Shown one piece after another: positions 1 to 46,662 of a stretch of DNA of 46,662 bases. The translations under genes and the position numbers were made by a program. The DNA comes from Tropicimonas sediminicola (GTDB lineage Bacteria; Pseudomonadota; Alphaproteobacteria; Rhodobacterales; Rhodobacteraceae). The first letter of the stretch is position 1. Every line of letters begins with the position of its first letter. The DNA is taken from the NCBI RefSeq assembly GCF_900188335.1, contig NZ_FZOY01000015.1, positions 1 through 46,662 on the forward strand, given 5' to 3'. The notes beneath the pieces are model-generated. The model was not told the origin of the DNA. It searched no databases and worked only from the letters and a program-made list of their open reading frames with translations.

Positions 1-435
1 AAGCTCAAGGTCGCAAATGCCTACGCTGCCGGGCTGGTCAAGGAGCGCGCTTCGGTCATCCAAAGCAAGACCGACAAGCCGGTTCGGTTCGAGATTTCGG
101 AAGCAACTCGCAGTTCGATCTCGCAGTGGATCGCGGATCCCTTGATGAGCGGTTCGGAGTTCCTGTGGCCAGGCCGCTTCCATGAGCGGCTGCATATCTC
201 AACCCGCCAGTATGCGCGCCTGGTCCGAGAATGGGTCCAGTCGATCGGCCTAGACCCCACTTCGTACGGAACGCATTCGATGTGTCGTACCAAGGTTGCG
301 CAAATCTATCGCAAGACTGGTAACCTGAGAGCGGTGCAATTCCTACTGGGATACACGAAGATGGATGGCACTGTCCGTTATCTCGGTGTCGATCTGGAAG
401 ATGCGCTCTCAATCGCCGAGCCCTTCGAGCTCTGA
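1..435 (+). pseudogene. Tyrosine recombinase C-terminal fragment, catalytically degenerate
   Basis: The frame is open from base 1, so the 5' part lies outside the window; about 144 residues of the C-terminal half are visible. The fold is recognisable from the THSMCRTK, LRAVQFLLGYTK and GTVRYLGVD segments, which match plasmid/transposon-type tyrosine recombinases whose usual forms are THSMRRTK and LLGHTK. The second catalytic Arg (HxxR) is Cys here and the conserved His of LLGH is Tyr, while the nucleophilic Tyr of VRYLG remains. Loss of two active-site residues suggests it no longer cuts DNA, although it ends at a normal TGA. I infer a relic; an unusual active family member is the alternative. 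Confidence 0.7.
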
Positions 436-502
436 CGAGTTGGGCCGATCTACCCGATCGGCCGACCATTCCACGACGTTTTCAGAGTCCGCTTAGCCGA
501 CC

Positions 503-539
503 GAGCCGACATCCGAGAGTATTTCTCGGATGTCGGCTC
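503..539. terminator. 16-bp perfect hairpin between convergent genes
   Basis: Bases 503-518 and 524-539 are exact reverse complements around a 5-nt loop (GTATT). The hairpin lies between the rightward recombinase fragment and the leftward cupin gene, the usual place for a bidirectional terminator. No long T-run follows on either strand, so Rho-independent function is plausible but unproven. Confidence 0.5.
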
Positions 540-632
540 TGAACTTGATTGCCTGAGAGACTCGCACAGGACTCCAGAACGACCATCCTCTGATCGAGCC
601 GTTTCAAGAATGTTGTGCGCATGTGTACGGGT

Positions 633-1109
633 TTACTCGGCTTCAAGCGGCGGACCTGTGAAGACTTGACCATACTCAGCTGAAATCGTGTTGAGCGTCT
701 CGATCTCATCCGGAAGCTTCAGATGTTTCGTTGCGTCAAAGAAGCCCTCGAAACCGCCCGGCGCGACGATGACCATCAGTTTGCCGCCATCTTCCTCAAG
801 TATGCGAAAGGTGTGATCGACCCCTTTCTGTACAAAGGCGATCTCCCCTTCGCCCAAGACGAAGGTGTTGCCGTCGGCAAGGAACTCGGCCGACCCTTCC
901 ATCACGTAGAGGGCCTCACCGGCATCTTCATGAACATGGCGCGGCGGCCCACCGGGTCCCGGGAACCGGGTGGTGAAGATGCCCATGTCCCCGCCAGTTT
1001 CTTCCCGGTTCAACAAGACCTGAATTTCCGAGCCATTCCAATCGATAGGGTCATGGGCGGCGGCGGCGCTCGCAACGAACATCAACGTCATTGTCAGGGT
1101 CTTCTTCAT
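633..1109 (-). CDS. Secreted cupin-domain protein
   Basis: 158 residues. An N-terminal signal peptide (Lys-Lys, hydrophobic core, AAAA before His-Asp at about residue 18) predicts export to the periplasm. The single cupin barrel shows motif 1 as R-H-V-H-x4-E in GGPPRHVHEDAGEALYVMEG, which supplies metal ligands, and a second half with GVDHTFR. Such proteins bind a metal and range from enzymes to storage proteins, so the substrate cannot be named. The ATG at 1109 is preceded by GGAG at normal spacing. It is divergent from the CadC-like regulator (1266), about 156 bp away, which could make it a regulatory target (inference). Confidence 0.75.
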   Translation of the reverse strand: MKKTLTMTLMFVASAAAAHDPIDWNGSEIQVLLNREETGGDMGIFTTRFPGPGGPPRHVHEDAGEALYVMEGSAEFLADGNTFVLGEGEIAFVQKGVDHTFRILEEDGGKLMVIVAPGGFEGFFDATKHLKLPDEIETLNTISAEYGQVFTGPPLEAE

Positions 1110-1265
1110 GGAATGTCTCCGTTTTTTCGGGCCTCAAAGTAGATAGAATCTTTCGATCAGATCGCCGTCTGGCCGTTGTCGCGCCGTGTTCATTTGGCGA
1201 AATCGACTGGACTGGCATATCCTGAGTGTGAAGTCAGGGAGGGCCAATCTGGCTAACGAAAACCT

Positions 1266-2855
1266 GTGAAAATTTACGAATTCGAAAGATCTGGCGTCGT
1301 TCTCGACGGGTTGGATGGGACGCTCAAGACGGCCTCGGGAGAGCCGGTCGAGCTACGTCCACAGTCCCGCGAAGTGTTGCGCGTGCTTGCGAGCGCGCCG
1401 AACCGAACTGTTACGAAGGACGAGTTTTCCCAAGCAATTTGGGAGGGGCGGCAGGTTGGCGACGACAGTCTGGTGCAATGCATCGCCGAAATCCGCGCAG
1501 CCATTGGCGACACTCAACGCAGCATCGTTCAGACCGTTCCCCGAAAGGGCTACCGGTTCAATCCGCCAACTGCATCAAAGACCGATCCACCCGTCATGCA
1601 GAAGGCGCTCATCGCGCTTCCAGTAATCGGATTGGTTATTGCCTTGTTGGCTTTCCTCTACTGGCAGAACGGAAATAGAGAGAAGAGGCTCCCGGTCGTG
1701 GCAGTACTTCCCCTTGATGATCTGAGTGCCGCGCCACATCAGGACTACCTCAACGATGCGTTGAGCGAGGGAATTATCACCGAGCTGGCCCGGTTCCCGC
1801 AGTTCCGGGTCGTCGCACGCAATTCGAGCTTTCAGTTCCGCTCGAAGCCCACTGATGTCCGCGATATTGGCGAGATGTTGAGCGCCGACTACGTCCTGGA
1901 AGGAAGTCAGCAATTCGATGGCGAGCGCCTGCGCGTGACCGCTCAGCTTGTTGAGACGGATACGGGCGCCCACGTATTCGCGGACAAGTATGAACGTAAT
2001 ATCAGTGACTTGTTCGTGGTTCAAAATGACATTGTTCACCATGTGGCGTCAGAGGTCGGCCAGGCGCTTCTGTCCGATATGCCGGGGCGGTCGGCTCCGA
2101 GGGACGTGGATTCCCGCCTTCGTGGTCTCCAGGCGCGAAACATCATGACCCAGTTGACTTACGAGAACTGGCAGAAGGCGATAGCGCTTGAGGAAACCTC
2201 GATACGTGAGGAGCCAGATTCGGCATGGGGTTATATTGGCAAATCCTTGATGCTCATCCCGGCGGCGGTACTGGGCTGGATGCAACCGCGCGATGAGGTT
2301 CTTGCCGACGCAGTCGAACTGGCGAGAACCGCTCTTCGAATCGATCCCGAAAACTACATGTCGCACTATGCTCTTGCTCGGGTACTGTCGCGTCAGGGGA
2401 AACACGCCGAGTCCATCCTGCACTTCGAACGTGCGGCAAAGCTGAACCCCTCTGACTCTATTGTCTATATCGGCATGTCGGTTCCGTTGCTCTACTCTGG
2501 AAGGACCGAAGAGGCGTTGGACGCGCTACACAAGGCGGAAAAAGTTGATCCGCTTCACGGCGACTGGCTCCGCTGGCAACTTGGCCTGGCCTATTGGCAG
2601 AAGAATGAGTGCGAGAAGGCGTTGCAGGCGATGCAGAGTATGGCGTCGCCACCAATTGCCTCAAACAAGGCCCTCGCCGCGATACTTGTTTGCCTGGAAC
2701 GGATTGACCAAGCGAAAGCAGCTATGGCGAAGTTTCTGGGGACGCGACCAGGATACACGCTCCAGATTGAGGCCAAGGCTGTTCCCATGGATTGGCAACC
2801 GGATGGTATGTATGAACGCTGGCTAAGCAGCATGAAGCAGTCCGGAATGCCTTGA
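1266..2855 (+). CDS. CadC/ToxR-like membrane regulator with TPR repeats
   Basis: 529 residues. Residues about 10-100 form an OmpR/PhoB-type winged helix, ending in the typical VPRKGYRF turn. A single transmembrane helix follows at about 113-133, then a TolB-like domain (VVAVLPLDDLSAAPHQDYL and ADYVLEGSQQ) at about 140-260 and a TPR-rich C-terminus from about 300 (e.g. YALARVLSRQGKHAESILHF). This family sits in the inner membrane with the DNA-binding domain inside the cell and the sensor outside. The signal is unknown. Neighbours are a divergent secreted cupin and a convergent phosphate carrier. Confidence 0.8.
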   Translation: MKIYEFERSGVVLDGLDGTLKTASGEPVELRPQSREVLRVLASAPNRTVTKDEFSQAIWEGRQVGDDSLVQCIAEIRAAIGDTQRSIVQTVPRKGYRFNPPTASKTDPPVMQKALIALPVIGLVIALLAFLYWQNGNREKRLPVVAVLPLDDLSAAPHQDYLNDALSEGIITELARFPQFRVVARNSSFQFRSKPTDVRDIGEMLSADYVLEGSQQFDGERLRVTAQLVETDTGAHVFADKYERNISDLFVVQNDIVHHVASEVGQALLSDMPGRSAPRDVDSRLRGLQARNIMTQLTYENWQKAIALEETSIREEPDSAWGYIGKSLMLIPAAVLGWMQPRDEVLADAVELARTALRIDPENYMSHYALARVLSRQGKHAESILHFERAAKLNPSDSIVYIGMSVPLLYSGRTEEALDALHKAEKVDPLHGDWLRWQLGLAYWQKNECEKALQAMQSMASPPIASNKALAAILVCLERIDQAKAAMAKFLGTRPGYTLQIEAKAVPMDWQPDGMYERWLSSMKQSGMP

Positions 2856-3101
2856 GACCCGAGCGCGATGTGAGCGCATGCGCAACCTTCGGGCTGGCTC
2901 CCTAATCAAGAGCGGGCATTCTGTGCTTCAGGAAAATTACCACAATGCGCAGCCATCGAACCTGTCGGCCCGAGCACACAGACACCGAGCGGCCATGTCG
3001 CCAGCATGTCGGCTTTGCCGACCTTGCTGCCGTTCATGGCGGCGCCACGGCCCAAGGCGGCTTCATGGGAAATCAGTCCAGACATGCGAGCACCTGACCG
3101 C

Positions 3102-4709
3102 CTAAGGCAACATCATGCCGCGGATCATGAAGAAGAACATCGCGGCCATCCCCCCGGCCACAGGGACCGTGATGACCCAAGCTGCCGCGATACGCAGCAG
3201 CAGCGAACGCTTGACCAATTCGATGCGGTGCACTCTGCCAAGGCCGCGACGTTCTCGCTTCGCGAGAAGCTTGGTGCCAGGCGCCTGTTGCTTCATCTCT
3301 CGCAGCATCTTGCCCTTGGTCTCGACGTCCGCTGCCTCGAACTTGGCAAGGTAGGCATCGACCGCCTCCTGGTCGTGGTCAGCGTGGTGGTCGCGGATAT
3401 CCTGCAGCGTGCGGGCATAGCTCGATTTGATGTATTCCCGCAGGAAGCCCACGCCGAACACCCCGCCGACGGCGATATGCGTCGAACTGACGGGCAAACC
3501 GAGTTGCGAGGCCACGATGACGGTGATCGCGGCGGCCATCGCAATGCAAAATGCTCGCATCTTGTCGAGTTCGGTGATCTCGCTGCCGACGGTGCGGATC
3601 AGCTTTGGGCCATAAAGTGCCAGTCCCAACGAGATGCCGACGGCGCCAATGGCCATGACCCAGATTGGGATCGACGCCTTTTCGGCAACTTCGCCACCGG
3701 TGATCGCCTCGCTGATACCCGCAAGCGGACCCACGGCGTTGGCGACATCGTTGGCTCCATGCGCAAAGCTCAACAACGCGGCGGCGAATATCAGGGGAAT
3801 TGTGAAGAGTTCATTGACACTTGATTTATGGTTCTCAAGGGCCTTGGTCATGTTCGCAATGTACGGGCGCATGATCAGGAATACGACGAGCGCTGCCCCG
3901 AAGCCGATCACGACCGCCACCGGAAAATCGACTTTGACGAGCTTCTTCACGCCCTTGAGCATCAGGTAGGTTCCAAAGGCCCATGCCATAAGCGACACCA
4001 GGATGGGCACCATCCGGTTGGCTGCACCAAGCACGTCGGTCTTGTAGGTGATTGTCCGCTTGATCAGGTAAAGGAAGCCCGCGGCAATGAAGCCGCCGAG
4101 AACTGGCGAGATCACCCAACTCGCAGCAATCATGCCCACTTGGTTCCAGTTGGCGATCCCCCATCCACTGGCGGCGATTCCGGCGCCAAGAACACCGCCG
4201 ACAATGCTGTGCGTGGTAGATACCGGCGCCCCCACGGCAGTTGCGAAGTTGAGCCACACCGCCGCTGCAAGAAGTGCGGCGATCATCAGCCAGATAAACG
4301 TGTCCCGGTCGGCCACCAAATCCGGATCGATAATTCCGTTCTTGATTGTGCCGACCACATCTCCGCCGGCAATGAGCGCACCGCCGGCCTCGAAGCTCGC
4401 AGCGATGATGATCGCGCCGGTCAGAGTGATCGCATGGCTGCCGACAGCAGGGCCGACGTTGTTCGCAACATCGTTCGCGCCGATATTCATCGCCATGTAG
4501 CCGCCGATCATTGCAGCGATCACCAGCAGTATGCCGTCAACACCGCCGTCTGTTCGGACAATGGTGAACAGCATGATGCCGATGATGAAGATCAACGCTG
4601 TCCCAAAACGAAACAGCTCATCTCGGTTGATCTGAATTGCGGATTCAACGCGTTCTGTCCGTAGCAAAGCTCCCCCCCCCGCGAGCCCGCGGCCGATATA
4701 TTTGAGCAC
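3102..4709 (-). CDS. PitA-family inorganic phosphate transporter
   Basis: About 535 residues with many membrane helices. Both halves carry the Pit signature, as MNIGANDVANNVGPAVGSHA and SFAHGANDVANAVGPLAG, and also APVSTTHSIVGGV and LPVSSTHIAVGGV. Members import phosphate (as a metal-phosphate complex) with protons across the inner membrane. The start is doubtful: position 4709 is GTG without a clear Shine-Dalgarno sequence. The reading frame stays open upstream to about 4755 but offers no better start, so the 5' end may be truncated or rebuilt. A run of nine G in the coding strand (C at 4672-4680) falls near codon 10 and could slip. Confidence 0.85.
   Translation of the reverse strand: MLKYIGRGLAGGGALLRTERVESAIQINRDELFRFGTALIFIIGIMLFTIVRTDGGVDGILLVIAAMIGGYMAMNIGANDVANNVGPAVGSHAITLTGAIIIAASFEAGGALIAGGDVVGTIKNGIIDPDLVADRDTFIWLMIAALLAAAVWLNFATAVGAPVSTTHSIVGGVLGAGIAASGWGIANWNQVGMIAASWVISPVLGGFIAAGFLYLIKRTITYKTDVLGAANRMVPILVSLMAWAFGTYLMLKGVKKLVKVDFPVAVVIGFGAALVVFLIMRPYIANMTKALENHKSSVNELFTIPLIFAAALLSFAHGANDVANAVGPLAGISEAITGGEVAEKASIPIWVMAIGAVGISLGLALYGPKLIRTVGSEITELDKMRAFCIAMAAAITVIVASQLGLPVSSTHIAVGGVFGVGFLREYIKSSYARTLQDIRDHHADHDQEAVDAYLAKFEAADVETKGKMLREMKQQAPGTKLLAKRERRGLGRVHRIELVKRSLLLRIAAAWVITVPVAGGMAAMFFFMIRGMMLP
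4672..4680. repeat. Mononucleotide C9/G9 tract at 5' end of the phosphate carrier gene
   Basis: Nine consecutive C on the + strand lie within the first dozen codons of the leftward pit-like gene. Tracts of this length are prone to slipped-strand mispairing, which would shift the frame if translation begins upstream of the tract. Confidence 0.7.
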
Positions 4710-5034
4710 GTTCAGCTTGGTTCGCGGCCCGGCGTCGTTCCATGACGTACATCAATTTCGAGGACTCGCTTCAAACGTCTGGCCTTGGTTCGACCCGAAG
4801 TGCTGCGGTCCTGATAGCCTCCCTGCTTTCCCATGAAAGCGGATGCGTGCCGGCGTCGGTCGATATTGCGGGCCTTCGCGGTCCGATCCGGGCTCTCTCG
4901 GATCCTTCGCCGCGCCAACCGCGAATTGCAACTTCCGGTTCAGGGGAACAAGCTGCACGAGCGGAACTCTCATACATCGTGACCGGCAGCAACGCGCAGG
5001 TTGCGGTCGCCTGGCCCGGTAATCCTTCCCATGG
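4710..5034. other. Gene-free interval left of the IS3 element
   Basis: Short open frames occur on both strands, but none has a convincing ribosome site or a recognisable domain. The interval separates the 5' end of the phosphate carrier gene from the left end of the IS3-family element. It may be a decayed sequence; nothing more can be supported. Confidence 0.4.
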
Positions 5035-6272
5035 TTAACGGGATGGGATTGTAGGATTTTCTCCTGGTGAGAGCCGAGGAGATTCGAATGAGAAAGAGCC
5101 GTTTCATCGAGCCGCAGATCATGGCGGTGCTGCGCCAGGCCGAGCACTGGGTGGCAGTGCCGGAACTGTGCCGCGAGCACGGGATCAGCACCGCCAGTTT
5201 TTTTCAAGTGGCGCGCAAAGTATGGCGGCATGGACGCGTCGATGGTCAGCCAGAGTGAGCGGTGAACGCCACTGGTTCGAGAGAACCGCGAACGGCGCTG
5301 GAGGACGAGAACCGGAGCCTGAAGCGGATGTTCGCGGACCTCAGCATGCAGGCTGATCTGCTGAAGGAGGCTCTGGGAAAAAAAGTCCCAGCCAGCTCAA
5401 CGCCACGAGTTGGCCGAGAAGGCGGTGGCGAGAAGAGGGGTCAGCATCGCGCTGGCCTGCCGCGCGTTCGGCGTCAGCGAGGCCTGTTTCCGCTACAGTC
5501 CGAGGCGCGATGAAGAGAACGAGCTGATCGCCAACCTGCTGGTCGGGCTGGCCAGGGCGCACAAGACCTGAGGGTTCGGCTTGTGTTTCCTGCACCTGCG
5601 GAACGTGAAGGGACATGTCTGGAACCACAAACGCGTGCGCCGGATCTATTGCGAGCTGGAACTGAACCTGCGGAGTGAGCCATTGCGGCGCCATTGGTTC
5701 GAGCCCAATGGCGAACGCCGCGACGTCGGCTGATACGCGAAAAGCCCGATGAACTCGCGGTGCCGGATGCGCCCAACATGGTCTGGTCGATGGACTTCAT
5801 GGCCGACCGCCTGGCCGACGGGAGGCCGTTCCGGCTGTTGAACGTTCTGGACGACTTCAACCGCGAGTGCCTGGGTATCGAGATAGACTTTTCGCCTCCG
5901 TCCGAGCGTGTGGTTCGAGCCTTGAACCAGATCATCGCGTGGCGCGGCAAACCTCTGGCAATTCAGACCGATAACGGTCCCGAATACGTCAGTGCTACCC
6001 TCATGAATTGGTCTGAGAAGCAGGGCATCGCCCTGACCTACACCCAGCCCGGAAAGCCTCAACAGAACGCCTATGCCGAGCGCCACAACCGGACGGTCCG
6101 GCAAGAATGGCTGGGCCTTTACCTAAATGACACCATCGAGGAGGTGCAGCAGATCGCAACCGATTGGCTATGGACCTAAAATAATGAGCGCCCCAACATG
6201 GGCATCGGCGGGATCACTCCTGCCATGAAGCTGAAAAGGGCCGCGTGAAATCTACGAAACCATCCCGCTAAA
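5035..6272 (+). mobile_element. Degenerate IS3-family insertion sequence
   Basis: The element is about 1.24 kb. Imperfect terminal inverted repeats are visible: the left end reads TTAACGGGATGG and the right end, on the other strand, TTTAGCGGGATGG. Inside are orfA and orfB of an IS3-type transposase, now broken (see the pseudogene). It inserted into a P4-type integrase gene, whose N-terminal remnant begins just to the right. No clear target duplication is seen and the exact ends could be off by a few bases. Confidence 0.75.
5088..6248 (+). pseudogene. IS3-family transposase OrfAB, multiply disrupted
   Basis: OrfA begins MRKSRFIEPQIMAVLRQAEH (a helix-turn-helix) and should end in the leucine-zipper-like FADLSMQADLLKEALGKK. 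At 5378-5385 there is an A7G slippery run, and OrfB continues in the -1 frame from it, as expected for programmed -1 frameshifting in IS3 elements. OrfB retains the integrase core: MDFMADRL with the first Asp, QTDNGPEY with the second Asp, and [17 protein letters not shown] with the Glu. Lesions include an extra T in the T7 run near 5200, a TGA after the SER segment of OrfA, a TGA near 5570, a frameshift around 5710-5740 and a TAA near 6178. It should be inactive. Confidence 0.85.
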
Positions 6273-6282
6273 TCGGGGAGGA

Positions 6283-6546
6283 TTACCCAGGGTTCTGGCC
6301 GAGCGCGAGTTGCCCCCTCGCCTCATCCCGCAAACGCCGGGCATCGGCCAGCGAAAGATCCGGGAACTAGCCCAACGCCAATAGCTTTTCCTTTCCCCCT
6401 AGCGGTACTTTTAGCGCCAGAGTTTCGACCCGCCCGGATTGACCAGCAGGAAGCGTCCATCGAAATCTGCCTGTTTGTATGGCTTCTCGCTTGGCTTTGG
6501 TGCACGGATTTTGGCGTCGCTCAGCTTTGACGTTGGGGGTATCGTG
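6283..6546 (-). pseudogene. P4-type integrase N-terminal remnant, cut by the IS3 element
   Basis: Reading leftwards, the segments KLSDAKIRAPKPSEKPYKQA, GRFLLVNPGGSKLWR, GGKEKLLALG and FPDLSLADARRLRDEARGQL follow one another in the order of the N-terminal arm-binding domain of P4-family integrases. The normal start codon is missing after a GAGGAG ribosome site; there are stop codons after LWR and after KYR, a frameshift, and a further stop before FPDL. The catalytic domain is absent because the IS3-family element begins at about 6272. It lies about 150 bp from a partial tRNA-Phe copy, as P4-type integrases usually sit next to their tRNA target. Confidence 0.75.
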
Positions 6547-6696
6547 TCTCCTCTCTCGCGGGGGTACCCCAGATCGTAACCCCAAACGGGATGGATACTG
6601 GTAGACCAGCGGGGACGGCTCTGGATAACCATTTGCCCAAAGCCCATGAAAACATGGCTGTTATTGTGCAAAATCGGATGAAGCAGGAGGTGTTTA

Positions 6697-6745
6697 TGGT
6701 GCCCGGGGGCGGAATCGAACCACCGACACGAGGATTTTCAATCCA
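6697..6745 (-). repeat. Partial tRNA-Phe copy (left attachment repeat)
   Basis: These 49 bases are identical to 33770-33818 and correspond to the tRNA-Phe 3' half: CCA, acceptor strand, T arm, variable loop and part of the anticodon arm. The identity stops sharply at 6745, so no 5' half exists and this cannot be a tRNA gene. It is most simply the displaced attachment site of an integrated element. Confidence 0.85.
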
Positions 6746-7232
6746 ACCGGGACCGGGGCGTTGTCGACGCTGCTCTCGGTGGCGGTGATCTTGATACGGA
6801 GCTTGTCGTTTATGTTGCTGCAACATTCTTGCACATGCCGAGTGCCGCTGAACAACGCGGAGCAGCCGTGGGCTTCCGCATCAGCCCTAGACCCAAGGGA
6901 AGATTGAACCCCAGCGTCAGTTATAGGAAACAGCATCCTGCCGGAGAACAACTTCGTACCCGGCGCAGATGGAACGGCTGACCGATGACTTCGTCGTCTC
7001 CTATAACAATAGGTGCTATCGCGAGTGCGTTGGCAATTCGACGCCCGCCGATGTGTACTAGGCTAGCAACGCAAACATCCTGTTCACGAGATAGGAGGTC
7101 AAGAAACAGACCATCCTTAAACGCCGCTAGCACTAGCCGAACGCGGCAGCGAAACTTTCGAACTGAAGTTGAACCGGAACTATTGCTTCGAAATCGCGCT
7201 TCCTTTCCCAATGAATCTGACGACAAACAGAT
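6746..7232. other. Gene-free interval inside the left island end
   Basis: No convincing coding region is seen over about 490 bp; frames are short and lack ribosome sites. It contains the palindromic site GTTTATGTTG-N3-CAACA at 6808-6825, also found beside the integrase gene at 21312. The 3' end of nnrS follows. Confidence 0.4.
6808..6825. promoter_or_regulatory. Palindromic site shared with the integrase/resolvase-like intergenic region (copy 1)
   Basis: GTTTATGTTG, three bases, then CAACA. The same 15 fixed bases with the same spacing are at 21312-21329. The core TGTTG-N3-CAACA is an inverted repeat, the shape of a recombinase core or regulator operator. Its function is inferred only from shape and position. 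Confidence 0.35.
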
Positions 7233-8447
7233 TTACCGCTTGGTGGCAGTATTTGGACCCCGTGCGTTCGGCCTACGTACGGCCGCCTTGTCGGTCAGCA
7301 GCCATGGGGTAAGACGCGCGGCCAGCAAAGCGAACGCCGCCGCCCAGAAAGTGGCCGCCAAGGCTATGCCGTCAATGCGTCCCAAAAGGGGCTCATAGCC
7401 GGCAAGTCGGGCAAGAGATGCGAGCAGGACCAGGACGAAAGATGCGGTCAGCCAGGGGCCTGCGACGAGGTTCCGCCCGGTATGGCCTAGGCTCGCGCGC
7501 ATCATCACTGCGACGGTCATGCCGCCGATCGCTCCTATTCCGAACAGATGCGACGGGACATCGAGACCAACCAGACCGGCGGCAGCAGCGGCCGCGCCGA
7601 CAAACCCCAGGGGGATCATCAGGTAGGCGGCGTGCAGCATCAGGAGCAGCGGTGATCTCCAGGTCGCCATCCCTCGCCAGCGGGCAAGGCGCGCCAGGTG
7701 GAGACCCGCGGCCACCGCGGACGCGAGACCGGCCATCGGGGTGTCGGGCACGAGGCACCAGGCCACGAGCGCAATGGTGCCGGCGCCGATGCTGAGCGCG
7801 TCGAACCGGTTGAATGGCACGGGCATGCGCTGGGCACCCGCCCTGGCCAGCCAGTTCCGGGTGAAGCTTGGCACGATGCGGCCACCGATCAGCATGATGA
7901 GAAAGATCAGGAGGGCGGTCCCGGCGCGGCGCGATAGGTCGGAGGTTCCCTCGATCTGCACTTCGGCATGGAATGCCAGGTTGGCGGCCCAGAGAAGCGA
8001 AACAGGAACCAGCACCTTAAGATTGCGCCAGTTCTTTCCGGCAATGATCTCGCGGGTGATCATCGCGACCACCGCCAGAAGAAAAGCCTGGTCGATGGCG
8101 AGTACGCCGGTCGGCGGTAGCGGCAAGGCCCCTGCCAGCGCCATCCGGCCCGCGATCCACAGCGCCAGCAGCCCGGCGAGGGGCCAGCCGCGGGCCGGCA
8201 ACCTGCCGGTCCAGTTGGGCACCGCGGTGAACAGGAAGCCGGCGACCACGGCGGCACCGTAGCCAAAGATCATCTCGTGGATGTGCCAGTCGACCGCGGG
8301 AAACGGCCCGCCGAGAGCGATCTCACCGCGCCAGGCGAGATACCAGGCAGGAACGACGCCGATTGCGAACAACGTCGCGGCAAGGAAGAACGGGCGGAAG
8401 CCTCCGGAAAACAAGGCGGGCCCGCGGTAGTCCGAACGAATGGTCAA
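7233..8447 (-). CDS. nnrS: NnrS family heme-copper membrane protein
   Basis: 404 residues with about twelve hydrophobic segments. Family features seen are ALFSGGFRPFFL at the N-terminus, VDWHIHEMIFGYGAAVVAGF and a late GAIGGMTVAVMMRASLGHTG. NnrS proteins are inner-membrane proteins linked to nitric oxide and nitrosative-stress tolerance in denitrifiers. I place the start at TTG (8447) because GGAGG lies exactly 5 nt upstream; an ATG at 8549 would overlap the pseudoazurin gene by 50 bp. It lies directly downstream of pseudoazurin, in the same direction, so the two probably share the NNR-box promoter near 9005. Confidence 0.88.
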   Translation of the reverse strand: MTIRSDYRGPALFSGGFRPFFLAATLFAIGVVPAWYLAWRGEIALGGPFPAVDWHIHEMIFGYGAAVVAGFLFTAVPNWTGRLPARGWPLAGLLALWIAGRMALAGALPLPPTGVLAIDQAFLLAVVAMITREIIAGKNWRNLKVLVPVSLLWAANLAFHAEVQIEGTSDLSRRAGTALLIFLIMLIGGRIVPSFTRNWLARAGAQRMPVPFNRFDALSIGAGTIALVAWCLVPDTPMAGLASAVAAGLHLARLARWRGMATWRSPLLLMLHAAYLMIPLGFVGAAAAAAGLVGLDVPSHLFGIGAIGGMTVAVMMRASLGHTGRNLVAGPWLTASFVLVLLASLARLAGYEPLLGRIDGIALAATFWAAAFALLAARLTPWLLTDKAAVRRPNARGPNTATKR

Positions 8448-8499
8448 TCTGGCCTCCGATCTTGAGGGGAGTGTTTTGGTCCCGCGGGCCGGGTTGCGT

Positions 8500-8928
8500 T
8501 CATTCCACCCTTGCCAGAAGGTCCGCCATGCGTTCGCGGGACTTGCCACGCTGCTTCACCGCGGTCGCAGCCTCGAGATTCACGGCATCGCCGACCTGAA
8601 CAAGGGCGACCATTCCCATGCCGTAATGCGGCGTGCACTTGATGCCGTAGAGACCCTCTGCGGCCACCGTCAGTTCGAAATCCTCGGAGGGTTTGGTCTT
8701 GAACGCCTCGACACCCTCGGGAAGCATGCCCTCGATGCTCTCTACGTTATGTCCGGCGTCCACCGAAACGAAGTGGACCACATCGCCCGGCGCAGCCTTC
8801 ACATAGGCGGGCACGAATACCATGCTGCCGGCCTCGCCCTTGTTAAGCATCTGTACCTCGTGGGTCTCGGCGGCAGCGATCCCTGCGGTGACGGTGATAA
8901 GGGTGGCAAGCATCAGCGGTTTCATCAT
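8500..8928 (-). CDS. Pseudoazurin, periplasmic blue-copper electron carrier
   Basis: 142 residues, starting at the first of two tandem ATGs after an AAGGA-like site. A signal peptide ends at about AAA-ET, so the mature protein is periplasmic. The cupredoxin copper ligands are all present: His in DAGHNVES and the Cys, His and Met of [12 protein letters not shown]. Pseudoazurins donate electrons to copper nitrite reductase and to NosZ, which fits the neighbouring nos operon. Upstream is a NNR/FNR-type palindrome whose centre is about 78 bp from the start codon; nnrS follows about 52 bp downstream. Confidence 0.93.
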
Positions 8929-8997
8929 CGGGAGTCCTTTCCATCCAGTCATGGCTTTCCGTTGGTCCGGCTTTTGCGATAGAAGCGGCCGGCGAAC

Positions 8998-9013
8998 TTT
9001 GCGTTTGCTCAAA
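8998..9013. promoter_or_regulatory. NNR/FNR-type box between pseudoazurin and the regulator gene
   Basis: TTTGCG-TTTG-CTCAAA is an inverted repeat with one mismatched pair, of the class bound by NnrR/Dnr/FnrP regulators. Its centre (about 9005.5) is about 78 bp from the leftward pseudoazurin start, suiting an activator, and only about 25 bp from the rightward regulator start, suiting feedback on the regulator. Confidence 0.7.
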
Positions 9014-9029
9014 CTTCCGGACGGAATCC

Positions 9030-9722
9030 TTGAAACTCGACACCAGCCTGCTGACCGGGTTGCCGCCCTTTTCCCGGCTCGACCGGGAGCAGATCCGGCA
9101 GATCCTCGACGACGCCACGTCCCGGCGATACGAGGAAGGTGCGACCATCTTCCAGGAGGGGCACGATGCGGAGCGGTTCTACTTGCTGCTCGACGGCTAC
9201 CTGCGCGTGATCCGCACGACGCCGGATGGGGAGCAGATCATCGTGCTGCACATTTCGCCCGGTCAGCTTTTCGGGATCGCGAAGGCGCTTCAACGTTCAA
9301 CCTATCCGGCGACGGCGGTGGCCGCGGCGGAATCGATTGCGCTCTCCTGGCCCATGCGGCTGTGGGAGAGCTACGTCGCGCAATACGAGGGCTTCGCGAC
9401 CGAGAGTTACAAGACGCTTGGCCAGCGGCTGGGCGAGATCCAGACGACGCTTACGGAGATGGCGACGCAGGCCGTGGAACAGCGGGTGGCGGCGGTGCTG
9501 CTGCGGATGACCAACCAGAGCGGGCAGAAGACGGAGGAGGGCATCGAGATCGGCTTTCCCGTGACCCGTCACAACATCTCGGACATGACCGGCACCACGC
9601 TTCACACGGTCTCGCGGCTTCTTTCGGCCTGGGAAAAGGACGGCATCGTGCGGTCCAGCCGCAAGCATATCGTCGTCACCGACCCGCATGCTCTGATGCT
9701 GTTGTCACGTCCGAAGGGCTAG
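9030..9722 (+). CDS. Crp/Fnr-family regulator, Dnr/NnrR type
   Basis: 230 residues: a cyclic-nucleotide-binding-type beta barrel (about 15-120), a dimer helix (about 125-155) and a helix-turn-helix (about 175-205, [20 protein letters not shown]). There is not one cysteine, so an oxygen-sensing Fe-S cluster as in FNR is impossible. Family knowledge points to the Dnr/NnrR branch, which responds to nitric oxide, probably through heme. The frame opens at TTG 9030 with only a weak GGA upstream; no ATG start is available nearby. The gene diverges from pseudoazurin across a matching binding site and faces the nos operon, its likely target. Confidence 0.85.
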
Positions 9723-9931
9723 TCGCGTGGCAAGGCCCGCATGACGACAGCCCGGACTTCGGCTTCGTCGATCCCGTAGACTTCGCAGGCATCGGTCAAC
9801 GTGTGAAACGGGGCGATGGGGCATCCCGGGCAGAGCATGTTCCGATCCCAGAACAGCGGCGCCAGGTCCGGCCATTCCGCCAGAAGCACGGACAGCGGCA
9901 GGTCGGGGTCATGCGGATCCGGGCGGCTCAT
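9719..9931 (-). CDS. Small DUF1858-type protein with CxxC motif at the end of the nos operon
   Basis: 70 residues. The start at 9931 is chosen because AAGGAGG lies 5 nt upstream. The single small helical domain resembles DUF1858, with a CPGCPIAP motif in the place where family members carry CxxC. Such proteins occur near redox and nitrogen-oxide genes; their role is unknown, and a metal or redox function of the cysteines is only inferred. It lies about 50 bp beyond nosX and its stop overlaps the stop of the convergent Fnr-like regulator gene. Confidence 0.75.
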   Translation of the reverse strand: MSRPDPHDPDLPLSVLLAEWPDLAPLFWDRNMLCPGCPIAPFHTLTDACEVYGIDEAEVRAVVMRALPRD

Positions 9932-9981
9932 GGACGCCTCCTTGGGAAACGGGATGTCTGCCCTCGTCCGGAGGCACGAGG

Positions 9982-10896
9982 TCACCCCGAGGGCTGCAGG
10001 CGCACGCCGAGCGGGCCGAGCAGGGAGAGTTGCCGGTCGTCAAGGACGACTGCCGCGGTCGAGGCGGCATCCGCCACAGCCGCGCTCTCGTGGTACGCTG
10101 TGACGGGTCCGTGACGTAGTGTGCGCGTGCCCTGCGACGGGGCAAATATATGGCCTACAGCGCGAGCCGGATCGACGATTGTGCCGAACAGGTCCGACGT
10201 GGCCAACGCCCGGTTCTCGAGCCTGCACCGCTGTCCGCCGGGCAGGCGCACCGGCCATCCTCGCGCGCCCTGCTCGGAGCCGACCGCGCGGATCTCTCCG
10301 GCATTCACCAAGACATCCCGCAGCCCGGCTCGCTGGAGCAGGTCGGTGAGCCGGTCGGTGGCATAGCCCTGCGCGATCCCGTTCAGGGTCATCGCCATTC
10401 CGGGGCGTTCGAAATGGACCGATGTGCCATCGAACCGGACGCGCTCGAAGCTGACGCGGCTGCGAGCGTCGCTCAAGAGTTCCGGATCGACGCTCCGCCC
10501 GGCAGCGGCATGTTCGGCATGCAGCGCGAAGAGCGGTTGCACGGTCGGGTCGAAGGCGCCTTCGGTCGCGAAATGCACCGTGCGCGCGAGCGAGAGCAGG
10601 TGCAGGAAGTCCGGCTCGGGGCCGGGTAGGACGCCGTTACGGTTGAGGCGCACCAGGGCACTGTCCCCGCGGTAGAGCGAGAAAAGCCGGTCGATGCGGG
10701 CAAGCTCGGCTTCGACTTGGGCCAGGATCGGGGCGGCCTCCGCACCGTCCAACCCGGCAATCCGCACCTCTGCAAGCGCTCCGAGGGCCGGCCCGCGCCA
10801 GGTTGCGACCGGAGCCTTGGCGCGGACTTGTGTGGCCGTACAGGCTGCCGCGGCCACGGCGAGGAACCGTCGTCTGGAAAAGCGGGGCGCCATCAT
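9982..10896 (-). CDS. nosX: NosX, ApbE-like FMN transferase
   Basis: 304 residues. The N-terminus has a twin-arginine motif (SRRRFLA) and a hydrophobic core ending near QVRA, so it is exported folded. The ApbE fold is shown by DRLFSLYRGDSALVRLNRNG, LNGIAQGYATDRLTDLL and VNAGEIRAVG. ApbE-like proteins attach FMN covalently to a threonine of partner proteins; NosX does this for NosR. The first ATG overlaps the nosL stop as ATGA, indicating translational coupling. Confidence 0.9.
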   Translation of the reverse strand: MMAPRFSRRRFLAVAAAACTATQVRAKAPVATWRGPALGALAEVRIAGLDGAEAAPILAQVEAELARIDRLFSLYRGDSALVRLNRNGVLPGPEPDFLHLLSLARTVHFATEGAFDPTVQPLFALHAEHAAAGRSVDPELLSDARSRVSFERVRFDGTSVHFERPGMAMTLNGIAQGYATDRLTDLLQRAGLRDVLVNAGEIRAVGSEQGARGWPVRLPGGQRCRLENRALATSDLFGTIVDPARAVGHIFAPSQGTRTLRHGPVTAYHESAAVADAASTAAVVLDDRQLSLLGPLGVRLQPSG

Positions 10897-11423
10897 TGCA
10901 CCCCCGCGTGCATGCCGCTGGCAGTCATCGTGTCCATGTCCGGGTGAGCATAGGCGGCCGGGATCTCGGAAAAGGCGACGATCCGTCCGCCATTCTCGGC
11001 GGCGAAGGCCCGTGCGGCGTCTTCCTCTCCGAAGGGGATCGCCTCGGGCAGTCCCATGCCGCCAAGGCGGCTGCTCTCGATCACAAGGTGCGCCGTGCCG
11101 GCCTCCAGCCAGTTTCCGGTGCCGGGGATGGCCCAGCTCTCGGTGCGGCCCATGTCCGAGAGGTAGATCGCCGCGATCTCGCCGTCCCGTTCCGCATCGC
11201 TGACATAAGCGACCGCATCGGTGATCTGGCTGAACCAGAGCGGGGCGTCGTAGCCCTTGAGGTGAATCTGCGCCTTGGGGCCCGGGTGGTCGGCAACGAA
11301 CATCTGGCAATAGTGGCCGAGCGCCTCGTCGGTCATCTCGACGGGAGAGGGAAGCCCGGCGGTCTCCTCCTTGCAGCCGGCAAGTGCAATGGCGAGCGCA
11401 AGGGACAGTGCGAGCCGTGTCAT
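10893..11423 (-). CDS. nosL: NosL, copper-binding lipoprotein
   Basis: 176 residues with a lipoprotein signal (LAIALAGC, acylated Cys17), so it is anchored on the periplasmic side of a membrane. NosL binds copper(I) and delivers it for assembly of the CuZ site of NosZ with NosDFY. Conserved family stretches such as GHYCQMFVADHPGPKAQIHL are present. The start overlaps the nosY stop by 4 nt and the stop overlaps nosX. Confidence 0.9.
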   Translation of the reverse strand: MTRLALSLALAIALAGCKEETAGLPSPVEMTDEALGHYCQMFVADHPGPKAQIHLKGYDAPLWFSQITDAVAYVSDAERDGEIAAIYLSDMGRTESWAIPGTGNWLEAGTAHLVIESSRLGGMGLPEAIPFGEEDAARAFAAENGGRIVAFSEIPAAYAHPDMDTMTASGMHAGVQ

Positions 11424-12247
11424 GGGACGATCCTTTTCGTGCGGAAGATGCCGAGACCGACCATGGCCCCGAGCCAGAGCGCCAACGCGCCGAGCGCGGC
11501 GACCGGCGGGAAGGGCAGGGTGCGGGCCAGCCCGTCGATCCCGGCCACCGGCGCGGTGTCGAGCGAGGCGAGGTTGTAGAGGCGGAAGGCGTCGGCGGGG
11601 TTGGCGATCACCAGCCAGGGGAAAACATGCGAGGCGAAGGGGCCTTCGCCGGCAGCCATGATGCCGCCGAGCAGGGCGAGATCGTAGAGCACGACCAGCA
11701 CGAGCCATGTGCCGATGGCCAGCGCGGCGGCACGGGCGGTGCGCCCGGAGAAGGCCGACAACATGAGCCCGACGGCCACGAAGACGGCCCCGAGCGCCAC
11801 GGAGGAGCCGATCAGGCGGAGCCAGGCGGCGATCCCTTCCGGCCCCGCGCCGAAAAGCGGCAGGACTGCCAGCCCGGCGATGGAATAGGCCAGAACGATT
11901 GAAAGCCCCACCGCCGCACATTGGGCGAGGAACTTCGCGACAAAGACCTCCCACCGGCGGACCGGCGTGGCGAAGGTCAGTGCGAGCGCGCCGCGCTCGA
12001 TCTCGCCCGCAAAGGAATCGTAGGACATCAGCAACGCGATCAAGGGGATCAGGTAGACCGAAAGCGTCGCGAGGCTGGCAGAGGTGAGGCTGAGCACGTC
12101 GGCATCCAGCGCCGCACCCTGGCCCGCTGCGAAAAAGGCGAGCGCGAGGGCGAAGAGCGCCAGGACAACGGTCGCCAGCGCGACCCAGAGGTTGCGGCGG
12201 GCGAGGCGCAATTCCTGCGTGAACACGGTGCCGATACGGGTACTCAT
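11420..12247 (-). CDS. nosY: NosY, ABC transporter permease of the NosDFY complex
   Basis: 275 residues with about six membrane helices and no large soluble domain. An ABC-2 type layout is visible, including SYDSFAGEIERGALALTFA, typical of NosY. It pairs with the NosF ATPase and periplasmic NosD to mature the NosZ copper centre. The start overlaps the nosF stop and the stop overlaps the nosL start, both as ATGA. Confidence 0.92.
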   Translation of the reverse strand: MSTRIGTVFTQELRLARRNLWVALATVVLALFALALAFFAAGQGAALDADVLSLTSASLATLSVYLIPLIALLMSYDSFAGEIERGALALTFATPVRRWEVFVAKFLAQCAAVGLSIVLAYSIAGLAVLPLFGAGPEGIAAWLRLIGSSVALGAVFVAVGLMLSAFSGRTARAAALAIGTWLVLVVLYDLALLGGIMAAGEGPFASHVFPWLVIANPADAFRLYNLASLDTAPVAGIDGLARTLPFPPVAALGALALWLGAMVGLGIFRTKRIVP

Positions 12248-13155
12248 GCGCTGGCCTCCTCGTCGGGCTGGTTGGAGTGGTGGCGATAGATGTCGTCGAG
12301 CCCGGGGACGGCCACGTCGATATCCTGAAGGACGTTGCTGCGGGTGCCGATGCGGGCCAGCAGGGCCAGCTTTGCGTCGGCGGCGCAGTCGATCTCCAGC
12401 CGGCAGCCGTTGATCCGCCTGCCGCCGAACTCGGTCTGCAGTTGGTCCGCCTCGCCGGGGCGGGCGGTCACGCGGATCGTCGTCGGCAATGCAGCCTGGC
12501 GGGCTAGGTCCTCCAGCGTGCCGACGGCCCTGAGCGCGCCACGCGCGAGGATGGCCACGCGGTCGGTGCGGGTCTGGATCTCTTCCAGCCCGTGTGACGA
12601 CAGCAGGACCGCCGAGCCCCGCGCAGCCGCCTCGGCGATCACCGCGTAAAACTCGTGCCGGGACACCGGGTCGAGCCCGCTCGTCGGTTCGTCCAGCAAT
12701 AGCAGGCGCGGCGCGCCGATCAGGGCCTGGGCAAGCCCCAGCCGTTGCCGCATCCCCTTGGAATAGGTGCCCACGGCGCGGTCGGCGGCGTCGCTCAGAC
12801 CGACGCGCTCCAGCAGATCGGCGATGCCGGTCTTCGGTGCGCTTCGGAGGCCGGAGAAATAGGTAAGCACCTCGCGGCCCGTCAGGCTGCGCGGGAAGGC
12901 CACCACTTCGGGCAGGTAGTTGATCGCGATCCGAGCAGCGTCGGTCCCCGGCGCGTGGCCCGCGATCGCGATAGAGCCGGCCTCGGGTGCGAGGAACCCG
13001 AGCACCGCCTTGAAGAGCGTGGATTTCCCGGCCCCGTTATGGCCGAGCAGGGCGAGGGTTTCGCCGGCCTGCACCTGCAGGGAGACCCCGTCGAGCGCCC
13101 GCAACCGGCCAAAGGACAGAGAGAGATCCCGGATGTCGAGTATGGTGTCGGTCAC
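12244..13155 (-). CDS. nosF: NosF, ABC transporter ATPase
   Basis: 303 residues. The Walker A motif is GHNGAGKST, the signature YSKGMRQRL, Walker B LLLLDEPTSGLDP and the switch His in SSH. It is the cytoplasmic motor of NosDFY. The C-terminal part (after about residue 220) resembles the regulatory extension of ABC-2 exporter ATPases. It is coupled by 4-nt overlaps to nosD upstream and nosY downstream. Confidence 0.93.
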   Translation of the reverse strand: MTDTILDIRDLSLSFGRLRALDGVSLQVQAGETLALLGHNGAGKSTLFKAVLGFLAPEAGSIAIAGHAPGTDAARIAINYLPEVVAFPRSLTGREVLTYFSGLRSAPKTGIADLLERVGLSDAADRAVGTYSKGMRQRLGLAQALIGAPRLLLLDEPTSGLDPVSRHEFYAVIAEAAARGSAVLLSSHGLEEIQTRTDRVAILARGALRAVGTLEDLARQAALPTTIRVTARPGEADQLQTEFGGRRINGCRLEIDCAADAKLALLARIGTRSNVLQDIDVAVPGLDDIYRHHSNQPDEEASA

Positions 13156-14408
13156 GGTCTTGCCTCCTGTGCCGGAACGCCCGCGCCGACCGGTGAGACG
13201 AGCGGATGACTGTCGATCACGCCGCCGGGCAGAAGCCCGGGAAAGCGGGACTGTGACCAGCGGATGAGTTGCATGGCGGGTGCGCCCATCAGCAGCTTGG
13301 CGGCCGGTTGCGACCAGACCAGACGATCGATGCTGTCATTGGGCCGGTAGGGGCTGTCGGCCAGCCCGTCGCCGTTCACGTCGAATGCGACATGGTCGGA
13401 CCAGTAATTGCCGCGTGCCCCGTCCGACCATTCAAGCCAGCGGGTGCCGACGTATTTCACCTGTGTCCGGCTGCCGACAAAGGCGTTCCGGGTCAGTACG
13501 TTGCCCTGGCTCCCAGCTGTGAAGTGTACGCCGATGCCGCAGCCCTCGAAGCGATTGGCCTCGAAAAGGTTGTGGTTGGAATTGTAGATAAACAGGCACT
13601 TCTCGCCGCCGTCCCGCACCTCATTGTGGCGCAGGTCGGCCTTGTTGGCGAAGTTCATGAAGAAGCCATGGTTGGCGTCGCCCTCGGAGAGGTTCCGTTC
13701 GACCGTCAGCCGGGTGGAGTACATGAAGGCGAAGCCCATGTCGTTGCCGCGGCTGATGTTGTCGGTCACCTCGATCCGGTTGGCGTACATCGAGTGGAAA
13801 GCGAAGCGCAGCTCGCTGAACCGGTTGCGGCGATAGACAGCCTCGTTGGAGGTGGTGATGAACACCCCGTCACGGCCCTTGGAGATGACGTTGTCTTCGA
13901 CCGTCAGGCCCGGCGCGTTCCAGACGTAGATGCCGGGGCCACGCTCGGCGACGCGCAGGTCGTTGCGGCCATCAATGCGGTTGCCGCGGATGGTGACGCC
14001 CTTTGCGCCGTGCACGTCGATGCCGATGAGGTTTCCCTCGAGCGAGACATCCTCGATCATCGCGCGGTCCGCGCCCTTGAGCAGGCGGATGCCGCTGTCG
14101 AGGTCGCTCAGTTTCGCCCCGGCGCCCGTGATGGTGAGGCCGGAGATCGTGACGTCAGGAGCAGTGACGGTCACGACCGAACCCTCGCCCGGACCTTCGA
14201 TCCGGGCAAGGAGCCCCGTGAGTGTGACCGGGGTGTCGATGGTGACCGGCCCGGCGTAGCGACCCTCGGAGAGGGCCAGCACGTCGCCGGGCCGGGCGTT
14301 GGAGATGGCCCGTGTCAGCGCCTCCGGCCCGGGATGCACGTCGATCCTCTCCGCCGGGCAGGCCAGCGGGATCGTCGACAGGAGCAAGGCAAGAACCGGA
14401 AGGCGCAT
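13152..14408 (-). CDS. nosD: NosD, periplasmic beta-helix copper-maturation protein
   Basis: 418 residues. The start at 14408 is chosen because a signal peptide follows at once (MRLPVLALLLSTIPLACPAE). The rest is a right-handed beta helix of the CASH type, with repeated N/D-rich turns such as GIDVHGAKGVTIRGNRIDG and EVTDNISRGNDMGFAF. NosD works with NosF and NosY, and receives copper from NosL, to build the CuZ cluster of NosZ. The gap to the nosZ stop is about 14 bp. Confidence 0.93.
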   Translation of the reverse strand: MRLPVLALLLSTIPLACPAERIDVHPGPEALTRAISNARPGDVLALSEGRYAGPVTIDTPVTLTGLLARIEGPGEGSVVTVTAPDVTISGLTITGAGAKLSDLDSGIRLLKGADRAMIEDVSLEGNLIGIDVHGAKGVTIRGNRIDGRNDLRVAERGPGIYVWNAPGLTVEDNVISKGRDGVFITTSNEAVYRRNRFSELRFAFHSMYANRIEVTDNISRGNDMGFAFMYSTRLTVERNLSEGDANHGFFMNFANKADLRHNEVRDGGEKCLFIYNSNHNLFEANRFEGCGIGVHFTAGSQGNVLTRNAFVGSRTQVKYVGTRWLEWSDGARGNYWSDHVAFDVNGDGLADSPYRPNDSIDRLVWSQPAAKLLMGAPAMQLIRWSQSRFPGLLPGGVIDSHPLVSPVGAGVPAQEARP

Positions 14409-14422
14409 CGTCGGGTCCTCCC

Positions 14423-16315
14423 TTATGCGACCGGCTTGACCAGCATCCGGCCGCGCATCTCCATGTGGAGCGCGTGGCAGAACCACTGGCAGTAGTACCA
14501 ATGCACGCCCGGACGGTCGGCGGTGAAGGTGATCGAGGCGGTGGCCTGCGGGCCGACCTCCATCGCGACGCCGTGGTTGCCGAGGGTGAAGCCGTGGGTG
14601 AGGTCGTCGACGTCGTCCATGTTGGTGACGTAGATCGTGACCTCGTCGCCCTGGGTGACCTCGAACTGCTCGAGGCTGAAGGCGGGCGCCACGGAGTGCA
14701 TGTAGACCCGGACCTTGTTACCGTCACGGATCACGTCGGCGCCCCAGTCGAGGTCCACGCCGTCCTTCTCGGCCTGGATGCGGGCCTCCTCCCAGAGCGG
14801 GTCGCCCCGATCATAGACCGATGCCGGGTTCACCTTGTCGGCGCGCACGAGGATGCAGTCGTGCGGCTCGGCGAAGGTCGGGCCATCGTGCACGAGCGCC
14901 ATGCGCTCGCCGGAGATGTCGATCACCTGGTCGTTCTCGGGCTTCAGCGGGCCCACGTTCAGGAACCGGTCCTTCGAGAACTTGTTGAGCGAGATGAGAA
15001 ACTTGCCGTCGGCTTCCAGCGTCTCGCCCATGGTGGTGTGGTTGTGACCGGGCTGGTAGTGCACGTCGATCTTTTCGACGATCGGGTCCACGTCCTCGCC
15101 ATTGAAGGCTCGCACGGCGTCTTCGAGGCTCCACTTCACCATCTGGCTGTCGAGGAAGAGCGTGGTAAAGGCGTTGCCCTTGCCGTCAAAAGCGGTGTGG
15201 AGCGGGCCGAGGCCCAGTTGCGGTTCGGCTACGACGGCGGAGCGGGGCTCGGCGCCGGCAAAAACCTCCGGCAGCTTCGTCACGTCGACGACGGTGACCG
15301 TGGGTGAGAGCTTGCCGTTGATGCACAGGTGCCGCTTGTCGGGCGCCATGTTGCAGCCGTGCGGCGAGTTGGAGACGGGGATGTATTGCGTGTACTTGCC
15401 CGCCTTCCGGCCATCGAGCACCTTGACGCCGTTGTATTCCTTGTAGTCGCCTGCAGCGACGCCGGCCTCGATTGCCTTGATGTCGAAGACGACGACCCAG
15501 TCCTGCTCGTTGGCGGTCATGTCGGCGAGGGTGACGCCGTTTTCCGAGTTGTAGCAGGTCGAGAAGGCGTAGAGCCCGTCGTAGTCGGCGTCGCAATTGT
15601 CGAGGTTGCCGTCCACGATCACCTGCCAGGCAATCTCCATCGTGTTGCCGTCGATAGCGGTGAAGATCGAGACGTACTTGCTCGGATCGTCCAGCACCAC
15701 GCCGTCGTTGGGCAGCGGCACCCGGTGCTCGCCGTTGGCGAAGACGTAGCCGGTGCGCGGATATTTCTGCGGTCGCAGGCCGTGGATGTCCGACGTGTTG
15801 GGGATCTCGATGATCTTGTCGGTCTTCATGATGTCGCAGCGAATGCGTGCGACACGGGTGTTGGCCTTGTCGTTGGCGAACAGGTAGCGCCCGTCATATG
15901 TGCCATCGGTGAAGGACATGTGCGGGTGGTGCAAGTCGCCATTGTCGTAGGTGAGCTTGCCGCTCTTGGCGAGGAAGTCCTTCGTTTCGGGCATCAGGCC
16001 CTCGGTGAGGATCTTGAGGCTTTCCCGCGTCGAGCCCCATCCGGTGGCGGAGCAGCGGTTGAAAACGGGGATGCGCATCAGCTCCCGCATTGAGGGGACG
16101 CCGATGATGCGCACCTCGCCCGATTGGCCGGACGACCAGAAGCCGTAGTAGCTGTCGAGTTCGCCCGGTGCGACCTCGACGGAGCCTGCGGCGGCTGCCG
16201 CGCGCGGAGCGCCGACAAGGCCGAGGCTGCCGCCGGTGATCGAGGCCAGCGCCGCGACGCCCGCCGATCCCTTGAAAAGTCCCCGGCGCGTCATGCCGTT
16301 CTGCGTGTCACTCAT
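14423..16315 (-). CDS. nosZ: NosZ, nitrous oxide reductase (clade I, Tat-exported)
   Basis: 630 residues. It reduces N2O to N2 in the periplasm. The Tat signal is MTRRGLFKG followed by an Ala-rich core, the mark of clade I. CuZ histidines are seen in [37 protein letters not shown] and EPHDC. The C-terminal cupredoxin domain carries the CuA ligands Cys609, Cys613, His617 and Met620 in [14 protein letters not shown]. The start at 16315 gives a normal Tat peptide; nosR ends 15 bp upstream. All known catalytic ligands appear intact, so the enzyme should work. Confidence 0.97.
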
Positions 16316-16329
16316 TGGATTTCCCTCCG

Positions 16330-18510
16330 TCATTTGACTCTTGCAAGCTGGTTGGGGTGGCCGAGGTTCGGCCGTTCGCCATGGGCCGCCAGAGAGGCCG
16401 CCGATTCCGCGATCTTTGCGCGCCGCCTGTCGGACTTGATGACGACCGGGCAGCGGGTGTGGTCCTGGTAGAGCACCTGGCAGTTCAGGCAGGAGATGCA
16501 TTCGTTGGGGTTGATCTCGCCGGTCGGATGGATGGCCTTCACGGGGCAATCGGTGGCGCAGATCTGGCAAGGGCTGCCGCATTCCTTGTAGCGCTTGAGC
16601 CATTGGAACATGTGCAGCCGGGCCGGGATGGCGAGGCCGCCGCCCAGCGGGCAGACATAGCGGCAGTAGAAGCGCTCGATGAACAGCCCCGGCGCAAGGC
16701 AGGCCAAGGCGATCAGCACGTAGGGCAGGGGGCGCGCGAACTTCAGGATGATGGCCGTCTTGAACGGCTCCACCTCCGCAAGGCGCTCCGCCAGCTCGAG
16801 CGAGTAGAGCGAGGCTCCGAACAGCCCGAGGAACAGCATGTATTTCAGCGCCCAGAGCCGCTCATGCAGACCCCACGGCAGAGTGACCTGCGGCACGCCA
16901 AGGCGGCGGGCGATCTTGTTTGACAGCTCCTGCAGCGCCCCGAACGGGCAGAGCCAGCCGCAATAGGCGCCGCGCGCCCAAAACAGCAGCGCCGCGGCCA
17001 CGGCGAACCACAGGATGAAGATCAGTGGATCCATCAGGAAGGTCTGCCACTGGAAGTCGCTGAAGAGCGCATTGGCCACGGCCATCACGTTGACCACCGA
17101 GAGCTGCGCATTGGCGATCCAGCCGACGAAGACCAGCGTGAAGGCGAGATAGGCGTTGCGCAGTGCCGTGAAGACACGGGCGTTCCGAGTAGCGTAGGAC
17201 TGGAAGAAGAAGATGCCGGTCAGCAGGGCGAGGGCGGCCGCCAGAACCACGACCTGCGTGCGCTTGGTCTGCCAGATCCGCTGCCAGAGGGCGTCGCGGG
17301 CCTGTGCGTCGGTTGTATCTGCAACCGGGGCGGACGCGGGCGTCGGCGCGATGGTGCGCGTGTAGGGTTCCGGAAGCTCGTATCCGAGGTCGTAGGTCAG
17401 GAAGACTTTCTCGATGGGACCGACGGCGCGGCTTACGAGGAACTGCAGCCGGTAGGGCGCGGCGGGGTCGAAACCGGTATCGGCCGGGATGATGAACAGA
17501 TCCATCTCCGGGAACTCGGGCGCCCCGGCGGCGGCGAGATGCACGACGCGGCTCTGCTCGCGGTCGCGGAACCGGTGCGAGATCTCGCCCTGGATCATCT
17601 GGAAACGGTCGAAAATGCCGCCGCGCACGTAGCCCGACCCCTTGAAGGACCATCGGCCGGCGCCGAACACCGCAATCGCCTCGTCCCCCGGCTGCAACCG
17701 CTCTGCGAGGTTTGCGTAGGCGGCGTCGCCGAGCAGAGAGCGGCCGATCGCGGGCTGGCTGACCAGCGCCGTCCAGACGTCCACCTGGGCGTCGTCGTCG
17801 GGGCCCGGCTCAGCGTGTTTACCGGTGCGCGGATCGCCGAGCGCCGCGAAATCAGCATTGATCGTCGCGACATCCAGGCTCAGGCGCCGCAAGGCCCCAT
17901 TGCCGGCCAGCGTCTCCCAGTCCGCGACCTCACCGGCGTCGTGGTCGATGGTGCGTGTGGGCCCGGCCGGGACCTCGGCCGCAAACCCCTTGAGGCCGAG
18001 CGCCCGCGCGACCTTGATCCCGGCCCGCAGGATGGAATCGTCGATGACCATGATGGTGACGGTCGCGCCAGAAACGATCTCCAGATCTCCGGCATCCCGC
18101 GCGCCCGACGCGCCCCGCAGGTCGAAACCGGCATAATGGTCGATCACCGCGCGGATCTCGCTCTCCGGGATGCCGACCAGTACGATCGGTTCGGAATGCT
18201 TGACCAGTTTCGCGCCGGTCAGCCGTGCATCAGGAGATAGGCCGGCGACGATGTGGATCGGCTTGCCGGAGTAGCCGGTCGTGGGCACGAAGTCCGATGT
18301 CAGAAATACCCAGCCGACGGTCTCCGCACCGGCAAGCGCTGGCACGATGCCGTTCTCGTCCGGTGTGCCTAAGGCTGTTGCCCCTGGCACCAGCTCTGCC
18401 GGTGTCACGTCGTCGAGAAAGCTGGAGATCAGGACGTCCGCATTCACCGGTGCGGCAAGGCACAGAAGAACAAGTAGTGTCCTCGCCACAATGGTGATTG
18501 CATGGGCCAT
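16330..18510 (-). CDS. nosR: NosR, flavin and Fe-S membrane protein feeding electrons to NosZ
   Basis: 726 residues. A signal/anchor helix is followed by a periplasmic FMN-binding domain with the flavinylation motif SGATVT near residue 150, then a set of membrane helices with [12 protein letters not shown] and [10 protein letters not shown], and a cytoplasmic C-terminus with two 4Fe-4S motifs ([13 protein letters not shown] and [18 protein letters not shown]). NosR passes electrons towards NosZ and is needed for nosZ expression or activity. The ATG at 18510 starts the signal helix; upstream in-frame codons are rejected. A perfect NNR box centred at about 18590 lies about 80 bp upstream, and nosR heads the operon. 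Confidence 0.95.
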
Positions 18511-18578
18511 CTCCACGCTCCCTTTCCCGCGCCCGCTTGGGGCTCTGGAACGTGTGACTAGCGATCTTGGAGCGGCGG

Positions 18579-18600
18579 AAGTTTGCGCTTGCGCAAACTT
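18579..18600. promoter_or_regulatory. NNR/FNR-type box of the nos operon
   Basis: A 22-bp palindrome with 10-bp perfect arms around a central TT, containing TTTGCG-CTTG-CGCAAA. This is the class recognised by NnrR/Dnr-type regulators. It stands about 80 bp before the nosR start, almost the same distance as the related site before pseudoazurin. The Fnr-like protein at 9030 is the obvious candidate to bind it. Confidence 0.82.
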
Positions 18601-19606
18601 ATGGACGATCATTCCCTCAAGATGGCCCGGTCGCCGCAAAAAAAACCATGAATGACGGGGGATGAGCCCGATCAAGATGGAGCAAATCAGACTCCTCCTT
18701 GCCTTCTGCCCGGTTCTCCAATCGGAGAAAGAAGCTCAGGCTTGGTCGCCACCGGCTCCAGACGTTCGCCATCTAATTGACGACAAGAAGTGATCTCGCG
18801 ATGCGCTTCGCCTGGGCATCTATCCCAGCTTCTGGGTCGGCTCGCGGAACTCCCATTTGATGAGCCTCAAGGTGACGCTTACTTATTAGGGCAATCTTGC
18901 GGCCATCAGGAAATGGGCCGCTTCGATATTCGACGAGGTGAACCGTTCCTTGGAGAGCGATTTCAACCGGCGCTGACCGATCGCGCTCCATCGTAGCCGA
19001 AACTCCTTCGGTGACTCAGACCGATTGTCTCGGAGGAGAAGCGCCCATTCGGAAGCTAAGTCATCTCGACCGTCGACGAGTGGATCAGGCCCACGTTTGT
19101 AGGAGGCGAAGTGACTGAAGGCGAGGCCGCTACGCAGCTGTGATTGGGCTTGCACCCTTGGTGGTCGTTCAACGTACTCCACGCGCCGTACCAACCTATC
19201 ATCCGAGTCATCATCTGATATGGCCTGCACCAGTCAGATATGGTGGCGTCAGTGCGGCCGGTCTGGAGGAGCTGTCTGCGTCAGAAGTTGGTCGCTGACG
19301 AGGTCAGCTGCATGCGCTCCAGTCGACCATAGTCTTCAGATAATTCACTAATCGCCTTCTAAGCCGGTTCTTAAATGGATCGAGCCCTTTGCGAGGAATA
19401 GTTCCCTCGCGGCGTTGATGATCAATGCGCGGGACAATTCGAGGTAGCCACACGCCGTACGCGGCGTGGAGGGTGCAAGGAGCGAACTGGTCATCGAGCG
19501 AAGTCGTTCTCTCGAAACTCAATCGGGGAGGCCTCCCTTGTCCTCCGACGGATCGCTAAAAGCCTTCTATCTCAGTCGTGAACGCAACACAGCTGAAGAG
19601 CGATAC
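18601..19606. other. About 1 kb between the nos box and the XRE gene, no confident gene
   Basis: Two overlapping leftward open frames (18886-19230, 114 codons; 18773-18991, 72 codons) lie here in different frames. Their residue composition looks protein-like, and together they might be a frameshifted gene, but I recognise no domain and see no good ribosome site. The rest seems non-coding. Confidence 0.35.
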
Positions 19607-20026
19607 ATGACGAACAGCCCTACCGCCGCATTCCTTTCTACCGCCATAGAGAGCTCAGGTTTAACACAGCGAGAGATCGCGGGCCGTGCAGGCCTTCCCA
19701 AGCCGAATGTCCTGTCGATGATGAAGCGGGGAGAGACCAAGGTGCCCATCGAGCGTATCCCCGCACTCGCCGAGGCCTGCGACTGTGACCCGCAGGAATT
19801 TCTTCGGATCGCGATGACGGAATATCACCCGGAAGCCTGGGGCGTTTTGAATGTTGTCTTTGACCCGAAGTTGTCTGACCGGGATCTGGGAATTCTTCGG
19901 ATGCTGAACATGGCAGACCCCCGGGGAGAGATCACATGGAAGAAGCAAGACAGCGAGATCATGATTGCCTTGTTCAGCTACATCCTTGGTTGGATGCGCT
20001 ACGTGGGTGAAGTGCCCAAGGAATAG
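19607..20026 (+). CDS. XRE-family helix-turn-helix protein
   Basis: 139 residues. Residues about 8-60 form a Cro/CI-type helix-turn-helix (SGLTQREIAGRAGLPKPNVL). The remainder, with YHPEAWGVLNVVFD, has no known domain. The ATG at 19607 fits the domain start, while upstream codons in the same frame have no domain. It converges on the intact integrase, with tandem palindromes in the gap, and is probably the regulator of that mobile module (inference). Confidence 0.75.
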   Translation: MTNSPTAAFLSTAIESSGLTQREIAGRAGLPKPNVLSMMKRGETKVPIERIPALAEACDCDPQEFLRIAMTEYHPEAWGVLNVVFDPKLSDRDLGILRMLNMADPRGEITWKKQDSEIMIALFSYILGWMRYVGEVPKE

Positions 20027-20038
20027 GGAAAGGCTACG

Positions 20039-20080
20039 GGTCCACCTAGACAAGAAGTCCTAGGTGGACCTAGGGCCCTA
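20039..20080. repeat. Tandem palindromes between the XRE gene and the integrase
   Basis: Bases 20039-20049 and 20060-20070 are perfect 11-bp inverted repeats (GGTCCACCTAG) around a 10-nt loop, followed at once by the palindrome TAGGGCCCTA (20071-20080). There is no T-run. They may act as a terminator, an operator or part of an attachment site; the position 3' of the integrase gene fits an attachment site. Confidence 0.55.
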
Positions 20081-20216
20081 TGACGGTCGTCCCTGAGCGC
20101 GAAAACGCGTCCCGCGTCGATCCTTGGAGTTTCTTGATTCCCAATACCTTGCCGGAGGCCCTAGATACTGCATAGCCATGACCTGCGAGATTTCGTTGGT
20201 ATGATCGGGGATGACA

Positions 20217-21161
20217 TCACGCCACCATCAGGTCGCTCTCAAGCTTGGCGAACATCGTCAGATCTTCCTCCGGATTTTCGAATAGATGGCCGTACGTATC
20301 CATCGTCATGTTGATCGTCGCGTGACCGAGGAGCGTCTGGATCTTCTTCGGGTTCCAGCCCTGCTCGATGAAGAGCGAGGCCGCTGCGTGTCGTAGCGAA
20401 TGCACGGCAAACTTTGGCTCGCCCTCAGCGTCGACGATCCCGTTCTCGATCAACATGGGCTTGAAGATGCGGTTGTAGAAGTTCGAGTAGCTCTGCACCT
20501 TGCCCACCGAGTTGGGGAACACAAGGTCGATGTCGCTCTTCGGTCCTCCTTCTTTCCACGTCGCCAGCGCGTTCTTCACCAGGGGAGCCATCGGGATGTC
20601 TCGAACGCCGGCACGGCTCTTCGGCGCACCCAGCTTTCCATGATCGTCTGCCCGCTGACGAACCAGGATCAAGCCGCGACCGAAGTCGACATTCTTCCAG
20701 GTCAATCCACGCAACTCCGAGATGCGCATGCCGGTAAAGAGGGCGGTGATGAGAAGCGCGCGGTGGCTCTCGGGTGCCTTGTCGATGATGGTCAGGATCT
20801 CCTCCTTGGTCGGGATGATGCGCTCTTCCCGTCCGCGGCTCGAGCGTTTCATTTTCACTTCGAGCCCCACGTTTGCCTGCATCCACTCTCGCTCCACAGC
20901 CTCCGAAAGGATCGAGCGCAGGCTGACCATGATCTTGCGCGTGAGCGCTTTCGAGACCCCGTCGTCGAGGAGTTCGTCCATGAAGTCCCGGACGTCAGAG
21001 CGCGCGAGTTCGGTGAGCAGAAGATCACCGATCCTCGGTTCGATGTGGATGTTTACGTGGCTGCGGTAGGCCTTCAGGGTGGAGGCTTCGAGCCCGTTGC
21101 GAACGGCGGTCTTCAACCAGGCCTCGCAGGCGTCTCGAACGGTCTTGTCGGTGTTTTTCAT
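20217..21161 (-). CDS. Tyrosine site-specific integrase, apparently intact
   Basis: 314 residues. A SAM-like core-binding domain occupies about 5-95 and the catalytic domain about 110-310. All catalytic residues are seen: Arg146 (TGMRISELRG), Lys181, His254 and Arg257 (HSLRHAAAS), His280 (LLGHATINMT) and Tyr290 (MDTYGHL). Enzymes of this family integrate and excise phages and islands. It diverges from a resolvase-like gene and converges on an XRE regulator. It is the only intact integrase seen in the tRNA-Phe-bounded segment, yet it is far from either end, so it may belong to a smaller element nested in it. Confidence 0.9.
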   Translation of the reverse strand: MKNTDKTVRDACEAWLKTAVRNGLEASTLKAYRSHVNIHIEPRIGDLLLTELARSDVRDFMDELLDDGVSKALTRKIMVSLRSILSEAVEREWMQANVGLEVKMKRSSRGREERIIPTKEEILTIIDKAPESHRALLITALFTGMRISELRGLTWKNVDFGRGLILVRQRADDHGKLGAPKSRAGVRDIPMAPLVKNALATWKEGGPKSDIDLVFPNSVGKVQSYSNFYNRIFKPMLIENGIVDAEGEPKFAVHSLRHAAASLFIEQGWNPKKIQTLLGHATINMTMDTYGHLFENPEEDLTMFAKLESDLMVA

Positions 21162-21193
21162 TTCGGGACCCGTTGCTGTTCACTGTTGAGCAC

Positions 21194-21199
21194 ATTATA
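21194..21199 (-). promoter_or_regulatory. Candidate -10 box for the integrase gene
   Basis: A perfect TATAAT on the leftward strand about 33 nt upstream of the integrase ATG. No good -35 hexamer stands at the right distance, which would fit a regulated promoter. Confidence 0.4.
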
Positions 21200-21311
21200 G
21201 CAGGCGTGGGTCGCAGCGTCGGGCTAAAACCCTGAGGAGTATGGAAATTTCCGGAGTCCGCGCGTGATCGTCTGTCCGGTCCTGCCCGCGCCCTTCCGCC
21301 AGAAGAGATCT

Positions 21312-21329
21312 GTTTATGTTGTATCAACA
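21312..21329. promoter_or_regulatory. Palindromic site shared with the left island end (copy 2)
   Basis: GTTTATGTTG-N3-CAACA, matching 6808-6825 at all 15 fixed positions. It lies in the divergent intergenic region, about 14 bp before the resolvase-like start. It could be an operator or an integrase binding site. Confidence 0.4.
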
Positions 21330-21343
21330 CAAAGAGGCGAACT

Positions 21344-22081
21344 GTGACTGACGTGCCGTCACGGGTGATAACGGGTCACATTGTCCTGAGCTATGGGCCC
21401 CGGCCGATCGGGAACATCGGACGACATCGGCCGGCGCGCGTCCAGGTCGAGGTCTTTCGGCGCGTTGCCGAGGTGTCGGGCGATGTAGGTCTTCGTCTTG
21501 GGTTCGATTATGCGCGCGCGATCGACAGCCTGGAGGCGCTGCCGCGTCTGAAGGAGCGCCTTGAGGAACTCAGAGCCGTGGGGCATGGGGCGATCTTTGT
21601 CGACGACTTGAGCAGGATCTTCCGTTTGTGTCCGAACGCGCGCCGGCCCGGGCTCCTGGATGAGCTGGAGCCTTATCGGCCCCATCTCTTTTGCGTGCGA
21701 CAGGGAGGTCTGTTGAAAGACCTCTCACCCGATCTGATGAAAGTAATCCTCGTAAGTCCCGGCGGGCCCTGGAGGCTCAAACGAACGAGTCGTCTCCTAG
21801 CCGAAGAGAGAAGAGAGCAGACCCGGAAGGCGGTTGCAGCGTCCCGCAAGGCACGATCTGCCATGGCCGATGGCAAGGCCAAGGAGTTGGCGCAGATCGC
21901 GGACAAGCTTGCGGCCGACGGGGAGGGCAGGGCGACGTTCGCAGCCATTGCCAAGGAGGCGAACCGGTGTGGAATGACCACGACTCGCGGCAATCCTTGG
22001 ACAAGCGCGAGTGTGGCGAGAGCGATCAGACGGATCCCCTCTCGCGCCAACGCGAGCTATGCAAAGATCGAGCCCGAGTGA
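21344..22081 (+). CDS. Resolvase-like protein without a visible catalytic Ser
   Basis: 245 residues. The middle part LRAVGHGAIFVDDLSRIFR resembles the end of a serine-recombinase catalytic domain, and the C-terminal half (KAVAASRKARSAM to TTTRGNPWTSASVARAIRRI) resembles the DNA-binding recombinase domain. The N-terminal Y-x-R-x-S active-site segment of true resolvases is not found. I infer a DNA-binding relative of serine recombinases, perhaps a directionality or accessory factor for the neighbouring integrase. The assignment rests on pattern only. Confidence 0.5.
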   Translation: MTDVPSRVITGHIVLSYGPRPIGNIGRHRPARVQVEVFRRVAEVSGDVGLRLGFDYARAIDSLEALPRLKERLEELRAVGHGAIFVDDLSRIFRLCPNARRPGLLDELEPYRPHLFCVRQGGLLKDLSPDLMKVILVSPGGPWRLKRTSRLLAEERREQTRKAVAASRKARSAMADGKAKELAQIADKLAADGEGRATFAAIAKEANRCGMTTTRGNPWTSASVARAIRRIPSRANASYAKIEPE

Positions 22082-22198
22082 TTGCCCGGACCGCGCACGA
22101 GGGCTCGTGGGGTGCGCGTAGGGCGACGAGAGTGACTGGTCGCAGCTCCGGAGTGCTCAGTCGCGCGACTTGCGCACCAGGCGCGCTCCCACAGGTCC

Positions 22199-22576
22199 TC
22201 AGGCCCGTCTTCGCGACGATTTTACGCCGATCGAAGGAGGCGCTGGGAGGGCCACTCGGGTCTTTACTTCGCTAGAGGCGTTCGCGTTGCGCCATGCATT
22301 GCGTAAGAGCCTAGCGAACCCCTGCTCCATCGGCTGCCGCTCGGACCGGACTGAAAACAGGATCTGGATCAGGTTCGCCCGGATCAGCCGCTCCAGCGCA
22401 ATCGAGGGGCGACCAAAATCGGCGTATAGCGCCTCGAACTCGGCGTCGAGACCGGCAAGCGCCTCGTTGACCACCTGCCGGATCTTGCGCAGCGGGTGCC
22501 GCGCCGGAATACGCGCCTCCAGATCGACATAGCCGAACAGCGACCCACTGGTCTCGTCCGTCCCGCGCATCCTCAC
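22199..22576 (-). pseudogene. Transposase N-terminal fragment (IS5/IS1182-like)
   Basis: The first ~90 residues match the start of IS transposases: SLFGYVDLEARIPARHPLRK, then EFEALYADFGRPSIALERLI and LIQILFSVRSERQPMEQ. After MEQ the expected continuation (LDYNLLFRW-like) is gone and the frame runs on in unrelated sequence. The DDE catalytic region is absent. It is an IS remnant between the resolvase-like and Rep-like genes. Confidence 0.7.
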
Positions 22577-22878
22577 ACCCCGCCGTATCCGTGCGAAGGG
22601 TGAATCATGTTCCGCAGACCGGGTCGCGGGGCGACTTCTTCAGCAGCCTGTTTGGACTGCGCGCCTGCCTCGGCATTGCATACTTGGTTGGATCTCGCGG
22701 GATGGGAAGGCGCCTTCAGCGGGCCATCGCGCACAACGCCGTCACCGATCCGCCCCTCAACCTCAAGCCTGTCGCCTGCCTCCGGATATCCGTGCTTGAA
22801 CCGGGGCAGTTCACGCCCATGTGCATCAACAAAGCCGCTATCCCGAGCGCAAAATCCCCCGGAGAAAACTCACTGCCC

Positions 22879-24114
22879 ATGGCATTCGACCTCACAGCCT
22901 CGATCAAGGAAACCGCCCGCAAGAACCGCCCCAATGGAAAGGGCAAGCACACCGTCTTGCGCGACAGCGGAGTCACGCTCAACTACTACACGCTGCCGTA
23001 CACCGGGAAGCGCTCGATCAACAAGGGGCGGCTCGAGTTGTGGCCCGACATCCACCTTGAAGACTACACTTTCAGCGCCGTGGTCGACTGGGTCAGAATT
23101 AGCTTTGACACAACCGGCTTCCATCAGGCCGTCAACATCAAACGGTGGGCGTCGACAATCGTGGATCGGGGGCAGACGCTCTATGTCTACGGTCCAAATG
23201 GCGAGAGGGGCTTCAAGGGCCATGAGTTCACTCTGACCCTACAGGACCCCACGCCGGATAGCCTGGACCGGCTTTGTCGCGCGATCGAGGGCAAGTACGA
23301 GATCGACACAGCAGAACGGCAAGCAATCCGGATAGACGGGATCGAAGTGTCGCTCGACATCTACCCGAACAACGAGACAGATGAAGACCGGCGCAAGATG
23401 ACCGAGGCGCTTCGTCGCCATGTCGTCGTCCCGGAGATGTTCTGGGAAGATCGGCTTGCACACCCCAGAAGCACTTATGGGATTGGCTTCGAACGCAACA
23501 GACGAAACCCGACAGTCGAGGATCCCAAGCTGCAGCATAAGGTATTGAGCCGGGCGGCTACCCATCCGGCTCAGACACCGGCGCATTTCCGGGACCTTGA
23601 CCCCGACGCCTATCGGCAGGCTCCGGTCGACGGCACGTTCTATTTCGGAAAGAGGAAGGGCGTAGCCATGGTCCGGATCCAGGACAAGGTCACTAATCAG
23701 CGCACGGGAACATGGGCAAGGAAGCTGAAGCAACATGAGAAACGCTCCCGGATCGAGGTCACTCTCGACCGCTTTGCTCTGAGAGGGCTCAAAGTCGAGT
23801 TCGAAGCCGATATCCGGGACCTGGGCTTTGATCACCTCGTGGCGGGCGTCTTTGCGACAAGCATGCTGACACTCGCCCCGGATGGAGAGGGAGCGGATTC
23901 AGACGAGTTGCGCGTGTTTGAGAAAGCTGGCGTGCTGGGGCTCGATCGCTATCAGAGGGCGAAGCGTATCCAGCGAAAGATCGAGGCGCGTGCCGGGAGC
24001 AGGAGCGAGAAACCGTCGCCTCTCCATATCACGGGACATAGAATTTCATGGGCGGCATTCCGACGGCGCAGCCGGAAGGCCCTCAAGAGGCTCGAGAAGC
24101 AGTGGGGCGGATAG
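22879..24114 (+). CDS. Rep_trans-like replication initiator of a mobile module (tentative)
   Basis: About 411 residues from the ATG at 22879; the frame is open upstream to 22591, but the extra residues look non-native. Recognisable features are AVVDWVRISFDTTGF near the N-terminus, and GTFYFGKRKGVAMVRIQDK followed by RSRIEVTLDR. This matches the layout of replication initiation factors (a glycine-x-RK/S strand, a Y/QDK strand and an RxE strand) used by rolling-circle plasmids and some integrative elements. The usual catalytic Tyr is not pinned down, so a nickase role is inference. It ends 55 bp before a perfect hairpin. Confidence 0.5.
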   Translation: MAFDLTASIKETARKNRPNGKGKHTVLRDSGVTLNYYTLPYTGKRSINKGRLELWPDIHLEDYTFSAVVDWVRISFDTTGFHQAVNIKRWASTIVDRGQTLYVYGPNGERGFKGHEFTLTLQDPTPDSLDRLCRAIEGKYEIDTAERQAIRIDGIEVSLDIYPNNETDEDRRKMTEALRRHVVVPEMFWEDRLAHPRSTYGIGFERNRRNPTVEDPKLQHKVLSRAATHPAQTPAHFRDLDPDAYRQAPVDGTFYFGKRKGVAMVRIQDKVTNQRTGTWARKLKQHEKRSRIEVTLDRFALRGLKVEFEADIRDLGFDHLVAGVFATSMLTLAPDGEGADSDELRVFEKAGVLGLDRYQRAKRIQRKIEARAGSRSEKPSPLHITGHRISWAAFRRRSRKALKRLEKQWGG

Positions 24115-24508
24115 AGGTCGGGTGGGGGAGAAGACACGGCGCGCGGATATTCCCCTGAAGCTCTCAAAGACAGAGAGTGAAAACTCTCTGTCTCATACAG
24201 TGATAAGGCACACTTTTGCCGCTCGCGATATCGCTCGCCGCCCTCCCTTGCGAACAAAGGGGCAGCGCTGTCGAGAACTATCGGTTTGATTTCGACCCAA
24301 CAAGAATCTGGGGGTAAAAAAGTCAGCACTGACTTCGTCTAGCGTTGGCCCGACTTTTCCAGCGCGAACGGCAACCCGGAGACGGATCCAAGCAGTGTCC
24401 CAAGGGCTGGTGTATTTCCCGCCGGTAGCGCGGGCCGCTTGGCGGCCACGGTTGTTCTTTGGCTAAGGTTCGGATTGCCAAACTGACACATCACCGAGGA
24501 GATCAGCC
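24115..24508. other. Gene-free interval with hairpins after the Rep-like gene
   Basis: No gene is seen. The interval holds a perfect 10-bp hairpin with GAAA loop (24169-24192), a GCGATATCGC palindrome near 24222 and a 7-bp inverted repeat AAGTCAG-CA-CTGACTT (24320-24335). Its right part may include the left end of the IS256-type remnant. A replication or transfer origin is possible. Confidence 0.45.
24169..24192. repeat. Perfect hairpin, 10-bp stem with GAAA loop
   Basis: GACAGAGAGT and ACTCTCTGTC flank GAAA. No T-run follows, so it is not a standard terminator. Its position just after a Rep-like gene suggests an origin element or an RNA hairpin. Confidence 0.6.
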
Positions 24509-24736
24509 ATGACCAAGGACAGCCTATAAGAGACCGCAGCCTTGCGCGCGCTTTTGTCGGTGACCTCCGACACCCACCTGCTGGCGGAGATGCTCGGGTT
24601 CGTCGCCGATCGTCTCATGGTGCTGGATGTCGACCTACTCTGCGGCGCTTGGGCACACGAATGCAGCGCCGACCGGGTGAACCGGCGCAACGGATATCGG
24701 TCTCGAGCCTGGGAGACGCGCGCCGGGACGGTCGAC
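24509..24736 (+). pseudogene. IS256-family transposase N-terminal remnant
   Basis: From ATG 24509 the frame reads MTKDSL, a TAA at codon 7, then an N-terminal IS256 pattern: ADRLMVLDVDLLCGAWAHE and RVNRRNGYRSRAWETRAGTV. Family members continue with xLxIPKLRxGSYFP, which is missing. The DDE domain is lost. The CRISPR array begins about 130 bp to the right, so this IS probably truncated or flanked the old end of the array. Confidence 0.65.
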
Positions 24737-24867
24737 AGTCCGGCCGCAAGCGCATTCAGCAACCCGCGCGTCGTCTGGAGCGTCTCGCCATCCCAGTTGG
24801 ATACCTCGTACGTTCCGGCATCTTCCCGCGTGAGCCATCCTGACCTTGCGCCGCTCGCCCGCTGCCT

Positions 24868-25627
24868 GCTTTGATCCACGCCCCCGAGAAGGGGGCGACT
24901 CCAAGACGCGGAAGACGACGCCCGCGTGATGGATGTTTCGATCCACGCCCCCGTGAAGGGGGGCGACTGTTGCCGACGAAATCGAGGGCAACGTTCATCT
25001 GGTTTCGATCCACGCCCCCGTGAAGGGGGCGACCAGGACCGGAAAAACGACCAACTCCTTGAGCGTGTTTCGATCCACGCCCCCGTGAAGGGGCGACATG
25101 CCGTAGGTGTCCTCGTCGATGGTGATCGCCGTGTTTCGATCCACGCCCACGTGAAGGGGGCGACGCGGAAGATGCGGCCGAAGGCGCTGGTCACGCTGTT
25201 TCGATCCACGCCCCCGTGAAGGGGGCGACACGTGGCCGACCGGCTGGAGCGGCAGGCGGCGCAGTTTCGATCCACGCCCCCGTGAAGGGGGCGACAATTG
25301 ACCCACGCCATCCAGCCCGGCTCTGGGTCGTTTCGATCCACGCCCCCGTGAAGGGGGCTATGAGACCTTCTGGTCCTCGTCGCCTTTCCACAGCGTGTTT
25401 CGATCCACGCCACCGTGAAGGGGGCGATCGGCGCGGGCAACGTCTCCATGTCCATCCACGAAGTTTCGATCCACGCCCCCGTGAAGGGGGCGATATCGAG
25501 CTGCTAGGCCGCAAGCCGGAGCTGCGGGTGTTTCGATCCACGCCCCCGTGAAGGGGGCGATTTTCGTTCGCCAGAAGGCCGTCGCGGGTAGCGTAGTTTC
25601 GATCCACGCCCCCGTGAAGGGGGCGAT
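24868..25627 (-). CRISPR. Type I-C CRISPR array, 12 repeats and 11 spacers
   Basis: The 32-bp repeat reads GTTTCGATCCACGCCC... on the + strand, ending CCCCCGTGAAGGGGGCGAC, and contains the I-C inverted repeat. Repeat starts: 24868, 24935, 25002, 25067, 25133, 25198, 25264, 25330, 25397, 25463, 25530, 25596; spacers are 33-35 bp. The first repeat (24868) has three mismatches and marks the leader-distal end; the cas2 side is leader-proximal, so the array is read leftwards. Repeat 2 is 33 bp (six G) and repeat 4 is 31 bp (four G). Repeats 9-12 end in GAT rather than GAC, and repeat 8 ends in CTAT. Confidence 0.97.
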
Positions 25628-25911
25628 CGCCTATCTGTATACCATTGTCAAAGAACGAGAAGCTCAAACCGTGTCGCGAACCGCATTGCAGCAAGGCGAA
25701 TCCAGGCAGTCCATCAGACCTGGCGAATTCAATCGTTGTTTGACTTCAGTGTCACAACCGATATGCGAGCCCCTCGGCCGTGTTCGGCACGCTTGCGGTT
25801 CGCAGCAAGACCAGTCGCTTCGGAATCGCATTGAGACGGGAAACGATACCGCTCGCCCGTGGCTTGAACGCATTGCCCGGCGCACCTTGCTCAACAGAAA
25901 GCCGGAACACT
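25628..25911 (-). promoter_or_regulatory. CRISPR leader region
   Basis: About 280 bp between the leader-proximal repeat and cas2, without a convincing gene. By orientation it should hold the array promoter and the sequence recognised by Cas1-Cas2 during spacer insertion. Confidence 0.6.
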
Positions 25912-26205
25912 TCAGATGACAAGGACGCCTCCCAGATCCGTCGCCGGCTTGGCACCGAAGTGTTCAATCCGACGTTTCCAGTTCGAGCCAAGGTAGTAGT
26001 ATCGCAGACTGTCGAACTCCGGGCGGATAACCCGTTCCAGCCGCGCCTTCAGCATCGTCCATTGTGCGGGCTCGACCTCTACCTCGAACACCGAAAACTG
26101 CACCCGCTGGCCATAGTCCGTGCAGGCCCGGGCAACCTGCCGTAGCCGCTTCTTCCCGCCCTCCTCCAGCGTGTTCACGTCGTAGGTTACCAACACCAGC
26201 ATCAT
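25912..26205 (-). CDS. cas2: Cas2, type I-C
   Basis: 97 residues. The ferredoxin-like fold begins MMLVLVTYDVNT with the conserved Asp, followed by RRLRQVAR-like helix and GQRVQFSVFEVEVEP. With Cas1 it forms the spacer-integration complex. It follows cas1 with no gap and is the last cas gene before the leader. Confidence 0.95.
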   Translation of the reverse strand: MMLVLVTYDVNTLEEGGKKRLRQVARACTDYGQRVQFSVFEVEVEPAQWTMLKARLERVIRPEFDSLRYYYLGSNWKRRIEHFGAKPATDLGGVLVI

Positions 26206-27243
26206 TCAGCTCCAAAACCAGGGTGGATAGCCGTCCACATCCCCGCGCAGGTACCGAGACAGCAGCTGTGCCTGCACAAAAGGCACAAGACCAAACGGGA
26301 TCCGCTCACGCAGGAAGGGATGCAGGCGTTCCTCTTTCTTGCGGCTCTGCCAGGCATCGAGAACGGTGCGCCGCCCGTCATCGCTTAGCAACACCGCGCC
26401 GCCATCCATCCAGCGGAAATCCCCTGCCCGAAGCTGGCGCCGGTTGACCAGGGACAGCGCGAGGCGATCGACAAGCGGGGCGCGCAATTCCTCCATCAGG
26501 TCCAGTGCCAGGCTGGGCCGCCCGGGACGGAGGCTGTGCAGGAAACCGACGGCCGGATCGAGGCCGACACTCTCGCAGGCGCTCCTGCAGTCATGTGTGA
26601 GAAGCGTATAAAGAAAGGACAGGAGCGCATTCATTGGATCGCGCGGCGGGCGGCGGTGGCGCCCGGTCCAACGGAACTCTTTATCCGGAGAGCGGATCAG
26701 GTGATCGAACACGGCGAAATACTGCATGGCCGCCTCGCCTTCAGACCCCATCAGGGCGTCGATCGTGCCATCGCCCAACTGCGCCCGCCGAAGGATCGCG
26801 GCCATACGCGCGGCCGCTCTCTCCAGGTCCTTGGTAGGGCCGTCGCCCATCTCCGCTCCGTAATCCCGCAGAGCGCGTCTGAGGATCGCGCGCTGGTTGG
26901 CGATCTTGCCGAGAACGAACGAGCGCGCGACCTCCAGTCCGTCGGCTCGGGCAAGCCGATACTGCGCCGTTCGCAGCAGGACATTGCCGGAGACCGGCCC
27001 TTCGATGCGCGCCTGAAAGCGTCCGACACGATCCAGCATGACGATGCTGATCCCGGCCCCGCTGCAGGCACCGATCAGCGCCGGGCTGACCAGTATAGGG
27101 CCAAACGCGACAAACGACGCCAGTATATGCAGCGGGATCCGGGCGCGTTCCTTCCCCTCGACATCGGCCACGAGGTTTTCGCCATCCTTTTTCAGCGCCG
27201 CATTCACCGTTGTGACGTAGACAGTGTTGAGCAGCTTCTTCAT
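26206..27243 (-). CDS. cas1: Cas1, type I-C integrase
   Basis: 345 residues. The start at 27243 (MKKLLNTVYVTT) overlaps the cas4 stop by 4 nt. An N-terminal beta domain is followed by the alpha-helical catalytic domain with RDPMNALLSFLYTLLTHDC, the typical Cas1 helix, and later GFLHSLRPGRPSLALDLMEE, which holds metal ligands. It catalyses insertion of new spacers at the leader end. Confidence 0.95.
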   Translation of the reverse strand: MKKLLNTVYVTTVNAALKKDGENLVADVEGKERARIPLHILASFVAFGPILVSPALIGACSGAGISIVMLDRVGRFQARIEGPVSGNVLLRTAQYRLARADGLEVARSFVLGKIANQRAILRRALRDYGAEMGDGPTKDLERAAARMAAILRRAQLGDGTIDALMGSEGEAAMQYFAVFDHLIRSPDKEFRWTGRHRRPPRDPMNALLSFLYTLLTHDCRSACESVGLDPAVGFLHSLRPGRPSLALDLMEELRAPLVDRLALSLVNRRQLRAGDFRWMDGGAVLLSDDGRRTVLDAWQSRKKEERLHPFLRERIPFGLVPFVQAQLLSRYLRGDVDGYPPWFWS

Positions 27244-27905
27244 GGCGCGGACTCGTCCAGAATGCGGGTGATCATGCGATCCCGCCAGGCGCCGACCTGA
27301 CGACCGAAGGTATCGGCGCGACACAGATCGGTTAGGGAACAGGCCCGGCAACGGGACGTCTTCTCTGTCGGCGGGGGCGTTGCGCCGGAGGCGACGATGG
27401 CGGCCAGTTCCGCCGCCGTCGCTTCGGTCAGGTCTCGCAGGTCGGCGTCGATGGGCACGACGACCCGGCGGCGGGCCGTTGCGTAGAACAAGGCCCCTTG
27501 TTCCACCCGGCAACCGGTCATCTCCTCAAGGCAGAGGGCCTGTGCGCAAAGTTGAACTTCGTCGGCCCGGTGGAGCTTCGGCTTGCCGCGCTTGAACTCG
27601 ACCGGTGTCGCCACCTCGGCGCCGTCCGCGGACGTCGTGAACTCGACCAGATCGGCGATGCCGGACAGGTTCATCCGCACTGAGGCCAGCGGCAGGGAAT
27701 GAACGCGCCGCACCCCGCGAATGTGCCGTCGCCCGCCCTTGTCCACGACGGCATGCTGCACGTTGCCCTCGGCCGTGAACCGGTTCTCCTGCCACAGGCG
27801 CTCGACGTGGATGAGCGCCGCCTGCCGCATGCAGTAGACTGCGTGCTGAAGCCCGGAAATCGGGATCGGCGGGGCGTCGCCCGCTGCCTGCGGGCCGGAC
27901 ATCAC
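27240..27905 (-). CDS. cas4: Cas4, Fe-S nuclease for spacer processing
   Basis: 221 residues. The N-terminal Cys is in HAVYCMRQAALIHVE and three C-terminal Cys are in CRACSLTDLC; together they hold an Fe-S cluster. The RecB-type nuclease motif is GIADLVEF...PVEFKRGKPK. It trims prespacers and checks the PAM for Cas1-Cas2. It overlaps cas7 and cas1 by 4 nt each. Confidence 0.94.
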   Translation of the reverse strand: MMSGPQAAGDAPPIPISGLQHAVYCMRQAALIHVERLWQENRFTAEGNVQHAVVDKGGRRHIRGVRRVHSLPLASVRMNLSGIADLVEFTTSADGAEVATPVEFKRGKPKLHRADEVQLCAQALCLEEMTGCRVEQGALFYATARRRVVVPIDADLRDLTEATAAELAAIVASGATPPPTEKTSRCRACSLTDLCRADTFGRQVGAWRDRMITRILDESAP

Positions 27906-28852
27906 ATCAGCTCGACGATCTCCACGCCGTTGGGAAGATCATCGCGGTCGAGCGTGACGACATAGTCCGAAAACTTCCGCGCCGGCGCATAGTTCCCGAT
28001 CCGGTCGTCGATCTCATGCGGCTCGCCACCGATGGAGCGGTCGATCCGAACCCGTTCGAACAGCTTGTGCGCGGGCGCATTGCCGAGTGCACTTTCGTGA
28101 CGGAAGACGATCAGCTTGCGGGTGGTCATCTCACCACGCGCCGCCGATCGGTCGTGCTCGAACATGTTCGTGAGTGCCTCGAAGAGCAACTCAAGGTCGC
28201 CCTCGCCGAACCCCGTCCTCTCGGCGAATTTCGCCGAGATGAACCCGTGCGCCACGTAGAGCCCGTAGGGAACGATATGCTTGCGCCCCATGGTGCGGTT
28301 GTCGGCGCGGGCGTCTTCGTCCGACCCTTCCTCTCCCTTTTTCTTCTCGGCCTCGTTGGTCGCCGCCATCCGTGTAACGGTGATCTCGACCGGCAGGATC
28401 GGTTCCACCGAGCTGGCGAATGTCATCTGCACCGGACCTTTCACCTGACCGCAGTTGATACCGGTGGACATGACCGCGCCAAAGGTGCGGACATCGAAGA
28501 AATTGGCGCACATGAAGTCGCGCAGCGCGACGGCCTCGCGGTCATCCTTCGGGTTGAGCTTCTTCACTGCGCCCGCCTTCTCGTCGTCCGGTCGCAAGGC
28601 GGTATAAGCTTGCCGGTGCTTCTCGTTCAGGATCGCCCCTTCCTCCACATAGATGTGGAAGCCGGCTTCGCCGCCCTTGGCCAATTCCACGTAGTTGCGG
28701 ATCTTTCGCTTGAGGCTCACGTCCGACACGAGCCCGTGGTTGGTCTGCGGATCGAGCCGGGGCAGGTTCCCTGCATCCGGGTCTCCGTTGGGGTTGCCGT
28801 TGCTCACATCGAAGATCAGAACGAAATCGTGTCGGCGGGTCAGGGCGCTCAT
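27902..28852 (-). CDS. cas7: Cas7 (Csd2), type I-C Cascade backbone
   Basis: 316 residues. The start carries the family motif FVLIFDVSNGNPNGDPDAGN; RTFGAVMSTGINCGQVKGPV is the typical central region. Several copies wrap the crRNA in Cascade. A Lys/Glu-rich insertion (EAEKKKGEEGSDEDARADN) lies near residue 190, common in this subfamily. It is coupled to cas8c and cas4 by short overlaps. Confidence 0.95.
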   Translation of the reverse strand: MSALTRRHDFVLIFDVSNGNPNGDPDAGNLPRLDPQTNHGLVSDVSLKRKIRNYVELAKGGEAGFHIYVEEGAILNEKHRQAYTALRPDDEKAGAVKKLNPKDDREAVALRDFMCANFFDVRTFGAVMSTGINCGQVKGPVQMTFASSVEPILPVEITVTRMAATNEAEKKKGEEGSDEDARADNRTMGRKHIVPYGLYVAHGFISAKFAERTGFGEGDLELLFEALTNMFEHDRSAARGEMTTRKLIVFRHESALGNAPAHKLFERVRIDRSIGGEPHEIDDRIGNYAPARKFSDYVVTLDRDDLPNGVEIVELM

Positions 28853-30594
28853 GCATCGGCCTCCTTGTGGGCGGATCCAGTCTCGGATTTTCGGAAGAAT
28901 TCGCTGTGCTGGTGATAGTACCCCAGCCCGAACAGGGCCTGTTCGGCGGGCGAAAGAGAGGCCGGGAAGGGCTCGCCGCCCGGCGACATCCGATCGGTGA
29001 TCGTGCCCACGAGCTTTTCGAGATTCACCCCCCGGCCCGGATTCTGCTTCCGCAGCTTCTGCAGGTGGTTGACCGAGCCGTTGAACAGCAACCCGAAGAC
29101 CTTCTGCGGCGTGGAAGATGCCGCGCCATAGAACTTGTCGCGGATCGTGGCGTTGACGTTTCCGCCCAGTGCGGAACGCTGGATTTCCTCATGCGCGGCA
29201 AAAAGCCGGCCCAGCAGATATCCGCGGTTCGTTTCCTCGGGGTCGAGTGCCACGGGAACCTCCATTCTGAAATTTCGGACAAGTACCGCGCGCAGGATAC
29301 CGGCCCGCAGCCTGTTGATCTGGCCGTCCGCGCGGATGCGCATGGACGTCGTCGACAGCAGCGTCAGCGGATAGGTTCCGCCGGTCAGGATCGCCCGGAA
29401 CCACTCCCCTGCCAGCTTGGGCGGCACGTTCTCGCGTTTGCCCAGCACGGCCAGCTCCAGCATGTAGCGCCAGAGCGGCGGGAATCCGTCCCGCGGGGCG
29501 GGCTCGACTGCAATATCGGACAGGAACCTCTGGTAGTTCCGGGTCAGTGTCCCGAAACTGTCCTCCCAATGGAACCGCACCGAGAGCCGCGCCGCATTGG
29601 GGGCCAGCCCGAGCACGTGAAACCGGATGCCTTCGAGATCCGGCTCGACCTGTTCCAGCCTCTGCCCCTGCCGGATGCTCTCCAGCCGGGATCTGAGCCG
29701 AAGCGTCGCCGCGGCCTCATCGTCTGCAACGCTGTCGGAATCGACCAGTGCGGCAAAGACATTCTCCGCAGCCTCGGCCAGGGGCGCCTCGGCATCGGCC
29801 CAGAAGACGGTCGAGGCATCGGCAATCTGCACCCTGTGCGCGCTGCCCGGCTTAAGAAACTCGTTCAGCGCGGTGGTATAGGCAAAGGCCGCCCGCTCGG
29901 AGACCGGCGCATTGTCGCCCTGGCTGTGGCCATAGGAGGTGAAGGCATCGAGGTTGAAAGAGATCAGGCTCGCCCCCGACGACTGCGCTCCCCAGACCCC
30001 CTTGATCGACGGATGCAGCCGTGACACCGGCCCCGCCGAGCCGCTGACCAGGCACACCTGCGCTTCCTCGCTGCGCGAGGCGGACATCTCATTCCAGAGC
30101 GCCCGCGCGGCAGGGCGTTCGTGCAGGAACCGCTCCCGATATTCGCTTTCCACTGCAAAAACCGCATTCAGGTCCAGAAGCTCGTCAGAACATCCGCGTG
30201 CAGCGAAATCCTCCGGGTTCCAACCCTCCAGAAATCGCAGGAAAGCCAGCAGGCCCGGATCGGTCGTCCCGGCGAGCGCAAGGGTGTGGCGCTCGCGAAA
30301 GGCATCTTGCTCCTGCGCCAACCGCTTCCCGGGTCCAGCCGTCAGTCCCAGCACATAGGAAGTCTTGTCCCACAGGAAATTCGGTGCGATCCCGACCGTC
30401 CGTTTTACCGCTTGCGGCACAAGTAGCATACGCGGGCTGCGCTTGCGATCCATGTCCCGCAGATCCACCACATCGGCCACCGACCCGTCATGCCGCAACA
30501 CGATCGCAAAGCCGATCTTCTCGCGCGAATAGCCAAAGGCGGGGGCATCCGGCAGCCGATCATAGGCGCGGGCGAGCGAGGCCAGGACGCTCAT
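28849..30594 (-). CDS. cas8c: Cas8c (Csd1), type I-C large subunit
   Basis: 581 residues, the normal size. It begins MSVLASLARAYDRLPDAPAF and has the typical DNA-recognition protein layout, including KTSYVLGLT, NLDAFTSYGHSQGDNAPVSE and the late GRLFAAHEEIQRSALGGNVN. It recognises the PAM and opens target DNA. The short Cas11 subunit of I-C is usually made from an internal start within this gene; such a start was not pinned down here. Confidence 0.93.
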   Translation of the reverse strand: MSVLASLARAYDRLPDAPAFGYSREKIGFAIVLRHDGSVADVVDLRDMDRKRSPRMLLVPQAVKRTVGIAPNFLWDKTSYVLGLTAGPGKRLAQEQDAFRERHTLALAGTTDPGLLAFLRFLEGWNPEDFAARGCSDELLDLNAVFAVESEYRERFLHERPAARALWNEMSASRSEEAQVCLVSGSAGPVSRLHPSIKGVWGAQSSGASLISFNLDAFTSYGHSQGDNAPVSERAAFAYTTALNEFLKPGSAHRVQIADASTVFWADAEAPLAEAAENVFAALVDSDSVADDEAAATLRLRSRLESIRQGQRLEQVEPDLEGIRFHVLGLAPNAARLSVRFHWEDSFGTLTRNYQRFLSDIAVEPAPRDGFPPLWRYMLELAVLGKRENVPPKLAGEWFRAILTGGTYPLTLLSTTSMRIRADGQINRLRAGILRAVLVRNFRMEVPVALDPEETNRGYLLGRLFAAHEEIQRSALGGNVNATIRDKFYGAASSTPQKVFGLLFNGSVNHLQKLRKQNPGRGVNLEKLVGTITDRMSPGGEPFPASLSPAEQALFGLGYYHQHSEFFRKSETGSAHKEADA

Positions 30595-31292
30595 CGCAAC
30601 ACCTCGTCAGAACCGGGCGGCGGCACCTCCAGAATCCCGCTTTCCAGCCTTGCCCGGAAGAACAGCGACGGGCGGCCGGGGGCCGCATGGTCGATATCCC
30701 AGAGCATCAGCCCAAGGTCGCGCGGCGCGCCGAAGCCCAGCTCCGCGGTTTCCACCTCCGGGCTGCGGGCGGGCAACGGTTCTCCGGGTTTGACAAGCTC
30801 GAACCCGGCCGAGAATTCGCGCGTGCCAAGACAAGGCTGATTGAAGCATTGCCCCCTGGCAGCGCGACGATTGAACATGTCCAGATGCTTGCCGACCGAA
30901 TCCGTCGGCCCCGCCCGCGATGTCATCTCGAACCGCGCCTCGATCACATAGGCCGGGTTGGTCAGAACACTCGCCGCACGTTGCTGCCGATCCTCATCGA
31001 CCAGCAGTTGCAGCCCGGCCAGATCGCCCCGCTTCATCGCCCGGCTGATGTTGGACGCGCTGGCCTTGTGTCCCACCTCGTTGCGCCGGATGGACTGGAA
31101 CCGGATCGGCTGCAGCACGTGGATCCGCTGGATGACCCACCGGATCGCCGGCTTCCAGTGGATCGCCTCCAGGATGCCGCGCGCGGCCGAGGGGGTCATG
31201 ACGTCGTAGCTGACACGCTCGACCTTCAGTTCGGGTCTGGTGAAAAGGGCGTATCTGCCCCAGACATGTAATCGAATGCTCAAAAGACTCAC
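30591..31292 (-). CDS. cas5: Cas5c (Cas5d), crRNA-processing endonuclease of type I-C
   Basis: 233 residues. The RAMP fold starts LSIRLHVWGRYALFTRPELK and shows VMTPSAARGILEAIHWKPAI, the Cas5d signature. In type I-C, Cas5 replaces Cas6 in cutting pre-crRNA; the RRNEVGHKAS segment is in the region of the family's active site. It overlaps cas8c by 4 nt and lies 68 bp after cas3. Confidence 0.93.
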   Translation of the reverse strand: MSLLSIRLHVWGRYALFTRPELKVERVSYDVMTPSAARGILEAIHWKPAIRWVIQRIHVLQPIRFQSIRRNEVGHKASASNISRAMKRGDLAGLQLLVDEDRQQRAASVLTNPAYVIEARFEMTSRAGPTDSVGKHLDMFNRRAARGQCFNQPCLGTREFSAGFELVKPGEPLPARSPEVETAELGFGAPRDLGLMLWDIDHAAPGRPSLFFRARLESGILEVPPPGSDEVLR

Positions 31293-31360
31293 TCACCTTT
31301 GGCCGGAATGCTATATCTCGGGCGCGGGCTAACAATGGACAGGAAGTCGCGCCTGTCGGC

Positions 31361-33619
31361 CTAGATCACGACATTCTCCGCCGACAAGTACTCCGCATCC
31401 TCCCAAAGCAACCCGAAATCGTCGTGATAGAGCGTCTCGTCCGTCAGCACGAAGAACTGCTCTCCCCGCAACTCGGGCGCAGCAAAATCACCATGACCAC
31501 AGGCCCGAAGGCGCTCCCGGCAGGGTTCGGGCACCTGAACAATGTACCGCTGCAGTTTCCGGGCTATGGCCCCGGACGACACATCTGGCACATGCAAGCG
31601 GTTGACCTCATCACCCGCGGCCTTCGCCCTGCGAATGATCACCGGCACCAGCGGGCTATCGATCATCCGGTAAAGATCCGATATCTCCCGAAAGGCGAAG
31701 CTGGCCCCCAGTTTGGGATTGGTTGGCGAGAAACTCAGCTTCTCCGACTTCAGCAGCCCCTTGGCGTCCAGCCTGTCCGCGCCCAGCCGCCAGTACACAT
31801 CCTCGAACCAGTCCGAAATCGCTTCCGTCGACAGCAGGTCACCGTGTTCTTCCGCAATCATCCGTGTTGCGGCAGCCAGCGGAACGACGGATCGCGGCAT
31901 CGGATAGTCCGGGGCGAAAAACATGGTGACGACGCTGTCCTCCAGCGCCCAGCGGTCCTCTCGATTGCAGCGCCCGGCAGCCTGAACAACCGAGTCGAGC
32001 CCCGCTTCGGCCCGCCACACCCGCGGAAAACTCAGGTCTACTCCGGCCTCCACGAGGCTTGTCGCGATCACCCGGCAGGGCTCAGGCGGCTCCGAAGCCA
32101 AGCGACGGCGGATCTCGGCGAGTACGTCCTGTCGATGCGCCGGGTATTGCCGCGTTGTCAGGTGGATCACCCCCTCCAGCCCCTCGTCCTTTGCGCGACG
32201 GTACAGCGCCAGCGCATGCGCGCGGCTATTAACGATGACCAATCCCTGCCCGACCTGGGCCAAGTCCGAAAGCAGCGCCAGGTCGTCCATCTCACCGCCA
32301 AGGACGATCCTTGCCCGACGAAAACGGCGCGCCAGCGCAGGCGGGTCCGGCGCCAGTTCCCGATCCTTGAGATCCAGCCCATCCTTCATTTGTCGACTGT
32401 CGAAGGCAGGCTGTGTCGCCGTGCACAGAACGACCGTGCAGCCGTAGTGGAATGTCAGCGTCTCCAGCATCCGCAGGGTCGGGCGCAGAAGGCCGCGCGG
32501 CAGGCATTGCGCCTCGTCCAAGACAATGATGCTACCCGCGATGTTGTGCAGTTTGCGCGCGCGCGAAGGGCGGGCGGAAAACAGGCTTTCGAATAGCTGG
32601 ATGTTGGTCGTCACCACGATTGGGGCGGCCCAGTCTTCCATGGCCAGTTGCAGCTTGCTCTTGCCGGTCAGTGCTCTCGGCTCGGTCTCTTCGATCGCAG
32701 AGTGGTGCTCAAGAATTGCATCGGCCCCGAATATCTCGCGAAACACCTGTGCCGTTTGGTCGATGATCGACGTATAGGGGATGGCGTAGATGATGCGGCT
32801 CGCCCCATGGGCACCGGCATGATCAAGTGCAAAGCCCATTGAGGCCAGTGTCTTGCCGCCACCGGTCGGCACGGTCAAGGTAAACAGTCCGGGTGCCCGG
32901 CTTGCCTGCGCCCGGACATGCCTCAGAATCTGCGCCCGGCGAAGGTTCAGGTCGCGGCTGTTGTCCAAAGCCGAAACCTTCCGGTCGAATGCCTTCAGCA
33001 GGTTCGGCAAAAGATCGCGAAGGCGAGGCCAATCCCTGTCGACCAGCCGGCCCTCCCCTTTTGTGTAGAAGCGTTCCGTGTCTCGGAAGTCTGCATCAAC
33101 GAGACAGGAAAAGACCATCCGAGTAGCTACCGACAAGTCGAACGCCTTGTGCGGGCCAGAGCGCATCTTGCCAGCAAGCTCAGCGGGAATATGGTCGAAA
33201 TCGACGTCGATCTCTGTTTCCCAAACGGGATCGAGCGTGGTGTCGAAACGTCCGATGCGTCGATCCATGCAGGAACTGGATGCATTGGTTCTGTCCGGAA
33301 GTCCCGCATGATGGCCGAGAATGCAGTAGCCAATCACCTGCGCAGCCACCGTTTCAGCTCCGCTTGCTCGCGCGTGAAGTATGGCTCCCCCTGCCGTCGA
33401 ATGGTCCACTCGAACGTTGAGCCCCCGCAGCACTTGGTCGAACGCGGGATCATACTTTCCCAGATCGTGGAGAAGACCTGCGAGCCGGGCCGTCTGGACC
33501 AACCCGACCGGCGCCGCCTTCGCCGCCGCCAGTCTGGATACTTCTTCGAGATGATCTTTGAGCAACTGCCAGTCGCTACGATCACCTGCCACTCCAGAAT
33601 GGGCGTACCTGCAGACCAT
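31361..33619 (-). CDS. cas3: Cas3, HD nuclease-helicase
   Basis: 752 residues. The N-terminal HD nuclease shows LLHDLGKYDPAF and GHHAGLPD; the helicase core has VPTGGGKTLAS (Walker A), VLDEAQCLPRG (DEAQ box), CTATQPAF and QAAGRCNRE. It is recruited by Cascade to shred target DNA. The start MVCRYAHSGVAGDRSDW fits the family N-terminus, though the ribosome site is weak. It is the first gene of the cas operon; its 5' end is about 150 bp from the tRNA-Phe 3' end, the island border. Confidence 0.95.
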   Translation of the reverse strand: MVCRYAHSGVAGDRSDWQLLKDHLEEVSRLAAAKAAPVGLVQTARLAGLLHDLGKYDPAFDQVLRGLNVRVDHSTAGGAILHARASGAETVAAQVIGYCILGHHAGLPDRTNASSSCMDRRIGRFDTTLDPVWETEIDVDFDHIPAELAGKMRSGPHKAFDLSVATRMVFSCLVDADFRDTERFYTKGEGRLVDRDWPRLRDLLPNLLKAFDRKVSALDNSRDLNLRRAQILRHVRAQASRAPGLFTLTVPTGGGKTLASMGFALDHAGAHGASRIIYAIPYTSIIDQTAQVFREIFGADAILEHHSAIEETEPRALTGKSKLQLAMEDWAAPIVVTTNIQLFESLFSARPSRARKLHNIAGSIIVLDEAQCLPRGLLRPTLRMLETLTFHYGCTVVLCTATQPAFDSRQMKDGLDLKDRELAPDPPALARRFRRARIVLGGEMDDLALLSDLAQVGQGLVIVNSRAHALALYRRAKDEGLEGVIHLTTRQYPAHRQDVLAEIRRRLASEPPEPCRVIATSLVEAGVDLSFPRVWRAEAGLDSVVQAAGRCNREDRWALEDSVVTMFFAPDYPMPRSVVPLAAATRMIAEEHGDLLSTEAISDWFEDVYWRLGADRLDAKGLLKSEKLSFSPTNPKLGASFAFREISDLYRMIDSPLVPVIIRRAKAAGDEVNRLHVPDVSSGAIARKLQRYIVQVPEPCRERLRACGHGDFAAPELRGEQFFVLTDETLYHDDFGLLWEDAEYLSAENVVI

Positions 33620-33769
33620 GGCGGCTTCTCAACTACTCACTCCGCGCCACCGACAGCTAGACGAACGATGTTTCGACATCACACGGCTCAATAGTAGAAC
33701 ACGACGAATCGACGCGAATGTCCACCCAACGTAGCGTCGAAAATCACTTGCTTGAGCTTAACCATGAAG

Positions 33770-33844
33770 TGGTGCCCGGGGGCGGAATCGAACCACCGAC
33801 ACGAGGATTTTCAATCCACTGCTCTACCCCTGAGCTACCCGGGC
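33770..33844 (-). tRNA. tRNA-Phe (GAA)
   Basis: The leftward strand reads GCCCGGGTAGCTCAG...GATTGAAAATC...CCCGGGCACCA. Acceptor arms GCCCGGG/CCCGGGC pair fully and the anticodon loop reads GAA; CCA is encoded. Bases 33770-33818 are duplicated exactly at 6697-6745, which makes this the probable integration target of the island to its left. Confidence 0.95.
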
Positions 33845-33921
33845 ACGGGAACGCTTTTCGCGTTGGGTTTGCGCCTTCTAGACGTGCGGCGTGGCATAGT
33901 CCAGAGGCTCGTGGCAAAAAA

Positions 33922-34098
33922 TCAGTGGATATTTCGCGGGGGCGCGTCGGGGTCTGCTGGGGGCTCTTCGGGGGCTTCATCGGTGGGGATCGCGTAGCGT
34001 CCGTTCAGCCAGCGAGCGAGGTCGATGTCGGCGCAGCGCTTGGAGCAGAAGGGGCGGAACTTGGCGGCCGTCGGGGCGGCGCAGATCGGGCAAGTCAT
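33922..34098 (-). CDS. yacG: YacG zinc-finger protein (DNA gyrase inhibitor family)
   Basis: 58 residues. The zinc ligands Cys3, Cys6, Cys18 and Cys22 lie in MTCPICAAP and RPFCSKRCADIDLARWLNG, the YacG signature. YacG binds GyrB and inhibits gyrase in E. coli. The start overlaps the stop of the RNase E/G-like gene as ATGA. It ends the infA operon next to tRNA-Phe. Confidence 0.92.
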   Translation of the reverse strand: MTCPICAAPTAAKFRPFCSKRCADIDLARWLNGRYAIPTDEAPEEPPADPDAPPRNIH

Positions 34099-35138
34099 TG
34101 CAGAGCCTCCAGAATGGCCTCGTCCAGCGGAAGGCGTTCGCGTTTGCGTTGGGCCTCGAAATGGCCGAGCGGGGTCCAGCCGACCAGGGCGGTCTCGATC
34201 GGATCGGTGCGGAAGGCGCTGCGCAGGGCCTGCTCGACCTGCCGGCGGTCCTTCTTGGAGAGCGGGGCGAAGTCGATGACGATCTGTCCGCCAAGACCGC
34301 GCAGGCGCAGCAGACGGGGCAGGGCGCGGGCGGCTTCCAGGTTGGCCTTGAGCCCGGCAGCGGGAGACGTGTCCGCGCCGGTGTTCACGTCGATGGCCAC
34401 CAGTGCGCGGGTCGGCTCGATGACGACGGAGCCCCCACCGGCGAGCGGAATGGAGAAGCGCAGCGCGTCGGCCAGGTCGTCGAGCACGCCGCGCGTCTCA
34501 AAACATCCCGGATCGGTGACGATCTCGTCCGGCGTGCCCCACTCGCGCCAGGCCAGCGCATGGGCATCGGGCGCGTCGAGCAGGAGTTCGGCCCCGGAGC
34601 CTTCGGCGCCGGTGATCGCCTCCGCGAGGCTGCGCATCTCGGCGATGTCCTCGACGATCTCGGTCTCGGGAGCCGACTCGGCCTCGGACCGCAGGATCAG
34701 GCCGTAGGCGCAGCCTTCCATCAGCTCTTCTGCGAGCGTGCGCAACTCGGCGCGCCGCTCTTCGTCCCGGATCTGACGTGACAGGTTCAGTCCCGGAGCG
34801 TCCGGCGTGACGATGGCGTATTTGGACTTGAAGAGCAGCTTGGGCGTGAGCGGGATGGCCTTGCCCGGTTCGGGATGGCCGGTGACCTGCACCAGCACCG
34901 GCTGGCCCGGCACCAGGCCTTTGGGCGCGCGCAGGTAGCCCTTGCCTTCGGGCAGGCGGACGAAGACGCCGCCCTGGCCCTTCATCGGCCGTTCGACGAT
35001 GCCGCGGAGGATGGCGCCGGCCGGGAAGGGGGCGTCGTCGGGCGGATCGACGATCAGGTCCTGCAGCTGACCGTCGCGCACCAACGCAGCGGCGCGGCGG
35101 CCTGCGACGTGATCGAGAAAGACGCTCGTGCCCTTCAT
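34095..35138 (-). CDS. RNase E/G-type ribonuclease, short form
   Basis: 347 residues, shorter than RNase G (about 490) and much shorter than RNase E. The catalytic DNase-I-like region is present: [14 protein letters not shown] with the first metal Asp and [13 protein letters not shown] with the second. An N-terminal S1-like segment is visible around [20 protein letters not shown]. The zinc-link and C-terminal scaffold of RNase E are absent. Members with this layout are typical of Rhodobacteraceae between maf and yacG. The role is probably RNA maturation or decay. Confidence 0.85.
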
Positions 35139-35713
35139 GCCGCGTGCTCGTAGAGCGGGTAGCCAGCCGCCATGAGGAGCCCGGCGGTTTCGGCCAGTGG
35201 CAGGCCGACGATGGCGGTGTAGGAGCCGCTGATCCAGGGGATGAAAGCCCCTGCCGGTCCCTGGATGGAATAGCCGCCTGCCTTGCCCTGCCAGTCGCCG
35301 GACTCCAGGTAGGCGTTTACTTCCGGGTTGCTCAGCATCTTCATGCGGACCGTGCTGACCACGTCGCGCTCCCATATCCTGTCGCCGAGCCGAACCGCCA
35401 CCGCGGTCACCACCCGGTGCCGCCGCCCGGAGAGGGCGTGCAGGAAGGACGCGGCCTCCCCGGCATCTGCGGGCTTGCCATAGATCCGGCGACCGAGCGC
35501 GACGGTGGTGTCTGCGGACAGCACGATCTCGTCGGGGGCGGCCTCCACGGCGCGCGCCTTCTCGATCGCCATCCGGCGGCAATAGGGGCGAGGCTGCTCG
35601 CCCTTCGCCGGCGTCTCGTCGATCTCGGGCGGACGGATGTCGTCCGCCACGACGCCGATCTGCGCCAATAGCTCACGGCGGCGCGGGCTGCCCGAGCCGA
35701 GGATCAGCCGCAT
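35135..35713 (-). CDS. maf: Maf-family nucleotide pyrophosphatase
   Basis: 192 residues. [18 protein letters not shown] is the N-terminal Maf motif, [15 protein letters not shown] and [10 protein letters not shown] follow. These enzymes hydrolyse modified or canonical nucleoside triphosphates outside DNA and can affect septation. The gene overlaps the RNase gene by 4 nt and lies 9 bp after infA. Confidence 0.94.
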
Positions 35714-35722
35714 GCGCCGGCC

Positions 35723-35941
35723 TTACTTGAAGCGGTAGTTGATCCGACCCTTGGTCAGATCGTAGGGGGTCATCTCGACCTGGACACGGTCGCCGGCCAG
35801 AACCCGGATGCGGTTCTTCCGCATCTTGCCTGCCGTGTGCGCGATGATCTCATGGCCGTTTTCAAGCTCGACCCTGAATGTCGCGTTCGGCAGGAGTTCC
35901 TTCACGACACCGGGAAATTCGAGCATTTCTTCCTTGGCCAT
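35723..35941 (-). CDS. infA: Translation initiation factor IF-1
   Basis: 72 residues, full length. [19 protein letters not shown] and [20 protein letters not shown] are diagnostic of this S1/OB-fold factor. It binds the ribosomal A site during initiation. First gene of infA-maf-RNase-yacG. Confidence 0.98.
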
Positions 35942-36017
35942 GGTTACTCCAGTTGTTGTTTCCGAAACCTCCCCTAGCGGGAAGTTGACGGTTAAATGCG
36001 CTCATCGTAGCGGTAAA

Positions 36018-36917
36018 TCAAGGCCGATTCGGGGCAAGGGCCCTTTGTGCTGCTGCTTCTGCCCTCTGCCGGGCATGCGGCCAGTGCCGCAGGAGCGCCA
36101 CGCCGCCACTCTCGCGCGTCAGCGCGATCGCTGCGGGATCCACATCACCGATCACCCAGCCCGGCCGGTTGAGCAGACCGGCGGCGATGATGCCGCTCGG
36201 CGGGAACGGCCGGTCGGGCGGGCCGAAGAGACCGGCGGCGCCGGTGTTCTCGTCCATGATCTCGCAGCCGGGGACCGGGCCCACGGTCTGGGAAAGCACG
36301 GTAACGCGCTGCCCTTCGAGGGCGCGGGCACGGGCGGCGATGTGCACGCGGCTGTGCCCGGTCAGCGCTTCGGTGCAGGAGGGGATCAGCAGCAGGTCGG
36401 CGGCAAGTGCCTCGGCCTGGGCGGGGAATTCGCTGTCATAGCAGATCAGCACGCCGATCCTGCCGAACTCGGTGTCGAAGGTGGTCAGCGGATCGCCCGG
36501 TTCAAGGTCGGTATTCTGCTCTTCCCAGGGGGTGAGGACCTGCTTGTCCTGCCAGCCCATGCGGCCGTCGGGCGTATGGAACGTCGTCCGGTTTACCAGC
36601 CGACCTCCGGCCCGCGTCGGCAGCGAGCCTCCGAGGATGTGCACGCGGTAGCGCCGCGCGAGGTCTGCATGCAGCGCCGCAAGGGCCGGCGCGGCGTCGG
36701 CGGCTGCCTCGCAGGCCTCTGCCGTGCCGATGACATCCGGGGCGCCGATCAGCGCCGCGTCCATGCCGCCGTATTCCGGGAAGACGAGCAGCTCGGCCCC
36801 GGCGCCTGCGGCCTCGGCCACCCAGCGTTCGAGTTTTGCGGCGAGCGCGTCCATGTCGGGCAGGCGCTCGACGGGATAGGCCGCCGTGGCGACGCGGATC
36901 TTTCGGGCAAGGGTCAT
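36018..36917 (-). CDS. Carbon-nitrogen hydrolase (nitrilase superfamily)
   Basis: 299 residues from ATG 36917; the start follows an overlap with the GNAT gene. The catalytic triad is Glu48 (FPEYGG), Lys125 (DKQVLTPWEE) and Cys159 (LICYDSEFP). Members cleave nitriles, amides or N-carbamoyl groups, so the substrate is open. It forms a pair with the upstream acetyltransferase, as in fused or adjacent GNAT-amidase pairs known elsewhere. Confidence 0.85.
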   Translation of the reverse strand: MTLARKIRVATAAYPVERLPDMDALAAKLERWVAEAAGAGAELLVFPEYGGMDAALIGAPDVIGTAEACEAAADAAPALAALHADLARRYRVHILGGSLPTRAGGRLVNRTTFHTPDGRMGWQDKQVLTPWEEQNTDLEPGDPLTTFDTEFGRIGVLICYDSEFPAQAEALAADLLLIPSCTEALTGHSRVHIAARARALEGQRVTVLSQTVGPVPGCEIMDENTGAAGLFGPPDRPFPPSGIIAAGLLNRPGWVIGDVDPAAIALTRESGGVALLRHWPHARQRAEAAAQRALAPNRP

Positions 36918-37501
36918 AGCTTTCGGGTCCAGACCTGCAGATGTTTCGAGGTTTCGGTGTCCTGGTCCACGTCCTTCCAGCGAAAGCGGGCCATCGCGCC
37001 TGGCACTGGCGCATATCCGCGGGAGCGCCAGAACGGATCGAGCGGGCGGTAGCCGGTCGGGCGGAGCGGATGGTCGGTGGGGCGGATCACGGCGCAGAAG
37101 GCCGAGACCTTGCGGCCGAGTGTCCGGGCGTGGGCTTCGCGCAGGTCGAAGAAGCGATGGCCTATGCCACGGCCGCGATAGTCCGGCAGAAGCACGCTCT
37201 CCGCGCAGTAGAAGACGTCGCTCAGCGCCAGGCCCGCCTCGGCCATCGATGCCGCGAAGTCGTCGGCGTGGTCTTCCATCGGCGCGCCGGTCGCGGCGCC
37301 GACGAGGCGGTCGCCGTCGAAGGCCCCGACCAGAATCGCGCCGGGGCTGTCCGCATAGGTCTCGAGGTAGCGCCGCTCGTAGATGCGGTCGCCGTCGTAG
37401 AGATAGGGGAAGTCCCGGAAAACCCGGATGCGCAGGTCGGCCAGATCGTCGAGCGCGGCGAGCAAGGCCGGGCCGGTCAGCGGGCGCAGCTCCACGCTCA
37501 T
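36914..37501 (-). CDS. GNAT-family N-acetyltransferase
   Basis: 195 residues. The acetyl-CoA loop is LLPDYRGRGIGHRFFDLREA, after the beta strand VFYCAESVL. Its stop overlaps the start of the carbon-nitrogen hydrolase gene, indicating coupled translation. Substrate unknown. Confidence 0.88.
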   Translation of the reverse strand: MSVELRPLTGPALLAALDDLADLRIRVFRDFPYLYDGDRIYERRYLETYADSPGAILVGAFDGDRLVGAATGAPMEDHADDFAASMAEAGLALSDVFYCAESVLLPDYRGRGIGHRFFDLREAHARTLGRKVSAFCAVIRPTDHPLRPTGYRPLDPFWRSRGYAPVPGAMARFRWKDVDQDTETSKHLQVWTRKL

Positions 37502-37962
37502 GCCGTGCCCTGAGAGGTCGGCGGGCCGAAGCGGTCGACCATGCGGTCGATGATCTGGTCGCGGGACTGCCGGTAGCGGGCAAGCTTGGCCTCGCGGGTC
37601 TCGCCAAGGCCGGTCGGGTCCATGATCGGCCAGTATTCCACGTCGAGGTGATAGTACCGGGTGAGTTCCAGCGCCTTGCGCTGGCTGGCCGGAGAGAGCG
37701 CGACGATCAGTTCGAACCCGCCGAGGTCGTCGCCCCAATCCTGCATCTCGTCGAAGCTGCGGGAGCGATGGCGCGACAGCTCCACGTCCATCTCCTGGCA
37801 GACCGCAATGCAGAAGCCGTCGATCTCGAGATCGTTCTTCACGCCGGCGGACTGGATGTAGAAGGAGTGGCCGTAATAGAGCTTGGCGATTCCCTCGGCC
37901 ATCGGCGACCGGACGGCGTTGTGATCGCAGGTAAACAGGACGGAGGCCGGCAAGTCGCCCAT
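37498..37962 (-). CDS. Low-molecular-weight phosphatase/arsenate-reductase-like protein
   Basis: 154 residues. The P-loop C-X5-R is Cys12 to Arg18 (FTCDHNAVRSPMAE), and WPIMDPTG supplies the general-acid Asp. It may be a protein tyrosine phosphatase or an ArsC-type reductase; no resolving cysteine pattern settles it. It is conserved beside hisD and UPF0262 in Rhodobacteraceae. Its stop overlaps the GNAT start. Confidence 0.87.
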   Translation of the reverse strand: MGDLPASVLFTCDHNAVRSPMAEGIAKLYYGHSFYIQSAGVKNDLEIDGFCIAVCQEMDVELSRHRSRSFDEMQDWGDDLGGFELIVALSPASQRKALELTRYYHLDVEYWPIMDPTGLGETREAKLARYRQSRDQIIDRMVDRFGPPTSQGTA

Positions 37963-37965
37963 CCA

Positions 37966-38451
37966 TCAGCCCCCGAAATGCAGCAGGCAGATCAGGGTGA
38001 AAAGGCGGCGCGCGGTGTCTATGTCGACCTCGGCCTTGCCCTCCAGCCGCTCCTGCAGCACCCGGGCGCCTTCGTTGTGAATGCCGCGCCGGGCCATGTC
38101 GATCGCCTCGATCTGGCTGGGCGGCATGGTCTTCACGGCGGAGAAATAGCTCTCGCAGATCTGGAAGTAATCCTTCACGACCTGCCGGAAGGGCCCGAGC
38201 GAAAGGTGGAACTCGCCGACCTTTTGCTTGTCCTCGGTGGCGATGTCGAACACCAGCCGCCGGTCGCGGATCGCCAGCGCCAGCCGGAACGGCCCGGTGG
38301 GCGGAGGGCCGTCATCGCGCGGCGGCAGGGCGAAGCTGTTGTCCTCGAGCAGGTCGAACACGGCGACCTGACGCTCCTGCGCGATCTCCGGAGTCGGCGG
38401 GGCGAGGTGGCTGTCGTCGATCTCGATATGGCAGATGCGGGACGGGCTCAT
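37966..38451 (-). CDS. UPF0262 family protein
   Basis: 161 residues. Recognised from RICHIEIDDSHLAPPTPEIA and the late GRLFTLICLLHF-type end, with ERLEGKAEVDIDTARRLFTL. Function unknown. It overlaps hisD by 4 nt upstream and is followed by the phosphatase within a few bases. Confidence 0.88.
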   Translation of the reverse strand: MSPSRICHIEIDDSHLAPPTPEIAQERQVAVFDLLEDNSFALPPRDDGPPPTGPFRLALAIRDRRLVFDIATEDKQKVGEFHLSLGPFRQVVKDYFQICESYFSAVKTMPPSQIEAIDMARRGIHNEGARVLQERLEGKAEVDIDTARRLFTLICLLHFGG

Positions 38452-39758
38452 GAGGTTTCCTCGTTCAGCCGGTCGAGCCGGGCACGGACGGAGAGGCCAT
38501 GCGCCTCCAGGCTCTCGGATTTCGCAAGGGTCTCGGCCGCAGGGCCGATGGCCGCGAGCGCGCCAGGGCTCATGCGCGCCAGCGTGGTGCGCTTCAGGAA
38601 ATCGAGCACCGAGAGACCACTGGAGAACCGGGCGGATCGCGCCGTGGGCAGAACGTGGTTCGGTCCGCCGACATAGTCGCCGATGGCTTCGGGCGTCCAC
38701 TTGCCGAGGAAGATCGCGCCGGCATGACGGATCTTCGCGGAGAGGGCGTCGGTATCGGCGACGCAGAGCTCGAGGTGTTCGGGCGCAATCCGGTCGGACA
38801 GGGCGGCGGCCTCGTCGAGATCGCGCACCGTGATGACGGCGCCGAAATCGCGCCAGCTCGGCCCCGCGATGGCGCGCCGCTCCAGCGTTTCGAGGCGTTT
38901 CTCGACCGCCTCGGCCACCGCCTGCCCGAAGGCCGCATCCGGCGTGATCAGGATCGACTGGGCGCTCTCGTCATGTTCGGCCTGGCTCAACAGGTCGACG
39001 GCGATCCAGTCGGGATCGTTGTCGGCATCGGCGATCACCAGGATCTCCGACGGGCCGGCGATCATGTCGATCCCGACCTTGCCGAAGACGCGGCGCTTGG
39101 CGGCGGCGACATAGGCATTGCCGGGGCCGGTGATCTTGTCGACCGGTGCGATGGTCTGCGTGCCGTAGGCCAGCGCCGCGATCGCCTGCGCACCGCCGAT
39201 CCGGTAGACCGTATCGACCCCGGCGATGCGCGCGGCCAGCAGAACCAGCGGATTCACGACCCCATCGGGCGTGGGCACGGTGACCACGAGCCGCTCCACC
39301 CCTGCCACGCGGGCGGGGATCGCGTTCATCAGAACGGAGGAGGGGTAGGAGGCGAGCCCGCCCGGCACATAGAGCCCGGCCGCGGCGACCGGAGTCCAGC
39401 GCCAGCCGAGAACGGCGCCCTCCGGGTCGGTCCACTGCGCATCCTCGGGCATCTGGCGGACGTGATAGGCCCGGATGCGCTCGGCGGCCTGTTCGAGCGC
39501 GCGGCGCTCGGCCTCCGGAACGCGGGCGCATTCTGCGTCGATCTCCGCCTCCGAGAAGGCGAGCGTGTCCGGCGTCAGCGCGAGGCGGTCGAAGCGCTCG
39601 GTCAGTTCGGTGACGGATGCGTCGCCGCGCTTGCGTACATCGGCGATGATTGCCGCAACGGCTGCGTCCACATCCGGCGCGTCCTCGCGCTTGGTGGTCA
39701 GGAAGGCGGCGAAACGGCTTTCGAAATCGGTGTCGGCGGTATTCAGGAACTGGGGCAT
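38448..39758 (-). CDS. hisD: Histidinol dehydrogenase
   Basis: 436 residues. It oxidises histidinol to histidine with two NAD. The zinc-binding and catalytic segments are DLLSQAEHDESAQS, APEHLELC and GGPNHVLPT; GPGNAYVAAAKR and GPSEILVIAD are the family signature. Length and motifs are normal. The start at 39758 lies about 67 bp after the DUF2948 stop. Confidence 0.97.
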   Translation of the reverse strand: MPQFLNTADTDFESRFAAFLTTKREDAPDVDAAVAAIIADVRKRGDASVTELTERFDRLALTPDTLAFSEAEIDAECARVPEAERRALEQAAERIRAYHVRQMPEDAQWTDPEGAVLGWRWTPVAAAGLYVPGGLASYPSSVLMNAIPARVAGVERLVVTVPTPDGVVNPLVLLAARIAGVDTVYRIGGAQAIAALAYGTQTIAPVDKITGPGNAYVAAAKRRVFGKVGIDMIAGPSEILVIADADNDPDWIAVDLLSQAEHDESAQSILITPDAAFGQAVAEAVEKRLETLERRAIAGPSWRDFGAVITVRDLDEAAALSDRIAPEHLELCVADTDALSAKIRHAGAIFLGKWTPEAIGDYVGGPNHVLPTARSARFSSGLSVLDFLKRTTLARMSPGALAAIGPAAETLAKSESLEAHGLSVRARLDRLNEETS

Positions 39759-39825
39759 GGGTACTCCTCGTCGTCGACCTGATAGCCTCCACCGGCCCGG
39801 GTCTCAAGCGAGGGATGCGCGGCGC

Positions 39826-40302
39826 TCAGTCGCCGTGGGATGGAGCCTGGCCGGACGGCGCCACATAGGGCCGGGTGACGTCGCGAAGCGTGACATTGAG
39901 GCACTCGACGTCGAGCGCGACCGCGCCGTCGCCCGCCAGCACCAGAACGACCCGGCCGGTGCCGTCCTCGCCCGGCTCGAAAGTGAGCGCCAGGATCGAC
40001 AGGACGGTGTCCTTGTCGTCGCGGTCGATGCCCTGCGTGGCCACCTTGAGCACGTCGTCGACCAGAAGCAGGCTCTGCACCCGCTCGTAGGCCCGACCCC
40101 GGCGTTCCGCTGCGTCGCGGTCTTCCCAGCGGAACCGGTTGATCAGCATGGCAAAGCGCCGGCGGCCGCTCTCCCAGGTCATTTCCGTGATCGGCAGAAC
40201 CGCGTCCTGCACCATGGCGGACAGGACCTGCAGATCCTCGGCATCCGCCGCCGTCAGCGTCACCGCGCGTTCCGCGCCATCCTGGAATGTTGCGTCACTC
40301 AT
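39826..40302 (-). CDS. DUF2948 family protein
   Basis: 158 residues. Begins [20 protein letters not shown] and has [20 protein letters not shown], both typical of DUF2948, conserved between murA and hisD in Rhodobacteraceae. Function unknown. Its start overlaps the murA stop by 8 bp. Confidence 0.88.
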
Positions 40303-41566
40303 CTTCGCTCACCCGCTCGATATGCGCGCCCACGGCGCTCAGTTTATCCTCGACCCGCTCGTAGCCGCGGTCCAGGTGATAGACCCGGTTGACCACGGTC
40401 TCGCCCTCGGCGCCGAGCGCCGCGAGGATCAGCGAGACGCTGGCGCGCAGATCGGTCGCCATGACCTGGGCGCCCTTGAGCTTGTCGACGCCCGTCACCG
40501 TGGCGGTGCCGCCATGCACGTCGATATGCGCACCCATGCGGATCAGTTCCGGGGCGTGCATGAACCGGTTTTCGAAGATCCGCTCCTCGAGAACGCTCAC
40601 GCCCTCGGCGGTGCACATCACGGCCATCATCTGCGCCTGCAGGTCGGTCGGGAAGCCCGGGAAGATCTCGGTCACGACGTTGACGGCATTCACCCGCCCG
40701 TTGCGGCGCCGCACGATCAGGCCCGTGGGGGTCTCGGTCACGTCGATGCCGCAGGCGTCCAGCTTCTCGCAGAAGGCGCCCAGCAGGTCGATGCGGCCGC
40801 CGATCAGTTCAACCTCGCCGCCCGCAATGGCCGGCGCGAGCATGTAGGTGCCGGTCTCGATCCGGTCGGCCACCACGGGGTGGGTCGCGCCGTGCAGCCG
40901 GTCGACGCCCTGAATCGTAATCGTGTCGGTGCCCTCTCCCTCGATCTCGGCGCCCATCTTGCGCAGGCACTCCACGAGATCGACGATCTCCGGCTCGCGC
41001 GCGGCGTTGCGCAAGACGGTGGTGCCCTTGGCGAGGGTGGCTGCCATCACGGTGTTCTCGGTCGCGCCCACGGAGGCGAAGCGCAACGTGATGTCCGCGC
41101 CCTTCAGTCCGCCCGACGTCTTCGCGTGCAGGTAGCCATCCTTCAGCTCGATCTCGGCGCCCATCGCCTCCAGCGCCGAGACATGAATGTCCATCGGGCG
41201 CGCGCCGATCGAGCAGCCGCCGGGAAGGGACACGACAGCATGGCCATGGCGGGCGAGCAGGGGGCCCAGCACGAGGTTGGAGGCGCGCATCTTGCGGACG
41301 ATGTCGTAGTCGGCGACGTGGTTGTCGGCGTCGTGGCTCGACATCGCGATCACCTTGCCTTCCTGCATCGTCTGCACTTCGGCGCCAAGCGAGCGCAGCA
41401 GCGTGGTCATGGTGCGGATATCGGACAGCCGCGGCGCATTGGTAAGCGTCAGCGGCTCCTCGCTCAGCAGGGTTGCCGGCATCAGCGTCAGGCAGGCGTT
41501 CTTCGCCCCCGAAATGCTGATCTTTCCGTTCAGCGGGCCGTTCCCGCGTACAACGATCTTATCCAT
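40295..41566 (-). CDS. murA: UDP-N-acetylglucosamine 1-carboxyvinyltransferase
   Basis: 423 residues. The first step of peptidoglycan synthesis, adding enolpyruvate to UDP-GlcNAc. Lys22 ([12 protein letters not shown]) and the catalytic Cys118 ([14 protein letters not shown]) are in place, so it should be fosfomycin-sensitive by family knowledge. Start ATG 41566. The stop overlaps DUF2948 and the start overlaps a small basic protein gene. Confidence 0.97.
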
Positions 41567-41798
41567 CCTGCCCTGTCTCCCGCCCCGAGTTCGGCCTGTT
41601 GTTCTGTTTCGTGACAGCGCCGGAATCCGCCTCCGCTTCGGGTTGCGACGAGGTGTCCTGAGCCGCCGTCTCCTGTCCGGATCCGGTGGCGCGCACACGC
41701 GCCTGCGCCTTGCGACGTTGCAGATTGGCCTTCAATGCCTGTTTCAAACGCTGGTCCCGATCCGTGCGGGGCCCCGACGTTCCGCTCTTGCTGCCCAT
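41559..41798 (-). CDS. Small basic protein upstream of murA
   Basis: 79 residues. [20 protein letters not shown] then [17 protein letters not shown] is strongly basic, followed by a Gln/Glu/Ser-rich tail. I recall similar small proteins next to murA in Rhodobacteraceae; the function is unknown. It overlaps murA by 8 bp. Confidence 0.7.
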
Positions 41799-41930
41799 GG
41801 GGCGCAAATACGCGAGCACACCAGTCAGGTCCAGCCTCCTGTCGGCCCTCGGCGGTCTTATCCCGCGCATTTCGCGAGAATCTGCTTGCGCTCCCCGTCT
41901 CGCCCTGTATATCCCCGCCCACGCTTCGGC

Positions 41931-42005
41931 GCCGCAGTAGCTCAGTGGTAGAGCGCACCCTTGGTAAGGGTGAGGTCGGGAGTTCAATCCTCCCCTGCGG
42001 CACCA
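41931..42005 (+). tRNA. tRNA-Thr (GGT)
   Basis: The sequence GCCGCAGTAGCTCAG...CCCTTGGTAAGGG...CTGCGGCACCA folds as a normal tRNA with paired acceptor arms, anticodon GGT and encoded CCA. It marks the right end of the core block; a sparse accessory region follows. Confidence 0.96.
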
Positions 42006-42754
42006 TAAAATTCATATAGTTAAGACTTGAGCGCCGCGCCGCCGGGGTTGGCTATATCCCACCGGTATCCCACGAGCTCGATCTGATTTGGGCAATATCT
42101 CGTCTTCGGAAATGGTCAATTGCCCCCCACCCCGGGGCCAAGGAGACCCCGGGCGGCGGCAGAGGCCGAGCCATACACAGCCGACCCCTCCAAAATTTTT
42201 TCGAATTTTTTTCGACGGCGCGGCAACCCCTAGCCCGATGCGCGGCAACGGAACTCAGTCGTCGCCCGCTCCCAGAACGCCAAACATCCTTCCTCCGGAT
42301 CAAGCGACCCAACAGCGTCTCTGCCTCCGTCTTGTCGGGCAGCCGTAGGACCGGAAAGAGCGGATTGCAGAGACTTTCAGCGTTGCGGTTAGGTAAGGGG
42401 TGCCGTCGCGCCAACTCCTAGCCACAAACCGCTCCTGTGTCCTCCAAGGGAGCGCCGACACACCGCAGTGCTGATCCCGCCAGGCAGTCAAGGTTCCGGT
42501 CCTTAGGCGGAAGGAAATTGCAGCTTCAGTACCGCCCGAACCGGCGACGACGACAAGTAGGCCTCCTAGGCGGGTACTTTGCCGACTTTGGAGACATCTG
42601 ACCGTTTTGATCAGATGTCGGCTTCCTCAGAACGGCACACGAATCCGACCATCGCACCCAAGGTCCGAAGTGGGTAAGGAAATCCGGCGTCACCGTTGAC
42701 CAAAGGTCATGCTATGCTGTCATCCATTCATTCGACGCATTCGCAGGAGTTATT
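42006..42754. other. Gene-free ~750 bp after tRNA-Thr
   Basis: No supported coding region. AT-rich homopolymer runs occur near 42190-42215 (AAAATTTTTT, AATTTTTTT). A dispersed imperfect palindrome with a 9-bp perfect stem lies at 42577-42625. It ends at the SMR-type gene. Confidence 0.45.
42577..42625. repeat. Dispersed imperfect-palindrome repeat, copy 1
   Basis: Shares the order GCCGAC / TGGAGACATCTGA / CAGATGTC with the copies at 43103 and 44361. The arms GACATCTGA (42593-42601) and TCAGATGTC (42611-42619) are perfectly complementary. Confidence 0.6.
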
Positions 42755-43084
42755 ATGTTCGGCATCGAGGTCGTCAGCAGCAAGACAGCACTCGCGATAG
42801 TGGCGGCCATTGGCTACGCGCTGGCGACGCTGTTGATGAAGCTGACAGCGGAAAGCGCCACCCTCCTGCTCATCGCCGCCATTGGCGTCGTTCTGGCCGT
42901 CACTGTAACCTCCGAGATTTTCCTTCTACGGCAGGTGGACCTGGGCATGGCCTACATCGCGATCATCGCAACCGAGACGCTTTTGGTTCTGGGCATAACG
43001 TTCATCATCGGCGAACCATTGACACCGAAAGAAATGATCGGAGGCGCTCTGGTGATCACTGGCGCAGCGATGGTCAGCTTTTAG
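42755..43084 (+). CDS. Small EamA/SMR-type four-helix membrane protein
   Basis: 109 residues with four hydrophobic helices. GYALATLLMKLTAESATLL and the end EPLTPKEMIGGALVITGAAM match SMR/half-EamA proteins; helix 1 lacks the membrane Glu typical of multidrug SMR pumps, so drug efflux is not assured. An AGGAG site stands 6 bp before the ATG. Confidence 0.75.
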   Translation: MFGIEVVSSKTALAIVAAIGYALATLLMKLTAESATLLLIAAIGVVLAVTVTSEIFLLRQVDLGMAYIAIIATETLLVLGITFIIGEPLTPKEMIGGALVITGAAMVSF

Positions 43085-43102
43085 TATTGTGCCATGAAGT
43101 CG

Positions 43103-43151
43103 GCAGCTTTGCCGACATGGCGGTCATCTGATGGTTTTCGCCGGATGTCAG
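43103..43151. repeat. Dispersed imperfect-palindrome repeat, copy 2
   Basis: GCAGCTTTGCCGACATGGCGGTCATCTGA-type sequence, followed by CCGGATGTC. It lies just after the SMR-type gene stop. Confidence 0.55.
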
Positions 43152-43288
43152 TAACCTGACATCTAGCTGTCGGTCGGCACTCTCACTACGCGTCGCCTCT
43201 TGCGATAACGGATGTCCCGGCTGGACTACCTCAATCCAAACCGAATTCTGTGATATGCTTGCGAAGTGAAGAAAGAAGGGAGGCATCG

Positions 43289-43462
43289 ATGACGAAGGTT
43301 CTGAGGTGCGGAAATCTAATGCCGGGTTGCGACTACGAAGCGCGCGGTGAGACGGAGGAAGACATCCTGAAAGCCGCGGCGGCACATGCGAAGGAAGTCC
43401 ACGGCCTGGACGTCACGCCTGAACTGGTCGAGCAGGTAAAGGGTCAAATCGAGGAAGAGTAG
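43289..43462 (+). CDS. DUF1059 small protein
   Basis: 57 residues from ATG 43289, with GGGAGG 5 bp upstream. KVLRCGNLMPGCDYEARGET and AAHAKEVHGLDVTPELVEQV match DUF1059, including its two conserved cysteines. Function unknown. Confidence 0.85.
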   Translation: MTKVLRCGNLMPGCDYEARGETEEDILKAAAAHAKEVHGLDVTPELVEQVKGQIEEE

Positions 43463-43599
43463 CGCGACGCGAAGCGTGCCGATCCCGACCGCTCGTTGGC
43501 TCGTCGACTGCTTCGCCGACGTTGCGGATGAATGACTGAATGGCTCGGATGTCCGCTCTTTCGTTCTCGCTCATCGATCCGGCGAAAAGATCGTCGGCT

Positions 43600-44178
43600 C
43601 TAGTTCTGCGACGCACGGAGTATGATTGCATCCCATCCGAACCGCCCGTTGCCTTCCCCGTCGTCAGAGACGCTCAGATCCAGAACATGCTGCCCAGCTT
43701 CCAGTTTCCCGAGCTTGAGATCGTAAGCACCAAACTCGGAGTGTTCGTATGTCCGTGGCTCCATCATGGATTTGGTCACCAGTACCACTTCGCCGTCGTC
43801 CAGTTGCACAGCGATGGTTTCTGCCCCCGCCCGAACCAACCTTAGTGTCACGTCATCTTGCGCTTTTCCGAGGCTGAATGAAATCTGGGCGTGTTCGACA
43901 GCGGTGTCATGCCATTCCCCCCTCCCGGATGCCGCATGAAGGTGGGAGGGAAACGGCTTCGAGTGACAATCCAAACCAATAGAACAGGCGTGAATGTCCA
44001 CTTCGCCCCAGCCTGTCCCACGATAGCCGGATCTGCTGTTGTCTTCCTTGCCCAATGTGAAAATGACACCATTGGTGTCTGGACCTACAACTGGAAGATC
44101 TGCGGCCAAAGTCCCGTTCGAGCACACGACAACTGAAAAGATCGTGGCGGTAATCTGGAAGAAGATCGACATGTGCAT
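43600..44178 (-). CDS. Secreted protein of unknown function
   Basis: 192 residues from ATG 44178, placed after an AGGGGG site. A signal peptide (IFFQITATIFSVVVCSNGTLA) predicts export. The rest is beta-rich, with RGTGWGEVDIHACS, VEHAQISFSLGK and an end of GRFGWDAIILRA, recalling carbohydrate-binding or beta-sandwich folds, but I do not recognise a family. Confidence 0.6.
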   Translation of the reverse strand: MHMSIFFQITATIFSVVVCSNGTLAADLPVVGPDTNGVIFTLGKEDNSRSGYRGTGWGEVDIHACSIGLDCHSKPFPSHLHAASGRGEWHDTAVEHAQISFSLGKAQDDVTLRLVRAGAETIAVQLDDGEVVLVTKSMMEPRTYEHSEFGAYDLKLGKLEAGQHVLDLSVSDDGEGNGRFGWDAIILRASQN

Positions 44179-44360
44179 ATCCGCCCCCTTTCGATGGATG
44201 TACCAGCTGACCACCGATGGAATTCTACCTTCGCCAGTTCAGTCCCGAAATGATCGGCGTCAAAGGGAGACAAGGCGAACACAGCCCAGAGCCCACCGAA
44301 TGACGGCTTGCGCATTCAACTGACCATCGCGTCAGTTTGGGCGCTCGTCGTGACAAACCC

Positions 44361-44409
44361 GGCAGCTAGGCCGACCATGGAGACATCTGAGTAAAATGAC
44401 CAGATGACC
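44361..44409. repeat. Dispersed imperfect-palindrome repeat, copy 3
   Basis: GGCAGCTAGGCCGACCATGG then AGACATCTGA, with CAGATG near its end. The same order of blocks as copies 1 and 2. Confidence 0.55.
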
Positions 44410-44443
44410 GCTCTGAATTCTGACCTTTCTCCGTGTTGCCAAG

Positions 44444-45124
44444 CTAGTTGTGGTTCGCTTCGACCCGCTGCAACGCTTCTAGAGTCGCATCGGACGCGAT
44501 ATCGGCAGAAAGACCGGCGCTCACGAGCCATGCGGCGTGTGCCCCCACGACGCGTAGCGGGAATTTCGAAATGCCAAGCGCCTTGCAGATATAGAAACGG
44601 TGGTTGCCGGACCCAGACTTGTGGAGCGTGCCATCGGGGCCGACCAGTGCAGTGGATTCATAGCCAGTGAAATCTGGTTTGAAGCCATAGTCTAAGATGC
44701 TCGAGACGAGGTCACGCGCGTATCCCTGTAGGAATGCCACGATATCGTCCTCACACAGCATCTCGATTTCTTTGTGCCGAGCGATGCCATCCTTTTTGAG
44801 TTCGTCCATGAGCATCTCGTACCACAGCGTTTCTCGCACATTGCCAGAATGGTGAACAAACTCAGCAATCCGCTGGTAACGCTTCGTCGAAATGATTGCA
44901 GTCGGTGATCCAAAGGAGTTGGCTGGGATGCAAAACGGTTCGCGATGCTTGAACCATGGACGGGCGAGATCTGAAACGGAGGGATGCAAATACTTTCTCA
45001 ACTGCCGGATCTTGCGCTTTCCCACAGGCCACTTGGTCCCGATGGTGGTGTCGATCCGGGAAGGATCGATCCAGAGAACGGCCTTTTCTCCTGCATATCG
45101 GGCGAAGGCTTTCTGAGTCGTCAT
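44444..45124 (-). CDS. Unknown protein with ParB/sulfiredoxin-like GNHR segment
   Basis: 226 residues. The segment HKSGSGNHRFYICKALGISK followed by PLRVVGAHAAWL resembles the DGHHR-type core of ParB/sulfiredoxin-like domains found in single-gene proteins of variable function. The N-terminus (AVLWIDPSRIDTTIG) has no match. There is no membrane segment. Role unknown; the low GC feel and isolated position suggest an acquired gene (inference). Confidence 0.6.
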   Translation of the reverse strand: MTTQKAFARYAGEKAVLWIDPSRIDTTIGTKWPVGKRKIRQLRKYLHPSVSDLARPWFKHREPFCIPANSFGSPTAIISTKRYQRIAEFVHHSGNVRETLWYEMLMDELKKDGIARHKEIEMLCEDDIVAFLQGYARDLVSSILDYGFKPDFTGYESTALVGPDGTLHKSGSGNHRFYICKALGISKFPLRVVGAHAAWLVSAGLSADIASDATLEALQRVEANHN

Positions 45125-45642
45125 TCAAGCCGAGACCTCGCGGTCCAAATCGAGGTGAAATTCGAAGAGCGAGAGTAGTACGCCAAAACGGACATTGTCT
45201 AGAACAGCCCAGCGTCCGCTCAGCGCAGGAAGCTGTCGCAGCCAGCACGCATGCTTCGACTGTGCTGCTTCCAAGCTGACCTACTTCCAAACGTGAAGTC
45301 GGCTCGCAGAAGGGTCAGTTGATCTGCTTGCGTCGCGTCGATACCGGTCGGTTGTTGCAGCCGAAGCAATCAGCTGGGGCACTGCAACGTTCGCATTCGT
45401 TTTGTCGTGGGCAGGCCGGCAGCTCTGCCCAGCATTGCCTGGTCGGCGTATGATCGTTCTTGGCCAACAAGGGGCCGACCCGCCTCAAAGCGGTGGGGCC
45501 ACATTTGGGCGAATTACGGCGTCTTCCCGCACGCTGGGGTAGTCAAGGGGCTGATCGGTAGACATCGCGTCACAATCCGATATTTGGGCGGGTAGGCAGC
45601 GAACGGATTGCAGTGAGAGGGTCATTTGACCCCTTCGGCCCT
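45125..45642. other. Gene-free ~520 bp
   Basis: No supported gene. It contains a palindrome GGGTCA-TT-TGACCC at 45619-45632, just before the end of the DUF5681 gene on the other strand. Otherwise only short unsupported frames. Confidence 0.4.
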
Positions 45643-45993
45643 TCAGTTCAGGTCGTTCGCCTTCTTCGCGTTCAGAAGTTCGGGCAGCACGCCCTCTGCC
45701 CGCATCGTTTCGTACACAGACCTCATCACCAGACCCAAGTGCACGCCCGTTGGCGCTTGGTTATCGTTCGCAAGTGCGTGGCTGCCGTAGGCCCGGACGA
45801 TGGCCGTTTCCGCTAGCTGGACCTGAACCTTCGGCTCCAGCCATCCACCGGGCCCCCACGCGGTGTCGTCGTCTAGCAGCTCACGCATCCGCTCCACGCC
45901 TGCGACGCCGTTCTGGCGGATCGCCTCGCGTACCTGCGGGTCAATGCGAGGGCGTCCGCTCGGGTTGCCGCTCTGCCCCTTCACCCATGTCAT
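45643..45993 (-). CDS. DUF5681-type protein (phage-terminase-small-like N-terminus)
   Basis: 116 residues. The start MTWVKGQSGNPSGRPRIDPQ is the DUF5681 signature; the TTG upstream at 46008 is rejected because GGAGG sits 8 bp before the ATG at 45993. Such proteins are common in prophages and mobile regions. No other phage genes are seen nearby. Confidence 0.78.
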   Translation of the reverse strand: MTWVKGQSGNPSGRPRIDPQVREAIRQNGVAGVERMRELLDDDTAWGPGGWLEPKVQVQLAETAIVRAYGSHALANDNQAPTGVHLGLVMRSVYETMRAEGVLPELLNAKKANDLN

Positions 45994-46133
45994 CCGAAGC
46001 GCCTCCAATTTGGTTGCAATTTGATAGCACAGCTAGGTGGGCGTGGTCTAACGCAACGGCGCTGGAAGACTGGCTCGTCCCAGAACCTGACAATGACGCG
46101 CCGACGGCACCGCCTGCTCGACCAGCAGCACTG

Positions 46134-46280
46134 TCAATCGAGATCGATTTCGCCATCCGTGGCGTTGAACAGGTTCGTCAGGAAGAACAGCGCGCCGAGC
46201 ACCAGGGCGACAGCGATGTCGATAAGGGCAGGGCGGTGCCTGCGGGCTTCCTTGGGCATGTTGGTGTCGGGAGCGGACAT
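46134..46280 (-). CDS. Small single-helix membrane protein
   Basis: 48 residues, MSAPDTNMPKEARRHRPALI followed by DIAVALVLGALFFLTNLFNA, one transmembrane helix with a basic inner side and an acidic tail. AGGAGG lies 6 bp before the ATG, an excellent ribosome site. It is divergent from the partial gene at 46463. Function unknown. Confidence 0.65.
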   Translation of the reverse strand: MSAPDTNMPKEARRHRPALIDIAVALVLGALFFLTNLFNATDGEIDLD

Positions 46281-46462
46281 TGCGTTCCTCCTGGCTGTGA
46301 TCTCGTGGTTCGGCGGGACAACGTGAGAGACGGGACAGGGCTTCCGCGCGGAAGCCGGAGAGGCTTCGCGGCTTGTCGGGCTGCGCGCAGACATTAAAGT
46401 GTCATAATGTGATGGTCTGTAAGACGACCGGTGGGGATGTGTACGTGAGAGAGGACGTAACA

Positions 46463-46662
46463 ATGGCGATTATCGTAGGAGGCGTGGACACAGGGGTGCT
46501 GGCCGAGGAACTGAAGGATTTCCTTGCGTCTTCCCTGCCAACCTCGCTCGACGGTGTGACCGAAAACCTCGACGACTGGATCGACAGGAACGAAGAACGC
46601 CTGGAGACCTGGCTCGACAACCTGATGGAACACCTCGGCGATTGGGTCGACCGGACGTCGGA
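46463..46662 (+). CDS. Partial ORF with 11-residue L-x2-W-x-D repeats
   Basis: ATG 46463 follows GAGGA by 8 bp; 66 codons are seen before the window ends. After MAIIVGGVDTG, three tandem 11-residue units run from residue 36: LDDWIDRNEER, LETWLDNLMEH and LGDWVDRTS, with Trp at 39, 50 and 61. An 11-mer period suits a long amphipathic helix of the apolipoprotein/LEA type. No family is assigned. Confidence 0.55.
   Translation, partial: MAIIVGGVDTGVLAEELKDFLASSLPTSLDGVTENLDDWIDRNEERLETWLDNLMEHLGDWVDRTS

Follow-up and report, generated by a model that had tools for sequence, protein, structure and literature searches.

Genomic islands that target tRNA genes by means of a tyrosine integrase include P4-, ICE- and IME-like elements, and nosZ, which represents the main known biological sink of N2O, belongs in denitrifying Alphaproteobacteria to a nos-NnrS-pseudoazurin unit found on the chromosome and on plasmids. 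Two further systems bear on the locus considered here, as described in the parts of the two papers available to us: CRISPR-Cas carried on mobile genetic elements in Vibrio (PMC6360697), and the Apl protein of phage 186, which is both excisionase and regulator (PMC7498355). The stretch of DNA analysed (46,662 nt of Tropicimonas sediminicola; hereafter the window) contains, at 6697-33818, a nos unit and a type I-C CRISPR-Cas system bounded by copies of a tRNA-Phe 3' half. The island is real and of horizontal origin. We consider it very likely that the whole segment forms a single integrative genomic island for which an integrase of its own, the tyrosine recombinase INT, used the 3' half of tRNA-Phe as insertion site, with the cargo probably added in separate steps. 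In what follows, the source genome is G000 and the genus is represented by nine genomes (G000 and eight relatives).

The edges are marked by a 49-bp direct repeat corresponding to the 3' half of tRNA-Phe, and the two copies (6697-6745 and 33770-33818) are 100% identical, in agreement with the perfect repeat reported in a preliminary description of this DNA. Apart from the CRISPR array, no other direct-repeat family was found in the window (seed 16, length at least 25). The right-hand copy is the proximal att copy and is part of an intact tRNA-Phe (GAA) gene on the minus strand (33770-33844 by ARAGORN, 33773-33844 in Rfam), the 3' end of which points into the segment. This orientation fits 3'-end integration, so that the intact tRNA lies at the end where it had been expected. 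The left-hand copy (6697-6745, minus strand) is the distal attachment scar, where no whole tRNA was found, and the two repeats are spaced 27,073 bp apart. At E 1e-3 the window has no tRNA-Phe match besides these two, and a third att copy was thus not found. Searched with tRNA-Phe, the source genome yielded the gene and the scar and two further matches, a 90% fragment on contig C13 and a tRNA-Met. The C13 fragment (38053-38101; L035 10053-10101) is a third copy of the 3' half. There is no tRNA at that place, and the dyad described below lies some 60 bp inward of the fragment, where an older relative of the island probably ended. Read from left to right, the segment comprises the scar, a dyad, the nos unit, the element core, a truncated IS256-type transposase, the CRISPR array, the cas operon and tRNA-Phe. 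The G+C content is 0.66 in the nos unit, 0.60 in the core and 0.63 in the CRISPR-Cas region, with values of 0.68 for the right backbone and 0.58 for the left flank.

The core is small and lies mid-island (about 19535-24335), has the gene order HTH-INT-RES-REP, and was absent from the preliminary description. HTH is an XRE-type regulator (19607-20026, plus strand; Pfam HTH_3, 2.3e-6), homologues of which adjoin many INT copies. INT (20217-21161, minus strand; PF00589, 6e-27) retains all of its catalytic residues, R146, H254, R257, H280 and Y290, within what we take to be the expected tyrosine-integrase motifs. RES (21344-22081, plus strand, GTG start) is a small serine-recombinase-like protein: the Pfam Recombinase domain (PF07508) matched all five family members (best 2.4e-5), the window copy falling below the cut-off at 0.034. 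REP (22600-24114, plus strand) is possibly replication-initiator-like, a weak assignment given that Rep_trans matched two of nine family members (best E 0.14) and not the window copy; a single-sequence structure model (pLDDT 33) is uninformative without an alignment. INT, RES and REP are open frames, and the same core order is found in G003 (L088). With a tRNA-end repeat at both edges, an intact tRNA and an integrase with intact catalytic residues inside, the segment has the make-up of a tyrosine-integrase island.

Relatives of REP or INT were not found in viral contigs. In plasmids, REP relatives (23-25% identity) stand beside an XRE gene in two Sagittula plasmids, both of which also carry a RepA gene, and INT matches reached only 39-41% (E 1e-40 or better). 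Scans of the segment's called genes with one or more of Pfam, NCBIfam, PHROGs and PADLOC, in which a distant relaxase could be missed, recognised neither a relaxase nor a secretion gene, and transfer would therefore need a helper or transduction. Traces of insertion sequences are seen within the core, as a transposase remnant (22199-22576; DUF772, below cut-off), and between the core and the CRISPR array, as a truncated Mutator/IS256-type transposase ORF (24560-24874, plus strand; PF00872, 3.4e-6). Their placement in the core and at the core-CRISPR junction suggests stepwise assembly. The stretches 6746-7232 and 18886-19230 also resemble old transposon pieces when judged by eye, but their ORFs (6985-7398 and 18886-19230) had no Pfam match.

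Homologues of INT at E 1e-100 or better occur at 11 loci in 8 of 394 family genomes. At four of these loci, in G000, G111, G130 and G177, INT has an intact tRNA-Phe to one side and a distal copy of the tRNA 3' half to the other, the bounded spans being about 27, 35.5, 35.2 and 34.4 kb, respectively. The last three islands belong to three other genera, with INT 63-72% identical and repeats of 48-56 bp. The other seven loci (three in G097, two in G290, and one each in G407 and G361; 55-61% identity) had no tRNA-Phe end in the stretches fetched, with the exception of a weak 26-bp match in G407. Wherever INT and a tRNA-Phe copy share one contig, INT is on the tRNA strand (5/5; the four islands and contig C48 of G003). 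In contrast, a set of integrases about 41-46% identical had a tRNA-Phe match in none of eight fetched loci (L081-L087, L091). Within the genus, relatives of INT are found in G000, in G003 (four hits, some partial) and in G006 (46%). Neither island end in the window is within 12 kb of INT, and in G111 and G177 INT and the scar are about 10-11 kb apart.

Cargo was sampled by scanning nine proteins from the three full islands elsewhere, plus a tenth (DabA) beside the scar on G003 contig C191, which it adjoins. The island of G177 carries KdpA, KdpD and an E1-E2 ATPase; that of G111 a TRAP transporter protein (DctM), an oligopeptide-type ABC ATPase and a nucleoside hydrolase; and that of G130 a sulfotransferase, a DUF3131 protein and a GAF protein. 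Since each island has a different cargo, the core looks like the vehicle, of which nos plus CRISPR-Cas is one load. On contig C9 of G177, a 732-bp direct repeat with 99.9% identity (about 1646-2377 and 36064-36795) ends in att at both island edges and covers part of an ORF that, judged by eye, resembles an IS5-type transposase.

G003 carries three exact 49-bp copies, on contigs C48, C53 and C191 (L049, L048 and L047), besides that of the tRNA itself (C50, L038). Two of these scars have core genes on one side and one has a core gene on the other side. On C48, INT and the 49-bp copy are 5.9 kb apart, and no such copy was seen on contigs C173, C77 and C99. The sequence outside the C191 scar resembles that outside the tRNA, which, together with the scars and the core genes around them, points to several such islands arrayed in tandem at one tRNA-Phe. 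One G003 island contig (L048 7966-9564) also encodes a caspase-like protein of the NCBIfam EACC1-associated type (71.5 bits, below the cut-off of 140).

A 21-bp dyad occurs twice in the window, 60 bp inward of the scar (6806-6826, minus strand; 23.7 bits) and directly upstream of RES, between INT and RES (21310-21330, minus strand; 20.7 bits). The form ATGTwGywrCwACATAAA is common to the arms inside the scars of G000 (at 6697 and on C13) and G003 (C48, C53 and C191). The dyad was spotted by eye in aligned arms and then tested on sites outside the matrix training, the matrix being derived from four scars outside the window, with no window sites used. In 100 simulated windows of the same neighbour frequencies the best score was 16.8 bits, and in the window only the dyads at 6806 and 21310 exceed chance. 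The 2.25 Mb of fetched DNA (overlaps included) gave 16 hits of at least 16.5 bits at nine distinct sites, namely five tRNA-Phe scars, four of which are the training sites, and four INT-RES intergenic regions, and nowhere else. Those intergenic regions are that of the window and three G003 copies, which are related to one another and so not independent.

The islands of two other genera have their own versions of the dyad at both places, with 25/32 bases alike in G111 (2/291 random pairs as good) and 16/18 in G177 (10/291 as good). A generic pair test, of att arm against INT-upstream sequence, was weak in G000 (19/289, with another stretch chosen) and negative in G130 (287/295), and the tRNA-side arm of the window has no strong dyad (best 9.9 bits). 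A separate dyad finder picked the dyad in G000, in two G003 copies and in G177, where the second copy is at the scar; it did not pick it in G111 and gave no second copy in the two G290 loci. Searches of G130 by tblastn and profile did not find RES, with INT, HTH and REP all present, and from this single contrast, an island in which neither RES nor a dyad pair was found, we infer that RES is the best candidate for the dyad binder. The match between the dyad at the far scar and that at INT assigns this scar to the INT element, 14.5 kb away. The pairing of RES and dyad is the most novel part of the finding.

The cargo to the left of the core is a nos unit (7233-18600, minus strand; NCBIfam and Pfam) made up of genes for NnrS, pseudoazurin, a Crp-type regulator (9030-9722, plus strand), a redox-disulfide protein (9719-9985), ApbE, NosL, NosY, NosF, NosD, NosZ (14423-16315) and NosR (16330-18516). 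NosZ matched TIGR04244 with 1126 bits and pseudoazurin matched TIGR02375 with 158 bits; NosR scored 781 bits against NF046105, below the model cut-off of 1000. Pfam supports NnrS, ApbE, NosL, NosD, the Crp-type regulator and an ABC permease in the place of NosY, and settled the NnrS ORF and the over-long NosL ORF, both without an NCBIfam match. Using what we take to be the NnrR-like box consensus, an exact box was found upstream of nosR (18583-18596, plus strand) and one with a single mismatch between the pseudoazurin and Crp-type genes (8999-9012). The number of boxes in the window is not above chance (four found, 2.70 expected; 29 of 100 shuffles reach four). An exact box is present at the matching place in G004 (L171), and no exact box was found in G006 (L170). 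The complete respiratory unit with its own regulator that had been described earlier is thus upheld by the NosZ, NosR, pseudoazurin and Pfam matches, and the binding sites claimed with it come down to these one exact and one imperfect boxes.

To the right of the core are the CRISPR array (24869-25627, minus strand), with 12 repeats and 11 spacers, and a type I-C cas operon (25912-33619, minus strand; profile matches) of cas3, cas5c, cas8c, cas7c, cas4, cas1c and cas2. With all seven cas genes and an array the type I-C system is complete, as had been proposed. Several of the repeats deviate, with one base more or less or with altered ends; four on the leader side end in T and most others end in C. 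The spacers had no phage match, and plasmid matches to the array (66-73% identity) probably reflect the repeats of other I-C arrays. For two of the 11 spacers, both on the leader side, parts were compared with viral contigs, and no exact match was found. Against the nine genus genomes, the best spacer match outside the array was 41.9 bits (E 9e-4, 85% over 39 bases), with the rest at E 0.01 or weaker, and these matches are taken as chance.

The nos unit is found in the same order, from NnrS to NosR, in G006 and G004, away from tRNA-Phe, with DNA identities of 77% over 11.1 kb and of 78% and 73% over 8.7 and 2.3 kb, respectively. In the stretches compared, no flanking ORF of at least 100 aa is shared at >50% identity. 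Eight of the nine genus genomes carry nosZ, in two lineages, and the other seven nosZ-bearing genomes are spread over both (88-89% and 74-76% identity to the window). In a tree of 22 NosZ proteins, G000 groups with G115 and G151 of other genera (0.955), inside a group of G000, G115, G151, G006, G004, G010, G157, G175 and G153 with a support of 1.000; support within the G000 group is uneven (0.208 at one node). G001, G002, G003 and G008 are placed with G013, and G007 is apart. The host tree, which is that of one gene (RNase E/G, 26 proteins), places G000 with G002 and G006 (0.970), and the comparison of the two trees indicates that the nos unit moved between genera. The CRISPR-Cas system is rarer: cas3 occurs in one of the nine genus genomes and, counting G000, 8 of 198 family genomes have Cas8c. 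From the grouping of nosZ with other genera and the presence of cas3 in a single genus genome, both cargoes look acquired. Around 15 nos loci and three cas loci of relatives, no tRNA-Phe match was present in the stretches fetched, and a non-exhaustive search saw no second genome with nos and CRISPR-Cas in one such island. Integration at tRNA-Phe, a single island at 6697-33818 and a horizontal origin for both cargoes, as put forward in the preliminary description, are supported. Its suggestion that the island would transfer N2O respiration together with immunity is so far unsupported, as neither a second genome with both cargoes in one such island nor an empty site was seen. Joint mobility of the two is no more than plausible.

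Across the genus, tRNA-Phe has a conserved right flank with the RNase E/G and Maf genes, and the 3' side of the tRNA is variable among the eight relatives. G001 has a 5.4-kb span at tRNA-Phe with another integrase, and G006 a span of 6.7 kb. The left flank of the island is largely mobile or repeated DNA. Just outside the scar, 6481-6696 is a 73% match to the 3' flank of tRNA-Thr (CGT) in G002 (L241 8004-8216), and probably represents the terminus of another tRNA-targeting element. With a variable left side and such a neighbour, no clean empty site could be recognised at tRNA-Phe. The comparison proposed earlier, in which relatives lacking the island would have tRNA-Phe joined to the sequence left of 6697, proved unworkable because of this mobile or repeated flank and because no common left neighbour was seen among the eight relatives (covered for 1.7 and 2.2 kb in G002 and G003). 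Other parts of the window may also contain mobile DNA. Right of an intact tRNA-Thr (41931-42005), the segment 42006-46662 is of low G+C (0.58), has a DUF5681-like gene below cut-off, and may be a second tRNA-bound island that continues beyond the contig end. At the other contig end, 142-435 contains a tyrosine-integrase-like fragment (PF00589, 2.2e-5, below cut-off), the sequence of which recurs in several genus genomes.

A single island inserted by INT is argued for by the exact repeats, the intact integrase, the conserved core, the presence of this integrase family on tRNA-Phe-bounded islands of three other genera, and the shared dyad. Against it count the seven of 11 INT loci without a tRNA-Phe end, the distance of INT from the island ends, the weak or negative pair tests, the lack of a strong tRNA-side dyad, and the fact that no excised circle and, among the eight genus relatives, no empty tRNA-Phe site was seen. 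It is very improbable that the 49-bp repeat arose through chromosomal rearrangement or gene conversion at tRNA-Phe and not through integrase action: the third, 90% copy on C13 could be read in this way, but that copy also has the dyad just inside it, as the end of an element would, and the same repeat borders islands with the same integrase family in three other genera. Successive entry of at least two elements at tRNA-Phe, with loss of the inner att so that the outer repeats bracket a composite, has more in its favour, as tRNA-Phe is a hotspot (G003 has one exact scar on each of three contigs), the 732-bp repeat of G177 ends in att at both places, and transposase remnants occur in the core and beside the CRISPR array. 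However, six of the seven stretches examined had no internal att remnant above shuffles (66 to 189 of 200 as good), the seventh, between cas3 and the tRNA, being the least ordinary (8/200 as good), and the far-scar dyad matches the dyad at INT, which ties the far scar to the INT element; we regard such accretion as unlikely.

A reading compatible with the single island, and one to which we give slightly less than an even chance, is that the island was resident and that nos and CRISPR-Cas were dropped into it by IS-driven rearrangement, so that the combination never moved as a unit. The 11-kb nos unit stands elsewhere in G006 and G004 without common flanking ORFs (at the limits of size and identity given above, in the stretches compared), the transposase remnants lie at 22199-22576 (below cut-off) and 24560-24874, and both cargoes have been seen in one island in no other genome. 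Set against this are the open frames of INT, RES and REP and the identity of the att copies. For the single island, the following sequence of events can be proposed. INT would recombine the two 49-bp copies, integration keeping the tRNA whole and leaving a 49-bp copy to mark the far edge. A core protein, probably RES, would occupy the dyad upstream of its own gene and that of the far arm, and by analogy with excisionases such as Apl of phage 186 (PMC7498355) this occupancy could couple core expression with excision, after which REP may replicate the excised circle. The nos unit, left of the core, and CRISPR-Cas, right of it, were probably added in separate steps, aided by insertion sequences. 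A bolder proposal, which we hold only tentatively and think rather doubtful, is that the tRNA-Phe island family uses RES, a serine-recombinase derivative, as the directionality and regulatory factor of a tyrosine integrase, with RES binding an element-specific dyad next to int, ahead of its own gene, and another in the far att arm, and with RES and dyad changing together between genera. The island would then be able to move both cargoes in one step.

Delivery of a complete nos unit to a fixed tRNA by an island would go some way towards explaining the patchy spread of nosZ, and with CRISPR-Cas in the same package a respiratory trait and phage defence would be linked as one selectable unit. For studying how these islands may be switched, the dyad pair offers a simple entry point for both sequence analysis and bench work. 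Among the literature matches listed, in the parts available, there is no precedent for a nos and CRISPR island at tRNA-Phe. The nos-NnrS-pseudoazurin unit of denitrifying Alphaproteobacteria is alike in gene content and order, as in G006 and G004, and parts of it are found on plasmids, whereas here it is inside a tRNA-Phe island. With tRNA-targeting islands the element shares a tyrosine integrase, attachment at a tRNA 3' half, a tRNA-end repeat and swapped cargo; it differs from them in that the integrase is mid-island and not beside an end, in that the far att arm shares a dyad with the upstream region of a serine-recombinase-like gene, and in that no relaxase or secretion gene was recognised in the segment. 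As far as the available part of the Vibrio report goes, the mobile CRISPR-Cas systems described there are likewise carried by a mobile element, whereas here the carrier has a respiratory operon and an integrase of another family (PMC6360697). The dyads are closest in arrangement to the sites of Apl in phage 186, where, in the portion of that account available, one kind of site is likewise present at att and at control-gene promoters; the Apl sites are direct repeats, whereas those of the island are single dyads with a predicted binder that is serine-recombinase-like (PMC7498355).
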